Shown: in pieces, positions 1-64,000 of the stretch
Position numbering within the stretch: position 1 is the first letter of the stretch
Layout: every line of letters begins with the position of its first letter
Assembly (NCBI RefSeq): GCF_001638985.1
Contig: NW_017265138.1
Coordinates: 1,302,001 to 1,366,000, forward strand
Reading direction: 5' to 3'
Source: Phycomyces blakesleeanus NRRL 1555(-)
Lineage: Eukaryota; Mucoromycota; Mucoromycetes; Mucorales; Phycomycetaceae
Length of the DNA: 64,000 bases
Notes under the pieces: generated by a model
The model's input: the letters and a program-made list of their open reading frames with translations, nothing else
Database searches by the model: none
What the model was told of the DNA's origin: nothing
Position numbers and translations under genes: made by a program

Positions 1-860
1 TGGCTTTTGAATTTGTATAAGCTTGTCATCAATGGCTCCAACAACATCCTTCAAATGATTAAGATCTGTATTACTTGTGTGAGAAGCAAAGCCATTAGCA
101 ATTTCCCTTTGCTTCTCAATCATAGATGACTATACAATAGTCTTGCTGAGCATGTCTTTTCCTATGGTATTGCTAAAACATATTGTAAACTTGCTATAAG
201 ACCCATGACTAACATCAAGTATTGCTTTAGCAACTTGGTAACCAAAATGAGTATTGGCAAATCTCTACAAAACAACAGCTACCTGCTGGAAACACTGCAG
301 ACATTATCTTGCTCACGATCAGACCTTGCATATGCTGCAGTATTTCTGAGGGCGTTCACAAGTATCTCAAATGTTGATTTGATGATGTGATAATGAGCCG
401 TGAAGCTATGCTCTCCAGTCTTTTCATCCATCAAGTTGAGGCAATCAATTGTCCACCAGCAATATGTTTCTTGATCTGCATGTCTATGAGTTAGAGGTCA
501 TTCTTGAATCATAGATACACCTCCAATGTAGATCAAAAAGAAAATATCTTGGTTGATTAACCTCATTGATTTTAAGATCTTGTTCATGTGAAACTTATTG
601 ATAGCTGGAAAAAATGTCATTATATATTTATCTTCTTCATTGTCAATATTTTGCTTAAGAGATAATATAATCTTGATTTATTTAGCATTTTCATATCTAA
701 CGCCTTTGGATTTAACGTCTTTGGATTCTTTAACATTATATTCCTTACCATCAGTTACTTTTTTTATATAAATTGCTTATGACTTTCAGCAGATTACTTA
801 ACAAGAAGTTTAACTACTTCCATCTTTTCGTTAGACAAATGTTTATATGAATGGTTTGAG
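1..860 (-). pseudogene. Decayed unknown coding region, truncated by the window edge
   Basis: Reading the minus strand gives a long, obviously protein-like but broken frame. From about 850 down to 1 there are segments such as LSNEKMEVVKLLVK, an acidic DNEEDKYIMTFFPAI stretch (about 650-610), an AHYHIIKSTFEILVNALRN stretch (about 400-330), and a hydrophilic helix-like tail (KQREIANGFASHTSN, about 120-70). At least four in-frame stops and two frameshifts separate them. I do not recognise the family. The composition (DxExD, WWTIDCLNLMDEK) does not match the transposases elsewhere in the window. The 3' end lies outside the window. The only plus-strand frame here (205-390) is a shadow. It could be a degraded host gene or transposon accessory gene. 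Confidence 0.5.
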
Positions 861-2336
861 CTTGTTAAGAACATTGTTCAGAGTAATAAATATTTATATG
901 TATAATAGTAAAAGCAAATAAAAAAGCTTTGATTCATTATCCTTTCAAAGAAAATAGATCAGTAGTATAGTATTGATTATAACACCAATTAAAAATTATA
1001 TGAAGATCACCTATGTTTGGTAATTAACACTATCATATATAAAGTGATTAGTATCTATATCAATATGCAATTCTATATCAATAATGCACTCCAAAAGCAC
1101 CTATAGTATATTCTTATATTCTAAGTTTCAAGCTCTTAGTTATACCCACTGACAAGTAGTTCCATGTTAAATACATGACATGCGTTTTGGTATGGGAAAC
1201 TTATTCCCCGAAGTCCAAACAATCTTTTGGGAGAGTGTATTAATACATTGGTTCAATACAATATATATCATCACTTCATCCGAAATAAAATAAACACAAC
1301 ACAAAAGTAATTTCGATTTATGTGTGCGTCCATATGTGCGCAAAGTGTGCACAATATGTTTACAAAAACAAATTGTATTGTGTATGCGTCCGTATGCACC
1401 AAACATATTTTGTTAGTATATATAAATAAATACTTAAATGTTTTAGATTTACTAAACTGCCCCTTTTACTCAATTTCACATCTAATATTTGTAATTAAAT
1501 TTATAAAATGATTAGAATTGTCAATTATTTAATGTTGCACCAAACGTTTTTTGTTGCTTTTGTATTTTTCTATGTGCTCTAATTTCATTACTTATTCTAA
1601 ACACATAAAAATAAGCATACAGTTCAAAGAGATACAAATATATATATTTATATTTTAATAAACTTAAAAATAAGATCTAAGTTATATTGTTGTGAGCCCT
1701 AAGTCAGCAACTATGAGTAATGAATTAGAATTAGGATTCATTTCCAATGCTTTTCAATCAGAAGTAACTACTTTAATTACAGGCATTGAGTGAGCAAAAG
1801 TGAGCAAAGGAGGAGCACTACTCAGCAAGATACTACAGTAAAAAGAACTTTATACAGAAGCTAAGATATTATAGTATTTCATAAAATAGTATAAATATTA
1901 CCAACATTATTGTGAACAGACATTATCTTTTATTTTCTTCAAAAGTTCTCTATTTCCTTTTTACCCTTTCAGCCAAGCACTGACTTTCTCTGACTGAGTT
2001 AATTCTAATTTATTTTAACATATTTGTTTTTTAAGTTTTTAATAGTAATATATAGTGTTCTGGATAGTTATAAAAATTATTCTTCTGTCCTAATTTTGAA
2101 ATGATTCATAGTAAAACCATCTCGGCTTAGACCGATGTCTATATCAAGTAAGGTGTTTTATATTTTGATATACTTGGTTTTCTCTTTTTTCTTGTGTCAC
2201 TTTATTTTGGTTTTATTTGTATAAAAAAACATGAAGCATAGAGAACAGAAAACATAGAGAAGTAGGCATATAAATATAATTACGAAATAAGTAAAAAATA
2301 AAAGCATAAAGAATAGTATAAAAAAATTAGCATAAT
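861..2336. other. AT-rich intergenic stretch, no gene seen
   Basis: No frame longer than about 80 codons with protein-like composition. Short frames around 1167-1511 overlap a region with repeated TGTGTGCGTCCATATGTGCG-type words and look like chance. Confidence 0.5.
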
Positions 2337-2582
2337 TTACATAAATTTTGCCCACAAAGAAGAATAGTAACTGGTCAAAGATATGTATCTTCCTGAATCC
2401 AGCACTGACATAGTTGAAAAGATGTTGTCAATAAGAGTATTCTGGCTTGTTGTTGATTGAATAGCGTTAGGGAGCATAGTAGTCATATTTTTGTTATTAA
2501 TAAATTGAAGTAACATTGTTTTCTTGATTGATTCTTTTGTGAAATCAACATTAAAGTCACCAGCAATGGTTATATGCATCAC
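2337..2582 (-). pseudogene. Fragment of an endonuclease/exonuclease/phosphatase-type domain
   Basis: The 81-codon frame begins with HITIAGDFNVDF, the GDFN motif of APE-like endonucleases. It continues with TLIDNIFS and DSGRYISLTSYYSSLW, corresponding to the usual T-x-ID-xIF and S-D/Y-H/S segments near the C terminus of this domain. The catalytic SDH triplet appears as TSY, so the fragment is probably inactive. Such domains occur in non-LTR retrotransposon ORF2 and at the C terminus of Helentron-type helicases. Nothing else of either element is attached here, so which one it came from cannot be decided. The upstream sequence is AT-rich and non-coding, and the frame has no ATG ahead of its second residue. 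Treat as a relic. Confidence 0.55.
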
Positions 2583-3330
2583 TGCAAAAGACTGCTGATT
2601 TTAGTTCCTGAAAACCTGCAAAAATTTTACTACAATTTTTGATTTTTAATTTTTTCAAATAATTTCTATTTTTTTCTGTTGTGATTTCAGATCGCTCTTT
2701 TTTAGCTGTAAAATCACACTACCGTCATTTTTTTGGCCATAAAATTACAAAATTGGGTTTTTTTTTATATTATACACTTCTTTGATATAATTCTAAATTA
2801 CACTGAAAAAACACTTATACAAAAGTTAATATAATATTTAATAAAAATTATATATATTCTTAACGTTTCACTTTTTCTATTTCAAAATAAATCATTTAAA
2901 TATTTTTTATGTATTATAAATGTGAATATAAGAACATATTTAATCAATATATTTCAAGGGAACGAGACAAAAGGTTGTGATTTCATTTTTACTGTGGCAA
3001 TATTTTTGTGTGATTTTTCCCTTTGATATATGAAACTAAAATATCAGATTTTTTTATTTCACATGTTGTGAGAGGCGAATGTTTCATTTTTGGATTATTT
3101 TTCGTCATGGTCGAATCATCGTCATATCAAATATTATAATTCTAAAAAAAGACTTTTAAAAAAAATTGCGTACACTTTTAGTAATGTACACAGTATTTGA
3201 CTTGATTAATGACTTAACGATATATGAGTATAATTATGATGATACGTGCAGTAGATGTATCAAAGAATTACTTGGCATACTATAGTCATGGCATGAAGCA
3301 GTATTTTATATATTTATAATTTTTTTTTGG
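2583..3330. other. AT-rich region upstream of the transposase gene
   Basis: No coding frame. This is where the 5' terminus of the first three-gene element should lie, but no CACTGG-type end is visible. Confidence 0.4.
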
Positions 3331-3340
3331 TATATAAATA
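3331..3340 (+). promoter_or_regulatory. TATA box for the first transposase gene
   Basis: TATATAAATA preceded by a T-tract, about 60 bp upstream of the ATG at 3399. The same arrangement recurs before other element genes in the window. Confidence 0.5.
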
Positions 3341-3398
3341 CCTTGATCAAGATCTCTTAAAATCTATATAATTTTTTTTATAATTTAAAACAACCGAC

Positions 3399-6300
3399 AT
3401 GTCCAATAATCAAAAGAAAGACAGTTATGTTATCTGCAAATGTCCAGACTGTACAAAGTTGGATAGCTGTGGAAAGAAACAGAAAAGACAAAATGCACAA
3501 TGACACTATGAGAAACATATAGTGCCTGTTGCCAAAGACGATGCAATGGGTAAATAACAAGAATAATTCGAGCTGTACATGTAAAATTAATGTAAATTAA
3601 TTCATAAAATAGATGTTCCTGAAGAACATTTTGATGACATGGAAGTAGATAGTATTGACAGTGACAATGACAATGATTATGATTACAAGAACGAAGGCAA
3701 AGGCGAATATGAAGACGAAAATGAAGAACAAAACATTGAATTTGATCAAGAAGGTAAGAAAATAAAATAAAATAAATGAACAAAATAATAATTGAAACTG
3801 ATATATATTTTTTTTATTTTTTATTTTTTATTTTTTATATGATTATAATTGTAATTATATTTTTATTTCTACATCTTTACAACAATTATTCCTTTCAAGT
3901 TGACTTACCTTTGTCTCAAGAAGAGTCCATCTTTACTGCCAAAGATACAATTACAGGAGCATTTGTGGTTGATGGTAATGAGATTAAAGAAGGTGATACC
4001 AGTTTTGATTTTGAACAAGAAGAAAACTTTGATGAGACCAGTGGGACCTTGATAGTAGAATCAGGTATGAATTAATAAGGTATAGAAAATTAATCAATAT
4101 ATTAATTTAAACTAACTTAACCTTTGTCTTCATAGTTCGTCCTTCGTCTTTTGATAACATGCCCTTGTATATCCGCTTTGTTGCAGTATTCATTGTCATA
4201 TTTCACTTGATCTTTTTGGTGGAAAGCGGTGGATCGATTCTCATTGAATTTTGTAATACTCTACTGTCTCTCTGTGATATGTCTGGCGCCCTTCCACTGA
4301 CAATCAATAGCTTGAAGCATAAGACAGGATTTAACATGGAAACAGACGGAATGACAGTATACATTGCATGCTCACAATGTCATTCGATTTATCCTCTGGA
4401 AACAAGTCAAAGAGTCTGTACATTTAAGAAATTCTCTCAATCCGCCATTTGCAACAACAATCTCTTTAAAGTGTCAACCGGAAATCGTTCTCTTCCAGCA
4501 ATGGTATATCCATTCAACTCTCTGAAGTACGCCTTGCAACAAAAATTCTCCAAGCCAGATTTCGTGTCCAAAATCAATTTGTGGAGAAATCGTCAAATAA
4601 TTGAAAACACCAAACTTGACATTTTCGATGGTGCAGTTTGGAGTGATATTAAAGACATCAATGGCAGATGGTTTGTTGATGATAGCCGATCTTTAATGTT
4701 GACTCTGAATATCGATTGGTTTCAGCCATTTGATGGATGAACACATTCCAGTGGTGCGATATATCTCTCTATCAACAATCTCCCACGGAGTGAACGCCTT
4801 AAGTCTGAAAATGTCATTCTTGTTGGTATGATGCCTGGGCCGAAGGAAGCAAGCACTGACAGCATGAATCATTACTTGAAGCCACTCGTTGACGAATTGT
4901 TGGAGATGTACATTGGTGTAGAAATGACAGACTCACAAAATAGAAAGATTGTTGTTTGTGCTGCATTAATGTGTGTTGCCTGTGATATCCCTGCCACTCG
5001 CAAAACCTCTGGATTTACTGGCCACATGAGCACATGCGCCTGTCACAAATGTCAACGACAATTCACAACTATAAAGAAGACCAGCAAGCTTGACTACTCT
5101 GGATTCAAGTATAGCATTTGGGTGAGACGCACGAAGACAATGAATCTGGAACACACTGTCAGCTGGGCAAATGCATTGAACAATACTGAGCGAACATACC
5201 TAGAAAAAGAAAATGGCACTCGGTGGTCAGACCTTCATCGATTATCTTACTTTGACCCAGTCCGCTTTACAGTTATAGACCCGATGCATAACCTCTATCT
5301 TGGAACTGCAAAGCGAATGATTCAGATATGGTGCGAGTGTAACTACATCAATGAAAAGAATCAGTTAACTATCCAAGAGCTTGCCAATGGTATTGTTGTA
5401 CCTTGTGGATATGCGCGTATAACAAAGAAGATTGCCAATGGGTTTTCATTCATGAAAGCTGACGAGTGGAAGTCGTGGTGCATCATATACTCTCCATTTG
5501 TTCTGAAGCATGTGCTCCCAGCCAAGAATCTCGAAAATTGGATTTTGTTTGTTGATGCATGCCGCTTACTCACAAAACCTTCGATTAATGACAAAGAAAT
5601 AGACGAAGCCCACAGTAAACTCCAATTGTTTTGTACAAGATTTCAGACACTGTATGGAAAATCGGCTGTGACACCGAATATGCATCTACATCTTCATCTT
5701 GGCGAGTGTGTTCATGACTTTGGGCCAATTTATGCTTTCTGGTTATACAGTTTCGAGAGATACAATGGTTTGTTGAAGAATATCGAAACAAATCAAAAAG
5801 GCGGCTTCGAATCAACAATGATGAAGAGATTTTTAGAGAGAACATACATTGGCAGCTTCATACAATCTTTTGTCAACCATCTTCCCCAGTTCGCAATTGA
5901 CTTTCTGCATCGCATTTCAAATAGTCAAGATCAATTAGCAGCATTGCATCCATCTTCTACTGCCAGTACCTTTTCTCTGTCTGACTTTGTTGAATATTCG
6001 TTAAACCCTCATCATTCTGCTTTGGGTTGTGAGCCATTGCCCCCTTCAGTGTTTCCGATTAAACTCGACCAAAGGATTACAATGTGCAAGGGACATTATG
6101 AATGTTTACTGGAGTTTTACAGACACGCGTATGGCAGTCACGATATTTTTGGCCATTATTCAAACTGCGAGTCTAACCAGATTTTTGTCAATAACCGAAT
6201 TGAGAAAATAAAACGGATATCTCTTCTTGGACAGGAATACTCTTCTGGATCTTATTTCCGCGCCTATTATCTTGAGAATAACAGTGAAGATAAAGCAGCG

Positions 6301-6596
6301 TTTTCTGGCCATATACTGTATTTATTTCAACATTTGATAACCATCAACGAAACTGTCATCACCCATACTTTTGTGTTTGTTGAGTGATACTCTAGTTATT
6401 CTTCGGGGAGTGTTACCAGCCAATGTTAAATAAAGGCATTGAGCTCTGGAATGAACCTTCTTCTGTATTTAATTATGAATGTATTATTCCAGTACATCGT
6501 TTATATTCACCAATCGCAATTGCTAAATATAGGTTTACTATAACTAGTGAATTTAAACGTTTAGTAATCCCTTTACCCCAAAAAATAGAAGCTTAA
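3399..6596 (+). pseudogene. Tnp2-like (CACTA/Plavaka-type) transposase, copy 1, broken
   Basis: Four exons fit well: 3399-3549, 3613-3753, 3900-4064 and 4136 onward, all with GT..AG introns and consistent phase. Exon 1 carries a CxCxxC zinc-like motif (CKCPDC), exons 2-3 are acidic linkers, and exon 4 holds the transposase core. Recognisable blocks are GMMPGPKE (about 4830), CVACDIPATRKTSGF (about 4970), a CACHKCQRQF zinc cluster (about 5035), DPMHNLYLGT (5278), and NMHLHLHLG followed by FGPIYAFW and FERYNGLLKN (5677-5780). These match the Tnp2 family of CACTA transposases; DDE-type DNA cleavage is inferred from that. Breaks are TGA at 3501 (Arg in copy 2), TGA at 4738, TGA at 6385 (Trp in both sister copies) and a frameshift near 6420, after which the C-terminal IIPVHRLYSP block resumes and ends at TAA 6594-6596. 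It is convergent with the gene at 6677-7897. Confidence 0.85.
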
Positions 6597-6676
6597 ATAA
6601 TATTAATAAAATACCACTTTGCACTTTTATCAATTTATTAGAAAATGTTTGATTTATTGTCTTATTGTTTCTTTGA

Positions 6677-7897
6677 CTATGATGGCAGCTTGTTTGCCTT
6701 GGTCTTACTAAGCTGCTTATCTCTTATTCCTTTAAATTTATGCTCGAATGGACAGGTATTATTTTTCTTATCATGAGCTGCCTCATAATCCACATCAAGT
6801 TCATCAACGAACCTATCTCCCTATATGTCAATGTAAGTATTATTACACACCATCCAAAAAAATAGTTTTTTGTACTATACCTCTTCACTTTTCCAGCTTG
6901 GGCGGAATCTCCAAAAAAAAACTCTTTTCTGAGGACGAATCCTGTTCCTCTTCTTCTCTTTCGTCATCACTCTCAAGGTCTGACATGTAATCAGCATGGA
7001 GAATACTGTCAACATTTTCTCCAAAGCTGTTCACAAAGTGTGCCCGATTGGCTTTCAAGGTAGATTGTCTTCTTTCACACGACTATATATAAATATATAA
7101 TATTTCTAATTTAATATCACATCTAGTATATTATGTGCATGTGTTTTTTACCTTTACACGTCGCTGACGAAGACAGGCCCATCGATTCTCTTCCTGCTTC
7201 TTTTCTCCTGTTTTTTTTTCTTGCAACTTTCTGTTGCCAATGTGCCGCACAATCTTAGTTCGAAGAGTTGGCAAGTCCACCTTTTCCCCCTCTTCTTGAC
7301 GACGAAGGTAATTGGTAACAGACTTCAGAACGAGTCTGTTTCCCTCACTGTTTTTATTTTCATTGGTATTGTATTGGTCATACAATTTCTCTTCACTCAA
7401 ATAATCGCGCAACAATTGCTATAATATAAATGTATATTAAATTCTATTTACATAAAAACATATTATGATTACTTACATCCAATGTTGGTTGACGTCCAGG
7501 CGACATGTCTTGCTCAACTGCATTACTAGCAGTGGCTTCAGCTTTCTCAGAAGATGTGTTTTTCAAAACAGTGTTTAAGACACCATTCATGGTATCAAGT
7601 TTCTCATACACATCATGGATGTTACGAGTTCTACCTGACGAATCACCTTCAAGATTCAACCGAGCTCTCTTTGGTGCTAGTGGTCTTTGATTGCTCACTG
7701 TTCCCTGTGAGTGTTGCAACATTATCGTCCTTATATCATTGGTATTTCTTGGTGGGCTTTTTTTTTGATTTTTATAAAAAACGAAAATAAAATTAATATA
7801 AGAAAATTGAAGACTGCCTGGTTTTAATCTACCTTCCCACAGAAGGTTCTTCACCAAAAGCATTGTTAACTGAATTGTTATTGAGATTTCTTGACAT
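6677..7897 (-). pseudogene. RPSWRS-family coiled-coil gene, copy 1 (element companion gene)
   Basis: Five minus-strand exons with clean splice sites: 7897-7833, 7756-7477, 7418-7152, 7082-6881 and 6820-6677. The protein starts MSRNLNNNSVNNAFGEEPS, has a helical segment (IHDVYEKLDTMNGVLNTVL), a basic Arg/Lys-rich region (VRHIGNRKLQEKKTGEKK), an acidic run (SDLESDDE) and the family hallmark RFRPSWKSEE just before the last intron. The last exon begins RFVDELDVDYEAA. Reaching the hallmark requires one extra base in a T9 run (A9 at 6913-6921 on +), so this copy is frameshifted or the run is mis-sequenced. Relatives lie at 23558-24831 and 44875-46002, each next to the same transposase type. Function is unknown; a DNA- or transposase-binding role is only a guess from the basic and coiled-coil segments. 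Confidence 0.65.
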
Positions 7898-8221
7898 TGT
7901 GAATAATAAGAATAGCTTGTTTTTTTTAAATCCAAAGGGTCTATTTATATTATGTTTAATTTGGGCTTTAAGTTTTATTCTTTCTCAGAGAATACCATGA
8001 TCTATTACGTAACAAGAACAGCTTTGAATGTTTCCACTCTTGTTGTGAGTATTTTATGTGTTTCTTTAATTTAATTTTCAATCCATGTTTTATTCTTATA
8101 TTATGTATTAGTATTTGAATAATATGATTTTATACTATACTCTGTTTTTCATATGTATTAGCTGCTGACATAGTACAACTGCGTTTTCTTTCAATTCTAA
8201 GTTACAGACAAAAATTATTTT
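7898..8221. other. Spacer between divergent element genes
   Basis: AT-rich, no frame. It probably contains the promoters of the flanking divergent genes, but no clear TATA box could be assigned. Confidence 0.35.
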
Positions 8222-9000
8222 TTGATTTATTTATTTTTAAAAAAAAACCCCGAATTCGTATTTAATAGAATAACCGCGCCCCTCTTTTTTATTTTCTCTT
8301 TCTTTAACCTGCTCTTCTCGTTTTGTCTCTTTTTATATGTCTTGGTAAGCTTACTCTTAAGATTTCAACTTTTATTAATACTTTTGGCTTTTAGAATCAT
8401 CTTAATATATATTAGATAAACAATACACTCAACAAGCATTCAAAACAGTACAGGTAATAAACAATCTCCTAACCAAAATGAAACACCTTGCTGACTAAAT
8501 ATCTTTTATTTTTAAAATGATAGGACTTCTACCCATTTTGTAATAAAAGATGTTTTGCTCTTGACACTATATACTTTCTGGTATTTTCAGTCTATGAAAA
8601 GGTAATATATATATAACTCAACTTAAATAATGTAACTTATCAATTCTTCTTCTCAGATAAATATGTCACACCTTTTTTTCAAGTCATACTGGTTTGCTCC
8701 CTTTTGCAAATGCGTGTCTATAATATGTAAGTAATTCAAGTGTCTTTACAATCAAAGCGTACATATTAATAAAGTTGTTTATTTTATTTCTTGCTTTTTA
8801 TTTAAAAGAAAATATCAATCAAACGGATTTTTATTCTATCGCAAGATTTGTTATGAACCCCCATAAATGATCTAGTAAGTATGTTATTTCATTTTATTTC
8901 ATAAAGAAACCTGTATTAATACTTCTGTATCTTTTTTTGCTCTAAGCTAATGTAGTTCCAAACAAACGTATTCTCCAAGAAAATACCAAGGATTTCATTT
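8222..9000 (+). CDS. Tiny-exon hydrophobic gene, copy 1 (putative)
   Basis: A hydrophobic, signal-peptide-like stretch (FFIFSFFNLLFSFCLFLYVL) ends in TATGTCTTG followed by a GTAAG donor near 8343. Downstream are several short segments bounded by convincing splice signals: ..TTTTAG at about 8394, ..AATGATAG at about 8523, ..TTTTCAG at about 8590, ..CTTCTCAG|ATAAATATGTCACACC at about 8657, ..TTTAAAAG at about 8809 and ..CTCTAAG at about 8947. The layout (hydrophobic exon ending before GTAAG, then 40-100-nt exons) matches three other loci at 22.2-23.2, 38.2-39.3 and 43.0-44.6 kb, each in the same position relative to the RPSWRS gene where one is present. No ATG is evident at the start of the open frame, so the beginning is uncertain. 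Product unknown; secreted or membrane protein is only an inference. Confidence 0.4.
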
Positions 9001-9690
9001 TCAGTTAAAGAAGTGTAAAACCAAAAAACGCGCTGAATACATGAAACCGATATGGTAGGGAAGTATAGTATAAGTTAGGTCATCCAATGTATTCAAGCCA
9101 TCCAATAAATGAAAGTATAACATGTATACAAGTCGTACTATTCGGATACACACTTTTAAAGAAGTATTAGTGGTCCATATTAAATAGCTAAATATATTTT
9201 CCAACCATTCAAAAATCAATAAAAACCATTTTTTCCATGAGATTCTATTTCAAATGCGTCATCTCTTGATGATGTCAACAAGATCTATTTAAGTTTTTTT
9301 TTACAATCATTCATTTGAATGCTGGTTCCTGTCAGATTTCAGACTGATTCTAGGTCGATTTTAGTGAGGTCTATCCAATAATATCATGTAATTAAAGCAA
9401 ATAAAATTTTTTAAGAGGTAGAGAGTTCAAAGCCAATTCCATAACAAGTAGGGTTTAGGTACGGTTTGAAGTTATGGGTGAATATATAACCAGAATTACA
9501 GACAATTATAACATTTCAAGAAAAGGGGGAATTATAACTCTCAATTTATCTATTGATTTTAGTATCTATAATCTCATCATTTGGTTAACTAAATGAACCA
9601 ATTTTTGTAACAAATACCGAACTATAATTGAACATAAACCACCGATTTTTGGAGGATTTAACCAAAAATTAAGCTACTTAAATCGGTTGT
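9001..9690. other. AT-rich stretch between element 1 and the Helitron
   Basis: No gene. TTTTTTCCATGAG near 9228-9240 resembles the TTTTTCCAGTG terminus of the sister elements with changes, so element 1 may end here, but that is weak. Confidence 0.35.
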
Positions 9691-9697
9691 CTTTTGC

Positions 9698-12040
9698 AGT
9701 GATGAGTTTCTTGATGCTCGGTATGTCTCCGCTTCTGAAGCATGCTGGAGAATATTTTCTTTCAAGCTTCATCAAGAGTATCCCAGCCATCAACGACTTT
9801 CAATCCATCTGGAAAATGCCCAACCCGTATATTATAATCCATCTTCTAACCCAGAGGATGTTGCAAATTCCAGAAAAAACACTACTTTAATGGGATATTT
9901 CGACTATAATGCTACACACCCATCATCTGAAAAACTTCTTTACGTCGACTTTCCTTCTCTTTATGTATGGAATACAAAAGAACGAAAATGGACAGCATGT
10001 AAGAGGTTTGATAAAGGAACGATTGGCAGAGTTTACACAGTGTCTCCAAGAGATATTGAAAAATATTCGTTACGATTACTGCTGCATAATGTTAAAGGGG
10101 CCAAAAGCTTTGAAGACATACGTACAGTAGAAGGATGTGTGTATGAAACAAACCAAGCTGCATGTCGTGCTCTGGGATTACTTTTGAATGATGATGAGTG
10201 GAGTAACTGTATGGAAGAGGCAGCAGCTCATCAGATCCCATTTTCTTTACGAAGACTCTTTGCTATTCTTTTGATTTTCTGTGCAGTATCAGATCCTTTC
10301 TCTTTGTGGCTTGCTCATCGCGATTCTATGATTGAAGATTATCTTCATTTGGCAAGAGAAAGTAGTGGAATTCCTGCGTTAGCCCCCACACAAGATATGT
10401 TTGACAGATGTTTATGGGATATCGAAAGTCATCTATCTGCCAACTCTATGTCTCTCATGTTGTTCACTGGATTTGTTCTTCCACCAATGCCTGACATCCA
10501 GCACTTTAGCCCAAATGGGCAAGATGTTCAAGCCATCATACAAGAACAAGAAGATTTATGTGATCAAGCCCAGCTTTTGCCAGATCCAGATACATTGACA
10601 TTCAATAATTCACAAAGACGTGTCTATACAACAGTATTAAGTGCAATTGAAGAAAACGTGGGAGCCTCAAGATTGTACTTTGTCGATGGTCCAGGTGGGA
10701 CGGGAAAGACATTTGTCTTTAATGCCTTGCTTCAAAAAACTTGCCAACAAGGAAAAATTGCTCTTGCAGTAGCAACAAGTGGAATTGCTGCATTGCTGCT
10801 AGACGGTGGGCGTACAGCACATTCCAGGTTTAAGATTCCAGTGCAAGTTGATCTTAACTCCTTATGCTCCATCAACGCAAACTCGCAAACGGCACAACTT
10901 ATTAGAAGAACGGAATTGGTTATCTGGGACGAAGCTTCTATGATTAGTAAAGATGTTTTTAATACTGTAAGCAGATCCATGCAAGATATAATGAAGACTG
11001 TCGATCCATTGCTTGAAAACGTTCCATTTGGAGAGAAGTTGTTTGTCTTTGGAGGCGATTTTTGGCAGGTCCTTCCTGTTATACCCAAGGCAACAAGAGC
11101 TCAGGTTGTAAGCCAATGTATCAAGAAAGCATCTGCATGGAGAAATGTAAAAACCTTGCGGCTTACAACAAACATGCGAATTGCCCAAGCAAATAATGAA
11201 CAAGAAACATTAGAGCTTAGGGAATTTGGAGCATTTCTCTTGCAAGTTGGTAGTGGTTCTGCCCACACAACAGGCAGTGATGACACCATCCCAATTCCGC
11301 CCCATATGTTACTTTCTGGATGTAATCCTGCTGATCTGGCCAAAGCAGTTTTCCATGATCTCTCCTCTAATGCAGCCAACCATCATTTCCTCATGGGCCG
11401 TGCTTTGCTTACTCCTAAGAATAAAAATGTCAAGAAACTCAATGATATTCTTCTGAGCCAGTTTCCTGGAGAGGCACGAGAGTTTAAGAGCGTCGACCAG
11501 GGAATTGATGAAGATGGTCAGTTGACATATCCAGTTGAGCTACTAAATACCATTGATCCTGGATCCCTACCACCTCACTCACTGTCCTTAAAAAAAGGAT
11601 GTCCTATCATGCTTCTTCGCAATCTTGACCCAAAAAACGGTCTCTGTAATGGTACACGCCTGATTTGCAACTCTTTTGGAACATCTGTCATCAGAGCAAC
11701 AATTGTGACTGGATCAAATGCTGGGCAAGTATCTCTTATTCCAAGAATAAAGCTTAATCCATCTGGATCAAATAGTGAAATTGAATTCCAGCGGTTCCAA
11801 TTTCCAGTTCGTCTTGCATTCGCAATGACAATAAACAAGTCACAAGGTCAAACTCTTGAGAGTGTTGGATTATATCTCCCTGCCCCAGTATTCTCCCATG
11901 GCCAGCTGTATGTTGCTCTATCCCGGGTCAGAAAACCTTCTACAATCGAGATAATGCTTGATACACCAGCAAATTCCAACGAAACGGCAAATACTGTATT
12001 TACAGACAATGTTGTATTTAAGGAAGTCTTTGACATTTAG
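9698..12040 (+). CDS. Helitron PIF1-like helicase (C-terminal two thirds of RepHel)
   Basis: A single open frame runs from at least 9698 to the TAG at 12038-12040; the first ATG is at 9890 (716 codons). Superfamily 1 helicase motifs are complete: Walker A GPGGTGKTF near 10690, Walker B IWDEAS near 10925, GGDFWQVLPVI near 11055, LRLTTNMR near 11157, TINKSQGQTL near 11830 and YVALSRVR near 11911. The upstream part (DARYVSASEACWRIFSF, SDPFSLWLAHRDSM, FDRCLWDIESHLSANSMSL) matches the region preceding the helicase in Helitron proteins and the broken copy at 20981-21729. In Helitrons the helicase unwinds DNA during rolling-circle transposition. The absence of any stop over 780 codons is striking beside its decayed neighbours. 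Without Rep it cannot mobilise an element alone, though a truncated protein could be made. Confidence 0.9.
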   Translation, partial: SDEFLDARYVSASEACWRIFSFKLHQEYPSHQRLSIHLENAQPVYYNPSSNPEDVANSRKNTTLMGYFDYNATHPSSEKLLYVDFPSLYVWNTKERKWTACKRFDKGTIGRVYTVSPRDIEKYSLRLLLHNVKGAKSFEDIRTVEGCVYETNQAACRALGLLLNDDEWSNCMEEAAAHQIPFSLRRLFAILLIFCAVSDPFSLWLAHRDSMIEDYLHLARESSGIPALAPTQDMFDRCLWDIESHLSANSMSLMLFTGFVLPPMPDIQHFSPNGQDVQAIIQEQEDLCDQAQLLPDPDTLTFNNSQRRVYTTVLSAIEENVGASRLYFVDGPGGTGKTFVFNALLQKTCQQGKIALAVATSGIAALLLDGGRTAHSRFKIPVQVDLNSLCSINANSQTAQLIRRTELVIWDEASMISKDVFNTVSRSMQDIMKTVDPLLENVPFGEKLFVFGGDFWQVLPVIPKATRAQVVSQCIKKASAWRNVKTLRLTTNMRIAQANNEQETLELREFGAFLLQVGSGSAHTTGSDDTIPIPPHMLLSGCNPADLAKAVFHDLSSNAANHHFLMGRALLTPKNKNVKKLNDILLSQFPGEAREFKSVDQGIDEDGQLTYPVELLNTIDPGSLPPHSLSLKKGCPIMLLRNLDPKNGLCNGTRLICNSFGTSVIRATIVTGSNAGQVSLIPRIKLNPSGSNSEIEFQRFQFPVRLAFAMTINKSQGQTLESVGLYLPAPVFSHGQLYVALSRVRKPSTIEIMLDTPANSNETANTVFTDNVVFKEVFDI

Positions 12041-12221
12041 TAAAAAATTATATATAACATACATTATAAACTCATCTAACCAATTTTTTTTTGAATAATA
12101 AAACATCTATACATATCTTTTCTTTTCATATAATTCACTCAAATAAAATGTTCCTATTAATTGTGCTATACGGTACTTAGACTGCCAATAGGGAAGGGTT
12201 TTATATTAACTTCCGGTAGGC

Positions 12222-12297
12222 TCTGGGGCCCCCCGAAGGGAGGGGGGAGGGGGGGGACCCCCCAAAGGGGGGGGGGGGGAGAGCACCGCTCCCCTAG
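12222..12297 (+). other. GC-rich hairpin and CTAG: candidate Helitron 3' end
   Basis: Runs of C and G form several possible stems. The last, GGGGAG-AGCACCG-CTCCCC at about 12278-12295, abuts CTAG followed by T. Long open frames crossing this block on both strands are composition artefacts. Confidence 0.5.
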
Positions 12298-12322
12298 TAT
12301 GTCTTTAAATATATTCTCGCTG

Positions 12323-12601
12323 CTAAACACAGGAAATGACCTGGGTTGTAATTTTTTGGCTACTATTATCGATAATTCCAGGTAAGTGGAATTCAATTAT
12401 TTTAAGGTGTTTTTGCAGTGAAAGAAGCTTTTTTATATTTTTATCCGTAGGCTTTTGATATTGCCCTCTACTTTTTTTGGGGGTTTTGTCTGTTGTTGAC
12501 GGGGCAGAACTTTTTGGATCTTTTGGCATTTCAGGCTCTTCAAGCTCTTCCATGATTTTTTCAAAGGCACTGTTATATTCTTCAAGTTTTTCGTGTAACA
12601 T
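12323..12601 (-). pseudogene. N-terminal fragment resembling a Tc1/mariner transposase
   Basis: The 92-codon frame starts at ATG 12601 with a charged helical segment (KLEEYNSAFEKIMEELEEPE), a Pro/Ser/Lys linker, and RGQYQKPTDKNIKKLLSL. The last block resembles RGSYRKYNQNQMNKLFSLVF just before the homeodomain-like HTH of the transposase at 14636-16170. It then runs out of similarity at about 12400 and no DDE domain follows. A 5' fragment left when the rest was lost, possibly at insertion of the neighbouring Helitron, is the simplest reading; it could also be a small unrelated gene. Confidence 0.4.
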
Positions 12602-13780
12602 TGTAGGGTTTTCTGATAATAAAAGGTGAAAAATAAAGAAATAAGAAGATATGTTAAAGTGACATATTTTATATAAATATAGTTATATCTAGCACATAGC
12701 AGTTATAATTAAATAGTAATTACTTAAGATGCAAGATAAAAATCAGAACACAAGTTGAAGCAGCAAGAATAGATGTAAAGAAGATTGAGTTGTTGTTAAA
12801 TAGTATTAGTCATTATATTTTCAGCTTTTTATATCAAAAAATAATATTCCAAGGTCCACTAAATAAAGTAGTACAAATTGAACTCAAGGAGATAAAAAAT
12901 AAATAGGACAATATATTACCCGCAGCCATAAATTTATTATAAACATTCTTTTTTAAAAGAGATATCATAATTTTCTCTCTTTCCATTTGGTGTTTATATA
13001 CCAAAACTGTTTATTTCTCTTCTTAAATCAGCAATAAATCTCATTCTCATGCTCACTTCAACAACTAAATATTACTCTGACAATGAAAACACTGCCTAAA
13101 GCTCTACACCTCATGGATTTTTTTATTATTTCCAGATCACATTATGTTTCTGTATGTAAATAAAGCCTATACCTCGGAGTCATTGATATTAATCTCTAAA
13201 TAATCTATAATATTTTGAACAAAAGCTATAAATCTGAAAAGAAAACGTGACGATTCAACCCTCCACCTACAAAGAAACTACAAGATCAAACATCTACCTG
13301 TACAATAGGAACCAGTCTACATATATTCATAATGCTTTTAAGTGCATTTCACCGATCATACTTTTTCGAAATCCAACAGTAGAATTCACTTTACTGACCA
13401 CACAAAAACTTGTCAATTTTTATCTCAAATATCCAGTAATCTGATTGACTACCACAGCAATTGTATTTCTTATGAACCTGGTCCTACACAAGCATCTAAT
13501 ACCATTACAAAAAAGAATCCAAAAATGCTATATTTATTCAGCACCTGCTCCAACCATTTTACAATGTCAGAATCCTAATCTTCTTAATATCAAACTCAAC
13601 AACTCTTTGTAATCTGCACTCGAAACAAGTAAATGTCCAACAATCTGTTAAACAACTGAAAGCGGTCCAAGAATTATGCTTTGCTCACAATACTACCCGA
13701 TCTCAATTTTGGAAACCCTCATGATACAAAATACCAAAAAAAAAACCAAATATTACACACACAAAAACAGTAACAAAAAA
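12602..13780. other. Intergenic, no gene recognised
   Basis: AT-rich. Frames at 13247-13578 are short and have no recognisable motif. Confidence 0.45.
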
Positions 13781-13785
13781 TAGCA

Positions 13786-14056
13786 CAAGCTCATGACAAA
13801 AAAAAGAAATAAAAAAAGAGATGAAAAAAAAAAGAGATGAAAAAATAAAAAAAATAAAAAAAAGAAATAAAAAAAAAATAAAAAATAAAAAATAAAAAAT
13901 AAATAAAAAAAAATAAAAAATAAAAAAAAAAGAAATAAAAAAAAAAAATAAAAAAAAATAAAAAAAAGAAATAAAAAAAAAGAAAAAAAAAGAAATAAAA
14001 AAAAAAGAAATAAAAAAAAAGAAATAAAAAAAATAGAAATAAAAAAAAGAAAAATG
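13786..14056. repeat. A-rich low-complexity tract
   Basis: About 270 bp of (A)n interrupted by G or T (AAAAAAGAAATAAAAA-type words), purine-rich on +. The Phe-rich minus-strand frames over it are artefacts. Confidence 0.85.
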
Positions 14057-14269
14057 TAATAGCAATTTTAAAAATAATTCTCCAAATAGTATAACTAGCA
14101 TTTTTATTCATAAATTTTTATAATATACATAACCATTTTTTCGCAAATAATTTCTGAAAAACTGAAAGTCTCAATAACTGAAAAACTGAAAATCTTAATA
14201 ACTGAAAATAGAATGGTATCTAACTGCAGAAATTTCTGAAAAACTGAAAATCTCAATAACTGAATTTCA

Positions 14270-14400
14270 AGCTTTTCCTTGGCTCTATACAAAAAAAAAC
14301 TTTCTTTTTTTGGTTGGGCAAACCCATGAGGAGAAATCCCACCCCTTCCTTCGAGACAGAGGACAGGACACCATAAAGGCTCTGGTAGCACTGTAAATCG
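14270..14400 (-). repeat. Dispersed repeat, copy 1 (relative at 57936-58050)
   Basis: The reverse complement of this interval aligns with + strand 57936-58050: both share GCACTACCAGAG.. / ..GTGTCCTGTCCTCTGTCT.. / ..GGTTTGCCCA-CCAAAAAA. The translated frames are also similar (LPEPLWCPVLCLEG and LPESFWCLVLCLEG; GFAQPKK and WFAQPKK), so it may be a coding relic, but both copies are short. Confidence 0.5.
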
Positions 14401-14552
14401 GCTAATAAAATAAATGTTCTTAAAAGTGTGAAGAAGCTTAATATGTAAACATTCATTATTCTTCAACACGTTCTTTATCCAAATATATTAAGACAACAGG
14501 ACAAGACTATATCTTGGTAGAAACGTTTAAGTTATTAAAATATTTTTTTTTG

Positions 14553-14561
14553 GTATATATA
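14553..14561 (+). promoter_or_regulatory. TATA box for the Tc1/mariner gene
   Basis: GTATATATA after a T9 run, about 75 bp upstream of ATG 14636. Confidence 0.45.
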
Positions 14562-14635
14562 CCCCAGTGTCTTAATAAAAGTTTCTCAGTTATCTTTCTT
14601 CCTCGATTTTAACACCCTTTTTATTTTCAAAAAAA

Positions 14636-16170
14636 ATGCCTACTTCCAACAACTCCCTCGAATTTGTTATGGACAAGCACTGTGAAATGGTCAGTCACAG
14701 CAGTTCTGCAGACCAAACCCAGTTTTCTGGAATTGCTTTCGACCCCTTGTGCGATTTCAACCAAGAGATTGTCGACGAAATGCATGGAGAAGTTGTACTC
14801 CGATCTGTGACAGATGTCTTTGTCAACCATGCCGATATGGAATGGACCCGTACCTTGGCCGGAAACTCAGCAGTCACAAACCTCCTCAGTCTCAAAAGTT
14901 TCCTGCCAACCGAAGTCAACGAGGCCACAACCAAGACAATTGTTGCACAGAAGCCAAAGACGAATCTGCCAGAGAAGGTCGATCCTGATTCTGTTCCCAC
15001 TGCAGAAAGCATAGGTCGAGGTTCGTACCGAAAGTACAACCAAAACCAGATGAACAAGCTCTTCTCCTTGGTTTTCTCGGAAAACCAGACTGCTGCTGCC
15101 ACTGCCAGGGAAACGGGGATCAATGTCCGGACTGCCCAGAACTATGTCAGGCTGGCCAGAGAGAAGATCCAGGCCGATTTTGATGCTGCCACAGTGGAGA
15201 CTGATGAGTCCAATGGGCTGGAGACGATGGAGGTTGAGGAGGTTTCTGCGCCTAAAGAACGAAAACATGGCAACCGAAAGTTGTTCCAGGCGCACTCTGC
15301 TTTTTTTTTTGAAGTTTTTCGAAAATAAACCAGATGCTACCTTGGAACAAGCAAGGATAGCTGTCATGGAAGAGTTCTCTGGGCTGCAGATTACCAAATC
15401 AGCAATTCAGAAGCACTTGGTGAAGAAGTGTGCCCTGACGATGAAGAAGTTGGAGAAGCTGCCTGAGAAGAGAGACGACATCAACACAATTGAGATGAGA
15501 CGAGACCGCATTTTGGAGTGGCAACAACTTGCAGATTTCAACTATCTGTCAAACTGTGTGTTCATCGATGAAGCAGGCTTCAACATGCACATCAAGAGAA
15601 CTTTTGGCCATTCTATCAGTGGCACCCCGGCTAAGACAACTGTCCCGACACAGAGAGGTGTTTCCATCACCATCCTTGGTGCAATGTGCGAGAGAGGGAT
15701 TGTCAGCCGCTCGTTGAAGAAACCCACTGCAGTCGCAACCAAGAAGAAGAGAAAGTTGGACATCTACACCAACGTTGAGGTGAACAGCCAAATTGGCACC
15801 AGAACCTAGTACTACCTCGACTTTCTTAGTCATACAATGGACGTTCTGGACAGCCAGGGTATGCAAGAACGTTATCTCATCATGGATAACACTCCTATCC
15901 ATAAGGCCGATGAGGTGAAAGACTTTATTTCTTCCCGTGGGTACAAGTGTGCATATCTTCCTGTGTATTCACCTTTCCTGAATCCAATTGAGGAAATGTG
16001 GTCCAAGATCAAGTTTGGTGTCCGCAGAGAAGAGATTACAGAGTCAGATGGGCTCATATTAAGGATTACAGAATCAGCTAAGACTGTCACCCTTTCGGAC
16101 TGTTTGGGTTGAATTAACCATGTCATTTCATTCTTTCCTCGCTGTTTGAACAGAGAGCGAAAGCTTTAAT
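14636..16170 (+). pseudogene. Tc1/mariner transposase with homeodomain-like N terminus, broken
   Basis: ATG at 14636 opens a frame with an N-terminal extension, then GSYRKYNQNQMNKLFSLVF and a helix-turn-helix (AAATARETGINVRTAQNYVRL, about 15086-15145) for terminal-repeat binding. The T10 run at 15301-15310 breaks the frame; one T fewer would join it to FLKFFENKPDATLEQARI. The catalytic core follows: VFIDEAGFN (first Asp, about 15560), LIMDNTPIHK (second Asp, about 15882) and FLNPIEEMW (Glu, about 15988), spacing DD34E. TAG at 15807 and TGA at about 16110 interrupt it, and the last block INHVISFFPRC ends at TAA 16168-16170. Terminal inverted repeats were not identified. Bases around this gene are clearly richer in G+C than the flanks, as expected for a recent insert. 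Confidence 0.85.
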
Positions 16171-16235
16171 TATGTCTTTTATGTCTATTTAAGCTCTTTA
16201 CACTCTATGTCTTTTTTTATTTTATTTTTATTTTT

Positions 16236-16395
16236 TACTACTTTATGTCCCTCTTTTTCTTATTTTTTTTTACTACTTTATATCCCTCTTTTTCTTATTT
16301 TTTTTTACCACTTTATGTCCCTCTTTTTCTTATTTTTTTTTTACCACTTTATGTCCCTCTTTTTCTTATTTGTTTTACTGCTTTATGCTTTTCTT
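16236..16395 (+). repeat. Pyrimidine-rich tandem repeat, 35-36-bp unit
   Basis: Units starting TAC(C/T)ACTTTATGTCCCTC begin at 16236, 16271, 16306, 16342 and, degenerate, 16376. Confidence 0.85.
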
Positions 16396-16607
16396 TTTTT
16401 ATTACTTTGTATTTCATTATATCTTACTTCTTATTATGTGTTCTATTTCTCTATCAACTAATTATGCCTAATAAAAATATCCATGTTTTATGCCAAAAAA
16501 ATACGACGTTTACAAAAAAAAATACTACAGTTATATAAAAAAAATTGTAAGGCGCAAGGATAAAAAAATTGAGTGCCATGTACCCTTCTGCCAATAGTAA
16601 AAGGGGG

Positions 16608-16752
16608 GAGCAAATTCAGATGGAAATGGGAGCAAATTCAGTTGGCAATGGACGCAAATTCAATTTCTATGGAAGCCAATCAGATGTCAATGGGTTCTAA
16701 TTAGATGGAAATGGATGCTAATTAGATGGAAATGGGCGCCAATTGAATGGAT
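16608..16752 (+). repeat. Minisatellite, about 22-bp degenerate unit
   Basis: About seven units on the theme GCAAATTCAGATGGAAATGG, drifting to GCTAATTAGATGGAAATGG. Confidence 0.75.
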
Positions 16753-16859
16753 AAAACCAGTACTCTTAAATAATATCATATTTAAAAAATAGAAAGAGTT
16801 GTTCTTTAGATAAAAATAGCAAAAAGTAAAGCATACATTTATATGTATATTTAAAGATA

Positions 16860-17110
16860 TTATAATTAGAGCTTTTAATATATCAAATTATATAATATCC
16901 TAGAGAGATATCTCTGCACATGACTTACGTTCGTACTTTTAAATCACTAAGAACATAGGAAGTTACTAAATCACATGACTTATGTTCAAACAGTTAATAA
17001 GAAAGGAAGTTATAAATCACATGACTTACGTTCAAACAGTTAAAAAGAAAGGAAGTTATAAATCATATGACTTATGTTCAAACCATTAAAAAGAAAGACA
17101 GATACTCTGC
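16860..17110 (-). repeat. Dispersed repeat with 46-bp tandem units, inverted relative to 40730-40915
   Basis: Three 46-bp units (AAATCACATGACTTACGTTC...) start at 16968, 17014 and 17060. The flanking piece AGAGATATCTCT..ATATCCTAGAG at 16890-16925 is the reverse complement of 40890-40910, so this is a second, inverted copy of the repeat that flanks the Harbinger element. Confidence 0.75.
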
Positions 17111-17732
17111 ACATGAGTTATATAGAATCTAATCATCTTTCGATTGCATTCAATATCTTAATTATTAATAAATCTCTATTTTAATATAAATCATATCCAT
17201 ATAACAAAATGTTTTTACTATGAAATCATTGTTTGCTTTAAACATCTTTAAAAATTATATTTTTTTTCTTATTACTACTAACTATTATTATTATTATACT
17301 TATTATACTTATAAATTATACATATTATAATATCATATATCAGATTTTGAGATATAAATAAAAAAATCAGATCATTTTTAATTGTGTTGTAATTGTAATA
17401 AAAATATATCGATCTGAAGAATAACGAGAATATATATATATATATCATTAGAGTTATTCCCAAAAGCTATTCAATATAAATAGTAAATAAAAATAAAATA
17501 AAAATAATGATTCATTTGTATGTTACAATTGTGCTGCGCCCTGATACCTTGATTTGGATTAATTAACAACAAAAAAAGAAAAACGTGTTGGCTATTACTA
17601 CTTTTTAATTTAAAAGCAAAGATCATCAATATTATATACTACATTTTATAATAATAGCTGATAAAGTAAAATAAAACATATGATTTTGCATTGACAATTG
17701 GATATTCAAGAATTTATATATAGTGTTACTTC
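17111..17732. other. AT-rich, no gene
   Basis: Very AT-rich with (AT)n near 17430-17445; no protein-like frame. Confidence 0.5.
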
Positions 17733-17858
17733 AAGAAGCTATATTGAACCGTGCACTTTTTGCAGCATTTGTAACTCAATACACATGGTAATTCCAAGAA
17801 ACTATACTGAAACGTGCACTTTCTGCAGCATTTGTAATTCGATACACATGTTAATTCC
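17733..17858 (+). repeat. Tandem duplication, two 63-bp units
   Basis: AAGAAGCTATATTGAACCGT at 17733 and AAGAAACTATACTGAAACGT at 17796 begin two near-identical units sharing CTGCAGCATTTGTAA and ATACACATG. Confidence 0.75.
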
Positions 17859-18178
17859 AAAAGGTTAACCCATGCTACTTTGACAACTGACTGTTACTTT
17901 TGTCACCTTACTTTTATTACTTTAACAAGACATTCTAATGAACTTTTACAACTATATTCTATTTGATTTAGCTACTATTCCTTGAAGAAGCCATCTTACT
18001 GCACCTTGGCACATGTATTTTACTCTATTATTCAATATTACTTGAAGAAGATATTCTCTTGAATTTATTCTAATTATAATATTACTTCAGCACGTTGTCG
18101 ATTTTACATATGATTCAAATCTATTTTAAATTATAACAAGTCTGTCATTATTGATATAATCGTTATTTTGAAAAAGAG

Positions 18179-18186
18179 TATATATA
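18179..18186 (+). promoter_or_regulatory. TATA box for the Helitron gene
   Basis: TATATATA within GAGTATATATAGGG, about 120 bp upstream of ATG 18301. Confidence 0.45.
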
Positions 18187-18300
18187 GGGTGTCTGTAAAG
18201 TTCATATCTTTCCGAAAAATAATAATCTTACATAGACTCTTTACTATTTCTTTATCCCCACCTTAATTGCAAAACCAATTATAATTTATCAAATATCAAT

Positions 18301-21300
18301 ATGACTTCTGCTGGACCAGTTTGTGCTTTATGTAAACAATTAGGTCACAGCAGAAGATCAAATTTATCCTGCCCTTTGAACCCAAGAAACAAAACTCTCT
18401 TGATCCCCCAAAAGAGAACCAGCGATAATCTCTCTACCCAAGAAGAATATCAGACAGAGAGTAGTAGAGATAATATTAAAACAGATTACTTTAATCCATT
18501 GGATCGACTTGCATAGTTTCTAACTTATTTGCTATCATCTGCATTTATATGATTATTTAGCTGGTGCTTCGAGACCAAGGGTAGAAACTGTTCAGAATCC
18601 TATGATTCTTACCATAGCAGAAATCATTGCTCTCTCCCATGCTGACCAATATCCTGCAGAGAGTAGCCGAGGTAAATAAATGGAGCAAAATTGATTAATA
18701 TTCAGTAAAAATTCTAATAATTGTTTGTACTCTATATATTTCTCTATTTGGCTGCTGCTTCAAGACCAAGAGTTGAAGCTGTCTAGGATTCTGTTGTACC
18801 AACACAACCAATGTCAATTGATCTCTCCTTCACAGAACAAAATATTGCAGAGAGCAGCAGAAGTAATTTTTAAAATTATATATCAATTGCCACAATTATT
18901 AATTATTCTTTAATATTTTTATTGTAGATCTAACTGCTGCTTTTGAGGCTTTGCAAGTTTCTGCTGTTGAGAGAGTCTTGGATTTGACAACCACCACTGC
19001 CATTGCCACTGCCACTGTTATTCCCTGCTGTAATGGAATTGGCCACCTACGGAGTAACAGCTTGCAGTGTCCTAACAACAGATGGCACCACACTTTTGTC
19101 TCTGGCCAGTTAGCTGTCACTCATAACATGGCCCGATGTACTACCACCCCATTACCTCCAACTGACAACAGAGGTGCCATTGATGTACAATGCAAATTCT
19201 GTGGAGCTCTAATGTGGATTCATAAGAAAAACTACACGTCCAAGGCAAACAACATCATGTTCTCCATGTGCTGCAGACTTGGGACTATCATTCTTCCTCC
19301 CTTTGAACCCACCCCTCCTGGAATCGCAGAACTTTTGGTACATAACACTCCTGCTAGAAAAGATTTCTTCAAAAAGATCAGACGGTACAACAGCACTATG
19401 AGTTTCACTTTCATGGGAGTCAACATTGATCAGTCTGTTGCCAGCAATATCAGTGGTGTATACAACTTCCGGATCCATGAGACCATCTGCTACAAGATTG
19501 GGTCAGTCCTTCCAACGACCCAGGCCCAGATGGATCAGCCCAAGTTTGCCCAGGTTTATATATTTGATCCAGCATCTCAGGTCAACCATAGACATCGCAA
19601 TGCCCTGGAATTAGACAGGGTAATCTTGGAAAAGATTCAGGCCGTTCTCATGGAGGTTAATCCATTTGTTTCCCTCTTCCATTCTATGCATCAAGTCGCA
19701 TGGGATAATGATGGAACAGCCAATATGACGTTTTGCCTGGCAGAGTCTGGCTCAGCAGACCAGCGATAGTACATTGCTCCCATTGTTGAGGAAGTGGCAG
19801 TGTTGATGAGTGATACTGAGCATAATGAGGCAAGAGATATCATTCTACACACCCAGACAGACTATCTGCACAAGATCAATAAGTACTACTGCAACTATAA
19901 TGTTTGCAGTATGTCCTACTCTTCTCTTCTGGTGATTTTGGCTGGACTGTTGATAGATATACTCCAGCAGGATCAAAGATCTCTACCGTGAACTGGTATG
20001 CTAACTGTCTCATGTACCGTTCTAACTCTATGCACCTCCTCCACCGTTTTGGCCACCTCTTTCAACAGTATATTGTCGATATGTATGCCAAGATTGAACA
20101 TAGCCGTCTAGGATATTATGTCCTGAACCAAAAAAAGATGCGTGCAGAACTTTACAGTGGTATCCAGGATGCAGTCTACCTCAATGACAATGATATGACA
20201 AATCTTGGTTGGCAAGTGATTATTCCTTCCTCCTTCCTTGGCAGCCCACGATGTATGCGTGAATTGTATCAAGATGCTATGGGCATTGTGCACTACTTTG
20301 GCAAGCCGGATCTCTTTGTGACCTTTACCTGCAATCCCACTTGGCCAGAAATCACAAATTCTCTGTTGGGTGGACAGAGTGCCAGTAATAGACCTGACCT
20401 TTGTTTCCATGTGTTCCACATGAAGCTTGAGCAACTAATGCACGACTTAACAAAGAAGCATATCTTGGCAAAAGTCGTAGCACATGTCCATGTCATTGAG
20501 TTTCAGAAGCGAGGTCACCCTCATGCCCATATTCTGTTGATCCTAGCTATGGCAGACAAGCCAGTTACAGTAGACTATTATGACAGAATCGTGTCTGCTG
20601 AGTATCTGGATCCTGATCTTGAGCCAGAAGCATTTGCAATCATCAGCCGCCATATGGTGCATGAACTATGTGGAGAGAAGGTCTGTCTTGCTAATGTCCC
20701 TCTAGCATGTTACATGAAGAACGGCCGCTGCCAGAAGCATTATCCAAAGAATGCCTAAGATGATACAATTGAAGATGGTGCTGGATACCCTTTGTATTGT
20801 CAGAGACAGAATGGAAGATCAGTCATATGGTACAATACCATCCTGGACAATTGATGCATAGTTCCTCACAACCGCTACCTATGTGTAAAGTACAATGCAC
20901 ATATCAACGTTGAGATCTGTACCTCTGTTGCCTCTGTAAAATATCTTTACAAGTATGTATACAAGGGTCATGACCATGCCATGACAGTCCTGCAGCCTGG
21001 ATTCTCATCCACCCCCCAAGAACCTATCAATGAGATCCAAGAATTCCTTGATGCCTGTTATGTCTCTGCGTCTGAAGCTTGCTGGAGAATCTTTTCTTTT
21101 AGGATTCACAGTGAGTCTCCAGCTCACCAGAGACTTGCTATCCATCTTGAGAACGCCAAGACTATTTACTTCCGTGAATCTGACTCTCTTGAAGAAACTT
21201 CTGGGTGGGGCTCCTCCACTACCTTGACTGGATGGTTTGCTCAAAATACATTGGATATTCCATCCCACAAGTATCTTTATTTGGAATTTCCTTCGCATTT

Positions 21301-21729
21301 TACATGGAAAAAAAATCAGGGAAATTGGACTCCACATGGCAAAAAGGAAAGCAAAACCCTTGGCAGAGTCCACGCTGTTTCACCAAGTGACTCAAAATGG
21401 TACTATCTGAGAATCTTGTTGCTCAATGCCCCTTTTGCCACAAGTTTTGAGTATCTGCGTACTGTTAAAGGCCGCATATATCCTACCAATCAAGATGCTT
21501 GCCGTCCTCTTGGTCTTCTGTGAGGTGTCTGATCCCTTTGCTCTCTGGCTGGCCTACTGCTCTTCCATGGTCAAGGGCTATCTCCACGCTTTCTGACAGG
21601 CAGAAAATGACTTCTCTCTTGAGCCAACTGAAGTCATGTATGACAGATGTCTGTGGAGCATTGAAAGCCACATGTCAGCCAATAGTCTTTCCCTCACTTC
21701 CTTTTCTGGGTTTGTTCTCACCCCACTGC
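18301..21729 (+). pseudogene. Helitron RepHel, N-terminal half, broken and truncated before the helicase
   Basis: Exon 1 (ATG 18301) has a zinc-knuckle-like CALCKQLGHSRRSNLSC. Exons at about 18561-18672 and 18753-18863 are homologous to each other (ASRPRVE....AESSR). The long exon from about 18928 holds a second knuckle-like segment (GIGHLRSNSLQCP) and the Helitron N-terminal region. The Rep domain follows: VTFTCNPTWPEI near 20320, the HUH motif in KRGHPHAHILL near 20510, and the paired tyrosines of KYLYKYVYKGHD near 20940. Defects: TAG 18784 (Trp in the 62-kb copy), TAG about 19767, a frameshift near 19910, TAA 20756, TGA about 20850, and a roughly 40-codon deletion at about 21520, where CTTCTG joins PLG to FCEVSDPF. 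The frame stops at FVLTPLP, where a CACTGGAAAA terminus begins at 21730. The missing helicase half is not found on the far side. Confidence 0.85.
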
Positions 21730-22189
21730 CACTGGAAAAGAGGTGTGGTTTTCTTATGTGTAAAACTGTAATTAATTATGTGAAAAGACCAGGTTTTACG
21801 ATGCGATCAGATAGTTTTTACAAGTGTATGAAGCTGGCTTACTCATAGGTGGTAAGACCAACTTTCGAACATAGGAAAAGGTCAGAACAGCAGGATAGTA
21901 AGATGTGTTTGCATTTTCTGTATATGGGTTTTTACCACATGCACTAAAACGGCAACTCAGAATTACATTTTGTTGTAATATATCCTACCACTTTCCGATT
22001 AAAAGAACGATAAATGAAAGATCGATTATACGGATATGCCAGTTTTTACATTGTTTAATTTATGGATATGCCAGTTTTTACAGGGTTTTGTTGTATTTGA
22101 ATTTATTTTATCCAATCTTAGAGACTTCTTCTTATACTGTTTGTTTCCATACACTTCTCCAATCTTTAATTTATTTATAATAATTATTG

Positions 22190-23247
22190 GTTTATTTTGT
22201 TTTTATTAGAAAGAAAAGAATATTCTTAGGTTTATAGTACAGTGGTTATATTTAATATTCAGGAACGTTCTGGCTAGTGTTCTATCCTTCATACAATTTG
22301 AAATAGCCAATGTTCTGATAAAACAAGTATTCTCCAAACAATATCTCTCAGAGAAAAGCCCAGTTGTGTGTTGCTTGCTTGTAAATGGTTGTTCTATGAA
22401 ATTAGAAAAGTGTTAGCTGTTTGAACAAGAAATTGTGGATATTAAGAATATATATATGTAATTATGCTTGCAATATAATAGCTTACCAGAGACAAAAAGA
22501 AAAGACGTCATGAATGCGAACCATAGTACTCAATATACTTTATTTGGCTATAAAAATGCTGAAAAAAATTTATTTTTTGTGAACTGTGTGGTAGAATATT
22601 TCATTTACCTACCCGAAGCAAAAGGATTTATTTGCAGACCAAGAGAGTACATAGGAGACGCTAATATTGTCTTCAGTAAATGATATACATTAATATACAA
22701 AATAAATAATATTGTTATATGTACAAAAAAAAATTACCATGTCAATGACACTCGTATGAAATGAAAGTTCTTGATTCGCGATGTGCTCATGAGAGGGAGG
22801 TTCATCTATAATAGAAATTATGTTAAGCCGTGTGCTTATTAAAAAGAGATAGATTGAAATAAAATAAAATATTACCATGTTCATAACCGTGTTTAATAGT
22901 AGAGAGTAATTTCGGCGATATGGCCTATACAAAAGAAAGGAAAAAGTCAGAATAATTTTATAGGATGATGGCATAAAGTATATTTACTAACCTTAGCTAA
23001 TCCGAATGGACATTGTGAAGGGGATGCATCAGAAGGTAACAAAACGAGAGTGTCTGTAGTAATAGAAAACAATTATTATCATTTTAGTTATATATATATA
23101 TATATAATATTAAAGAATAAGATATCTTACCAAGAAAATCTGTGAATATAATAAATGTTGGAAAGAGAGAAAAGAGAGAAAACTTGTAAATGAAAAAAAA
23201 AACAAAAAGAACAAAAGACCAAAGGGCCAAAAGGCCAAAAGACAGAA
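22190..23247 (-). CDS. Tiny-exon hydrophobic gene, copy A (putative)
   Basis: Starting near an ATG at about 23247, a Phe/Leu-rich exon ends at 23131 before GTAAG. Further exons with GT..AG borders are 23053-22992 (LVLLPSDASPSQCPFGLAK), 22924-22876 (ISPKLLSTIKHGYEH), 22805-22738 (EPPSHEHIANQELSFHTS) and one containing SWSANKSFCFG at about 22660-22620. Reading phase is kept across the exons I could check. Locus B keeps the same borders and a similar SWSAKKSFAFG peptide, which argues for coding conservation rather than chance. The 3' exons down to about 22190 are uncertain. It lies divergently next to the RPSWRS gene. I do not recognise the family; a secreted or membrane product is inferred only from exon 1. 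Confidence 0.5.
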
Positions 23248-23473
23248 ATCATATATTGGATTGAGTTGAAAAAAGCATGTTCAAAGCCGATTTGCACCCC
23301 GTTAATTCCAGGAAGTATTAATAGAGATACGTGTATTAAAGAAATCCTGAGTATTTACAGCAACAAGTGTAATATAATAAATGGGTTCTTGCTTTTACTT
23401 TTACTATCTTTCCATTAACTACACTTTATTGTTTCGCTTAACACCTAACTTCTTTTGTATGTTAATAACACTC

Positions 23474-23481
23474 TATATATA
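23474..23481 (+). promoter_or_regulatory. TATA box for RPSWRS gene A
   Basis: TATATATA in CTCTATATATACAATG, about 80 bp upstream of ATG 23558. Confidence 0.45.
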
Positions 23482-23557
23482 CAATGAATAGATATATAAA
23501 ACAAATATAATTAATAATCAACTTACGTATAACATTTTATTAGATAGCTTTCAGACC

Positions 23558-24831
23558 ATGGTTAACAATCGTCAGTCCATTGCCCCTGCTCCATCCCCGG
23601 AATATACTGAGCTTTTAAGAAGGCTCACCGCTATGGAGGAAAGTCTCAAGACCATGGATTCAAACATTGGCATTGTCATCAAGGGGAACAAAGATTCATT
23701 GGAAATACTTGATAGCGTTGCCGATGCCTCTGGAGAACTTCTTGCAGTTATTGCTCCTACCACTATACCTGCTCCTGCTTCTGTCCCTTTCGCAGCTTCT
23801 TTCATTGGTTCTACTCTGGATTGGTATATAACACCTTCTGAGGCTTTTTTTGGTATCTCTTCTGCTGCTCCTTCTGTTGCTCCTTCTGTTGGTCCAGTGG
23901 TTCTTACTGGTGCAAACGCTGGTGAACTTAGTAAACAGGATCGCACTAGAGTTTTAGTAAGTGTTGAGATGTACAGTAGTTCATCAACATAATATCTCAC
24001 ACTAAGTATAGGCTCTTATCCGAGGAGAGTTGAAGAAACACAACTTCAAATCAAATAAGCCAGAACTAGTTGCAGCTAACGACAGCAAGCACAGTTGGGA
24101 TGTTAATGTTGATTACAGACTTCTACCCAACAGACAGCTGATGCATGACCTTCATGCATACCTGGCCCCAAAGGTTGTTGGGACTAGTGTTTGACAGGCC
24201 AATATTAGCGATTGTATCTACACAAACTTTTGTGGAACGAGACGCCAAGTCAAGGAATCCTATAAAGCGCGCAAAAAGACAAATTCTCGGTCAAGAAAAG
24301 CAGGTCAAGAGACCGATGTATGCTAGAAGTATATTTTGATTGCAAATTAAATGTATTCATATTAATACATTTATAAACTAGCATTTTGACCGTCGCGAGC
24401 TGACCTACCATACATTCAAGGCTGAAATTGATGTGAAGGTGGGTAAGAGCTGCGACGGACTCTTACAGAAAGAAGCAATGTCTGAGGGCAAATCTGAAGA
24501 CGATATGCCTGGAGTCTCAAGCAACTGTGCGATTCGTACAGTGCGTCCAAGTTGGAGAAGCAATGAGGTAATTTCTTTTGTTTACATTATTGTATATAGC
24601 TTTTTTTTTGTTTTTTTATGGATTTAAATGAATCAGAACTTTGATTAATCACTTATTTGTATTTAGTACAATCACTTTCTTGCGGTTGTTAATGATTTTA
24701 TGCGTAATCGCATGGACTTCAATTCGCGTCAGATGTTGAAGAGGCCCTTTGGTATAGATGCTGTTCTAGCAGTCCCGCCTAGATTGACGTCCCTTCTCCC
24801 TCACTGGGCTTTTAGAGATGAGTTTCAATAA
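23558..24831 (+). pseudogene. RPSWRS-family coiled-coil gene, copy A
   Basis: Four exons fit in phase: 23558-23956, 24012-24317, 24382-24567 and 24667-24831 (TAA). The protein has an N-terminal amphipathic helix (YTELLRRLTAMEESLKTMD), an Ala/Pro/Ser-rich low-complexity linker, a central domain (KHSWDVNVDYRLLPNRQL, then CIYTNFC), a basic cluster (KARKKTNSRSRK) with one Cys pair, the conserved MSEGKSEDDM, and VRPSWRSNE exactly at the last exon junction. TGA at 24192 replaces the Arg found in copy C (GTDMR), so this copy is interrupted once. The gene is convergent with the transposase at 24962-28073, ending about 130 bp away. No known domain is evident. Its repeated linkage to the same transposase suggests an element-encoded helper, regulator or DNA-binding subunit, but that is inference. 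Confidence 0.7.
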
Positions 24832-24961
24832 ATTTTGTTTTCTTATCCTCTACATCCTCCACATCCTCCATCTGACAATGATAAACATACCAACAAATAT
24901 AAACACAATGATTATTCTTTTCTGTGTGCCTTTAAAAAAGGGAGTTATATTTTATTATTTT

Positions 24962-27900
24962 TTAAATGTATTGTTTTTTTAGCAAAGGAATGACCAGCAT
25001 CTTTTTTACTTTTCTGCGTGTTGTGTGCTCAGCAGTTGCTACTTCTAACATAATTCTATGCACTGGCAATACACATTGGAAATCGTCAGGAGAAAATGTT
25101 GGAAAGCAGGTTTCAACATGTTCGTACTCTCGCGATTGATCATTTTTGGGTGTGTACCATTTGATAAATGCAAAAGTATGTTGAGAATTGTGAAGAAGTT
25201 GTGTTGGGCGGCGATGGGTGCGAAGCAAGGGAGTAAGGGATGAAGAGGTGGGTGGAGGAGTGAAAGAATGGGTGAAAATGTACTGTATTTGACCTGTGTA
25301 TGCGATGATATGCTCACCAGTACTTCTAATGAACTTTGCTTGTACAAGAGAGCCATGGCTTCCAGATTCACCTTTACCCTTGTAGACCTGCCCAAGGATG
25401 TTGATGTATTTCAACAGGGTAATTGTATTGTCAACAAAGTATGGTGATTCTGATGCTTGTTGAAAGTGAACTAATTGTTCATTGTTGTACGCAACTTTAT
25501 AGTATTGTAAGAGATGAACATAGTGAATGTCACTCATTGTGGTAGCGGATTTTAATGATAGAGGGAATGTGGAAGGAGGGAGAGGTTCGTTGCCTTTTAC
25601 AAGTACATTTGGATCTTCAGAAGCCTCGACAAATGACTGTATGTGGAAGGTACGTTGACAGATGGATGGAATGGTGGTGGGTGTAAAGGAAGAAGTGAGT
25701 TTGGTAAGGAGAGGAAATGCAGATGTCTGGTAGGTACTCTGAAGGAAACTGTTGACAAGATCGTCTTTGTGCACATCTTCAATAAATTTCTTCATAAATG
25801 TTTCTTCAAACCCGATCTTCCTGTTTGTCTTCAAATTTTTTAACAACCCGTTAAACCACTTGAACCCAAATAGCCAATAACCATACACTGGTCCAAAATC
25901 ACGAATTGTATCTCGAAGATGGAGGTGTAGGTGCATATTACAGGTGAGGATTTCGGCGTTGTACAGCTCGTCACATCTGGTGCAAAAAGTTTGAAGGAAC
26001 TGATGGGCAGTGTTGACTTCATCGAACGTGATTGTTGGCTTGATCAACAGACAGCATGCATCAACAAAGTTAATCCAGTTTTCGAATCTGTATTTTGCAA
26101 GAACATCTTTCAACAGAACTGGCAAGTATACGAGCACCCATGACTTCCACTCGTCTGCCTTCATATACGAAAACTGCTTTCCTATTTTCGAGTTCAAAGA
26201 GGTGTATCCACCAGGCACAATCATCGTTTCTGCAGTCTTCTGCATTGCCGCAAAATTGCCATCTTGAATGTCTTCGTCTTTGATCAAATGATCCATCAAT
26301 CTTTTAGGCGTTCCCAGGAATAAATTATGCATGGGATTGATGATCGTTCCACATACTAGATCAAGGTATCCAAGGCGATGCAACTACGACCATCAAACAC
26401 CATTTTTGACCTTCAGCCGATGCCTTTCTGAGGGGGTACAAGCACTTTCCCACTCCTCAGCATGCAACCTGTTCTCTACACCGCCACGAAGCACCCACCA
26501 AGAGAAGTCAAACCCACGAAAGTCAACATTGACACCGTTTTCCAAGCGAGGGAAATGTCTGTTGCACTTGTAACATGCGCATGTACTGTTGTGTGAGGTG
26601 AACCCACTTGTCTTTCTTGCTGCCGGGATGTCACAGGCCACCATCATCAATGCGGCACAGACGCGGACACCACTAGGACACTCAAAAGTTGGGATTGCCA
26701 GTCCCTCATACAATCTTATCAGATCATCTACCATAGGCCAGAGATAATGGTTTATCTCTTTGGATTTGGGTTCCTTTGGGCCAGGCATCAATCCTACGAG
26801 ATGTGTGTTCTCTGGCTTGTATCTTTCATTGCGAGGCAGATTGTTTACTACCAGGTATATGGCACCAGTCGAGTGCATGACATTATTGAAAGGTTGAAAC
26901 CAGTCGATGTTGAGAGTCAACATTAATGAACGCAAATCCTTTGTGAATTGCACACCATCTTTGTTTTTGAGCTCCTTCCACATGGCACCATCGTATATGT
27001 CACACATCGTATCCACCATCTTCAGCTCGTGATTCCAATGTCTAATTTTATTCTCGAATCCTGGACAAAGAAAAACATTCGTAAAGTATTAACAATGGAC
27101 TGGTACAAGTATGAACGCTTGGCCACCAAAGCACCCGATGCTGATGTTTTCGTCAATTGGCAGTTGCAAGACAAGCATGCACCAAGCTTTACAAAATTGC
27201 AATGAGATGGGACAGATGCACTTTCTTCGTACACCTTGTGACAATCCAGACACACAACAAATTTCTTTATGCCTTTGGTCATGGCTGAGAAACCTGTCAT
27301 GCGCTGAAGACCAGGAAGGCTCAAGGGCAGTTGGAAATCCTGCTCGTAAATTGTTAAAAGCTTGTTGATGAACTCGATCAAGACAACGGCGCCCTTGTCA
27401 ACCACATAGCGGGAAGCAAACATCACCATAAAAGTAGCAATGAACCTGTGCACTGGGTTCTGGGCATATTGGGGGTGGCAAAAGGGTCAATTATAAAAAA
27501 AAATTAATGCTTTTTTTTTAAATTTTTTAACACTAACTGACCTTCACTATTCAATTCATTGTTGTCGAGCTCAATAACATCGTCTTCGCTTTTGTCTTCA
27601 CTGATTTCATTGCTGTTGCTTCCACTGTCATCATTGTCACCATTGCTGATCGCGTCATTAGTAACGGAAACATCTTCAGTGTCAGACATTGAAGCTCCTT
27701 CCCAAACAGGTGAGTTTGTCTGAGTGTACAATTCTTCCAAGGCTCCGGGTTGATGGGTTAAGATAGCTACATTTAGAATATAACACTTGGTTAATATCTA
27801 ACAGTATCTGAATTAAATAAACCTTACGTTCATCATCGACCTCCATCATATTTCTTTGGGTAGACATGTCTATTACAACACGTTATTTCATGGATTACAA

Positions 27901-28073
27901 TACAATTAAATAAATTCAAATATTGCACCCCTTTCACATCTTATGGCACTTAGTCTTGCCCTTTTGTTATGACGTTGAGCAGTTCTTCTGGCAACAAAAC
28001 TATAGCCGAGATCGTTCTGACTACATCCAGCACAATGGCACTTTTCGTTGTAGAGTTCAGGAATTGTGAACAT
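24962..28073 (-). pseudogene. Tnp2-like transposase, copy A, broken
   Basis: Exon 1 starts at ATG 28073 and has the zinc-like CHCAGC followed by RTAQRHNKRA. Two small exons and an acidic exon (SGSNSNEISEDKSEDDVIE) lead to the main exon at about 27470. Core blocks: LVGLMPGPKEPKSKEINHYL (about 26800), CDIPAARKTSGF with CACYKCNRHF (about 26630-26560), NPMHNLFLGTPKRLMD (about 26335), NMHLHLHL and FGPVYGYWLFGF (about 25930-25850), FAFIKWYTP and VLPVHRI near the C terminus, ending at 24962. Defects: one-base deletion near 27440, frameshift near 27060, TGA 26393-26395 (Arg in copy 1) and TAG 26384-26386 (Gln in copy C). From 26383 to the end it is a single 473-codon frame. Confidence 0.85.
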
Positions 28074-28283
28074 AATGTTTATTTATTTTTACTTTGAAGT
28101 GTTAAGAGAAAAAGGAAACAAGTACAACGTTTACTAAATTTACTATGTCTTTATAATGAATTGTTATGTCTTTATAATAATAATAATAAATAATATTTTT
28201 GCCTGTTGTATCCAAGCCAATAGAAAACCGGAAAACAGTGTTTTCATCTTGAACACACAAAAAAAGCTGAGATGAAAAAATAC

Positions 28284-28379
28284 CCCAGATTTTCTATTGT
28301 TATAATTTAACTTTGTACATGGTAATTCCCGTATATTTTTCTAGTGAACTTCCTTTCTTTTTAATGGTTTGAAATGTAA
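28284..28379 (+). repeat. Left part of a 46-bp-unit repeat, ending in TAA target duplication
   Basis: From about 28348 the sequence AACTTCCTTTCTTTTTAATG..TTTGAAATG matches one 46-bp unit of the dispersed repeat. It stops at TAA (28377-28379), and the unit resumes at TAA (40730-40732) after the Harbinger element. Confidence 0.65.
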
Positions 28380-28767
28380 GAGCATCTGCAGCAGTAGTAT
28401 TTAGATTCAGTTTTTTCCGATTTAAGTGCTTTTTGTAAATGCTTTTAATAAAAATTGTCTGCAGCAGTAGCATTTCTGACAGTATGTATTTACATGCTCT
28501 ATGATTTTTATGACTTTGAGCATGGAAATAGATGCTCAATTTAAAAACTTGCCAAGAATTTAGTTTTTTATTTTCTTTTCGCCCCCATTAAAAATTAATA
28601 TAATAAAATCACATTTTTTTACAATGAGCATCTTCTCTATTAGTATTTCCTTTGATGAACCCAAAATTTCTGGCAAAAGTATTTTTTTTATTGCAAGCTG
28701 TTTATATTTGATACTAATATGAAGGGTTCTGTTCATTTAAACAATAATTAATATTGTCAATATTGAC

Positions 28768-29774
28768 ATAAAAGAGAAAAGCAGACCAAAGAAAAAGTTC
28801 TCTATCCAAGAGAACAAACAGCTTTTCCACTCCTATCTGTTTATTGTCTTGGATACTATTAGAGGCGTTGACCAAAAGAGTGATAAATTCTGGTCGAGAA
28901 TAAGCAACCACTACTACCAGTTCTTGGGTAAAAATGCTTTGAAGCACAACAATCGTGCTTTGCCTGCTTGTTGGCATATCATTAACAGGGTAGTCAGTAA
29001 ATATGCTGGGGTTTTGTCTCAAGCACAAGGAATGAATGCAAGTGGCTCAAATGACGAATCTGATGTAAGCAATTAATATGTAAATTATATAAATATTATA
29101 TTCTATATAATGGCTAAACAAGAGTTTAGGAGTCAAAAGCAAGACAGTTGTTCTTTGTTGATATGAAGTCAAATTTCAGCCTTGGTCATTGCTTCACTAT
29201 CTTGTCTCAGCACCCAAAGTGGCTACCTAGGGCACCAAAGACCAAGAATACCAAGAAGGCAAGCAAGAAACAAGCAGTAAACGCCAAGGTCGCAAACTCT
29301 GCTCTAGCTCATGCAGGTGGAGCTGAAGGGGAAGAGGAGGAAGAGAAAGAAAAAGAAGATGAAGGTAACAGGTTCAATCTTGGCCCTCGCTCTGTAGGTA
29401 GGAAGCAAACAAAGGCTCAGGAGGCAAACCAAAGAGGAATGGAGAAGCAACTGGAGAAAGCTCTCTCTGCTCAAGCTGAGATGGTAAAGAAAGACAATAA
29501 ACATATAGACCTGATGAAGGAAAACACAAAAGAGGTTCAGAAATCAACCAAGATTTTTGAGAATACCACGTTGGCCCTGACAGTGCACACCACAGCCCTG
29601 CAAAGGGCTGAAGACATCTGTATTCTGTTTATGGACCCTCTCTCTATTGAAAATCCAATAGATTGCCAAATGATTTTGCAACATCAGCATAGGATTAGAG
29701 AGAGAGAAATATGGAATGGGCCTGTGATTAACAACAGTGGTAACAGTGATACTGGAGTTCCTGAGAGCAATTGA
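28768..29774 (+). pseudogene. Harbinger Myb-like / NAM-associated DNA-binding protein
   Basis: The frame opens at ATA 28768 (probably a mutated ATG) with KEKSRPKKKFSIQENKQLF, a Myb/SANT-like trihelix (GVDQKSDKFWSRISNHY .. WHIINRVVSKYAG), and a donor after SGSNDESD at 29064. The next exon has HCFTILSQHPKWL, then a Lys/Ala/Glu-rich region and NLGPRSVGRKQTKAQEA, which resembles the NAM-associated C-terminal domain of plant and fungal Harbinger ORF1 proteins. It ends at TGA 29772-29774. One stop and a frameshift near 29160 break the second exon. In Harbinger elements this protein binds termini and helps import the transposase. It is convergent with the transposase gene, 37 bp away. Confidence 0.7.
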
Positions 29775-30356
29775 GTTGCAAAGAATAAAATATAAGCTTA
29801 TAAAGATGTTTTTATTGTTTTTCCCCTTCTCTTTTCCACAGACTATCCATAAGATCTTGTCTCAGCTGGAAGTGTTGCTCCCGGTCCCAAATTCTTATAT
29901 GTCTTTGAAGACAGCTAGCAAAAGTTCTATCAGAGAATGAAATCTCTGATCTAAAAATCAATCTTTGCATTTCTATCAAGACACTCTCCATTTCTAACCT
30001 GTCTTCTATCACTACCTCTCTATTCACTCCCTTATTATCACCAACAAAATCACGTTGTGTAAAATTATACACGCAGTCATGATATGCTTTAGAGTATCAT
30101 GACTTCACATTCTTGCTGGTCCAGCAACTATTGCAAAACATGATTTCAACATGCCAAATTCTTGTTCCACATCTTTTTGTACTCTTCCTTGTATCTTGGC
30201 AAAGTTCTTAAAAAAGACAAGTGATTAGTGAAGAGGATTCAAAGGATGTAACATATACTCATTTACCTTCTCCTTTGCAGTTTGAGGATCGTTAAAACTC
30301 TTGACAAAAGCATCATACATGAGTATATACCATCTGCCAAATAATATCTCATTATA

Positions 30357-31702
30357 TAGTCGCGGAACAGAAAATTTGGTCAATTTATATTTCCGCTATT
30401 TATTTCATAATATACCCTTACACTTCACTTTACTCAATCTGCTAAATTCAATAAAATCTTTTTAATATAATGCCTAGACAACGGAGCAGTAAACCTCACA
30501 AGCCATTTGAAAGGCTTTCAGAAGTTGAAAAAGGAATCTTAATTGGACTTTATGAAGATGGCATAAAGATTTCTGACATTGCAAGAAAAAAGGGAATACT
30601 TAGAACTACTGTCACACGTATCATAAAAAAATACAATGAAACCGGATATGCTACTAATAAGAAGCCAACAGGAAGACCTTCTAAATTAACTGCTAGAGAT
30701 AAAAGACATCTCTTCTTGGATGTCAAACGGGATCACCATCAAAACTTGGTTGAGATGGCAGACTTGATTAAGGAAAAGACTGGAAAAAAAGTCAGTACAA
30801 AAACTATTAGCCGAACGTTGCACAAGATGAATCTAGCCTACCGTGTAACCAAATCAAAGCCTCTTCTAACTAAGGAGCACATTGCCAAACGTCGTGCTTG
30901 GTATAGAAAAATAAAAGGTTGGAAAAAACAGTGAGATACTGTCATTTGGACAGACGAAGTAACCTTTACCCTTTTCAAAAAAAATGGTTGTAGTCATGTA
31001 TGGCGGGAACCAGGAGAGAAATATCATCCAAACGGCTTGACTCCAAAGGTTCCAGGAAATGGAGGTTTTGTATCGCTTTGAGGATGTATTTGGTCTGGAG
31101 GAGTTGGACCACTGGTTATGCTTAAGGGTAACATGAATGCTTCATTGTACAATGAAGTTCTGGAGAAGGAATTCATGCCCTTCTACCAAAGTCTTTCTAA
31201 TGTAGAAAAGGGAGACTACCTTTATCAAGAAGATAACGCGAGTTATCATAAGGCTACCTTGGCAGAAAAGTTCAAGAAAGACCTTGGATTGAAGATTTTG
31301 GAGTGGCCTCCTAACAGTCCAGACTTGAGTCCAATTGAAAATATCTGGGGTCTTCTTGATAACAAAATCCGTGCAAGACGACCTCAGCCTACCACATTGC
31401 AACAATTTGAAAATGCTTTGCAAGAAATGTGGAAAGCAATTAGCATAGAGACTTGTATGTCGTTTTGCCTTAATATGCAAAATCGTCTATCTGAACTTAA
31501 GATGCATAAATTTAGACCAATCTCTTATTAAAGCTTTTTCAATTTTTTTTTCAATTTATCTATTACATCTTATACAGTTATCTGTGAGAGTACCAGATAT
31601 TTATAGAACTTTACTATCTTTTATCATAAATTTAAAGCTACAATATAAGTTGAAGAGTCTTGGTGGGGGTTAAAAATGACCAAATATTCTGTCAGAAGTC
31701 TG
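30357..31702 (+). mobile_element. Tc1/mariner element inserted in the Harbinger transposase gene
   Basis: Flanked by TA at 30355-30356 and 31703-31704. Terminal inverted repeats are imperfect but recognisable (TAGTCGCGGAACAG.. and CAGACTTCTGACAG.., both followed by A(A/T)A(A/T)TTTGGTCA). Length 1346 bp. Confidence 0.8.
30470..31531 (+). pseudogene. Tc1 transposase, DD34E, two nonsense codons
   Basis: A 354-codon protein in one frame. The paired HTH comprises LSEVEKGILIGLYEDGIKIS .. TTVTRIIKKYNETG and a second HTH around KTISRTLHKMNLAYR, with a GRPSKLT linker. Catalytic residues: IWTDEVTF (Asp, about 30950), LYQEDNASYHK (Asp, about 31230) and SPDLSPIENIW (Glu, about 31340), spacing DD34E. TGA at 30932-30934 (KKQ*DTVIWTDE) and TGA at about 31079 (SL*GCIWSGG, where Tc1 proteins have VWGCI) both replace probable Trp codons; no frameshift is present. 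So this is a young copy disabled by two point mutations. Confidence 0.9.
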
Positions 31703-32824
31703 TATACTTGTTGCAATTGACTTCGTATTCGATCTCTGGACCTCGTCTATCAGCAAGATCCTCAAAGAGGGGGGACTGGTTTAAGACATTAATGTCATTG
31801 AGAGAACCAGGCTAACCGAAGAAAGCATGCCAAATCCACAGGTTATAGGAGGCGACAGCTTCCAGGATTATTGTTGCAGTCTTCTCTATCTCAACAAAAA
31901 GTTTATGCCGAGAAGTTGGGCAGTTCTTCCACTCCCAGTGCATACAGTCGAGCAAACCTAGCATTCCAGAGAAGCCTCTAGATTCGTCTTCTGCCAAAAG
32001 TCTCTTTATATCCTCTTGTGTTGGCAACCTCAGGTATTCCTTTCCATAAACTGCAATAACAGCAGCACATAAACACTCCAAACACTCTAGCGAAGTAGAC
32101 TCTGTCATTCTAAACGTTTTGTCCAGAGCATCAGCAGGAAGTCTGTAGACAAGCTGGCAGAGAGCTACAGATACCTTCTGGAAAGAAAAGAATCCAAGAG
32201 AATGGGCAGTGTTAACTTTCTGCTCAAAGTAGCTGTCATGTTTCTTTACGCCCTCAACAATACACATGAACAAGGATTTGCTCATTCCATATCGTCTACG
32301 AAACTGTTCTTCAGTGTAAACACTGTTTTCATCAAAGTAGTACTTTCCCAGCTGTACGTCACCAGCATCTCTATTGCAATATACCATGGTATATATCTTT
32401 TTTTGTTTCTTCTTTTTGGTATCTGCGTTTGAAAGCTGACGCTTTATGGCATCAATAAGAAATGTCTGAATAATTGCTGCCATCTCTGCATCACGATTCT
32501 CTTCCTCAAGAATTATTGTGGTAAAACTCTTGTTCATATGTGCCATATTAAATTCAGAAGCTTTAAAATATATAATAAAGTGATAGTAAAGAAAAGAATA
32601 AATAAAGTCACTAGGAAAATTAATGTTTGGAATTATTTAAATGCTTCTCTTTTAATGTAACTTTTTTTAATAGGAAGACATGGCCTCAAAGTTTATTAAG
32701 TGAATATCATTGGGATAGTCACAAACTGTGTTTTTGGATTTTATATTGTGAGGGCAAAGGTAGCAGCATATTTTTATAATTTTTTTTGTTTTAAAATAAT
32801 TTAATTTTTTTGTTATAGTTTTTT

Positions 32825-35800
32825 TTAAGGATTTATGGAGAAGTCAGGTGAAAACAAGTAAGAAGTAAAGCAAGGTTCAAGAGTAGAGGGAAAGAGAGGT
32901 GCAGAGAAGTGGTAAATCAAGTGAGAAAAAAGGGAGAGATACGTGGGGGATGTCAGAGCAGAGAAAAGATTCCTGCTGTGCTTGGAGGAAGAGTTTGTCA
33001 ATGAGAGATTCCACTTGGCTGGTACGAAAGGGAATATCGTTGAAGATGAAAGCCCAATGTAAGCGCCAAATAGCTTCAAGAGCAGCTGCTATTGCAAACA
33101 TAGCATTGGGACAAGAGTTATCAGGAATGACGAGAAAAGTGAGGGCGAGCTGGAGAGAAGGAAAAGTGGCCAGAGTTTGAGACAAATTGATATATGTGGA
33201 CCATACATAATACCATATAGGAAGTTTTAGTGGGCAGGAGAAAAAGAAATGTTCTAAAGATTTCACTGGGTTGAAGCAGATAGGACAGGCGGGGGAAGGA
33301 TTTGATGCAGGAATGAAACAATGAAGGAGCGACTTGTGTGGAATTTTCTGGTGAAGGTAACAATATCAAATGTTGCAGCAAGTATGGGACAGGGGGAGGA
33401 GCCAGAAGCCAGACCAGTCAATGAATACTGGAGGAGGCACAGAAACGGGAGCAGAAGAGAGATGAGAGCATTGTTGGCAATATATTTTTGTTGTCAGTTT
33501 GAGTCTGGAGGGATTGGAAGATTGGGGGACCAGTCCAAGAGAAAGCAGAAATGGACGCGCATTGATGAAGGTGTGATCAAATATTGCGGTGGGAGAAGGG
33601 GTGATGAAAGTCCACTAGAGGCAGCTGTAAAGGCATGTGTAAAGAAAGAGGACATGGTAGTATCAGGGGCACTGACAAGAGCTTGGACCTTACGTGACAA
33701 TGTTGGGTAAACAATGCATTCCTGTCGATGTTTAGGACGCAAACAGTGAAAGTGGTGAAGATTGTAGATGTATGCCACAGAGATAGGGAGGTCAGCAATT
33801 GATCATGAAAGTGTAGCAGGTGGTGTGGGAGTGATTATGTAAGAAATTGGGATCTTCAAACAAGTAGCCGCAGTGGCTATTACACCTACAAATGTATGTG
33901 GCAATTGTTCCAAGGCATGAAGGAGTACGAACAGGGAGCTTTGTCCAGTTTGGAGTATGAGAGGACAACGTTGTGGGAACAAGAAGAGCAACCGGTGATC
34001 CAGATCTTTGGGGTCATGGCTGTAGCCATTGCTGTGATTTTGAAGATGGTGCTGTAAAAAGAAAAGCAGACAGGGAAGGACAATAGAACATGAAAAGGAC
34101 CAACGGGACCATATTTGTGGTGAAGAAGTCGAGAGGATGGGACCAAGCCAACACGATTGTAGAGCACCTTGTTGCAATTCTGGATTCTGCAGACAAAGTC
34201 CACCCTGAAAGCGTAGCAAGCAAACTGTAGCAAAGCTGATCTGGGGAAAAATGCGAAAATTAATGAATTGGAATATAATGAATTGAACAGATTTGAAGAA
34301 GGATTTAGGTGTTGATACCACGCGGAGCACATGCCAGAGACAACTGAGAACCAGGGAGTTGAGAACAGTAGAGTGACCTCGAACCAACAGTTCATGCGTT
34401 TGGCACCCAAGTTTTTTTTGTTCTAAAAGATTGTTCAGAAAGAGATCGCATTGTGGTAAAGAGGAGAACAGTGGGAAGCCAAGATATCAGACGGGGGCAG
34501 GAGAGTTGCAGTCGTGCCAGCTGAATATGTTATGCTCAGCTAAAGCAGGGAGCTAAATAGATTGATATATAGACAATGATCCTGAGAGAGATAGCTTTGG
34601 TTTTGTGGAAATTCACCAGTGTGTTGGAGGCTTGAGAATAGGTGTACAGATGGTAATGTAACCGGAACAGCTCAGTGGGAGAGTTGAGAAGACATATAAC
34701 ATCATCAGCATAGACTAGAAGTGTAATGTTGGTTGAGGTGGCAGAAGCAGTGGCTACAGAAGGGCGTGGTAAATGAAAACCTTCAAGTTGCATGTCCAGA
34801 AGAATGTTCAGAAGAAGTGGTTCGAAGGCCAGATTAAAAAGGATAGGGCTAAGGGGATTACCCTGTTTGAGGTCATGGTATTGTGGGATGGTATCAGTGA
34901 GGAATCTGTTGACATTGATATGCAGTTCAGTGCCAAAGAAGAGACTATCAATACATTGGATCATGAAGGCTGGATAACCGAAGCAGGTAGAAACAGTACA
35001 AAGATAAGATGGGTGAACACAATCATATGCTTTTTCCTGATCTAGAAGAAGGCCAATACTGGAGGATTGGGTGTTGCAAGCATGTTCAAGAATGAGCTTC
35101 ATCAACAAGCCATTGTCAGCAATGAACCTGCCGCAAAGAAAACCAGTTTGATACGAAGTGATGATGGCTGCCATGGTACTGAGTATGCGAACACTCAAAA
35201 TGTGGGTGAAGACATTTGCATCTGTGTTGATGAGTGAGATTGGGTGCCAATTTTTCAGGGAATTGAGTGGAGGTTTTTTGGGCAGAAGCGAAACGCACAA
35301 GTGTAACCAAGAGGGAGGAATATCAGACAAAGAGAGAGCATTATTGTAGACTTCAACCACAATATCATGACAAGCTGGATCTGTAACCACCAGTCAAACC
35401 AGTTCGTATGGGAGACTATCCATGCCAGGAGAAGATTTTTGAGGGGATTGCAAAAAAGCATCCAGCAAGTCGTCATATGTAATGGGTGCAACCAGAGATT
35501 CTGCGGCAGATGAGAAGATGTGGAGGTGTGTAGGAAGGAAGTTCAACAGGTTGTCAATTGCAGCATGGTCAACATCATCAGGTGAGTAAAGATCAGAATA
35601 AAATTGCGTGGTAGTCTCTAGCATTTCTTCTTTAGATGTGCAGATAGAAGAGGTCGCTGGATTTCACAGAGGAGGGATCAATTTTTGAGAGGCCCAAGAA
35701 GCAATAGATTGTTTCAGATATCCATGTAAGGATTCTCCGAGTTCACACCACTGTAGACCAGAACGTAGTGTCAGGTTTTCCACATGGTATTGTTGCAGTT

Positions 35801-36953
35801 GTGAGAGTTGGTGCTTAACAACAAGCAATTGCGAAGAGAAGACAGATAGAAGTGAAGGATCAGTCACTAGCTTTTTGGTGATATCTGCATGTTTTTGATG
35901 AAGAAGATCTTCTGCACAAGAGAGAGTAAAGGCACGATGTCAACTAAATGCTCTAGCCACTTTTGCGGTAGTAGCCTTAAGTGCTTCCCATTTGGTAGCC
36001 GGGGATAGTTCTGGAGCAAAGTTGTGAACGCAACTATGTAGAGATTGGGTGAGGCGTGTACAAAAGAGACAATTATTCTCCAACCAAGTGTGGGCACACC
36101 ACAACCCTTTTCTGACCGCATTGACTGACGAGGAAGCATGCGTGGCTGGGGATAATTGTAATTGAGCAGACAATAGAAAATGATCAGACCAAGCTGGTTG
36201 GACATAAGTGGTTCTACTGTGATCAAAGTGGATGGAAGCCATATCAAAGGAGACAAACAGATAATCAATACACAATTGGGATAGTCCTTGATGAAAAGTT
36301 GTATTGAAAATTTGTCTGGGTAGGGTGATCCCATCAGTAAAAAAACTCATCGATGTACTTGAGCCAATTGTGAGGCACCTGTTGAGCCCTTGGGGAAGCA
36401 GGAGAATAAGTGTAGTTGAAATCACCCAATATGACCCTATGGCGTGGAGAGAAAGGAAATATGGATGGAAGTTGAGTGCAGAGAGAGGACAAGATAGAGA
36501 ATTTGTCTTGTCTATTGGGAGGAACATAGATAACTGTAATTACAAAAGAATCAAATCGATTAGTCACATGAGAGACAGTGCTAGAAATAATGTGGCCACA
36601 AGGACTAGTAAACGAGTTTCTACAAAAGATATCAGAGGAGAAGGAGATGAGACTGCAGTAGACGGACCAGAAGCTAGTTTTGACTTGAAATTGAGAGTGA
36701 AAAGTGTCTTGCAATGTCGAGGTTGCATGCGTTTCTTGAAGTGCAAGCAGATCTAGGGAGCGAGCATGTAGGTATTGAATAAACTAGTTATGAGAAGAAA
36801 TATCTGCTGTTTTGACCAGACTGCAACAGTTGATAGTGCCAATGCTCAGTTTACATGAGAAGAGGGTATAGAGGAAGCCGAAGGTAGATAGTCAGAGATT
36901 GTAGAAGCAGTACAGATAGGAGAAATATTAGTATTAGGTTGTAATAAATTCAT
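32825..36953 (-). pseudogene. LINE ORF2: APE endonuclease, reverse transcriptase, zf-RVT
   Basis: Endonuclease pieces: LLALQETHA (about 36750), VILGDFNYT (about 36425) and PAWSDHFLLSAQL (about 36180; SDH triplet). Reverse transcriptase: NWHPISLINTDANVFTHIL (about 35260), LLLDQEKAYDCVHPSYL (about 35050), GNPLSPILFNLAFEPLL (about 34860) and the YADD box LLVYADDVICLL (about 34710). A zinc-binding block VKSLEHFFFSCPLKLP lies near 33265, the zf-RVT region that ends many L1-type ORF2 proteins. Many frameshifts and stops divide the frame into at least eight pieces, so it is dead. The protein would nick the target and reverse-transcribe the element RNA. Confidence 0.85.
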
Positions 36954-37684
36954 CAAATTAATTATTGGGGCGATCCAAGAGGATCTGCATGCTCATTTGC
37001 AGAAAGAGGGTCGTTGTCATTGGAATCGTCAAAGTCTGTCTCCATATCATTGGAAGTAGTCTCCTTCTGAATATATTGGGGGTTTTTAGGCAAGCATTGT
37101 GATTGGAGCGCTGATGGCCAAGTAGACCACAGTATTGACAAGGCAAAGGTAACTTGTGTTCATTGACGGGGTTAGAATTGTTTGGAGCATTAGGTACTAC
37201 AAGAGAGGTCTGAGAGCATGTCACAGATCGCTCTAGAGAATTTTGAATGCGTTTGACACGGCCTGTAGTTGTCAGAACATCAGTGGAAGAGGATGAGGGA
37301 AGAGGAAGCACCACGACAGAAGAAGAGGGTGTCAAGGGTTGAGGTGTCTCTTGTATGGCCAGAATCTTACAGCATTTCTGTGAGGTTACAGAAGATTCAT
37401 TCTTGCAGGAACAGGACTTGGCTATGTGACCTCCAGCGTTGCATAGGCGACACATAGTAGCTTTTTTGCGTAAATCGCAATCGATCAGAGCATGTTTATC
37501 CGAGTGACAGTATCGGCAGAAAGGAGGTATGGCAGCCCATGTTGCGAAAATACTGACATGGTCAAATTCAGAGGAGAGGGTACCAGTATCCAAGGAGTAC
37601 TCAAGAGGCTGGTAGGATCAGTTCAGTGAATGGTAGAGTTTTACAGAGGAGTAGATGGAATTAGGTGGGGATAGCACTAGAATG

Positions 37685-39675
37685 CACTGGAAAAAAGTAG
37701 GAAAATACTGACGTGTATATATGGACAAACAATACTAGAATAACGTGATATAGCCTAGTTGATATTTTTTCCACTAGATTTTAAGGTCATCTAGCACTGT
37801 ATGTGCGAGACTTACAAACACTACAGTATATGTAAATGGGGGTTCCACAAGTAAGGTTTGGTAGCACTTTCGATATACTTGTTATGCTTAATAAATAAAT
37901 ATATTTAAAACTACAGATTTATCTTGGTATTCTTGACACAGAACAGGAAAGGTCAAAGATGGATTACATCATGTATATTGCTCCAATGGTTTATCTGTAC
38001 TACACCTCACCTTTTCTGACCACCTTTACTGACCACCTATACTGACAGTTCTTTAAAATCTCCAATCATCAACAGCAAAAAAACACGTCTTTAAAACTAT
38101 GGACCAGTAATATGTTCTTTATTTATTTGGTTTCCCATTCTTATTAGGTTAGTAATGGTTTATGCTTTTATTTTTATTGGAAAGAATAGAATGTTTCTAG
38201 GTTTCAAATCTAATAAAGCTATTCTACATCCTCAGCTACTTCTTGCTCGGCAAGCTTGTTATATTTGGGATGAAAAATTTTCTACAAAAAACAAATACCT
38301 GAAGAAAATGAGGTGCTCATTACCTTTTTTTAGGGGTAAGAGCAGTACTCTTTGAGAATAGATAAAACATTAGTGATGGGAGTGTGTACGTGTTTTATAC
38401 TGCAAATTTTATGCACTAATTAATACTTACATTGGAAGTACCCAGTACAAATGAACAAACAAATAAAACATTTACAGTAAAGCATGAGATTATGATTTCT
38501 TTGACTATAAAACGATAGAAAAGAATTAATTTTTGTGAATTGCATGATAGAATAATTGATTTATATACCAAAGGCAAAGGATTTCTTTGCAGACCAAGAT
38601 ATTATCTGTAAAGCAGTAATATCGTCTCTAGTAGAGAATATACATTAATATACAGTATAAATAATATTATTGTATATATAGAAGTAAATAAAAGGCTTAC
38701 CATGACAATGACGGTAGCATGGGATAGAAGTTCTTGAGGAATGTCACGTTTGTAAGAGGGATGTTCATCTATAATAGAAATTATATTCAGTTAGATAAAT
38801 ATTAAAAAGAAATAGATTAAAATAAAATAGAATATTTGTGTCAATATCTGTGTTTGATTGTAGAGAGTATTTTTGGCGATGTGGCCTATATTAAAGAAAG
38901 AAAAAAGTCAGAATGATTGTATGGAATGATGGCATAAAGTAAATTTACTAACCCTGGCTAATCCAGATGACTGTTGTGAAGATGGCGCATCAGAATGAGA
39001 CGAAAAGTGAGTTTCTATGACATTAAAATATATTGTTATTTTTTAGTTATACATAAAGAAGTATATATTTCTTTTAAAACAAAGAAAGTGTCTTACCATA
39101 AAACCTTGCGAGTGTAAAGAGTGAAGAGAGAGAAACAGAGAGAATACCTATGACAGACAAAAAAATTAATTCTTTTGTTCTTTGTAAAGAAGTATTTTGA
39201 ACCAAAAACAATCTTACCAGAAAAATTTGCAAATATAACAAGAATTGAAAAGATAGAGAAAAGAGGGAAATAACAAAAAACGAATAAAAAAGTAAAAAAA
39301 AAATCTTAAAAAAAAAAGTGTGTTTAAAACAAAAGACTAAAATAATTTCATCAAGTCACAAAGCAATATGAAAACCGATTTACATTCCAGTCATTACAAG
39401 AAGTATTAATAGAGATTTGCATATCAAATATATTTTGAATTATAAAATAAAAAAGGAAACAAGAGTGCTACAAATATTTCATTTGATCAGTTCTAGAGTA
39501 AACCAAAACGTATTTTTTATTTTTTTTTATTTTATTTTTATTTAAGCCAATAGAATATATCAAAACTACACCCCCAACTTGATAAAAAAAACTGCTGAGA
39601 TGAAAAAAAATCCTGACATATCCACTATGATCCAACTACCTGGACAATATGTTAATTGTCCTTATTTTTCCAGTG
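37685..39675. mobile_element. Non-autonomous CACTA-like element B inside LINE ORF1
   Basis: Left end CACTGGAAAAAAG at 37685, right end CTTATTTTTCCAGTG at 39675. Flanking triplets ATG and GTG differ by one transition. Subterminal sequence (GACAATATGTTAATTGTCC; GCTGAGATGAAAAAA) matches elements A and C. It lacks the transposase and the RPSWRS gene but keeps a copy of the tiny-exon gene. Confidence 0.8.
38155..39320 (-). CDS. Tiny-exon hydrophobic gene, copy B (putative)
   Basis: A Phe/Leu/Ser-rich exon ends before GTAAG at about 39218. Following short exons align with copy A: THFSSHSDAPSSQQSSGLAR (about 39015-38955, before GTTAGTAAA), one with EHPSYKRDIPQELLSHATVI (about 38770-38702, before GTAAG) and one with SWSAKKSFAFG (about 38620-38590). 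Intron positions agree with copy A where checked. The most distal shared block (38155-38340, TTTATTGGAAAGAATAGAATG) corresponds to 22200 and 42970. Being the only gene left in element B, it either hitchhikes or serves the element in some way. Exon 1 start and last exon are not certain. Confidence 0.45.
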
Positions 39676-40427
39676 GTGGCTTAGCCACCACTGGCGTACA
39701 GGCCACTGCTACCAGTGACATAGCCACAGTCAACAATCGCGTCAAATTGGCTGAAGTTGTTGGTCATATCAGCATGGAGCTGAGCCAGTTCGCCATCTTG
39801 ACAGCTATACTGGTAAGGCAGTTCAGAAAGAGAGATTTTCAAGATCTTGGCAGATGGAGGTAGGGTGGGATAGACCGCAAATGGCACGTCAAAGGATGGA
39901 AGAATGAGAACAGCATCATTCTTGAATTGGCTGTAGTACAGGGGAGAGACTACAATTTCTGCATACAGACAATTGTATTTTCGGCAAATTTGATTGGTAA
40001 CAGCCCACAAATGTTCATTGCCATTGAAAAAAGTCTGTAAATTAGAGAGAAACAAAGGCTTTTGTGCAACTGCAAATGTGGTGATGTTGATGACAACTGA
40101 ATGGTTGGTGGTGCCTTTCAGGAATAGCCACATTACTTGTGAGGAGAAGTGGTCCACTGGAGGAGGAAGTTTAGTGCTTGAAGTGAGGTTTCCAGGTTCA
40201 TTATTGGCTGGGGTGTTGAGTGTACATTGTGTAGAATCTGCGATGAGACTGGAGATCTTGGTGGATCCTCCTAGTACTGCATGTACCCATGATTTTTTTG
40301 CTTGTTGAAAGTTGGTTGGGACTTTAATAGTCCCGTTTGGAGAATTAGTAGGAAGAGTCATGTCCTTTAATGTAACTGAAATTTGGCACTCTGTTTTTTG
40401 GTTGTTTTCAACCTCAGATGTGGCTTA

Positions 40428-40679
40428 CACTTTTTCCGGAAATTATTGGTGCAAAAATAAAAATCAATTTGGTGCAAAAATACAAAATTATTTGGTGCAA
40501 AAACAGAATGCACCAAATGCATCAAAAAAGATGAATTAAGCAGAGAAATAGTAAAAAAATTGCACCAAATTTTATCTTTGTTTTTGCACTAAATAATTTT
40601 TTATTTTTGCACCAAATTTATTTTTGTTTGTGCACCAAATTTATTTTTATTTTTGCACCAATAATTTCGGGAAAGAGTG
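40428..40679. mobile_element. MITE, 252 bp, long terminal inverted repeats, TA target duplication
   Basis: CACTTTTTCCGGAAATTATT at the left and the near-exact reverse complement at the right, with similarity extending about 80 bp inward; internal motif TTGGTGCAAAAATA repeats several times. TA at 40426-40427 and 40680-40681. Confidence 0.85.
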
Positions 40680-40729
40680 TATGAGCACTTAAATTAATGC
40701 TAATGTAAATGCTACTGCTGCAGATGCTC

Positions 40730-40915
40730 TAAGTCATGTGATTTAGTAACTTTCTTTCTTTTTAACTGTTTGAATGTAAGTCACGTGCAAAGTATCTTTC
40801 TTAAAGTTTGATGTAAGTCATGTGATTTAGTAACGTCCTATGTTCTTAGTGATTTAAAGGTGCAAAAGTAAGTCACGTGCAAAGATATCTCTCTAAGATA
40901 TTATATAATTTGATA
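40730..40915 (+). repeat. 46-bp-unit dispersed repeat, right part
   Basis: TAAGTCATGTGATTTAGTAA..CTTTTTAACTGTTTGAATG units, reverse complement of 16890-17110. It is continuous with 28348-28379 if the Harbinger element is removed. Confidence 0.75.
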
Positions 40916-40920
40916 TCTGA

Positions 40921-41739
40921 TTAGACACTTACTAACAAACCACACTGATATCTTCTTAATGCTGTTCTTTTTCTATTTGCAAATGAAGTCGTTCTGCAGA
41001 ACTTACAGACCTGGTTGCAAAAATAGTTTTTTACTATATGTGCAAGATCACTTGTAAGTATGCTAGCAGATTGGGGTTTGCTCTGCAAATATGCAGTTAG
41101 AGTCAGTGCAAGACCATGGTTATAGCCACCTGTAAAGTAGCTCATAAGAACCCATTCTGGCTTTGCAGAATTTGCAGTTACTTTTATTCAGTCACTACTG
41201 CTGAAGTTCTGCTTTCTCAGATACTCATTAATCAATTTCTATGAGAAAAATGTTAGATGTCTTGGCCATTATTTTCAAATCAAATCTTACTAAGATTGCT
41301 GTGTGTCTCTTTCCAGGCACATAAGCTTCTTCTATCAATGATAAAAGACCAGTGACAGCTTCAACACCTGATGTAACATTGTATCTGAAAGCAGTATTCT
41401 AAGCAACAGTTTGATCAGAAACAATATTTGCTACTGTCTCCTGAAGACGAGTTGTGATATCATTGGACTTGGTGATACTGGTGACCATGCTTGCAATTTG
41501 GTTGGTAAAACTTTTCATCTAAGCATTAAGACTGGTCAGCATTATGAGAACTGGATTGCTTACATTACCATCAACATGTCTACCTGCCAGTCTCATGATA
41601 GATGTATACATAACCAATGCTAGACCAGTGTTGTTGTTAGGCATGATGTTATGTGCAATATTCACATGCACAGGGTTATTCTCAGAGGGACTGTTAGCAC
41701 TATGAATGAAATTGGTGTGGCAATATTACTAATTTGCAT
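40921..41739 (-). pseudogene. Decayed unknown gene
   Basis: From ATG 41739 (MQISNIATP) the minus strand shows NFIHSANSPSENNPVHVNI, then LALVMYTSIMRLAGRHVDG, a helical segment (TNQIASMVTSITKSNDITT), VTSGVEAVTGLLSLIEEAY and RFDLKIMAKTSN. A shifted frame then gives GLALTLTAYLQSKPQSASIL and a Cys-containing tail (CKFCRTTSFANRK), ending at 40921. At least four stops (one TAG after LTSLNA, one after SDQTVA) and two frameshifts are needed. I do not recognise the family. It lies between the 46-bp repeat and the CACTA-type element C. Confidence 0.5.
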
Positions 41740-42028
41740 GGAATTCGATGGCTGGACACACTACACTAAAGCAGAGTAAATTGGTGGTAAATGAGCTATG
41801 CTTGCCACTAATCATAGTAGTATTGCTACTAATTTACTGAATAGTAAGGCAGCATGCTTGATTGGCTTAGTTTCAAACATATTGGTAGTAAACATATGGT
41901 AGTAAATCAATATATACAAAAAGTTGTAGTAAAAGCTTGGTAGTAAATTCATATATAGAAAAATTGGTAGTAAAAGCTTGGTGGATTTTATTTTTATTCA
42001 TACGCTTGCTGCGCAGTAAGATATACAA
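41740..42028. other. AT-rich spacer with GGTAGTAAA repeats
   Basis: The word TTGGTAGTAAA recurs about five times between 41880 and 41975. CAA at 42026-42028 is the left target duplication of element C. Confidence 0.6.
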
Positions 42029-42516
42029 CACTGGAAAAATGACCTGACATACGTATATGTAAAGGCGTAGTTACTTAGGTGTCAAGACAGGGTTTAACAT
42101 TGAGTCCGGATATATATCACCATGTAACAAGTTTGTCTTAGCACCATGTGCCATGACCAGCTTTACATATGTTTGGGGTCAAATAAAAATGACGGAGATA
42201 TAGTTCTTTAGCACTTTTGGTGTGTTGATCTGACTTGGGATATTGACAAGAGTTTTTTGAAATCAAAGTTTTATTTTTATATGTTTTATATGGAGCTTTA
42301 AAGGTGAATAATATATTTATTTTCGATCTTGACACAGTAGTATAGTTCAACATTACACCTCTTTGTTATCTTTTATATCCAATTAAATTCAATACTTGAG
42401 CAATTCTTTGGATTCTGAACCATAGTATAATTCAATCGCTTTTATTTTAATTTCAGAAATTATTTTATTGGTATAGTGTATTTTTCTTATAATTGACAAA
42501 AAAATTGTACTCCATC

Positions 42517-42671
42517 ATTTTTTTTAAGACCTAAAAGTGCTGTCACAAATGACAAAACTAAACATGTTTTTTATTTACTTTGTTAAAAAACAGTTTCTCT
42601 ACAAAGTAAACAGAAAAGATATTCAGTTTTGTCATTTCTGACAACACTTTTTAGGTCTTGAAAAAATGCGG
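42517..42671. mobile_element. Foldback (MITE-like) element inside element C
   Basis: AAGACCTAAAAGTGCTGTCA.. near 42527 and its reverse complement near 42660 form about 38-bp arms, with a shorter TTTACTTTGT/ACAAAGTAAA pair inside. Exact borders are unclear. Confidence 0.6.
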
Positions 42672-42959
42672 TATTTGAATTTAATAGCAGAGAAAGAGAA
42701 ATATTGACATTATATTTTTCATTTATAATGGCAGACAATAAGAATAAATCCCCTAAAATAGAAATATTGTGTATTACTCGGTGTTTAAAAGATCTTTTGT
42801 TGTGAATATATGAAGTTGTGACTGCATAAAGTTCAATATTTAGGATTTTTTAAAAAATTGGTAGACATTTAATGTCATTTTCATATATCGGCATTTGAAA
42901 TAAAAAAAACTTACACAAATCTTGAAATTTGCGATTATTAAGAAAATAAACTATAAAAG

Positions 42960-44625
42960 TTTATAATAGTATTTATTTGGAAAGAACACAATGTTTCTAG
43001 AACTATAACAATCTTATAGTATTGATTTATTGGATATCCGTTATTGCTTCTACTGGTCTGCTTGATACTGTTTGAATAGAATAATTATCTACAGAAAAGA
43101 AATATCTGAAAATATAAAAAAAAACAGACTGTTTGTTGAAATATAACAGACTTTAAGAAGTATAGACAAATTATTAGCTATGTGTTCTGGGTACTACATT
43201 TAATGTAGTATGCTTTTACATTTTGTGTACACTTTTATACTTATATTGTAAATATTGGAAAAGAGTGAGCAAAAAATAGATGTTGCTATTGCTTATCCAT
43301 GGCGTTCCTTATGATATCTTTCACAATAAAAACAATAAAAAACATTAATTTTTGTGAATTGAATAAAGTAATAAATAATTTACATACTAGTAACAAAAAT
43401 ATATATTAACAGAGATAGATCAACTTTGTAACTACTTGATAGAACTCTAGTGAAAAAGAATAATGTTTGATATTAAGACATTATAATCTTAATATAATTA
43501 AAAAACAAAATAAAATAGTGATCCTTATCATGTAATATCATTTACAGCTGTATAATGTAAGGGAAATCAAAGACAGGATCAACAGTGCTCATCTATAATA
43601 AGACTTTATTTTAGTAAGATACAGATCAAAATAATATATATATATACTACCTTGATGTTTTTAACCAAATTCATTTGTAGCAGTTATTCTTGATGGTCAA
43701 GTCTGTAATAAAAAAAAACAAGAAGTGTTGTGGTGGTTGAAGTTGAAGAAGTTTTTAAGAGGAAGAATTGAAGATTTGAAATTAGGAACGAAGATTCGTG
43801 AGAACTTGTGTAGGTTTTGTTTATTGAGAAAGATTTTGTATCAAAGTTTGACGAGGTTCCTACACTGAACTACTACTGCTATTTATATTGTTTTGGATTG
43901 GGAAAATTATATGACTGGGGTCAGGTAATCGATCCTATCTGAGCCTTAATCAGAGCAACGTGATCTTAGGATAATTAATGTATGATTAATTATATAAATG
44001 TGTGTAGTCCCAATGAAGTATTAACATCGAAAGTAAATGTGTTTATGAGTTATAATTATGCTTATAATAATCCACTGATGTATCCCATATTATGGTGATA
44101 TCATCATATGAAATATAATCACTATCATGCATGCTAAACCTGTGTGTTAAATAATAAAGTAATCGGTAGACACCTTTGACTGAAATAGCTGAGGCCTTAT
44201 ATTATTTCCTTCAGACTTATTCTCAATTACAGCAGTAGTCAATACTCATTTACAACAAGAAGGATTTTTATAGATATCAATTTTGCAAAATATAATATTG
44301 ACCTTTGTTAATCTGGACAGCAATTGTGAAATGAATGCATTTAAATGAGAGCAAACGAGTATCTATTATGATAATAAAAGAATGTATTAATTTTTATTGT
44401 TTATAAAAAAGTATTTAATAAAGAAGTATGTTACCAAAAAAAAGCCACTAATATAATAATGACAAGCGTTGGAAAAGAGGAAAGGAGCAGAAAAGAAAAA
44501 AGAAAAAGATGTAAATTTTTTTTCCGCTTTTGAAACAAAATATCAAAAAGCTTATCCAATAAACAATAGCAAAAAAAAACTGAAAAGAGGTGATCAATTG
44601 AGGCCAAAAAATGTATCAAGACCAA
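42960..44625 (-). pseudogene. Tiny-exon hydrophobic gene, copy C, interrupted by a solo LTR
   Basis: The strongest hydrophobic exon of the family (HLFLFSFLLLSSFPTLVIII, then LVAFF) ends before GTAAC at about 44432; its frame opens without an ATG at 44625. Downstream homology to copies A and B is seen at about 44330-44300 (TTAATCTGGACAGCAATTGTG), 43600 (CTCATCTATAATA) and 42970-43120 (TTATTTGGAAAGAACACAATG), but exons are decayed. A 532-bp solo LTR lies within an intron or exon at 43726-44257. Confidence 0.4.
43726..44257. mobile_element. Solo LTR, 532 bp, with 5-bp target duplication
   Basis: Begins TGTTGTGGTGG and ends TTTACAACA (TGTTGT/ACAACA inverted termini). AGAAG precedes (43721-43725) and follows (44258-44262). 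No internal retrotransposon genes are present, so recombination between LTRs has removed them. Confidence 0.85.
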
Positions 44626-44685
44626 TTTGCATCTCAGTGTTTCAAGAAATTGTCTTTGAAGTGTTCCTGAACTATCACTACCACC

Positions 44686-44693
44686 TATAAATA
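44686..44693 (+). promoter_or_regulatory. TATA box for RPSWRS gene C
   Basis: TATAAATA, about 185 bp upstream of ATG 44875. Confidence 0.35.
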
Positions 44694-44874
44694 CTTCATA
44701 TTTCTACTTGCAATTCAATTTCACTTACTCTTGGTTATATTATCTCAAAAAATATATGTTGCAAGCTTACTGTAATTTACATAACAAAATAAATACATTA
44801 TCTCTTATAAAAGAGAATAAAAAAGAAAAAGAACTAATATTAACAATTGAAAATATTATGATGTATTACAGATA

Positions 44875-46002
44875 ATGTCTACCTCTAACCGCATACTCGC
44901 TCCTTCTCTTACTAGTACTGATGTCCAGTTGCTACAAGCTTTGAATGCGATGAAAGAAGAGATGAAGGCCATGAAGAATAAGATCACATTGACGGATACA
45001 CGAATCGGTGTAGTGATCACCAGTAACACAACTGCCATTAATGGCATTGATGCCTTGTCTGCCCTCCCAGCACCTGCGCATGTGCCCACTAGTGTTGCAT
45101 CCACTTCTGCTGCCCTTCCCACCACCAAATCAGGTGATACTAATGCTGTATTTGTAAGTATAAAGATACAAAAAACACTTGCCAATCTTGTTGCTAATTA
45201 AAATATGATAGGGATACATTCATGGTTATATGTGGAACCCAAAGCTAAAATCAAGAGACCAAGCAGAAATCCAAGCGAACGCCATAAAATCAAAGTGGGC
45301 AGTTAATGTTCGTTTTGATCGCTCTCCAAATAGAGAGTTAGTCAAACAACTCTTGTATTACTTGGAAAAGAAGTTTGCTGGCACTGATATGAGGACATGC
45401 GACCTTCATAAATGTATATACATAAACTTCTGTAGTAGATGTTGCCAGCAAAGGGAACTTCTGGAAACAAGACGAGCCTTGAATACTAATTCAAGAAGAT
45501 CTGGCCATAAAACTGATGTAAACTATATTTTCAATTTATACTAAATAATAACAATTAGAATATTAATTGTATTGTCTTTTTCCTTTAGAACTACACTTGC
45601 CGTTGCCTTGCTTATGATGCTTACAAGGCTGACATTTATCTCAAGATGGGTCAAAACTGCTCTGGACTGACCCAAAAGTTGGTCATGTCTGAAGGCAAAT
45701 CAGACAATGATATGTCCCCCCTCAGCCAAGAAATGAGATTCGTGTTGCTCACCCAAGTTGGAGAAGTGACGAGGTAAACCCTAACAGTTTTCTTTTTTGA
45801 ATGATGCCAGACTGAATGTTAATATATGTTTATTACTTAGCTTAACAAATTCATTACAGAGGTTGACTCGTTTGTTGTTAAGCAATTGGGTTCAAATTCC
45901 CGTCAACTGCTTAAAAGAGTTTATGGTAGAACAGTGGAATCAACAGTCCCAATTGATTTAGATCCTGCTCTACCTCAATAGGCTCTTAAATATGGGTCAT
46001 AA
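44875..46002 (+). pseudogene. RPSWRS-family coiled-coil gene, copy C
   Basis: Exons 44875-45153, 45212-45517, 45589-45773 and 45841 onward. The N terminus forms an amphipathic helix (LLQALNAMKEEMKAMKNKI) followed by an Ala/Pro/Thr linker. The central part (KWAVNVRFDRSPNRELVKQL, CIYINFCSRC) and MSEGKSDNDM match copy A. The hallmark HPSWRSDE at the end of exon 3 is reached only if the C6 run at 45716-45721 had one more C, so there is a frameshift. The last exon (FITEVDSFVVKQLGSNSRQL) meets TAG 45979-45981 where copy A has Trp, and the homologous end is TAA 46000-46002. Gene structure, phases and position relative to the transposase are the same as in copy A. Confidence 0.7.
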
Positions 46003-46141
46003 ATAAAACTCATTTTTTGTCATTTTTTTTTCTTTTACTCTCAAAATTTCTTAACACATATGTATTGTTCGCAACGTATATAATAAGACTACATTAGCTT
46101 ATGTATTGAAATTTTTTATTAAAAAAGAAATGTATTAAATA

Positions 46142-49100
46142 TTAATTGTATTGTTTGTGTGGTAAAGCGTTGACAAGTATTTTCTTATTATTTGTGCTGG
46201 TTTTATAATCACATGTTGCAACAACTGATGATATTTGATGTACTGGCAAGATGCATTCAAAATCACACACAATAAAATCTGCACTGCAGATGTCAACACT
46301 TTCCAAGTCTCTTGAATGGTCATGCTCAATCTGGAACCACTTAACAAACACAAACACGTGTTTATTTTGATAAACAACACGTGTTTGGAGCTCTGTGTTG
46401 TCTACTGGTGGAGTGAAATAGTGCAAGAATAGATACTGAATTTGTCTAGTGTATGCCAACCGATTATTGCCTTGACTTCCAAGAAACAGAGATTGAACAA
46501 ATGAGCCATGACCAGAAGCATATTTGCAGCCTTTGTAAACCTGACCAAGCAAATTGCTTGATTTCAACTTTATAGTTTGGTTGTCGACAAAGGAGAATGG
46601 AGAGGAGGGATGCTGGTAACCTTCGAGATTTGGCATGCAGTATGCGACTTTATAGTAATCAAGCAAATGAGGATAGTCGCCATCACTCATTGCTGATGGG
46701 GGTTTGATATGGAGAGGAAATGTGGATTGAGGAAGAGGTTCATTGCCAAGGACTGGAAGAGAAGGGTTTGAGTATGCTTGGATGAAGGCCAATAGTCTGA
46801 ATGGGCGCTGGGGAAAAGTTATTGTATTTTTTGAAGTGGAGGGTTGAGCTGTGGCAGTAAGCTTGGTGAGAAGAGGAAGAAATGATACTTGGCTTGGGCA
46901 CGTGACAGCAGCATGAACGAAATCACCTTTGAATGTATCTTGGACGAAACTATTCATGTATGTAACCTCAAAGGAATCTTTTCTGTTCATATTCACGTTC
47001 TTTAGCAGACCATTATATTGCTCAAACCTGAAGAGCCAATATCTATATACTGGTCCAAAATCATGGATGGTCTCGCGAAGATGGAGATGTAAATGCATGT
47101 TACAGGTGAGAATAGTTGGAGTGTAAATACACTGGCACTCAGTACAGAATTCTTGAAGAAATTTATGGCCATCGTCAATGTCAGAGAACGTGATGCTTGG
47201 CTTTACTAATTGGCGGCAGGCATCAACAAAACTGATCCAATTTCTGAACATTTCAATTGGCAGGACGGCCTTCAACAAGATAGGCAAATACACTAGCACC
47301 CAGGACTTCCATTTATCAGCTTTCATGTATGGAAAGCCCTTTCCGATCTTCGATTTCAACACCACGTAATCCATTGGCACCACCATTGTCTCTGCCATTG
47401 CTTGCATAGTAGCTAGCTTTCTATTGTCTATCAGTCCTTCTTTTATCCACCGCTCCATCATTCTCTTTGGTGTCCCCAGGAATAAATTATGTATGGAATT
47501 GATGATCGTTCCACGTACTAGATCAAAGTATCCAAGGCGACGCAGCTGCGACCATCAAACACCATTTTCGATTTCCAACTGATGCCTTTCTGAGGGCGTA
47601 CTGTCACTCTTCCACTCCTCAGCATGCAACCTGTTTTCCAGACTGCTACAGATTTTCCACATCAAATAGTCAAACCTACTGAAGTCGACCTGATTGGTAC
47701 TTGGTAACCTGGTAAATTGCCTCACACATCTGGGGCATGCACAAGTACTGTTGTAGGCAGTGAATCCACTGGTCTTCCTGGCAGCGGGGATGTCACAGGC
47801 AACTATATGTAATGCAGCATGTACATTAATACTGGCTGAGCACTTAAAAGTTGGGATGGTTATCCCCATAAACAATGCAGCAATTCATTGACTATTGGCT
47901 TTAAATAGTGGTTGATCTCTTTGGTCTTTGGCTCCTTAGGACCAGGCATAAAACCAACAAGGATGACGTTTTCAGACTTAAATCATTTCTCACAAGGCAA
48001 GTTATTTATAGCAAGGTAGATAGCTCCAGTTGAATATGTAACGCCATCAAATGGCTGGAACCAGTCAATGTTCATTGTTAGCATCAATGAACGAGATTCA
48101 TCCACAAATGATACGCCACTTTGGTCCTTTAGCTCCTTCCACATAGCACCATCATAGACGTCACATAGTGTATCTACAACCTTAAGCTCTTTGTTTCATT
48201 GTCTGATTTTTTGCTCAAACTCAGAATGAAGAAAGAAAACTTGTAATGATCTCTGGATAGAGTTGTAGACGTATGATTGCTTGACTACCATAGCACTAGA
48301 AGATGAAATCTTCATCAATTCACAGTTGCATGGTAATTGAGAACCATGCTTTTTGAAGTCGCAATGAGTAGGGTGAGGCACATCTTGTTTGTGAGCCTTG
48401 TGGCAGTCTTCACATACAACAGACTTCTTAATACCATTGACATAATTAGAAAAACCAGTCATTCTTTGCAGGCCAATAAGACTTGTTTGTAATTGGAAAT
48501 CTTTGTTGTAGATCTTGAGTAACTGATTGATAAATTCAATCAATATGGTGGCACCTTTTTTAACAGGATAACGCGAGATAAAAAGAATGGCAAAGGTAGC
48601 AATGAACCGATGGACAGGGTTTTCAGGCATGTTAGGAGCATCAAATGGGTCTATTTAAAATTAACAAAAATAAATTAGAACAAATTTTCTTTAGGTGTGT
48701 TTTTAAGAAAACAAAATCATTTATGACTGATCTTCATTAAAAAACTCTTCAATGTCTGTCTCAACACCTTCTTCTTCACCACTGCCAGAGTCAGAGTTCA
48801 TGTCTCTTTCAATATCAGAGCCATTGCCATTGACCTCGCTGATCTCATTGTCTACCGAGACTTTGTCAGCCATCATGGCAGCATTCAAATCAGGTGAGTC
48901 GGCCTGATTATCTATTTTTTCAATGGATTCAGATTAACAGGTTGGGATATATACAAATGTAGTTAAGTTTAGTTTATTGTTTATACTGGTTTTCAAATGT
49001 CTTTTTTCTTACACTGAGTATCAACGTCCATCATTTCTTCTTCTTGCACAGCTGTATTTCATTAAAAAAAACATAAAAAAAAACATAAAACATAAAAAAA

Positions 49101-49311
49101 ATTATTATGCAGTAAATAAAAATCAGCTCTGAAAAAAAAACATACAGTTTGCAAATCTTTTAGCTGCATCAGATTTCTGCACTCTCTCGAGTTTTTCTTT
49201 TACAATATGATGCTCAGCAGTTCTGCCTGATACCAAAGAGTATTGTAAGAAGTTTCTGCTGCATAGAGTGCAATGGCAAACAACATTACGACGCTGGGTA
49301 ATTGAAGGCAT
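46142..49311 (-). pseudogene. Tnp2-like transposase, copy C, broken
   Basis: Exon 1 starts at ATG 49311 and ends at 49146; it has the zinc-like CHCTLC followed by SGRTAEHHIVKEK. A small exon (VQEEEMMDVD) and an acidic exon (SDSGSGEEEGVETDIEEF) lead to the main exon at about 48654 (ENPVHRFIATFAILF). Core: VGFMPGPKEPKTKEINHYL (about 47945), CDIPAARKTSGF with CACPRCVRQF (about 47790-47720), NLFLGTPKRMMERW (about 47480), NMHLHLHLR and FGPVYRYWLFRF (about 47105-47030), VFVFVKWFQI and ILPVHQI. End 46142. Defects: TGA 48196-48198 (Trp in copy A), TGA 47983-47985 (Arg in copies 1 and A), a frameshift near 47870 and TGA 47555-47557 (Arg in copy 1). Confidence 0.85.
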
Positions 49312-49567
49312 TTTAAGTATTTTATGTGTTTTTGAGTTCTTATGAATAAAAAAGGGAATGTGTAACATGTACTTTATTTAGAGCGACTTTATAGTCGAAA
49401 AAAAAATAATAATTTATCTTAATATTTTGTTAACCAATGAAACAAAGTAAAACTACATCTTTGATCTGAACTTCAAAAAGCACACTGAGTGGAAAAAAAT
49501 CACTCTTTCTGCACATGTGTCTACCAACCTGGCCACATTGTTAATTAGGGCGGTTTTTCCAGTACAA

Positions 49568-49690
49568 TAGAAGTATACAATAGGCTGTACAATATACTAT
49601 ATGATATACTATACAATGTACTATATAATATAGCATACTATAGACTATACAATGGACTATACAATATAATATATGATATACTATGTCTTT
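49568..49690 (+). repeat. Degenerate ATACTATACAATG tandem repeat
   Basis: Repeated TATACTATA/ACAATG words immediately right of element C. Confidence 0.65.
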
Positions 49691-49875
49691 CACATGCCAT
49701 ATAATGATGCATATTTATATAAAAGCTTAATAATAATACTAGCAATATATCTTGCACATATACTAACTCATATATTAGTTATACAAGTAATATATACCTT
49801 TAGATATATCAGCTATGAATGGCAGGACTCTTCTTTATGAATTATAATTGTTGATGCTTTTTTATTACACTATGA

Positions 49876-50000
49876 CTAAAAAAGTGGCAACATGTTACCA
49901 CTTTGGTATCATAACTGTCATTTTTTACATCATAAAAAATGGCAGATATGAGTCTGTATAGTGCGATTAGAGGCACAGTTGCCACTTTTTTTTTAAAAGA
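49876..50000. mobile_element. Possible small foldback element
   Basis: AAAAAGTGGCAAC near 49878 and GTTGCCACTTTTT near 49978-49990 are inverted; inside is a second hairpin (CATTTTTTA..TAAAAAATG). Borders uncertain. Confidence 0.4.
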
Positions 50001-51029
50001 CCAAGGTTCATTCCTTTTTTTTTGACTTTTTTTATTTTTGGTTTTCTTTCATGCCCCCCTTTTTTTGCTCTACTGTATCCAATACTAGTATATCGTTTCG
50101 CTTTTTATTTGCCATATTAAATGAACCATTTATTGAATTGGATTAAAATGAATTGGAATGAATTGAATTGAAGAAGATTTTGCTTCAATTTATGTTTTAT
50201 TATATGATAGTAATACTACTTAAAACCCGTCTATTAGAACTTGCAAAAAAGACATGATATTATTCAGCTACTGCAGAGTATGCAGTAAAAACCCTCTATC
50301 CCAAATGCATTTCATGTGTTTTGAGTACTTCGATATAGACTAGATGACCTTCTTTAATTCTTACCGGTTTCTACAAATATATCAATGTTAGAGAAAAAAT
50401 AAACAAATAAACATAATAATGTAGTGCTTACCTTTATGTTATACGCTTGATAGCTTCAAAAAATAATTTTTTGCTATAAGTATATATATATTAGAAAATA
50501 ATATTAACATGTAAGCTTCTTATGTTATCAAAGAGTATTAGAGTGTCTACAAGACAAGTGAAAAAAGCAGTGAGTATCACTCAAAATTATTACTAAAGAA
50601 AACCCAAAAAAAAAAATCGAGTCATACAATATAAAGTCAAGTTGAATCTAGTTGAAAACTGAATGAACATTGTTTTGTTAACACAAGATGTATATTATAT
50701 CAAGGTACTTACATAGAATATAACACCTATCAAGTATAACATAGCAGCACAAGAGTATTATTAGTTTTTTTTTTTTTTGCTCTTTAAAAAAAGAATCTAT
50801 TATGCTTTATTCAAAAATTAATTGTAGCAATACTGCAGATGTTATACATTAGTTTTCAATGCTGATGACTATATAGATACCAATCACATAGAAAAGGGCA
50901 ACACATCTTTATTTAAAGAGAAAGAATAAAAAAAACGAGAGAAAGAAAGAGAAAAGAAGAAAATAAAAGACAAATATAAAAACCAAACTAAAAATACATT
51001 AAAAAATATTTTGAATCAATCAAAACCTT
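50001..51029. other. AT-rich intergenic stretch
   Basis: No protein-like frame; purine-rich tract near 50925-50975. Confidence 0.45.
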
Positions 51030-52060
51030 CTACAATCTTTGGCTTCTCTTATGTGCTGGCTCAACACTCATTTCTGACAGAGGAGACCTTTATAAAAAAG
51101 TAAAAAGTTTATATTAGTTTTGTATTGACAGCACCAAACCAGCAGAAACCATGGTAACTTAGAGCACATCCACCATAATAGGCAACTCGCCACCATCAGT
51201 TTCTGATATATTATTAGAAGACAGCAAAGAATCATTTGCATTTTGCTGTGCCTTATAATTTTTTTAAACGTTTATTAAAACATATAAGTGAAACCTTTTA
51301 ATTAATAAACTTACAATGTTCTTGTCTACCATTCTTCTTTTTTGCTTCTGGTTGTCACTTTTGAAGCTTCCTCAAAGAAGGCTTTTAGCACATCACATGC
51401 TCTTGCACTTGTAGATAGCAAAGCCATTATTCTTTGCCATTCTCTCTAATTGCATCATGTAGTATTCCCGGTGCTTTGCCAGAATATCTTTTCATTCTTT
51501 ACTTAAAGCAAGAAAGTCTTTGTCAATGAGATTGTGCTTGATCGTGCAGCTCAACGTCTTGAGCTGCAATTGTTTCATAGACAAATCGTTGTCTGAAAGA
51601 AGTATCAATTGGGGCAAAAGTTGCCCTTCTGAGGTTTCTTTACAAACGATCTTTCCACTCCTGCTCATTAAGCAACTGCGACAACAAATTGTATTTCTGG
51701 GCTTTGTTTTTCCCTTTGAAATCACCATCTGTACCCATTACTTGCTTGCCAAGCTGGTCAGGATACTCAGTGAATTGAGAACTTTTAACAGACTCGACAA
51801 CACGTTTAAGAGCTCCCAAAAAGGAAGTTGTATACCATCATATTAATAAGGCAAGTAAATATACAGATATATAATAAATATATCTTACCACTTTACTCAA
51901 TGATGCTTTGTTGCACTATACTAAGATCTTCTGCACTGACAGCTGGGGCAAATTGTTTGCTAAACTGATCTTGAAGCATGCGTACCATTTGATTTATTTT
52001 GGCAATATCGATTTCAATTTTTCTGACAGAGTTTATGAGTGTGGTGTTGATATCAAACAT
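51030..52060 (-). pseudogene. Small coiled-coil gene divergent from the second transposase family
   Basis: ATG 52060 opens MFDINTTLINSVRKIEIDI followed by MVRMLQDQFSKQFAPAVSAE (heptad-like). After an intron comes LKRVVESVKSSQFTEYPDQL, KYNLLSQLLNEQEWKDRL, then TAA, and FVYETIAAQDVELHDQAQS. Later exons read AQQNANDSLLSSNNISETDG and, last, SPLSEMSVEPAHKRSQRL ending at TAG 51030-51032. At least four stops interrupt it. It is 517 bp from, and divergent to, the transposase gene at 52577, so it is likely the companion gene of that element. Family unknown; a DNA-binding helper is a guess. Confidence 0.5.
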
Positions 52061-52484
52061 TTTTGAATTGTTAGTTTTTAAGAAAGATAAAAAGAATAAA
52101 AGTTGTACTTCCCATTATATATATATTTCACAATGTTTACTCGTTTAACTTCTTGAAAAGATATATAACAGCTTAACTGTAAACATGTTATTACTATGAT
52201 ATTATTTTTTTAATTTTCGACACCAGAATATTTTACCAGTTAAAATAATGATATCAGTGTAAATGGACTTTGTAATAGTAACACAATGTTTAAATATGAT
52301 ATAGTTAATTAAGCATTCATCATTGATCTTGTAAAGTAAATGTTATAATAGTTATACTTATATAATACTTGTTGTCATTGTTGATCAAGATGTGTTTAGC
52401 TATTATCATCATCATTTTATTGTTATGATATCATTGCAAGAAATAAAATAAAAGAAAATAAACAAATTATCCTGAGATAAAGAG

Positions 52485-52492
52485 TATATAAA
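52485..52492 (+). promoter_or_regulatory. TATA box for the second-family transposase
   Basis: TATATAAA, about 85 bp upstream of ATG 52577. Confidence 0.5.
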
Positions 52493-53895
52493 GCTCTCTT
52501 TTATGTTGTGCAGATACAATCAAAATCTTTTTTACAGTTTCATTTTATATACTAAATACTTACTAAAGCAACCAATATGTCTTCCTTCAACATCAATCAG
52601 CAGAGAGATAGATTATCTACACAAACACACAAATTCAATCAATGTGTTCTGTTGTTCAACACTTACCATCAGCTTCAGAACCATAAGAGAGATCATGAAA
52701 GCAACTTGGCATCAGCAAATATTATTTCACAATATATTACAGAGGATGTTGAAATGCAAAATGATATTAGAAATGACATTATTGACAATAATGAATTAGT
52801 TAGCAATTCAGGTAATAATAATCAGTATAAAATTATTAATAAGTGATTGGAATACTCATTTAATAATGCATTATAAATTATGCTGTGAATGCAATGGAGA
52901 TTGACAAGGCCATTTCTTACAAGGGCGGTTTTAGTTTTGAGGACAGTGAGAGTGAAGCTCACATTTATGATAGCAGCATAATTGGTAGCAATACCTTTAC
53001 AAAGGCTGAGTCGATGAGTATTCATCTCTCTCAATTGGTGCTTCAGCACAGAATTTCCAGGGCAGCTTACAAAGACATCATCCGATTTGTTAATACAATC
53101 ATTTAAGATCACAATGAAATTATGTTGGGTAAAATAGAATATTTATATTATCTTATACTTTAATTCCAAATTTCTAACACGTAGTGATGTCATTCCTTTT
53201 TTTTAGACCTGGGGCTAAGATCAGTCACAGCAAAATTGTTGATGCTTTGCTCAAGTCCAAGTCAAGTGTCAAGGGCCATGAGTATAATGTCTGTCCTAGT
53301 GGTTGTCAATTGTATGAAATTAATGACAATCAAGAATCTTGTGTTGACTATGGCAAACTGCAATACAAGACTGATACTGAGCAAAGTCAAACACCAGCTG
53401 CCAGTATGAAGCTCATGTCAGTCGGTGATATGTTTTCTCAAATGCAGGCTGATCCATCCACAAGAGAACTCCTTCATTACAGGGCTAACTGGGAATTTGT
53501 AGCTGGTCAGCTCACCAATATTTTCGATGGTGACAGTTACAAGCAGTTGGCACAGCAAGGCTTGTTCTCAAATCCCAACGATATTGCCATTGGGCTATAT
53601 ACCAATGGTTTTGTTAACCAAAAAAAGGGCAAGAGTTCGTACACCATCGTTCATGCTGTTATATTCAACCTTGACCCATCAATAAGATAATAAATCAAAT
53701 AATATATTAATTTCAAAAAAAAAGTTACTAATAAAAAGCTTAGATACACAAATGAATATCTCTTGCAGCTACACCACAGGAGATTTTTTGGGTGTAACAA
53801 TAGCTTTCTTGTACCCCCATGAATCGATCGCCTTATTGGGAAGACCTATTTTTAAGGATTCAGATTTTTAAAAATAGTTCAAAATTGGGGAAAAA

Positions 53896-53945
53896 ATAGA
53901 ATGCTTGCAAAAAAAAATAGGATGCTTGCAAAAAAAAATTTGGTT
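53896..53945 (+). repeat. Short tandem repeat AATAG(A/G)ATGCTTGCAAAAA
   Basis: Two to three copies of a 22-bp unit inside element D. Confidence 0.6.
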
Positions 53946-54000
53946 AAAAAAATATTTTATTTATTTATTTTTGTGGATTGAAAATATTGGGGTCATACAA

Positions 54001-54054
54001 TGCCAGGCCACCACCACCCCTGGCCCTGCAATAGCTGCTATTGCAGGGTTGGCA
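54001..54054. other. Nested perfect hairpin (cruciform-prone)
   Basis: CCCTGCAATAGC-T-GCTATTGCAGGG at 54024-54048 is a perfect 12-bp-arm palindrome. It is embedded between TGCCA and TGGCA, with a second GGCCA..TGGCC stem beside it. Confidence 0.8.
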
Positions 54055-54709
54055 AGCGTTTTTTTACGCACTAACAGTTAGAAATACAGCTGGCTACTTC
54101 AATAGCATTTACAGCAAAAGGGAAAGAAAAAACAAGCTATGGAAAACGCCACTAAATCTTGTTATACCTCAAGTGTTTTATCCCTATACATAACAAAAAA
54201 AAAATGATTAGAATCTATAATGTTAAATTTTGAATACTTTAAATGACTTACCTTTTAATAACAAACAGAACTAAAGCAAAGAAAAAAATATTTGTTTATG
54301 TCAATATTTAATTCATACACGTATTATTTGTATTGATATTCTTACCTTTGAAACTTTGGCAGATGAAGGCCTTTTTCTATTTCAAGATGAGATGAGACTT
54401 GATTAGTAATTGTATAAGAAAAATAATGTTTAGCATACCTTTTTTTTGCAAGTCATTTGTATAAGCCAAGAGATAATATATGATATTGTAATATATTAAT
54501 AATTATAAACTAAAACTATTAGCATCATTAGTTACCTGATTATGACAGAAGAAATAATAATAATATTAAAAGACTTTGTTTCGAGTCAAGATTCACTTGG
54601 CGTGATTTTTTTTCATTTTTTTCTATGGACGTCCAAATTTGCAACAGAATAATCAAATGTAATTGGTTCACCAAAATATTCAAGTCCGTACTATCACACT
54701 AAGAAAATT

Positions 54710-54717
54710 TATATAAA
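54710..54717 (+). promoter_or_regulatory. TATA box for the element D gene
   Basis: TATATAAA, about 70 bp upstream of ATG 54785. Confidence 0.45.
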
Positions 54718-54784
54718 TGCACATACAGTAAATTTGACTTTCTCTCTATTGAATCTACTTTTACATTTACACTTACAAACATTA

Positions 54785-57700
54785 ATGAATTCAAAAAAAA
54801 AGAAAGAAATATGCCCCAGGAAGAGTATTAGTACCTACTCCTAGACAACCTGGGCAATACAACTTCAGTCTTGCTGAAGCTGAAAAAATCTGTATGCATT
54901 GTGAGAAAGATTTTAAATCTCCCTGGAATCTAAAACAGCATTTGGAAGAGTACCATCATATACATGAGACTCTTCCAAATGTTGAGGCCTATGTTGGAGC
55001 AGCACTCCAGAATCAACTTAACACAGACCAATCCAACGAAGATTCTATATCTGAAAATGAGATATTTTAATCTGACTTGGATGAGGATATAACTGAATTC
55101 AATGTCATTGACAGTGATGTTAGCAACACTGAGATAAGTGATGAAAGTGAGAATGAGAACGACAACGAACAAATAGAAACTTTGCTGCTTTAGGTACTGG
55201 CAATTATCCTTATGAAGCTATACTGAGCAGCTTGACCACGTCTGCAGAAAGTATTATCTCGTCGGTGGAGGAAGACGTTGATGTATTTGCAAATGGAGTT
55301 TTGTCTTTCGAGAATTTGGAAAGCTTTGTACCTAAAAATTATTCATTTAAGAACCTTCAAACCATGATTATGCTTGCTCTAATCGATGGTGATAATAATA
55401 TGCTTTCTTGTAGAATTATTAAAAAGATTCTGCTCGCTATGAATCTTGTGCTTAAACTGCAAGAGGAAGCTATCAATACTAAGATACCCTTTATATTACC
55501 ATGTCTTGATGCATTGTTTAACTTTCAAAAGACAAAAAAGTCTACAATTTCTGTTTTTAAGTCAAAGATTGTAAAATTCGATTTATCTGATAGCACACAA
55601 ATGGAAGTCTGTTTTAATTTACCTTCAGAACATCTGAAACTTCTTGCGACCAACCCCAAGACCTCAAAGAAGATTTTCTCACTACCTGATCAAACACCAT
55701 ATCAAGCAGTATGCTTGCAACAAGGTGAAAAGTGGAGAACCCATCCATTATTCCAGCAGCCTATGTGGACTATCAATAACATTGATTTCTGGCATAGTGA
55801 TGTTGTTAAGCTGAAAGCTGATCAAAATAATGTTTGTTTTTTAATAGAGTCTTTTCATACAATGAAAAACTCTTACATATTTTGTTGTGGATATAACATT
55901 TGGTCGTCTGGAACTGGGAAGTTTGATATTGAAATCACTTGTAGTGATATTCCAATTGAAAGACTTGATTCTGTCTTATCTACTCCCAGTAGTTCTCTTT
56001 GTTACAGTGTTTCACTCACTACTGTCAGTTCTTTGATTCCTTTGCATTCTTTACTGCTTGAGATATCACATTTTATGAGGAGACGTGTTTCTGAAGAACA
56101 TCGGGTATAGTCCAGCCACAGATTATTCTATAGAGTGGCAATTTCACCTATTTCACTTTTTACAGATGACACATCTGGAAATACAACTGTACAATCAAAC
56201 CCGTCTGAATGTTGATCTATGAGGTGTGCCGCAATGACTTTCGAAGAGAGAAATTCGATTGATAATATTTACTTCATAGGTGGGATTCGAAAGAAGAAGG
56301 ATGTGACCGGAGCTTCTATGCTACCAACAATCGTCAAAGACGTACAACTAATGGAAGGTAGCATTTTAATGTACTCTCACAAGTACAAAGAATTTATTTT
56401 CGTCTATACTCCTCTTATTTGGATTGAAGCCAACACGCCATGTCATTCTATGTTGTGTGATATACTTGGTGCCACAGTGCTATACCCATGCAGAATATGT
56501 TATGTCAAGCTACAAAGAAAGGTAGAGAATTTAAAGGATGAAGATTACTACACCAAACGGCACAAGAACAGAACAAAGCAACATTATATTGCTGCTGCAT
56601 CCTCTTTGGATAAGCTCATCATAATCCTAGACATTTCTTTGATTGATAACAAGCACACGGCTGAATTTCTCAGGTTTAAGAATACCAGTACACAGATCCT
56701 ACTGGATTTACAATCATTTGATCCATCGCAAGACACGCCCGTAGAGATCTTGCATGTTATTCTCCTTAGTATTACAGAATACCTGGTAAATGATTTGGTA
56801 AATTCAGTGCTGGTAAAGAAAGATGAATTAAGACAACTTACGGGATATTTGAAGGATTATGAGCAATCCAAAGGCATGTCTCGAAAGTGCACAAGATTGC
56901 TTAGTGGATGCAGTTCCTATCTTGGCAGAGACTACAAATGTCTTATACAGATTCTTCCAGTCATTTTAGTGATAAAATTTACTGGTAATCCTGTATTAAA
57001 AAACATTACTCCATGTTTTGTCCAACTTGGTTGGCTTTGCTCACTTGTATTTATTAGAGCCATAGAGTCTGGTCTAGAAACATATATTCATGAAGTTGAT
57101 ACCGCTGTTAAAGGTCTTATCAAACAGCTTCTGATTTATAATAAAAACGGCAAGCTCAATAGACATAACCTATACACATCGAAACTTAAGGCACATTTAT
57201 TGACACACTTTCCGGACAACATCAGGAGATTTGGCACCCCCTTGCATTTTGAAACAGAAAAAGATGAGCAGTTTAATAAGCATATACGTGAACACCTATT
57301 CCACACCAACAAGCTTAATACGTCTAAGGATATTGGTCTAAAGTTTGCAAAGCAAACTATGATGAGACATATCCTTGATGGTGGTTCATGGCCCATTGAA
57401 AATGGACTAAGATTGTCTTGTGGAAAAGGTGTTAAGACATATATTGATAATACTGCTAGTGTTCACAAGTTTTGGAATGTTTTGTTTGGCAGTTCCAGAG
57501 AGTTTGCAGATAACAATGATGACGGTAGCATTGTAAACAGTGAACTTTGTGACAATACCTTTGCCTTGTTCATGCCCATGCATGGTGGAAGCCAAACCGT
57601 TCATCCAATTATTGGGAAGGTTTCTTCTTTCTGAGTGATTCATCTTCACATAGATCTTCCTACTGACATTGCTCGAAAAAATAACTATTTACTTGCGCAA

Positions 57701-57850
57701 GAATATTCTGGTATGTCTACACCATTGGAAGAACTAAAGATGATTTGCATTCTTGACATGTACACAAAGGTTGGTGATGCATATGTGATCAATTTGAGCA
57801 AGTTCAGCTCTTATTGGCATTTCTACTCTTACTTCTCAACAAGTACTTAA
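54785..57850 (+). pseudogene. Element D transposase-like protein with C2H2 zinc finger, broken
   Basis: The start ATGAATTC is followed by an A9 run that must gain or lose bases to reach the frame with YNFSLAEAEKICMHCEKDF. The zinc finger is C-x2-C-x12-H-x4-H (54890-54955), followed by an acidic linker (DSENENDNEQ type). The main body from about 55200 includes SFKNLQTMIMLALIDGDNNM, FHSDVVKLKADQNN-like text near 55800, DDTSGNTTVQSNPSEC (56165), EERNSIDNIYFIGG, FIFVYTPLIWIEANTPCHSM, a C-x2-C pair (YPCRICY), LKAHLLTHFPDNIRRFGTPL, FETEKDEQFNKHIREHLFHT and MMRHILDGGSW. Stops at 56108, 56218 and 57634 and one in the linker break it. The DDE assignment is inferred from its role as the only gene in an element with terminal inverted repeats; I recognise this domain order from fungal transposon proteins but cannot name the catalytic residues. 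Confidence 0.65.
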
Positions 57851-57935
57851 TCATCGTTTTTGACGAGCCAGAACCTAATAGTAGGTATGGCTCATATATC
57901 TTTCCATAGTTAAGATATGCGAGTGGAGAGTTTTA

Positions 57936-58050
57936 GACGATGTACGGCACTACCAGAGTCTTTCTGGTGTCTTGTTCTCTGTCTTGAAGGAGGGAGGTGA
58001 GATTTCTCTTTATTGGTTTGCCCAGCCAAAAAAAACCATTTTCTTTATTC
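57936..58050 (+). repeat. Dispersed repeat, copy 2 (relative at 14270-14400)
   Basis: Shares GCACTACCAGAG, GTGTC.TGT.CTCTGTCT and GGTTTGCCCAGCCAAAAAA with the reverse complement of 14270-14400. It lies just inside the right end of element D. Confidence 0.5.
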
Positions 58051-58412
58051 ATTTTTTAAAATTCTATCAATAAAATAATTAAATTTTTTAAGTCGTTTTT
58101 TAATTTTGTGATATTACACCAAAAATCTATTTCTAGATGTCTGTATATCCGATTTTATCTTATAGAGATTGCTAATTTTAAAAAAAGAGAATAAAAGAAA
58201 ATTACACAAGAGATATATTTAACTAGCCAATCAAAAAGTTTTCAAAATTTGGATTTCTTTATTTGATATCAAAAATCTCCCATGGTGTAGAAATCTTGCC
58301 TGGTCCCAAGAAGCCTACCCACTTGAACTCTTTTCTGATGCCAATCATCAGTGAAATAAAAGATCTTGAGGTACATGGCTTGGTAATCAAGAGCAATGGT
58401 GTTATGTATGAG

Positions 58413-58814
58413 GTAAAAATAAGATATAAAATAAAACAAGTGCAGACGAGAGTATGGTGAGACTTTGTTTTATTAGAAGAAGTGAAAGAATCAGAAAGGA
58501 GATGATCTTCTATTGCTATTTGTATTGTACGTTTATATAGACATTGTATTTAGCTTGGAAATGATATGATGATATCATGTAATGTCTGTTTCTCTACCAT
58601 TATCTTCTATGATTTAGTTCTTATGTTTTTAGTGTTATTGACTAGAGTCTTAGTATTTGTCTTAGTATGTTCTTTACGTAATTTCCTTGTATAAGGGAAG
58701 GTATATCTTTTAGTATCGTTACTAGTTGTTGGTAACTCAATGTACGTATTTATTGAGTGTCTGTACTTTTAATTTAAATCTACAATTATGTTGGATACAA
58801 CAAATGGAGTTGAG
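58413..58814 (+). other. 402-bp intervening sequence in the second-family transposase
   Basis: Coding sequence SNGVMYE stops at a GTAAAA donor and resumes at VCCAKIHLLLA after ..TTGAG. GAGGT occurs at both edges (58410-58414 and 58812-58816). It is five to seven times longer than other introns in these genes, so an insertion or an insertion-derived intron is likely. Confidence 0.5.
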
Positions 58815-60690
58815 GTTTGCTGTGCCAAGATCCACTTGTTGCTTGCTTCTGATGACATCCCAGCTGTGGATGACATGGCGCATATTGGCTCACATGCCAG
58901 TTTGTTTGGTTGCCAAATCTGCGAAACAAAGGGAAAACCACCAGACAATAGATGGCACGGAATGTACTTTGAAGATAGTTCTGCTCCTTTATGACCTTTG
59001 GAAGACTTCAAAACCAGCAATCCTGCAAGTATATAACAGTTTAATTAGATTTTTTCTTGTACTAAATAATTGCTTATAATAGATAAAAAATATATATCAG
59101 CCAAGCATCTTTAGTGAGCTGTCAGCCTTCTCCAGATCTTCTTTCTTTGCACTGGATGAACTTCATTTAGTTGCAAGAGGAATCAGAAAGCACATTTACG
59201 ACTTGATCACTGTGTCCCTTACCAAGGAGACAAAATATTTTTATACCCATCCAGATGATACCCTCTCCACCACAGAATACCCATTTTTCATACCAAGAAC
59301 TAGTCCTGTGACATTTGGCAACTGTATCACAAGTTCAAGACCATATATACCAGTATTATTCCACGGCAGTTTTGATAATGTCTTCTCCAAGATTGATGAC
59401 ACTCATGCAGTAAATCAGATTGCCTTTCTTCTGTACATTGTTCCCACTCTTGTTGTCCCATTCTTATCAAACAGGGCTGTGCAAACTGCAGTGTTTTAAC
59501 TTGTCAAAGGTTGTGCACTAGCATTGCAATGGATGCTGACTTCTGAGTTGCTGGATGAGATGGATGTGTAAATCATAATGCCTCTAACACTATATCGCTA
59601 TATACAAAACTAATCACAACCTTTTTTTTAAAATAATAATAACAACAACAATAGACATTTTAAACACTGGCACCGCTATCTATTGCAACAAGTCCAGAAC
59701 AAGACTATATCTCGTAGTGTCTTCAGACCAGTACAGCACTATCTTGTGCATATATCATTCATTGTCAAGCAACTAGGTCCACTTCGATGCTACTCCACTC
59801 GATCAATGGAAAGAGTAATTGATGTCTTTTCCAAGTTAATCAAGTCTAAGTGCAAGGGCAACCATAATGCCAGTTTTCTTGTGGAGCGATTTACATTGCA
59901 TAACTATGTCAACACGGCCATCAGTATCCAGAACGAAATTGATCTTATTCAGCCCAAGCCGTATGGTAGAGAAAGTTATATGGATCTTCCTAATAATCCT
60001 AGTGGTGTGCAGTTGTGAGAGCCATTTCATAGATTTGCTTATTTGAACAATGATTTGGTGGAAGGTGTAAGCGGCCCTAGTGCAAAGGATGTCTTAACTA
60101 GATACTATCCATGAACTTTGGGTTTGATGATTTCTGATATTGGTGATTCTACCATTGTTGCTGCTAGTCGTTTATGAATGAATTCAACCGTATATTCATC
60201 TTGCATGTATTGACAAAGAAGAAATGAAAGTAGCCACAGTAATCATTACGTAATGTTTACCTGTCCTTACAGAAAGGAAGTATATCATTTTTCAATATAA
60301 AATCAAAAGTTGCTTACATTATATTTATTTATTTACTTTAGTAACCGTAACATAATTGTTTACAGCTGGCTCGTTGGTGCAGTGGTATTCTTCTTTCAGC
60401 ATGACAATTCACTTGGCTCTCTTTATTTCTTTGCTTTTGTTGAAGTAATGAAGGAACATGACGTGGCTGCCCACGACTCATCCGTACCAATTGTCAAACA
60501 GCAGTCACAAAACAGCTCAACAGGTCGCCAAACACAACCCACATATGCAGTAATAAGTGTCAATGATATTTGTCATCAATTTGGCCTTACACAATACCCA
60601 CCAAATGGAAATCAGTTCTACGTAATTGCACCTTATTATGTTTTCAGCAATAATATGCGTATTACAAAGGGCAACCTTTCTATTTTATAA

Positions 60691-60910
60691 CTTTTTTTAT
60701 TTTTCATTTTTTATATGCTCTATATACCTTATGTTTTTTATGCTTTCTATACGTCCCATGTATTCTATATTATTATTTTTCTTTTCTATATACCCTATGT
60801 TTTTTTTATTTCTTATATACTCTATGCTTTCTATTTTTTATTTCTCTATATGCCTTTTTTTTTATTCTATATATACCTTATGTTTTTTTTTTCATTCTCT
60901 ATATGTTTTA
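60691..60910 (+). repeat. Pyrimidine-rich degenerate repeat
   Basis: TCTATATACC(C/T)TATGTTTTT-type words repeat over about 200 bp. Frames across it are hydrophobic artefacts. Confidence 0.65.
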
Positions 60911-61520
60911 CAGGCTGTTACGCAATTTAAATTAAAATAAAATTGTTAAGTGAACAAGAAGAGAGGTGTATTTCTTTTAAAAAAAAAAAGTCTTGGTTTT
61001 AAAAAAAGTAATAGCAGTTATGTTTCCATTTTATTCACACATTCCATAAAAAATTAATCCGAATAAAACTTGACATCTTTAATATTAAACGAGATAGACC
61101 GGCATGCCTAGCAGAACTGCATTGAGAAGAAATAACCATACTATGAAAAGAAAGAAAAAACTGTTCGTCTGAGTTTATTTGAATTTTGTTATTATAAAGA
61201 TTTATTGTAGTAATAAAAATAAAGTAATAGTAAGGAATATATCTTGAAGCCATATTTTTTTGGGGGTTTATATTTTGATGTTTTCAAAAAGAAAAAAAAA
61301 CTTTATACTTTGTTATACACACAATTGGTATTGACAATTTTAAAAAATAAATTATTAAAATATTTGAAAAAAAGAAAAAAAAACATAAAGATAAAGATAA
61401 GTATAAGCAGAAATAACATGAATACAAAAAATATAAAAATAAAAATAAAGCATATAGAAAAAGATTGCCATATTTGGATAAAGACATAGGGCAGAAAGCA
61501 TATGATATGGAACAGATTAG
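60911..61520. other. AT-rich spacer, no gene
   Basis: A-rich tract at 61360-61450; no protein-like frame. Confidence 0.45.
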
Positions 61521-62430
61521 TTAATTTCTAGAAAGCATTTCATTATAAACAACATTGTTTACATAGACATTGCTGGTTGCTTTGGTAGAAATACTGTCCA
61601 TATCAACCATGATTTTTACTGAGTTTGGAGTTCGGACCTGAGAGAGTGACATACAACTGCCCATGACCAAAGACATGGTCGGGAAGGTACAGACCAACTT
61701 TGTCAAGGATCTGGCCTTGGAACTTGTTGATAGTCATAGCAAAGGCAAGGCGGACTGGAAATAGACATTGTTTGAACTCAATGGACATGGTCGATCCAGT
61801 TGGGTTCAGCTTGATTCTGGGGATAAGCACCAACTTTCCAGCACTTGATCCAGTTACAATGGTAGCCTTGATGACATATCTGCCAGAGCCATTGCATATA
61901 AGGCGGGTACCATTGCAGAGGCGGTAGTATGCCGGGCCATGTTGTGAGTGGTAGTTAACTGGCCGGGGACAAAATTGTGGTTTCTTTGATTGTTAGGGCA
62001 CTGCAAGCTGTTACTCCATTGGTGACCAATTCCATTACAGCTGGAACAGTGGGAAATAACAGTGGCAGTGGCAGTGACAGTGGTGGTAGTCAAATCCAAG
62101 ACTCTCTCAACATCAGAAACTTGCAAAGCCTCAAAAGCGGCAGTTAGATCTATAATAAAAATATTAAAAAATAATTAATAATTGTGACAATTTATATATA
62201 ATTTTAAAAATTACATCTGTCGCTCTCTGCAGTATATTGTTCTGTGAATGAGAGGTCAATTGACAATAGTTGTGTGGGCACAACAAAATCCCAGGCAGCT
62301 TCAACTCTTGGTCTTGAAGCAGCAGCTAAATAGAAAAATAAATAGAGTAGAAAAAATGATCAGAATTTTTGCTGAATATTAATCAATTACACTATATTTA
62401 TTTACCTCGACTACTCTCTGCCACTGCAAA
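61521..62430 (-). pseudogene. Internally deleted, 5'-truncated Helitron derivative
   Basis: Minus strand from 62430: the end of a Helitron exon (AESSR, donor GTAAAT), a full duplicated exon (ASRPRVEAAWDFVVPTQ .. TAESDR, about 62330-62220), then the next exon (LTAAFEALQVSDVERVLDL, GIGHQWSNSLQCP, TTHNMARHTTAS). At about 61915 this joins directly to helicase C-terminal sequence (CNGTRLICNGSGRYVIKATI, PRIKLNPTGS, AFAMTINKFQGQIL, FGHGQLYV), ending at TAA 61521-61523. Everything between, the whole Rep domain and helicase motifs I-III, is missing. The joint is out of frame and one more frameshift lies near 61640. Both parts are close relatives of the 18.3-kb and 9.7-kb Helitron sequences. Confidence 0.8.
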
Positions 62431-64000
62431 AATCATTGGGAGCTATTATAATAATAGGTCTTGATTATCGGGATATTTTGTCACATAAAAATGAATTACT
62501 CGTAAATATTAAGGAAATCATAGTTGACAAGTTATTGAATAAAGTGTCAAAAATAATTGAATATTATATTATTTCAAAAATAAAAACCGGGATTTTAGAT
62601 ATAATGTCTGTGTATCAACTGTTCTCGGAGATCAATTATATAGACTATTCCAAATGCAGAACAATGTATTATCTACCACTGATTACATCTGTAATTTGAT
62701 GTAGGCCTTGTTTTTGTAATAACAGGAGTAATAACAGGGCACTTCTTTAATGTTTATTGGCTAAATGAATCGAAGAAAAAATTCTCATAGGTGCAAATGC
62801 TAAGCACGAGTCTCTCAATTGGATATTGTTTTGTTTTGAAAAATGGTTTTTTATTTGTTTTTATTTTGGATAAAAAAAGCCTTTTTTTGGCAATAGTAAG
62901 GATTCTATATAGTATTACTATTAAATACACTAATCTGTTATATTGTACTTATAAATTTTGTTTCAGAATTTTTTGAATTAATAAACTCAGATAGTGAGTA
63001 TATATGCTTACTGAAGCTATTTGATTAAAGGGAGTAGAAAGATACTTACATACTGTTAGAATAATTTGTTAATAATGGAATAAAACACAGATTTATATTA
63101 TCAAAAGCTACGAGCCGATGTGTCATTCAAGTACATATTACAAAGAAAGGAATATAAAACATATACATACATATTTACTAAAGGAACATGTCTTGTCCTT
63201 GAGTACTGGTCATATAAGAATGTGAAGAACCATTTCAACTATAGAAAAGGAGAGTGAGAATGCTGATATAAAAAACAAAACAAAATAAAAACAACACAAT
63301 AATAAAATGAATAACATGTACCCTTATATTCTTTAAATGATTTGTTTTTACTGACCATATGTAAAGCAAGGGTAAGCTATATTTAAAGTAGATGTTAGAT
63401 ATTGTTTTTAATACTGGGAAGAAGATGTTGATATAGATATATACGTACATGCCACCAATATGTTTTTGTGTTTTTTTTCTGCACAGGTTATATCAGAGAA
63501 ATATATGTAATGACTATTTAAAGTAATCTATAGTTTGTAAAAAATGATATATTTAATGATAAAATATCTCTTGTATAATGAAAGACATCTGCATCATATG
63601 TATATATTAAGGATGCCTAAAATAAAACATATTAGGGTTAAAAGAGTGTTATTTTTATTATTATTGGTAAAAAGTAAAGAAAAACAGAAAAAGGTGAGAA
63701 AATAAAAAACAGTGTTTGAAAAAGCCGTAGACCCTGAAAAAGTTATTAGACTGTTTCTCTTACTTTGAAAAAAAATTGTCTACTAATTATAGCTTTATAT
63801 GTTTTATAAAACAATTGTTACTTACTATATACCTAAAGAAGTTGTTTTCTAGCTCAATTTTTTTCAAAATAATATATTTCGATCTCCTCGATTAGTTAAA
63901 TAAAGAAGTATTTACACACTCATACACTTGCTCAACTTGCTCGCTTAATCATTAACATAATTGTTTAATCACTCAATTACTCTATAATTCTTTACGTGTA
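62431..64000. other. AT-rich end of window, no convincing gene
   Basis: An 87-codon frame at 62436-62699 has Ile/Lys-rich composition expected of AT-rich DNA and no motif. Nothing else recognised. Confidence 0.45.

What the first reader, a model, noticed from the sequence alone, without database searches (positions are those of the whole stretch)
3399..49564. A recurrent three-gene CACTA-type module: transposase, RPSWRS coiled-coil protein, tiny-exon hydrophobic protein
At 3.4-9.0, 21.7-28.3 and 42.0-49.6 kb the same three genes occur in the same relative order and orientation. The transposase and RPSWRS genes converge; the RPSWRS and tiny-exon genes diverge. A fourth element (37.7-39.7 kb) keeps the tiny-exon gene only. 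Tnp2-type transposons usually have one or two genes, so two conserved unknown companions suggest element-encoded helper or regulatory functions.
Basis: partly seen in the sequence, partly recalled or inferred. Interest (0 to 1): 0.85.

Follow-up and report, generated by a model that had tools for sequence, protein, structure and literature searches.

The report
Jumping gene with two conserved companions
In the fungus Phycomyces, a large family of cut-and-paste jumping genes carries, besides its transposase, a conserved helper-like gene of a protein family without known function and a third spliced unit whose product is uncertain, much as some plant jumping genes carry a second protein.

Summary
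The window is from Phycomyces blakesleeanus. The recurrent module is real: it is the anatomy of complete CACTA-superfamily DNA transposons with CACTGGAAAAA termini, 3-bp target duplications and about 6.7-6.8 kb, holding a Tnp2 transposase, a convergent "RPSWRS" gene and a divergent spliced third unit. Element C (42029-49564) has both ends; B is degraded; D (37685-39675) is an internal-deletion derivative whose junction recurs at two other loci; A has transposase and RPSWRS gene but no detectable third-unit homology.

RPSWRS is a genuine element gene: four exons open in three subfamilies, dN/dS about 0.32 (D versus E), and 77 of 94 listed hits lie within 5 kb of a convergent Tnp2 hit (random 1.5%). 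No Pfam or confident structural match was found; relatives occur in Mucor saturninus and Phycomyces nitens. Best reading, inferred: a TNPA-like accessory protein.

The "tiny-exon hydrophobic protein" is less secure. The unit and its splice sites are conserved and 34 annotated proteins match it, but introns are as conserved as exons, dN/dS is 0.43-1.32, and the frame is not kept in subfamilies C and D. It may be a fast-evolving small protein or a spliced non-coding RNA.

The parts
42029..49564 (-). Element C: CACTA-type element with both ends, TIR CACTGGAAAAA and one-base-changed TACTGGAAAAA, TSD CAA/CAA; carries two insertions relative to L069 (about 43723-44257 and 42474-42953)
46142..49309 (-). 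Element C Tnp2 transposase (cysteine/histidine-rich first exon, acidic exons, main exon 46142-48654); window copy has stops and frame breaks, main exon of 837 codons open in sister copy L069
44875..45999 (+). Element C RPSWRS gene, four exons, window copy broken; open in L069
43245..44444 (-). Element C third (tiny-exon) unit, interrupted by an insertion at about 43723-44257
37685..39675 (-). Element D: 1,991-b internal-deletion derivative (bases 1-251 joined to 4911-6694 of the full element); flanks ATG/GTG, so the TSD has one mismatch
38427..39252 (-). Third unit in element D
21730..28346 (-). Element B: degraded element that by inspection interrupts a Helitron helicase reading frame; termini CACTGGAAAAG and CACTAGAAAAA, no matching TSD
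24962..27486 (-). Element B transposase main exon (broken), upstream exons to about 28082
23558..24828 (+). Element B RPSWRS gene (P0005, PHYBLDRAFT_142422, on a contig of the same length as the window's)
22485..23165 (-). Third unit in element B; same open frame as subfamily F copies L071 and L072 in exons e3-e6
3399..6387 (+). Element A Tnp2 transposase (frame split by a TGA at 4738-4740)
6677..7935 (-). Element A RPSWRS homologue, diverged, with a frame break just before the RPSWKS motif
40924..41713 (-). Relative of the RPSWRS family of another type (P0032-like), outside elements C and D, not seen next to a listed Tnp2 hit of its own

Best explanation
These are autonomous-type and deletion-derivative CACTA-superfamily transposons of Phycomyces blakesleeanus. 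Shown: TIRs, 3-bp TSDs, a Tnp2 transposase whose frame is open in some copies, a co-mobilised RPSWRS gene under purifying selection between subfamilies, and a conserved third unit with conserved splice sites. Inferred: the transposase cuts and joins the CACTG ends; the RPSWRS protein, with a predicted N-terminal coiled coil (oligomerisation) and a mildly basic, helical middle followed by a small alpha/beta part, acts as the TNPA-like partner that binds element DNA near the ends to assemble the transposition complex and/or to repress the element's promoters. The third unit is transcribed divergently from RPSWRS and gives either a small fast-evolving protein or an RNA that tunes element expression. 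Non-autonomous derivatives that lack both genes, such as window D, are mobilised in trans.
For: Termini and TSDs: TAT/TAT in L070, ATA/ATA in L069, CAA/CAA in window C. PF02992: 150 scored of 558 candidates, all 150 listed over the cut-off. RPSWRS-Tnp2 convergent pairs 77 of 94 listed hits, offsets mostly near 1.35 and 1.7 kb, versus 1.5% for random positions. RPSWRS open with four exons in subfamilies C, D, E; dN/dS 0.32 for D-E over 321 codons and 0.31 for D-C over 217. Homologues in Mucor saturninus and Phycomyces nitens at 35-43% identity to P0001. Predicted long helix 19-73 (mean pLDDT 73.5); 19 K/R versus 13 D/E in residues 146-220. One deletion junction shared by three loci. In maize both TNPA and TNPD are needed for Spm transposition, and TNPA-type proteins differ strongly between elements (PMC2613891, passages; PMC8195511, passages).
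Confidence: 0.6

Rival explanations
1. RPSWRS is a repressor or host-interaction protein (for example countering silencing) rather than a transposition helper; it is co-mobilised because it lowers the element's cost or helps it escape host defence.
For: Conserved and co-mobilised; no fold or motif tells helper from repressor. TNPA itself is described as positive and negative regulator (PMC2613891, passages).
Against: Found open in the three subfamilies whose DNA was read (C, D, E), as expected of a core function; no evidence for a host target.
Confidence: 0.3
2. The third unit is a protein-coding gene: a rapidly evolving small protein, in some subfamilies with a C-terminal hydrophobic segment.
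For: 34 annotated proteins match it, all named Phycomyces blakesleeanus in that search; exon lengths of e3-e5 are kept apart from one three-base indel; B copies and L071, L072 share one open frame over 79 codons; annotated D-type and P0053 C-termini resemble each other.
Against: dN/dS 0.43-1.32 with little or no third-position excess; introns 69-92% identical, exons 47-85%; stops in the B/F frame in subfamily D and in L073, and stops in all three frames of exon e4 in the C copy L069; annotated models join exons differently in different subfamilies; within subfamily D, shared non-CpG changes 23 non-synonymous or stop to 5 synonymous against a neutral 2.4, with a partly wrong exon model.
Confidence: 0.45
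3. The third unit is a spliced non-coding RNA or a cis-acting regulatory region; what is conserved is intron sequence and splicing, not a protein.
For: The intron between e3 and e4 is 88-92% identical across B, D and F, more than any exon; splice sites persist in C although exon e4 there is not open; the spread deletion derivative keeps the whole unit.
Against: Annotators called proteins repeatedly; no convincing conserved RNA structure: five-sequence consensus fold with an unfavourable covariation term, and no Rfam match over a family's gathering score. No transcript data were available.
Confidence: 0.45
4. The companions are host genes caught once and carried passively.
For: No functional test exists here.
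Against: Same Tnp2-RPSWRS pairing across subfamilies whose transposases differ by roughly 20-50%, counting window A, and purifying selection. No single-copy host version was recognised in the capped lists, but none was searched for specifically.
Confidence: 0.05

Closest known systems
Plant CACTA elements En/Spm (TNPD + TNPA), Tam1, Tgmt* (PMC2613891, passages)
   Same: Tnp2-type transposase, TIRs, target-site duplications of fixed length, a second element-encoded protein without similarity between element families, internal-deletion derivatives
   Different: Here the second gene is separate and convergent, not an alternative transcript; its protein has no PF03004 match; subterminal repeat arrays are weak; a third divergent unit is present
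CNIRT6, a CACTG-ended CACTA element of Cryptococcus neoformans (PMC12810828, passages)
   Same: Fungal, TIRs beginning CACTG, about 7.5 kb, CACTA superfamily
   Different: The passages seen describe one gene of about 6.9 kb; no companion of this kind is mentioned in them
Phycomyces blakesleeanus sequences (PB) in the CMC transposase tree of PMC12810828 (figure legend seen)
   Same: Probably transposases of the same or related elements
   Different: I could not read Repbase entries; whether companions are noted there is unknown

Membership tests
CACTA (EnSpm) superfamily | TIRs starting CACTA/CACTG | tested here: met
   CACTGGAAAAA at both ends of L070, L069 and window D and, with one change at one end, window C
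CACTA (EnSpm) superfamily | 3-bp target-site duplication | tested here: met
   exact in 3 of 5 elements examined (L070 TAT, L069 ATA, window C CAA); one mismatch in D, none in B
CACTA (EnSpm) superfamily | Tnp2 (PF02992) transposase | tested here: met
   window A and B over the Pfam cut-off; the piece of C given to that call lies downstream of the domain and did not match; L069's own place is in the PF02992 list (C4:1617933)
CACTA (EnSpm) superfamily | DDE catalytic triad of CMC transposases | not tested
   no reference alignment at hand
TNPA (PF03004, Transposase_24) for the RPSWRS protein | match to the Pfam family | tested here: not met
   no PF03004 match for the 8 RPSWRS-type proteins scanned (2, 6)
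TNPA-like role for the RPSWRS protein | binds subterminal repeats | not testable with these tools
   only weak candidate repeats seen
TNPA-like role for the RPSWRS protein | second conserved element-encoded protein beside the transposase | tested here: met
Protein-coding gene (third unit) | purifying selection on codons | tested here: inconclusive
   dN/dS 0.43-1.32 over 42-79 codons, few sites

The most novel reading that the evidence does not exclude
A lineage of Mucorales CACTA transposons runs a three-part system: transposase, an accessory protein of a previously unnamed family, and a transposon-encoded, multiply spliced regulatory RNA whose introns, not exons, are under constraint and which even a spread deletion derivative retains.
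Probability: 0.25. Interest if true: 0.75.

Novelty: new variant of a known kind. Interest (0 to 1): 0.5.

Why it matters
The CACTA accessory proteins that I know of are described from plants, where they are not conserved between element families. A fungal accessory family that can be followed over dozens of copies, several subfamilies and at least three species would let co-evolution of accessory protein and element ends be tested. If the third unit is an RNA, it would be an unusual regulatory part for a cut-and-paste element.

Tried and rejected
Rfam search of four loci: one match below its gathering score (mir-67, E 0.5), dismissed; this also gave no support to a snoRNA-host-gene idea. RNA consensus fold of A5: covariation term unfavourable. 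Subterminal repeat search: weak. My first reading that the third unit cannot be coding was softened after annotated proteins were found. The within-family shared/private test had little power and used a partly wrong exon model for the third unit. Plavaka transposases as partners of the P0032-type relatives: 3 hits, none near those loci. Fold searches for RPSWRS gave nothing confident. Papers searched; nothing in these listings was recognised as describing the companions, but I saw passages of only four papers, and Repbase is not held.

Full report
SOURCE. The window lies in a 53.5-Mb genome in 60 contigs. Its own genes match public Phycomyces blakesleeanus NRRL 1555(-) proteins, one of them on a contig of the same length as the window's (P0005, 2559881 b).

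ELEMENTS. Comparing the window with fetched copies gives sharp boundaries. L070 holds a 6,694-b element (3040-9733) and L069 one of 6,798 b; both begin and end with CACTGGAAAAA and are flanked by TAT/TAT and ATA/ATA. Window element C runs 42029-49564 with CAA/CAA (one TIR base changed). Window element D, 37685-39675, joins bases 1-251 to 4911-6694 of the L070 type; the same junction occurs at two other loci, L027 (which keeps only bases 213-251 of the left part) and L036, so the derivative has spread. B has recognisable termini but no duplication. A's termini were not found.

TRANSPOSASE. PF02992: 150 of 558 candidates were scored and listed, all over the cut-off. The subfamily C copy L069 has an open main exon of 837 codons; L070 has one in-frame stop in its main exon.

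RPSWRS GENE. It is read from the strand opposite to the transposase. Four exons are open in D (L070, 323 aa, one residue from annotated P0001), E (L076) and C (L069). D versus E: 321 codons, 60% amino-acid identity, dS 0.99, dN 0.32, ratio 0.32, differences by codon position 91/85/138; by exon the ratio is 0.36, 0.26, 0.24 and 0.47. D versus C, exons 2-4: ratio 0.31 with dS 1.70; E versus C was saturated. Window element A has a diverged homologue: two of its exons are found in a scan of window frames at E 0.0014 and 0.0046, and the joined pieces score E 5.6e-14 as a single target.

LOCATION TEST. One search had 187 matches from 150 of 405 scored candidates, and its list was cut. I kept the 94 listed matches that begin near the start of the query (exon 3) and dropped the exon-4 pieces. 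Tnp2 places were 274, copied by hand: 150, 109 not already there, and 15, out of some 560 candidates. 77 of 94 have a convergent Tnp2 place within 5 kb, with offsets mostly near 1.35 and 1.7 kb; random positions gave 1.5% (the control used 30 contigs, the lengths of two of them approximated). By my own grouping: D 25 of 27, E 23 of 29, C 14 of 15, G 11 of 12, F 4 of 8, P 0 of 3. None of 12 first-exon loci of P0032-type relatives lies within 5 kb of a listed Tnp2 place (nearest 5.7 kb, which is window element C); because the Tnp2 list is incomplete, this is not proof.

DISTRIBUTION AND FOLD OF RPSWRS. The first search gave 33 proteins, 31 named P. blakesleeanus, one Mucor saturninus and one Helobdella robusta on a 1,634-b contig, probably contamination (only the 7,998 candidates sharing most words were scored). 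A second search, with the Mucor protein, gave 10, including P. nitens and two more of M. saturninus. Whether these lie beside Tnp2 genes could not be seen. No Pfam family at its cut-off. The AlphaFold model (22 sequences, mean pLDDT 73.5, pTM 0.48) has a long helix 19-73, a helical middle, and a strand-strand-helix-strand end; the motif (263-268) lies at the end of the second strand and before the helix. No confident structural neighbour.

THIRD UNIT. Of 43 matches (40 of 196 candidates scored) four second pieces were dropped; 29 of the other 39 lie within 6 kb downstream of a same-strand Tnp2 place; some of the exceptions, such as window D, are deletion derivatives. A profile from B, D and F finds the unit in subfamily C (E 3e-37 for L069) and in 26 of the 28 loci L039-L066, but not in A. 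Splice sites are shared across B, C, D and F. 34 annotated proteins of 70-191 aa, all named P. blakesleeanus, match its exon-joined product. The annotated D-type product (P0063) skips exon e4 and ends with a hydrophobic stretch and a charged tail; models of other subfamilies differ. Against coding: exon identities (47-85%) do not exceed intron identities (69-92%); dN/dS 0.43-0.59 for B-F pairs over 79 codons and 0.53-1.32 over 42 codons, with little or no third-position excess; stops in the B/F frame in D and in L073; no open frame through exon e4 in C. For coding: exon lengths are kept apart from one three-base indel, and annotators found it repeatedly. I leave it open.

WITHIN-FAMILY TEST. 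Among up to 27 D-type loci (18-27 per column), RPSWRS changes outside CpG: private 131 non-synonymous or stop to 42 synonymous, shared 37 to 16, neutral expectation 2.65; so near-neutral decay. Third unit: private 44 to 17, shared 23 to 5, neutral 2.37.

LITERATURE. In maize Spm, TNPD and TNPA are both needed, TNPA binds subterminal repeats, and TNPA-type proteins differ between elements (PMC2613891, passages; PMC8195511, passages). CNIRT6 is a CACTG-ended CACTA element in Cryptococcus (PMC12810828, passages). EnSpm elements are reported in all Mucorales sequenced in PMC7928374 (passages).

VERDICT. Real, well bounded, ordinary in superfamily, unusual in its conserved companion without known relatives of known function and in its third unit.

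Noticed in passing
window 40924-41713 (-): A P0032-type relative of the RPSWRS protein; 12 first-exon loci in the genome, none within 5 kb of a listed Tnp2 place. It may belong to another transposon type.
   Followed up: partly
window 19904-21730 and 9890-12040 (+): Helitron-like N-terminal domain and a PIF1 helicase; by inspection element B interrupts the first Helitron's helicase frame at about 21730.
   Followed up: no
window 34536-40424 (-): Reverse transcriptase (PF00078) with an upstream zinc-knuckle-like frame (named by eye); element D lies inside the upstream frame of this LINE-like element.
   Followed up: no
window 31812-32546 (-) and 15123-15809 (+): Plant_tran (PF04827; PIF/Harbinger type, recalled) and a DDE_3 match below its cut-off.
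   Followed up: no
P0029 (Helobdella robusta, 1,634-b contig): A leech record carries a Phycomyces-like RPSWRS gene; probably contamination of that assembly.
   Followed up: no
L067 3045-3221: Weak third-unit match (E 1.5e-6) near a Tnp2 hit of another subfamily, which may mean that the unit is older than subfamilies B, C, D and F.
   Followed up: no
window 18656-19148 and 61920-62421: Inverted pair of about 500 b, 82-89% complementary, 43 kb apart.
   Followed up: no
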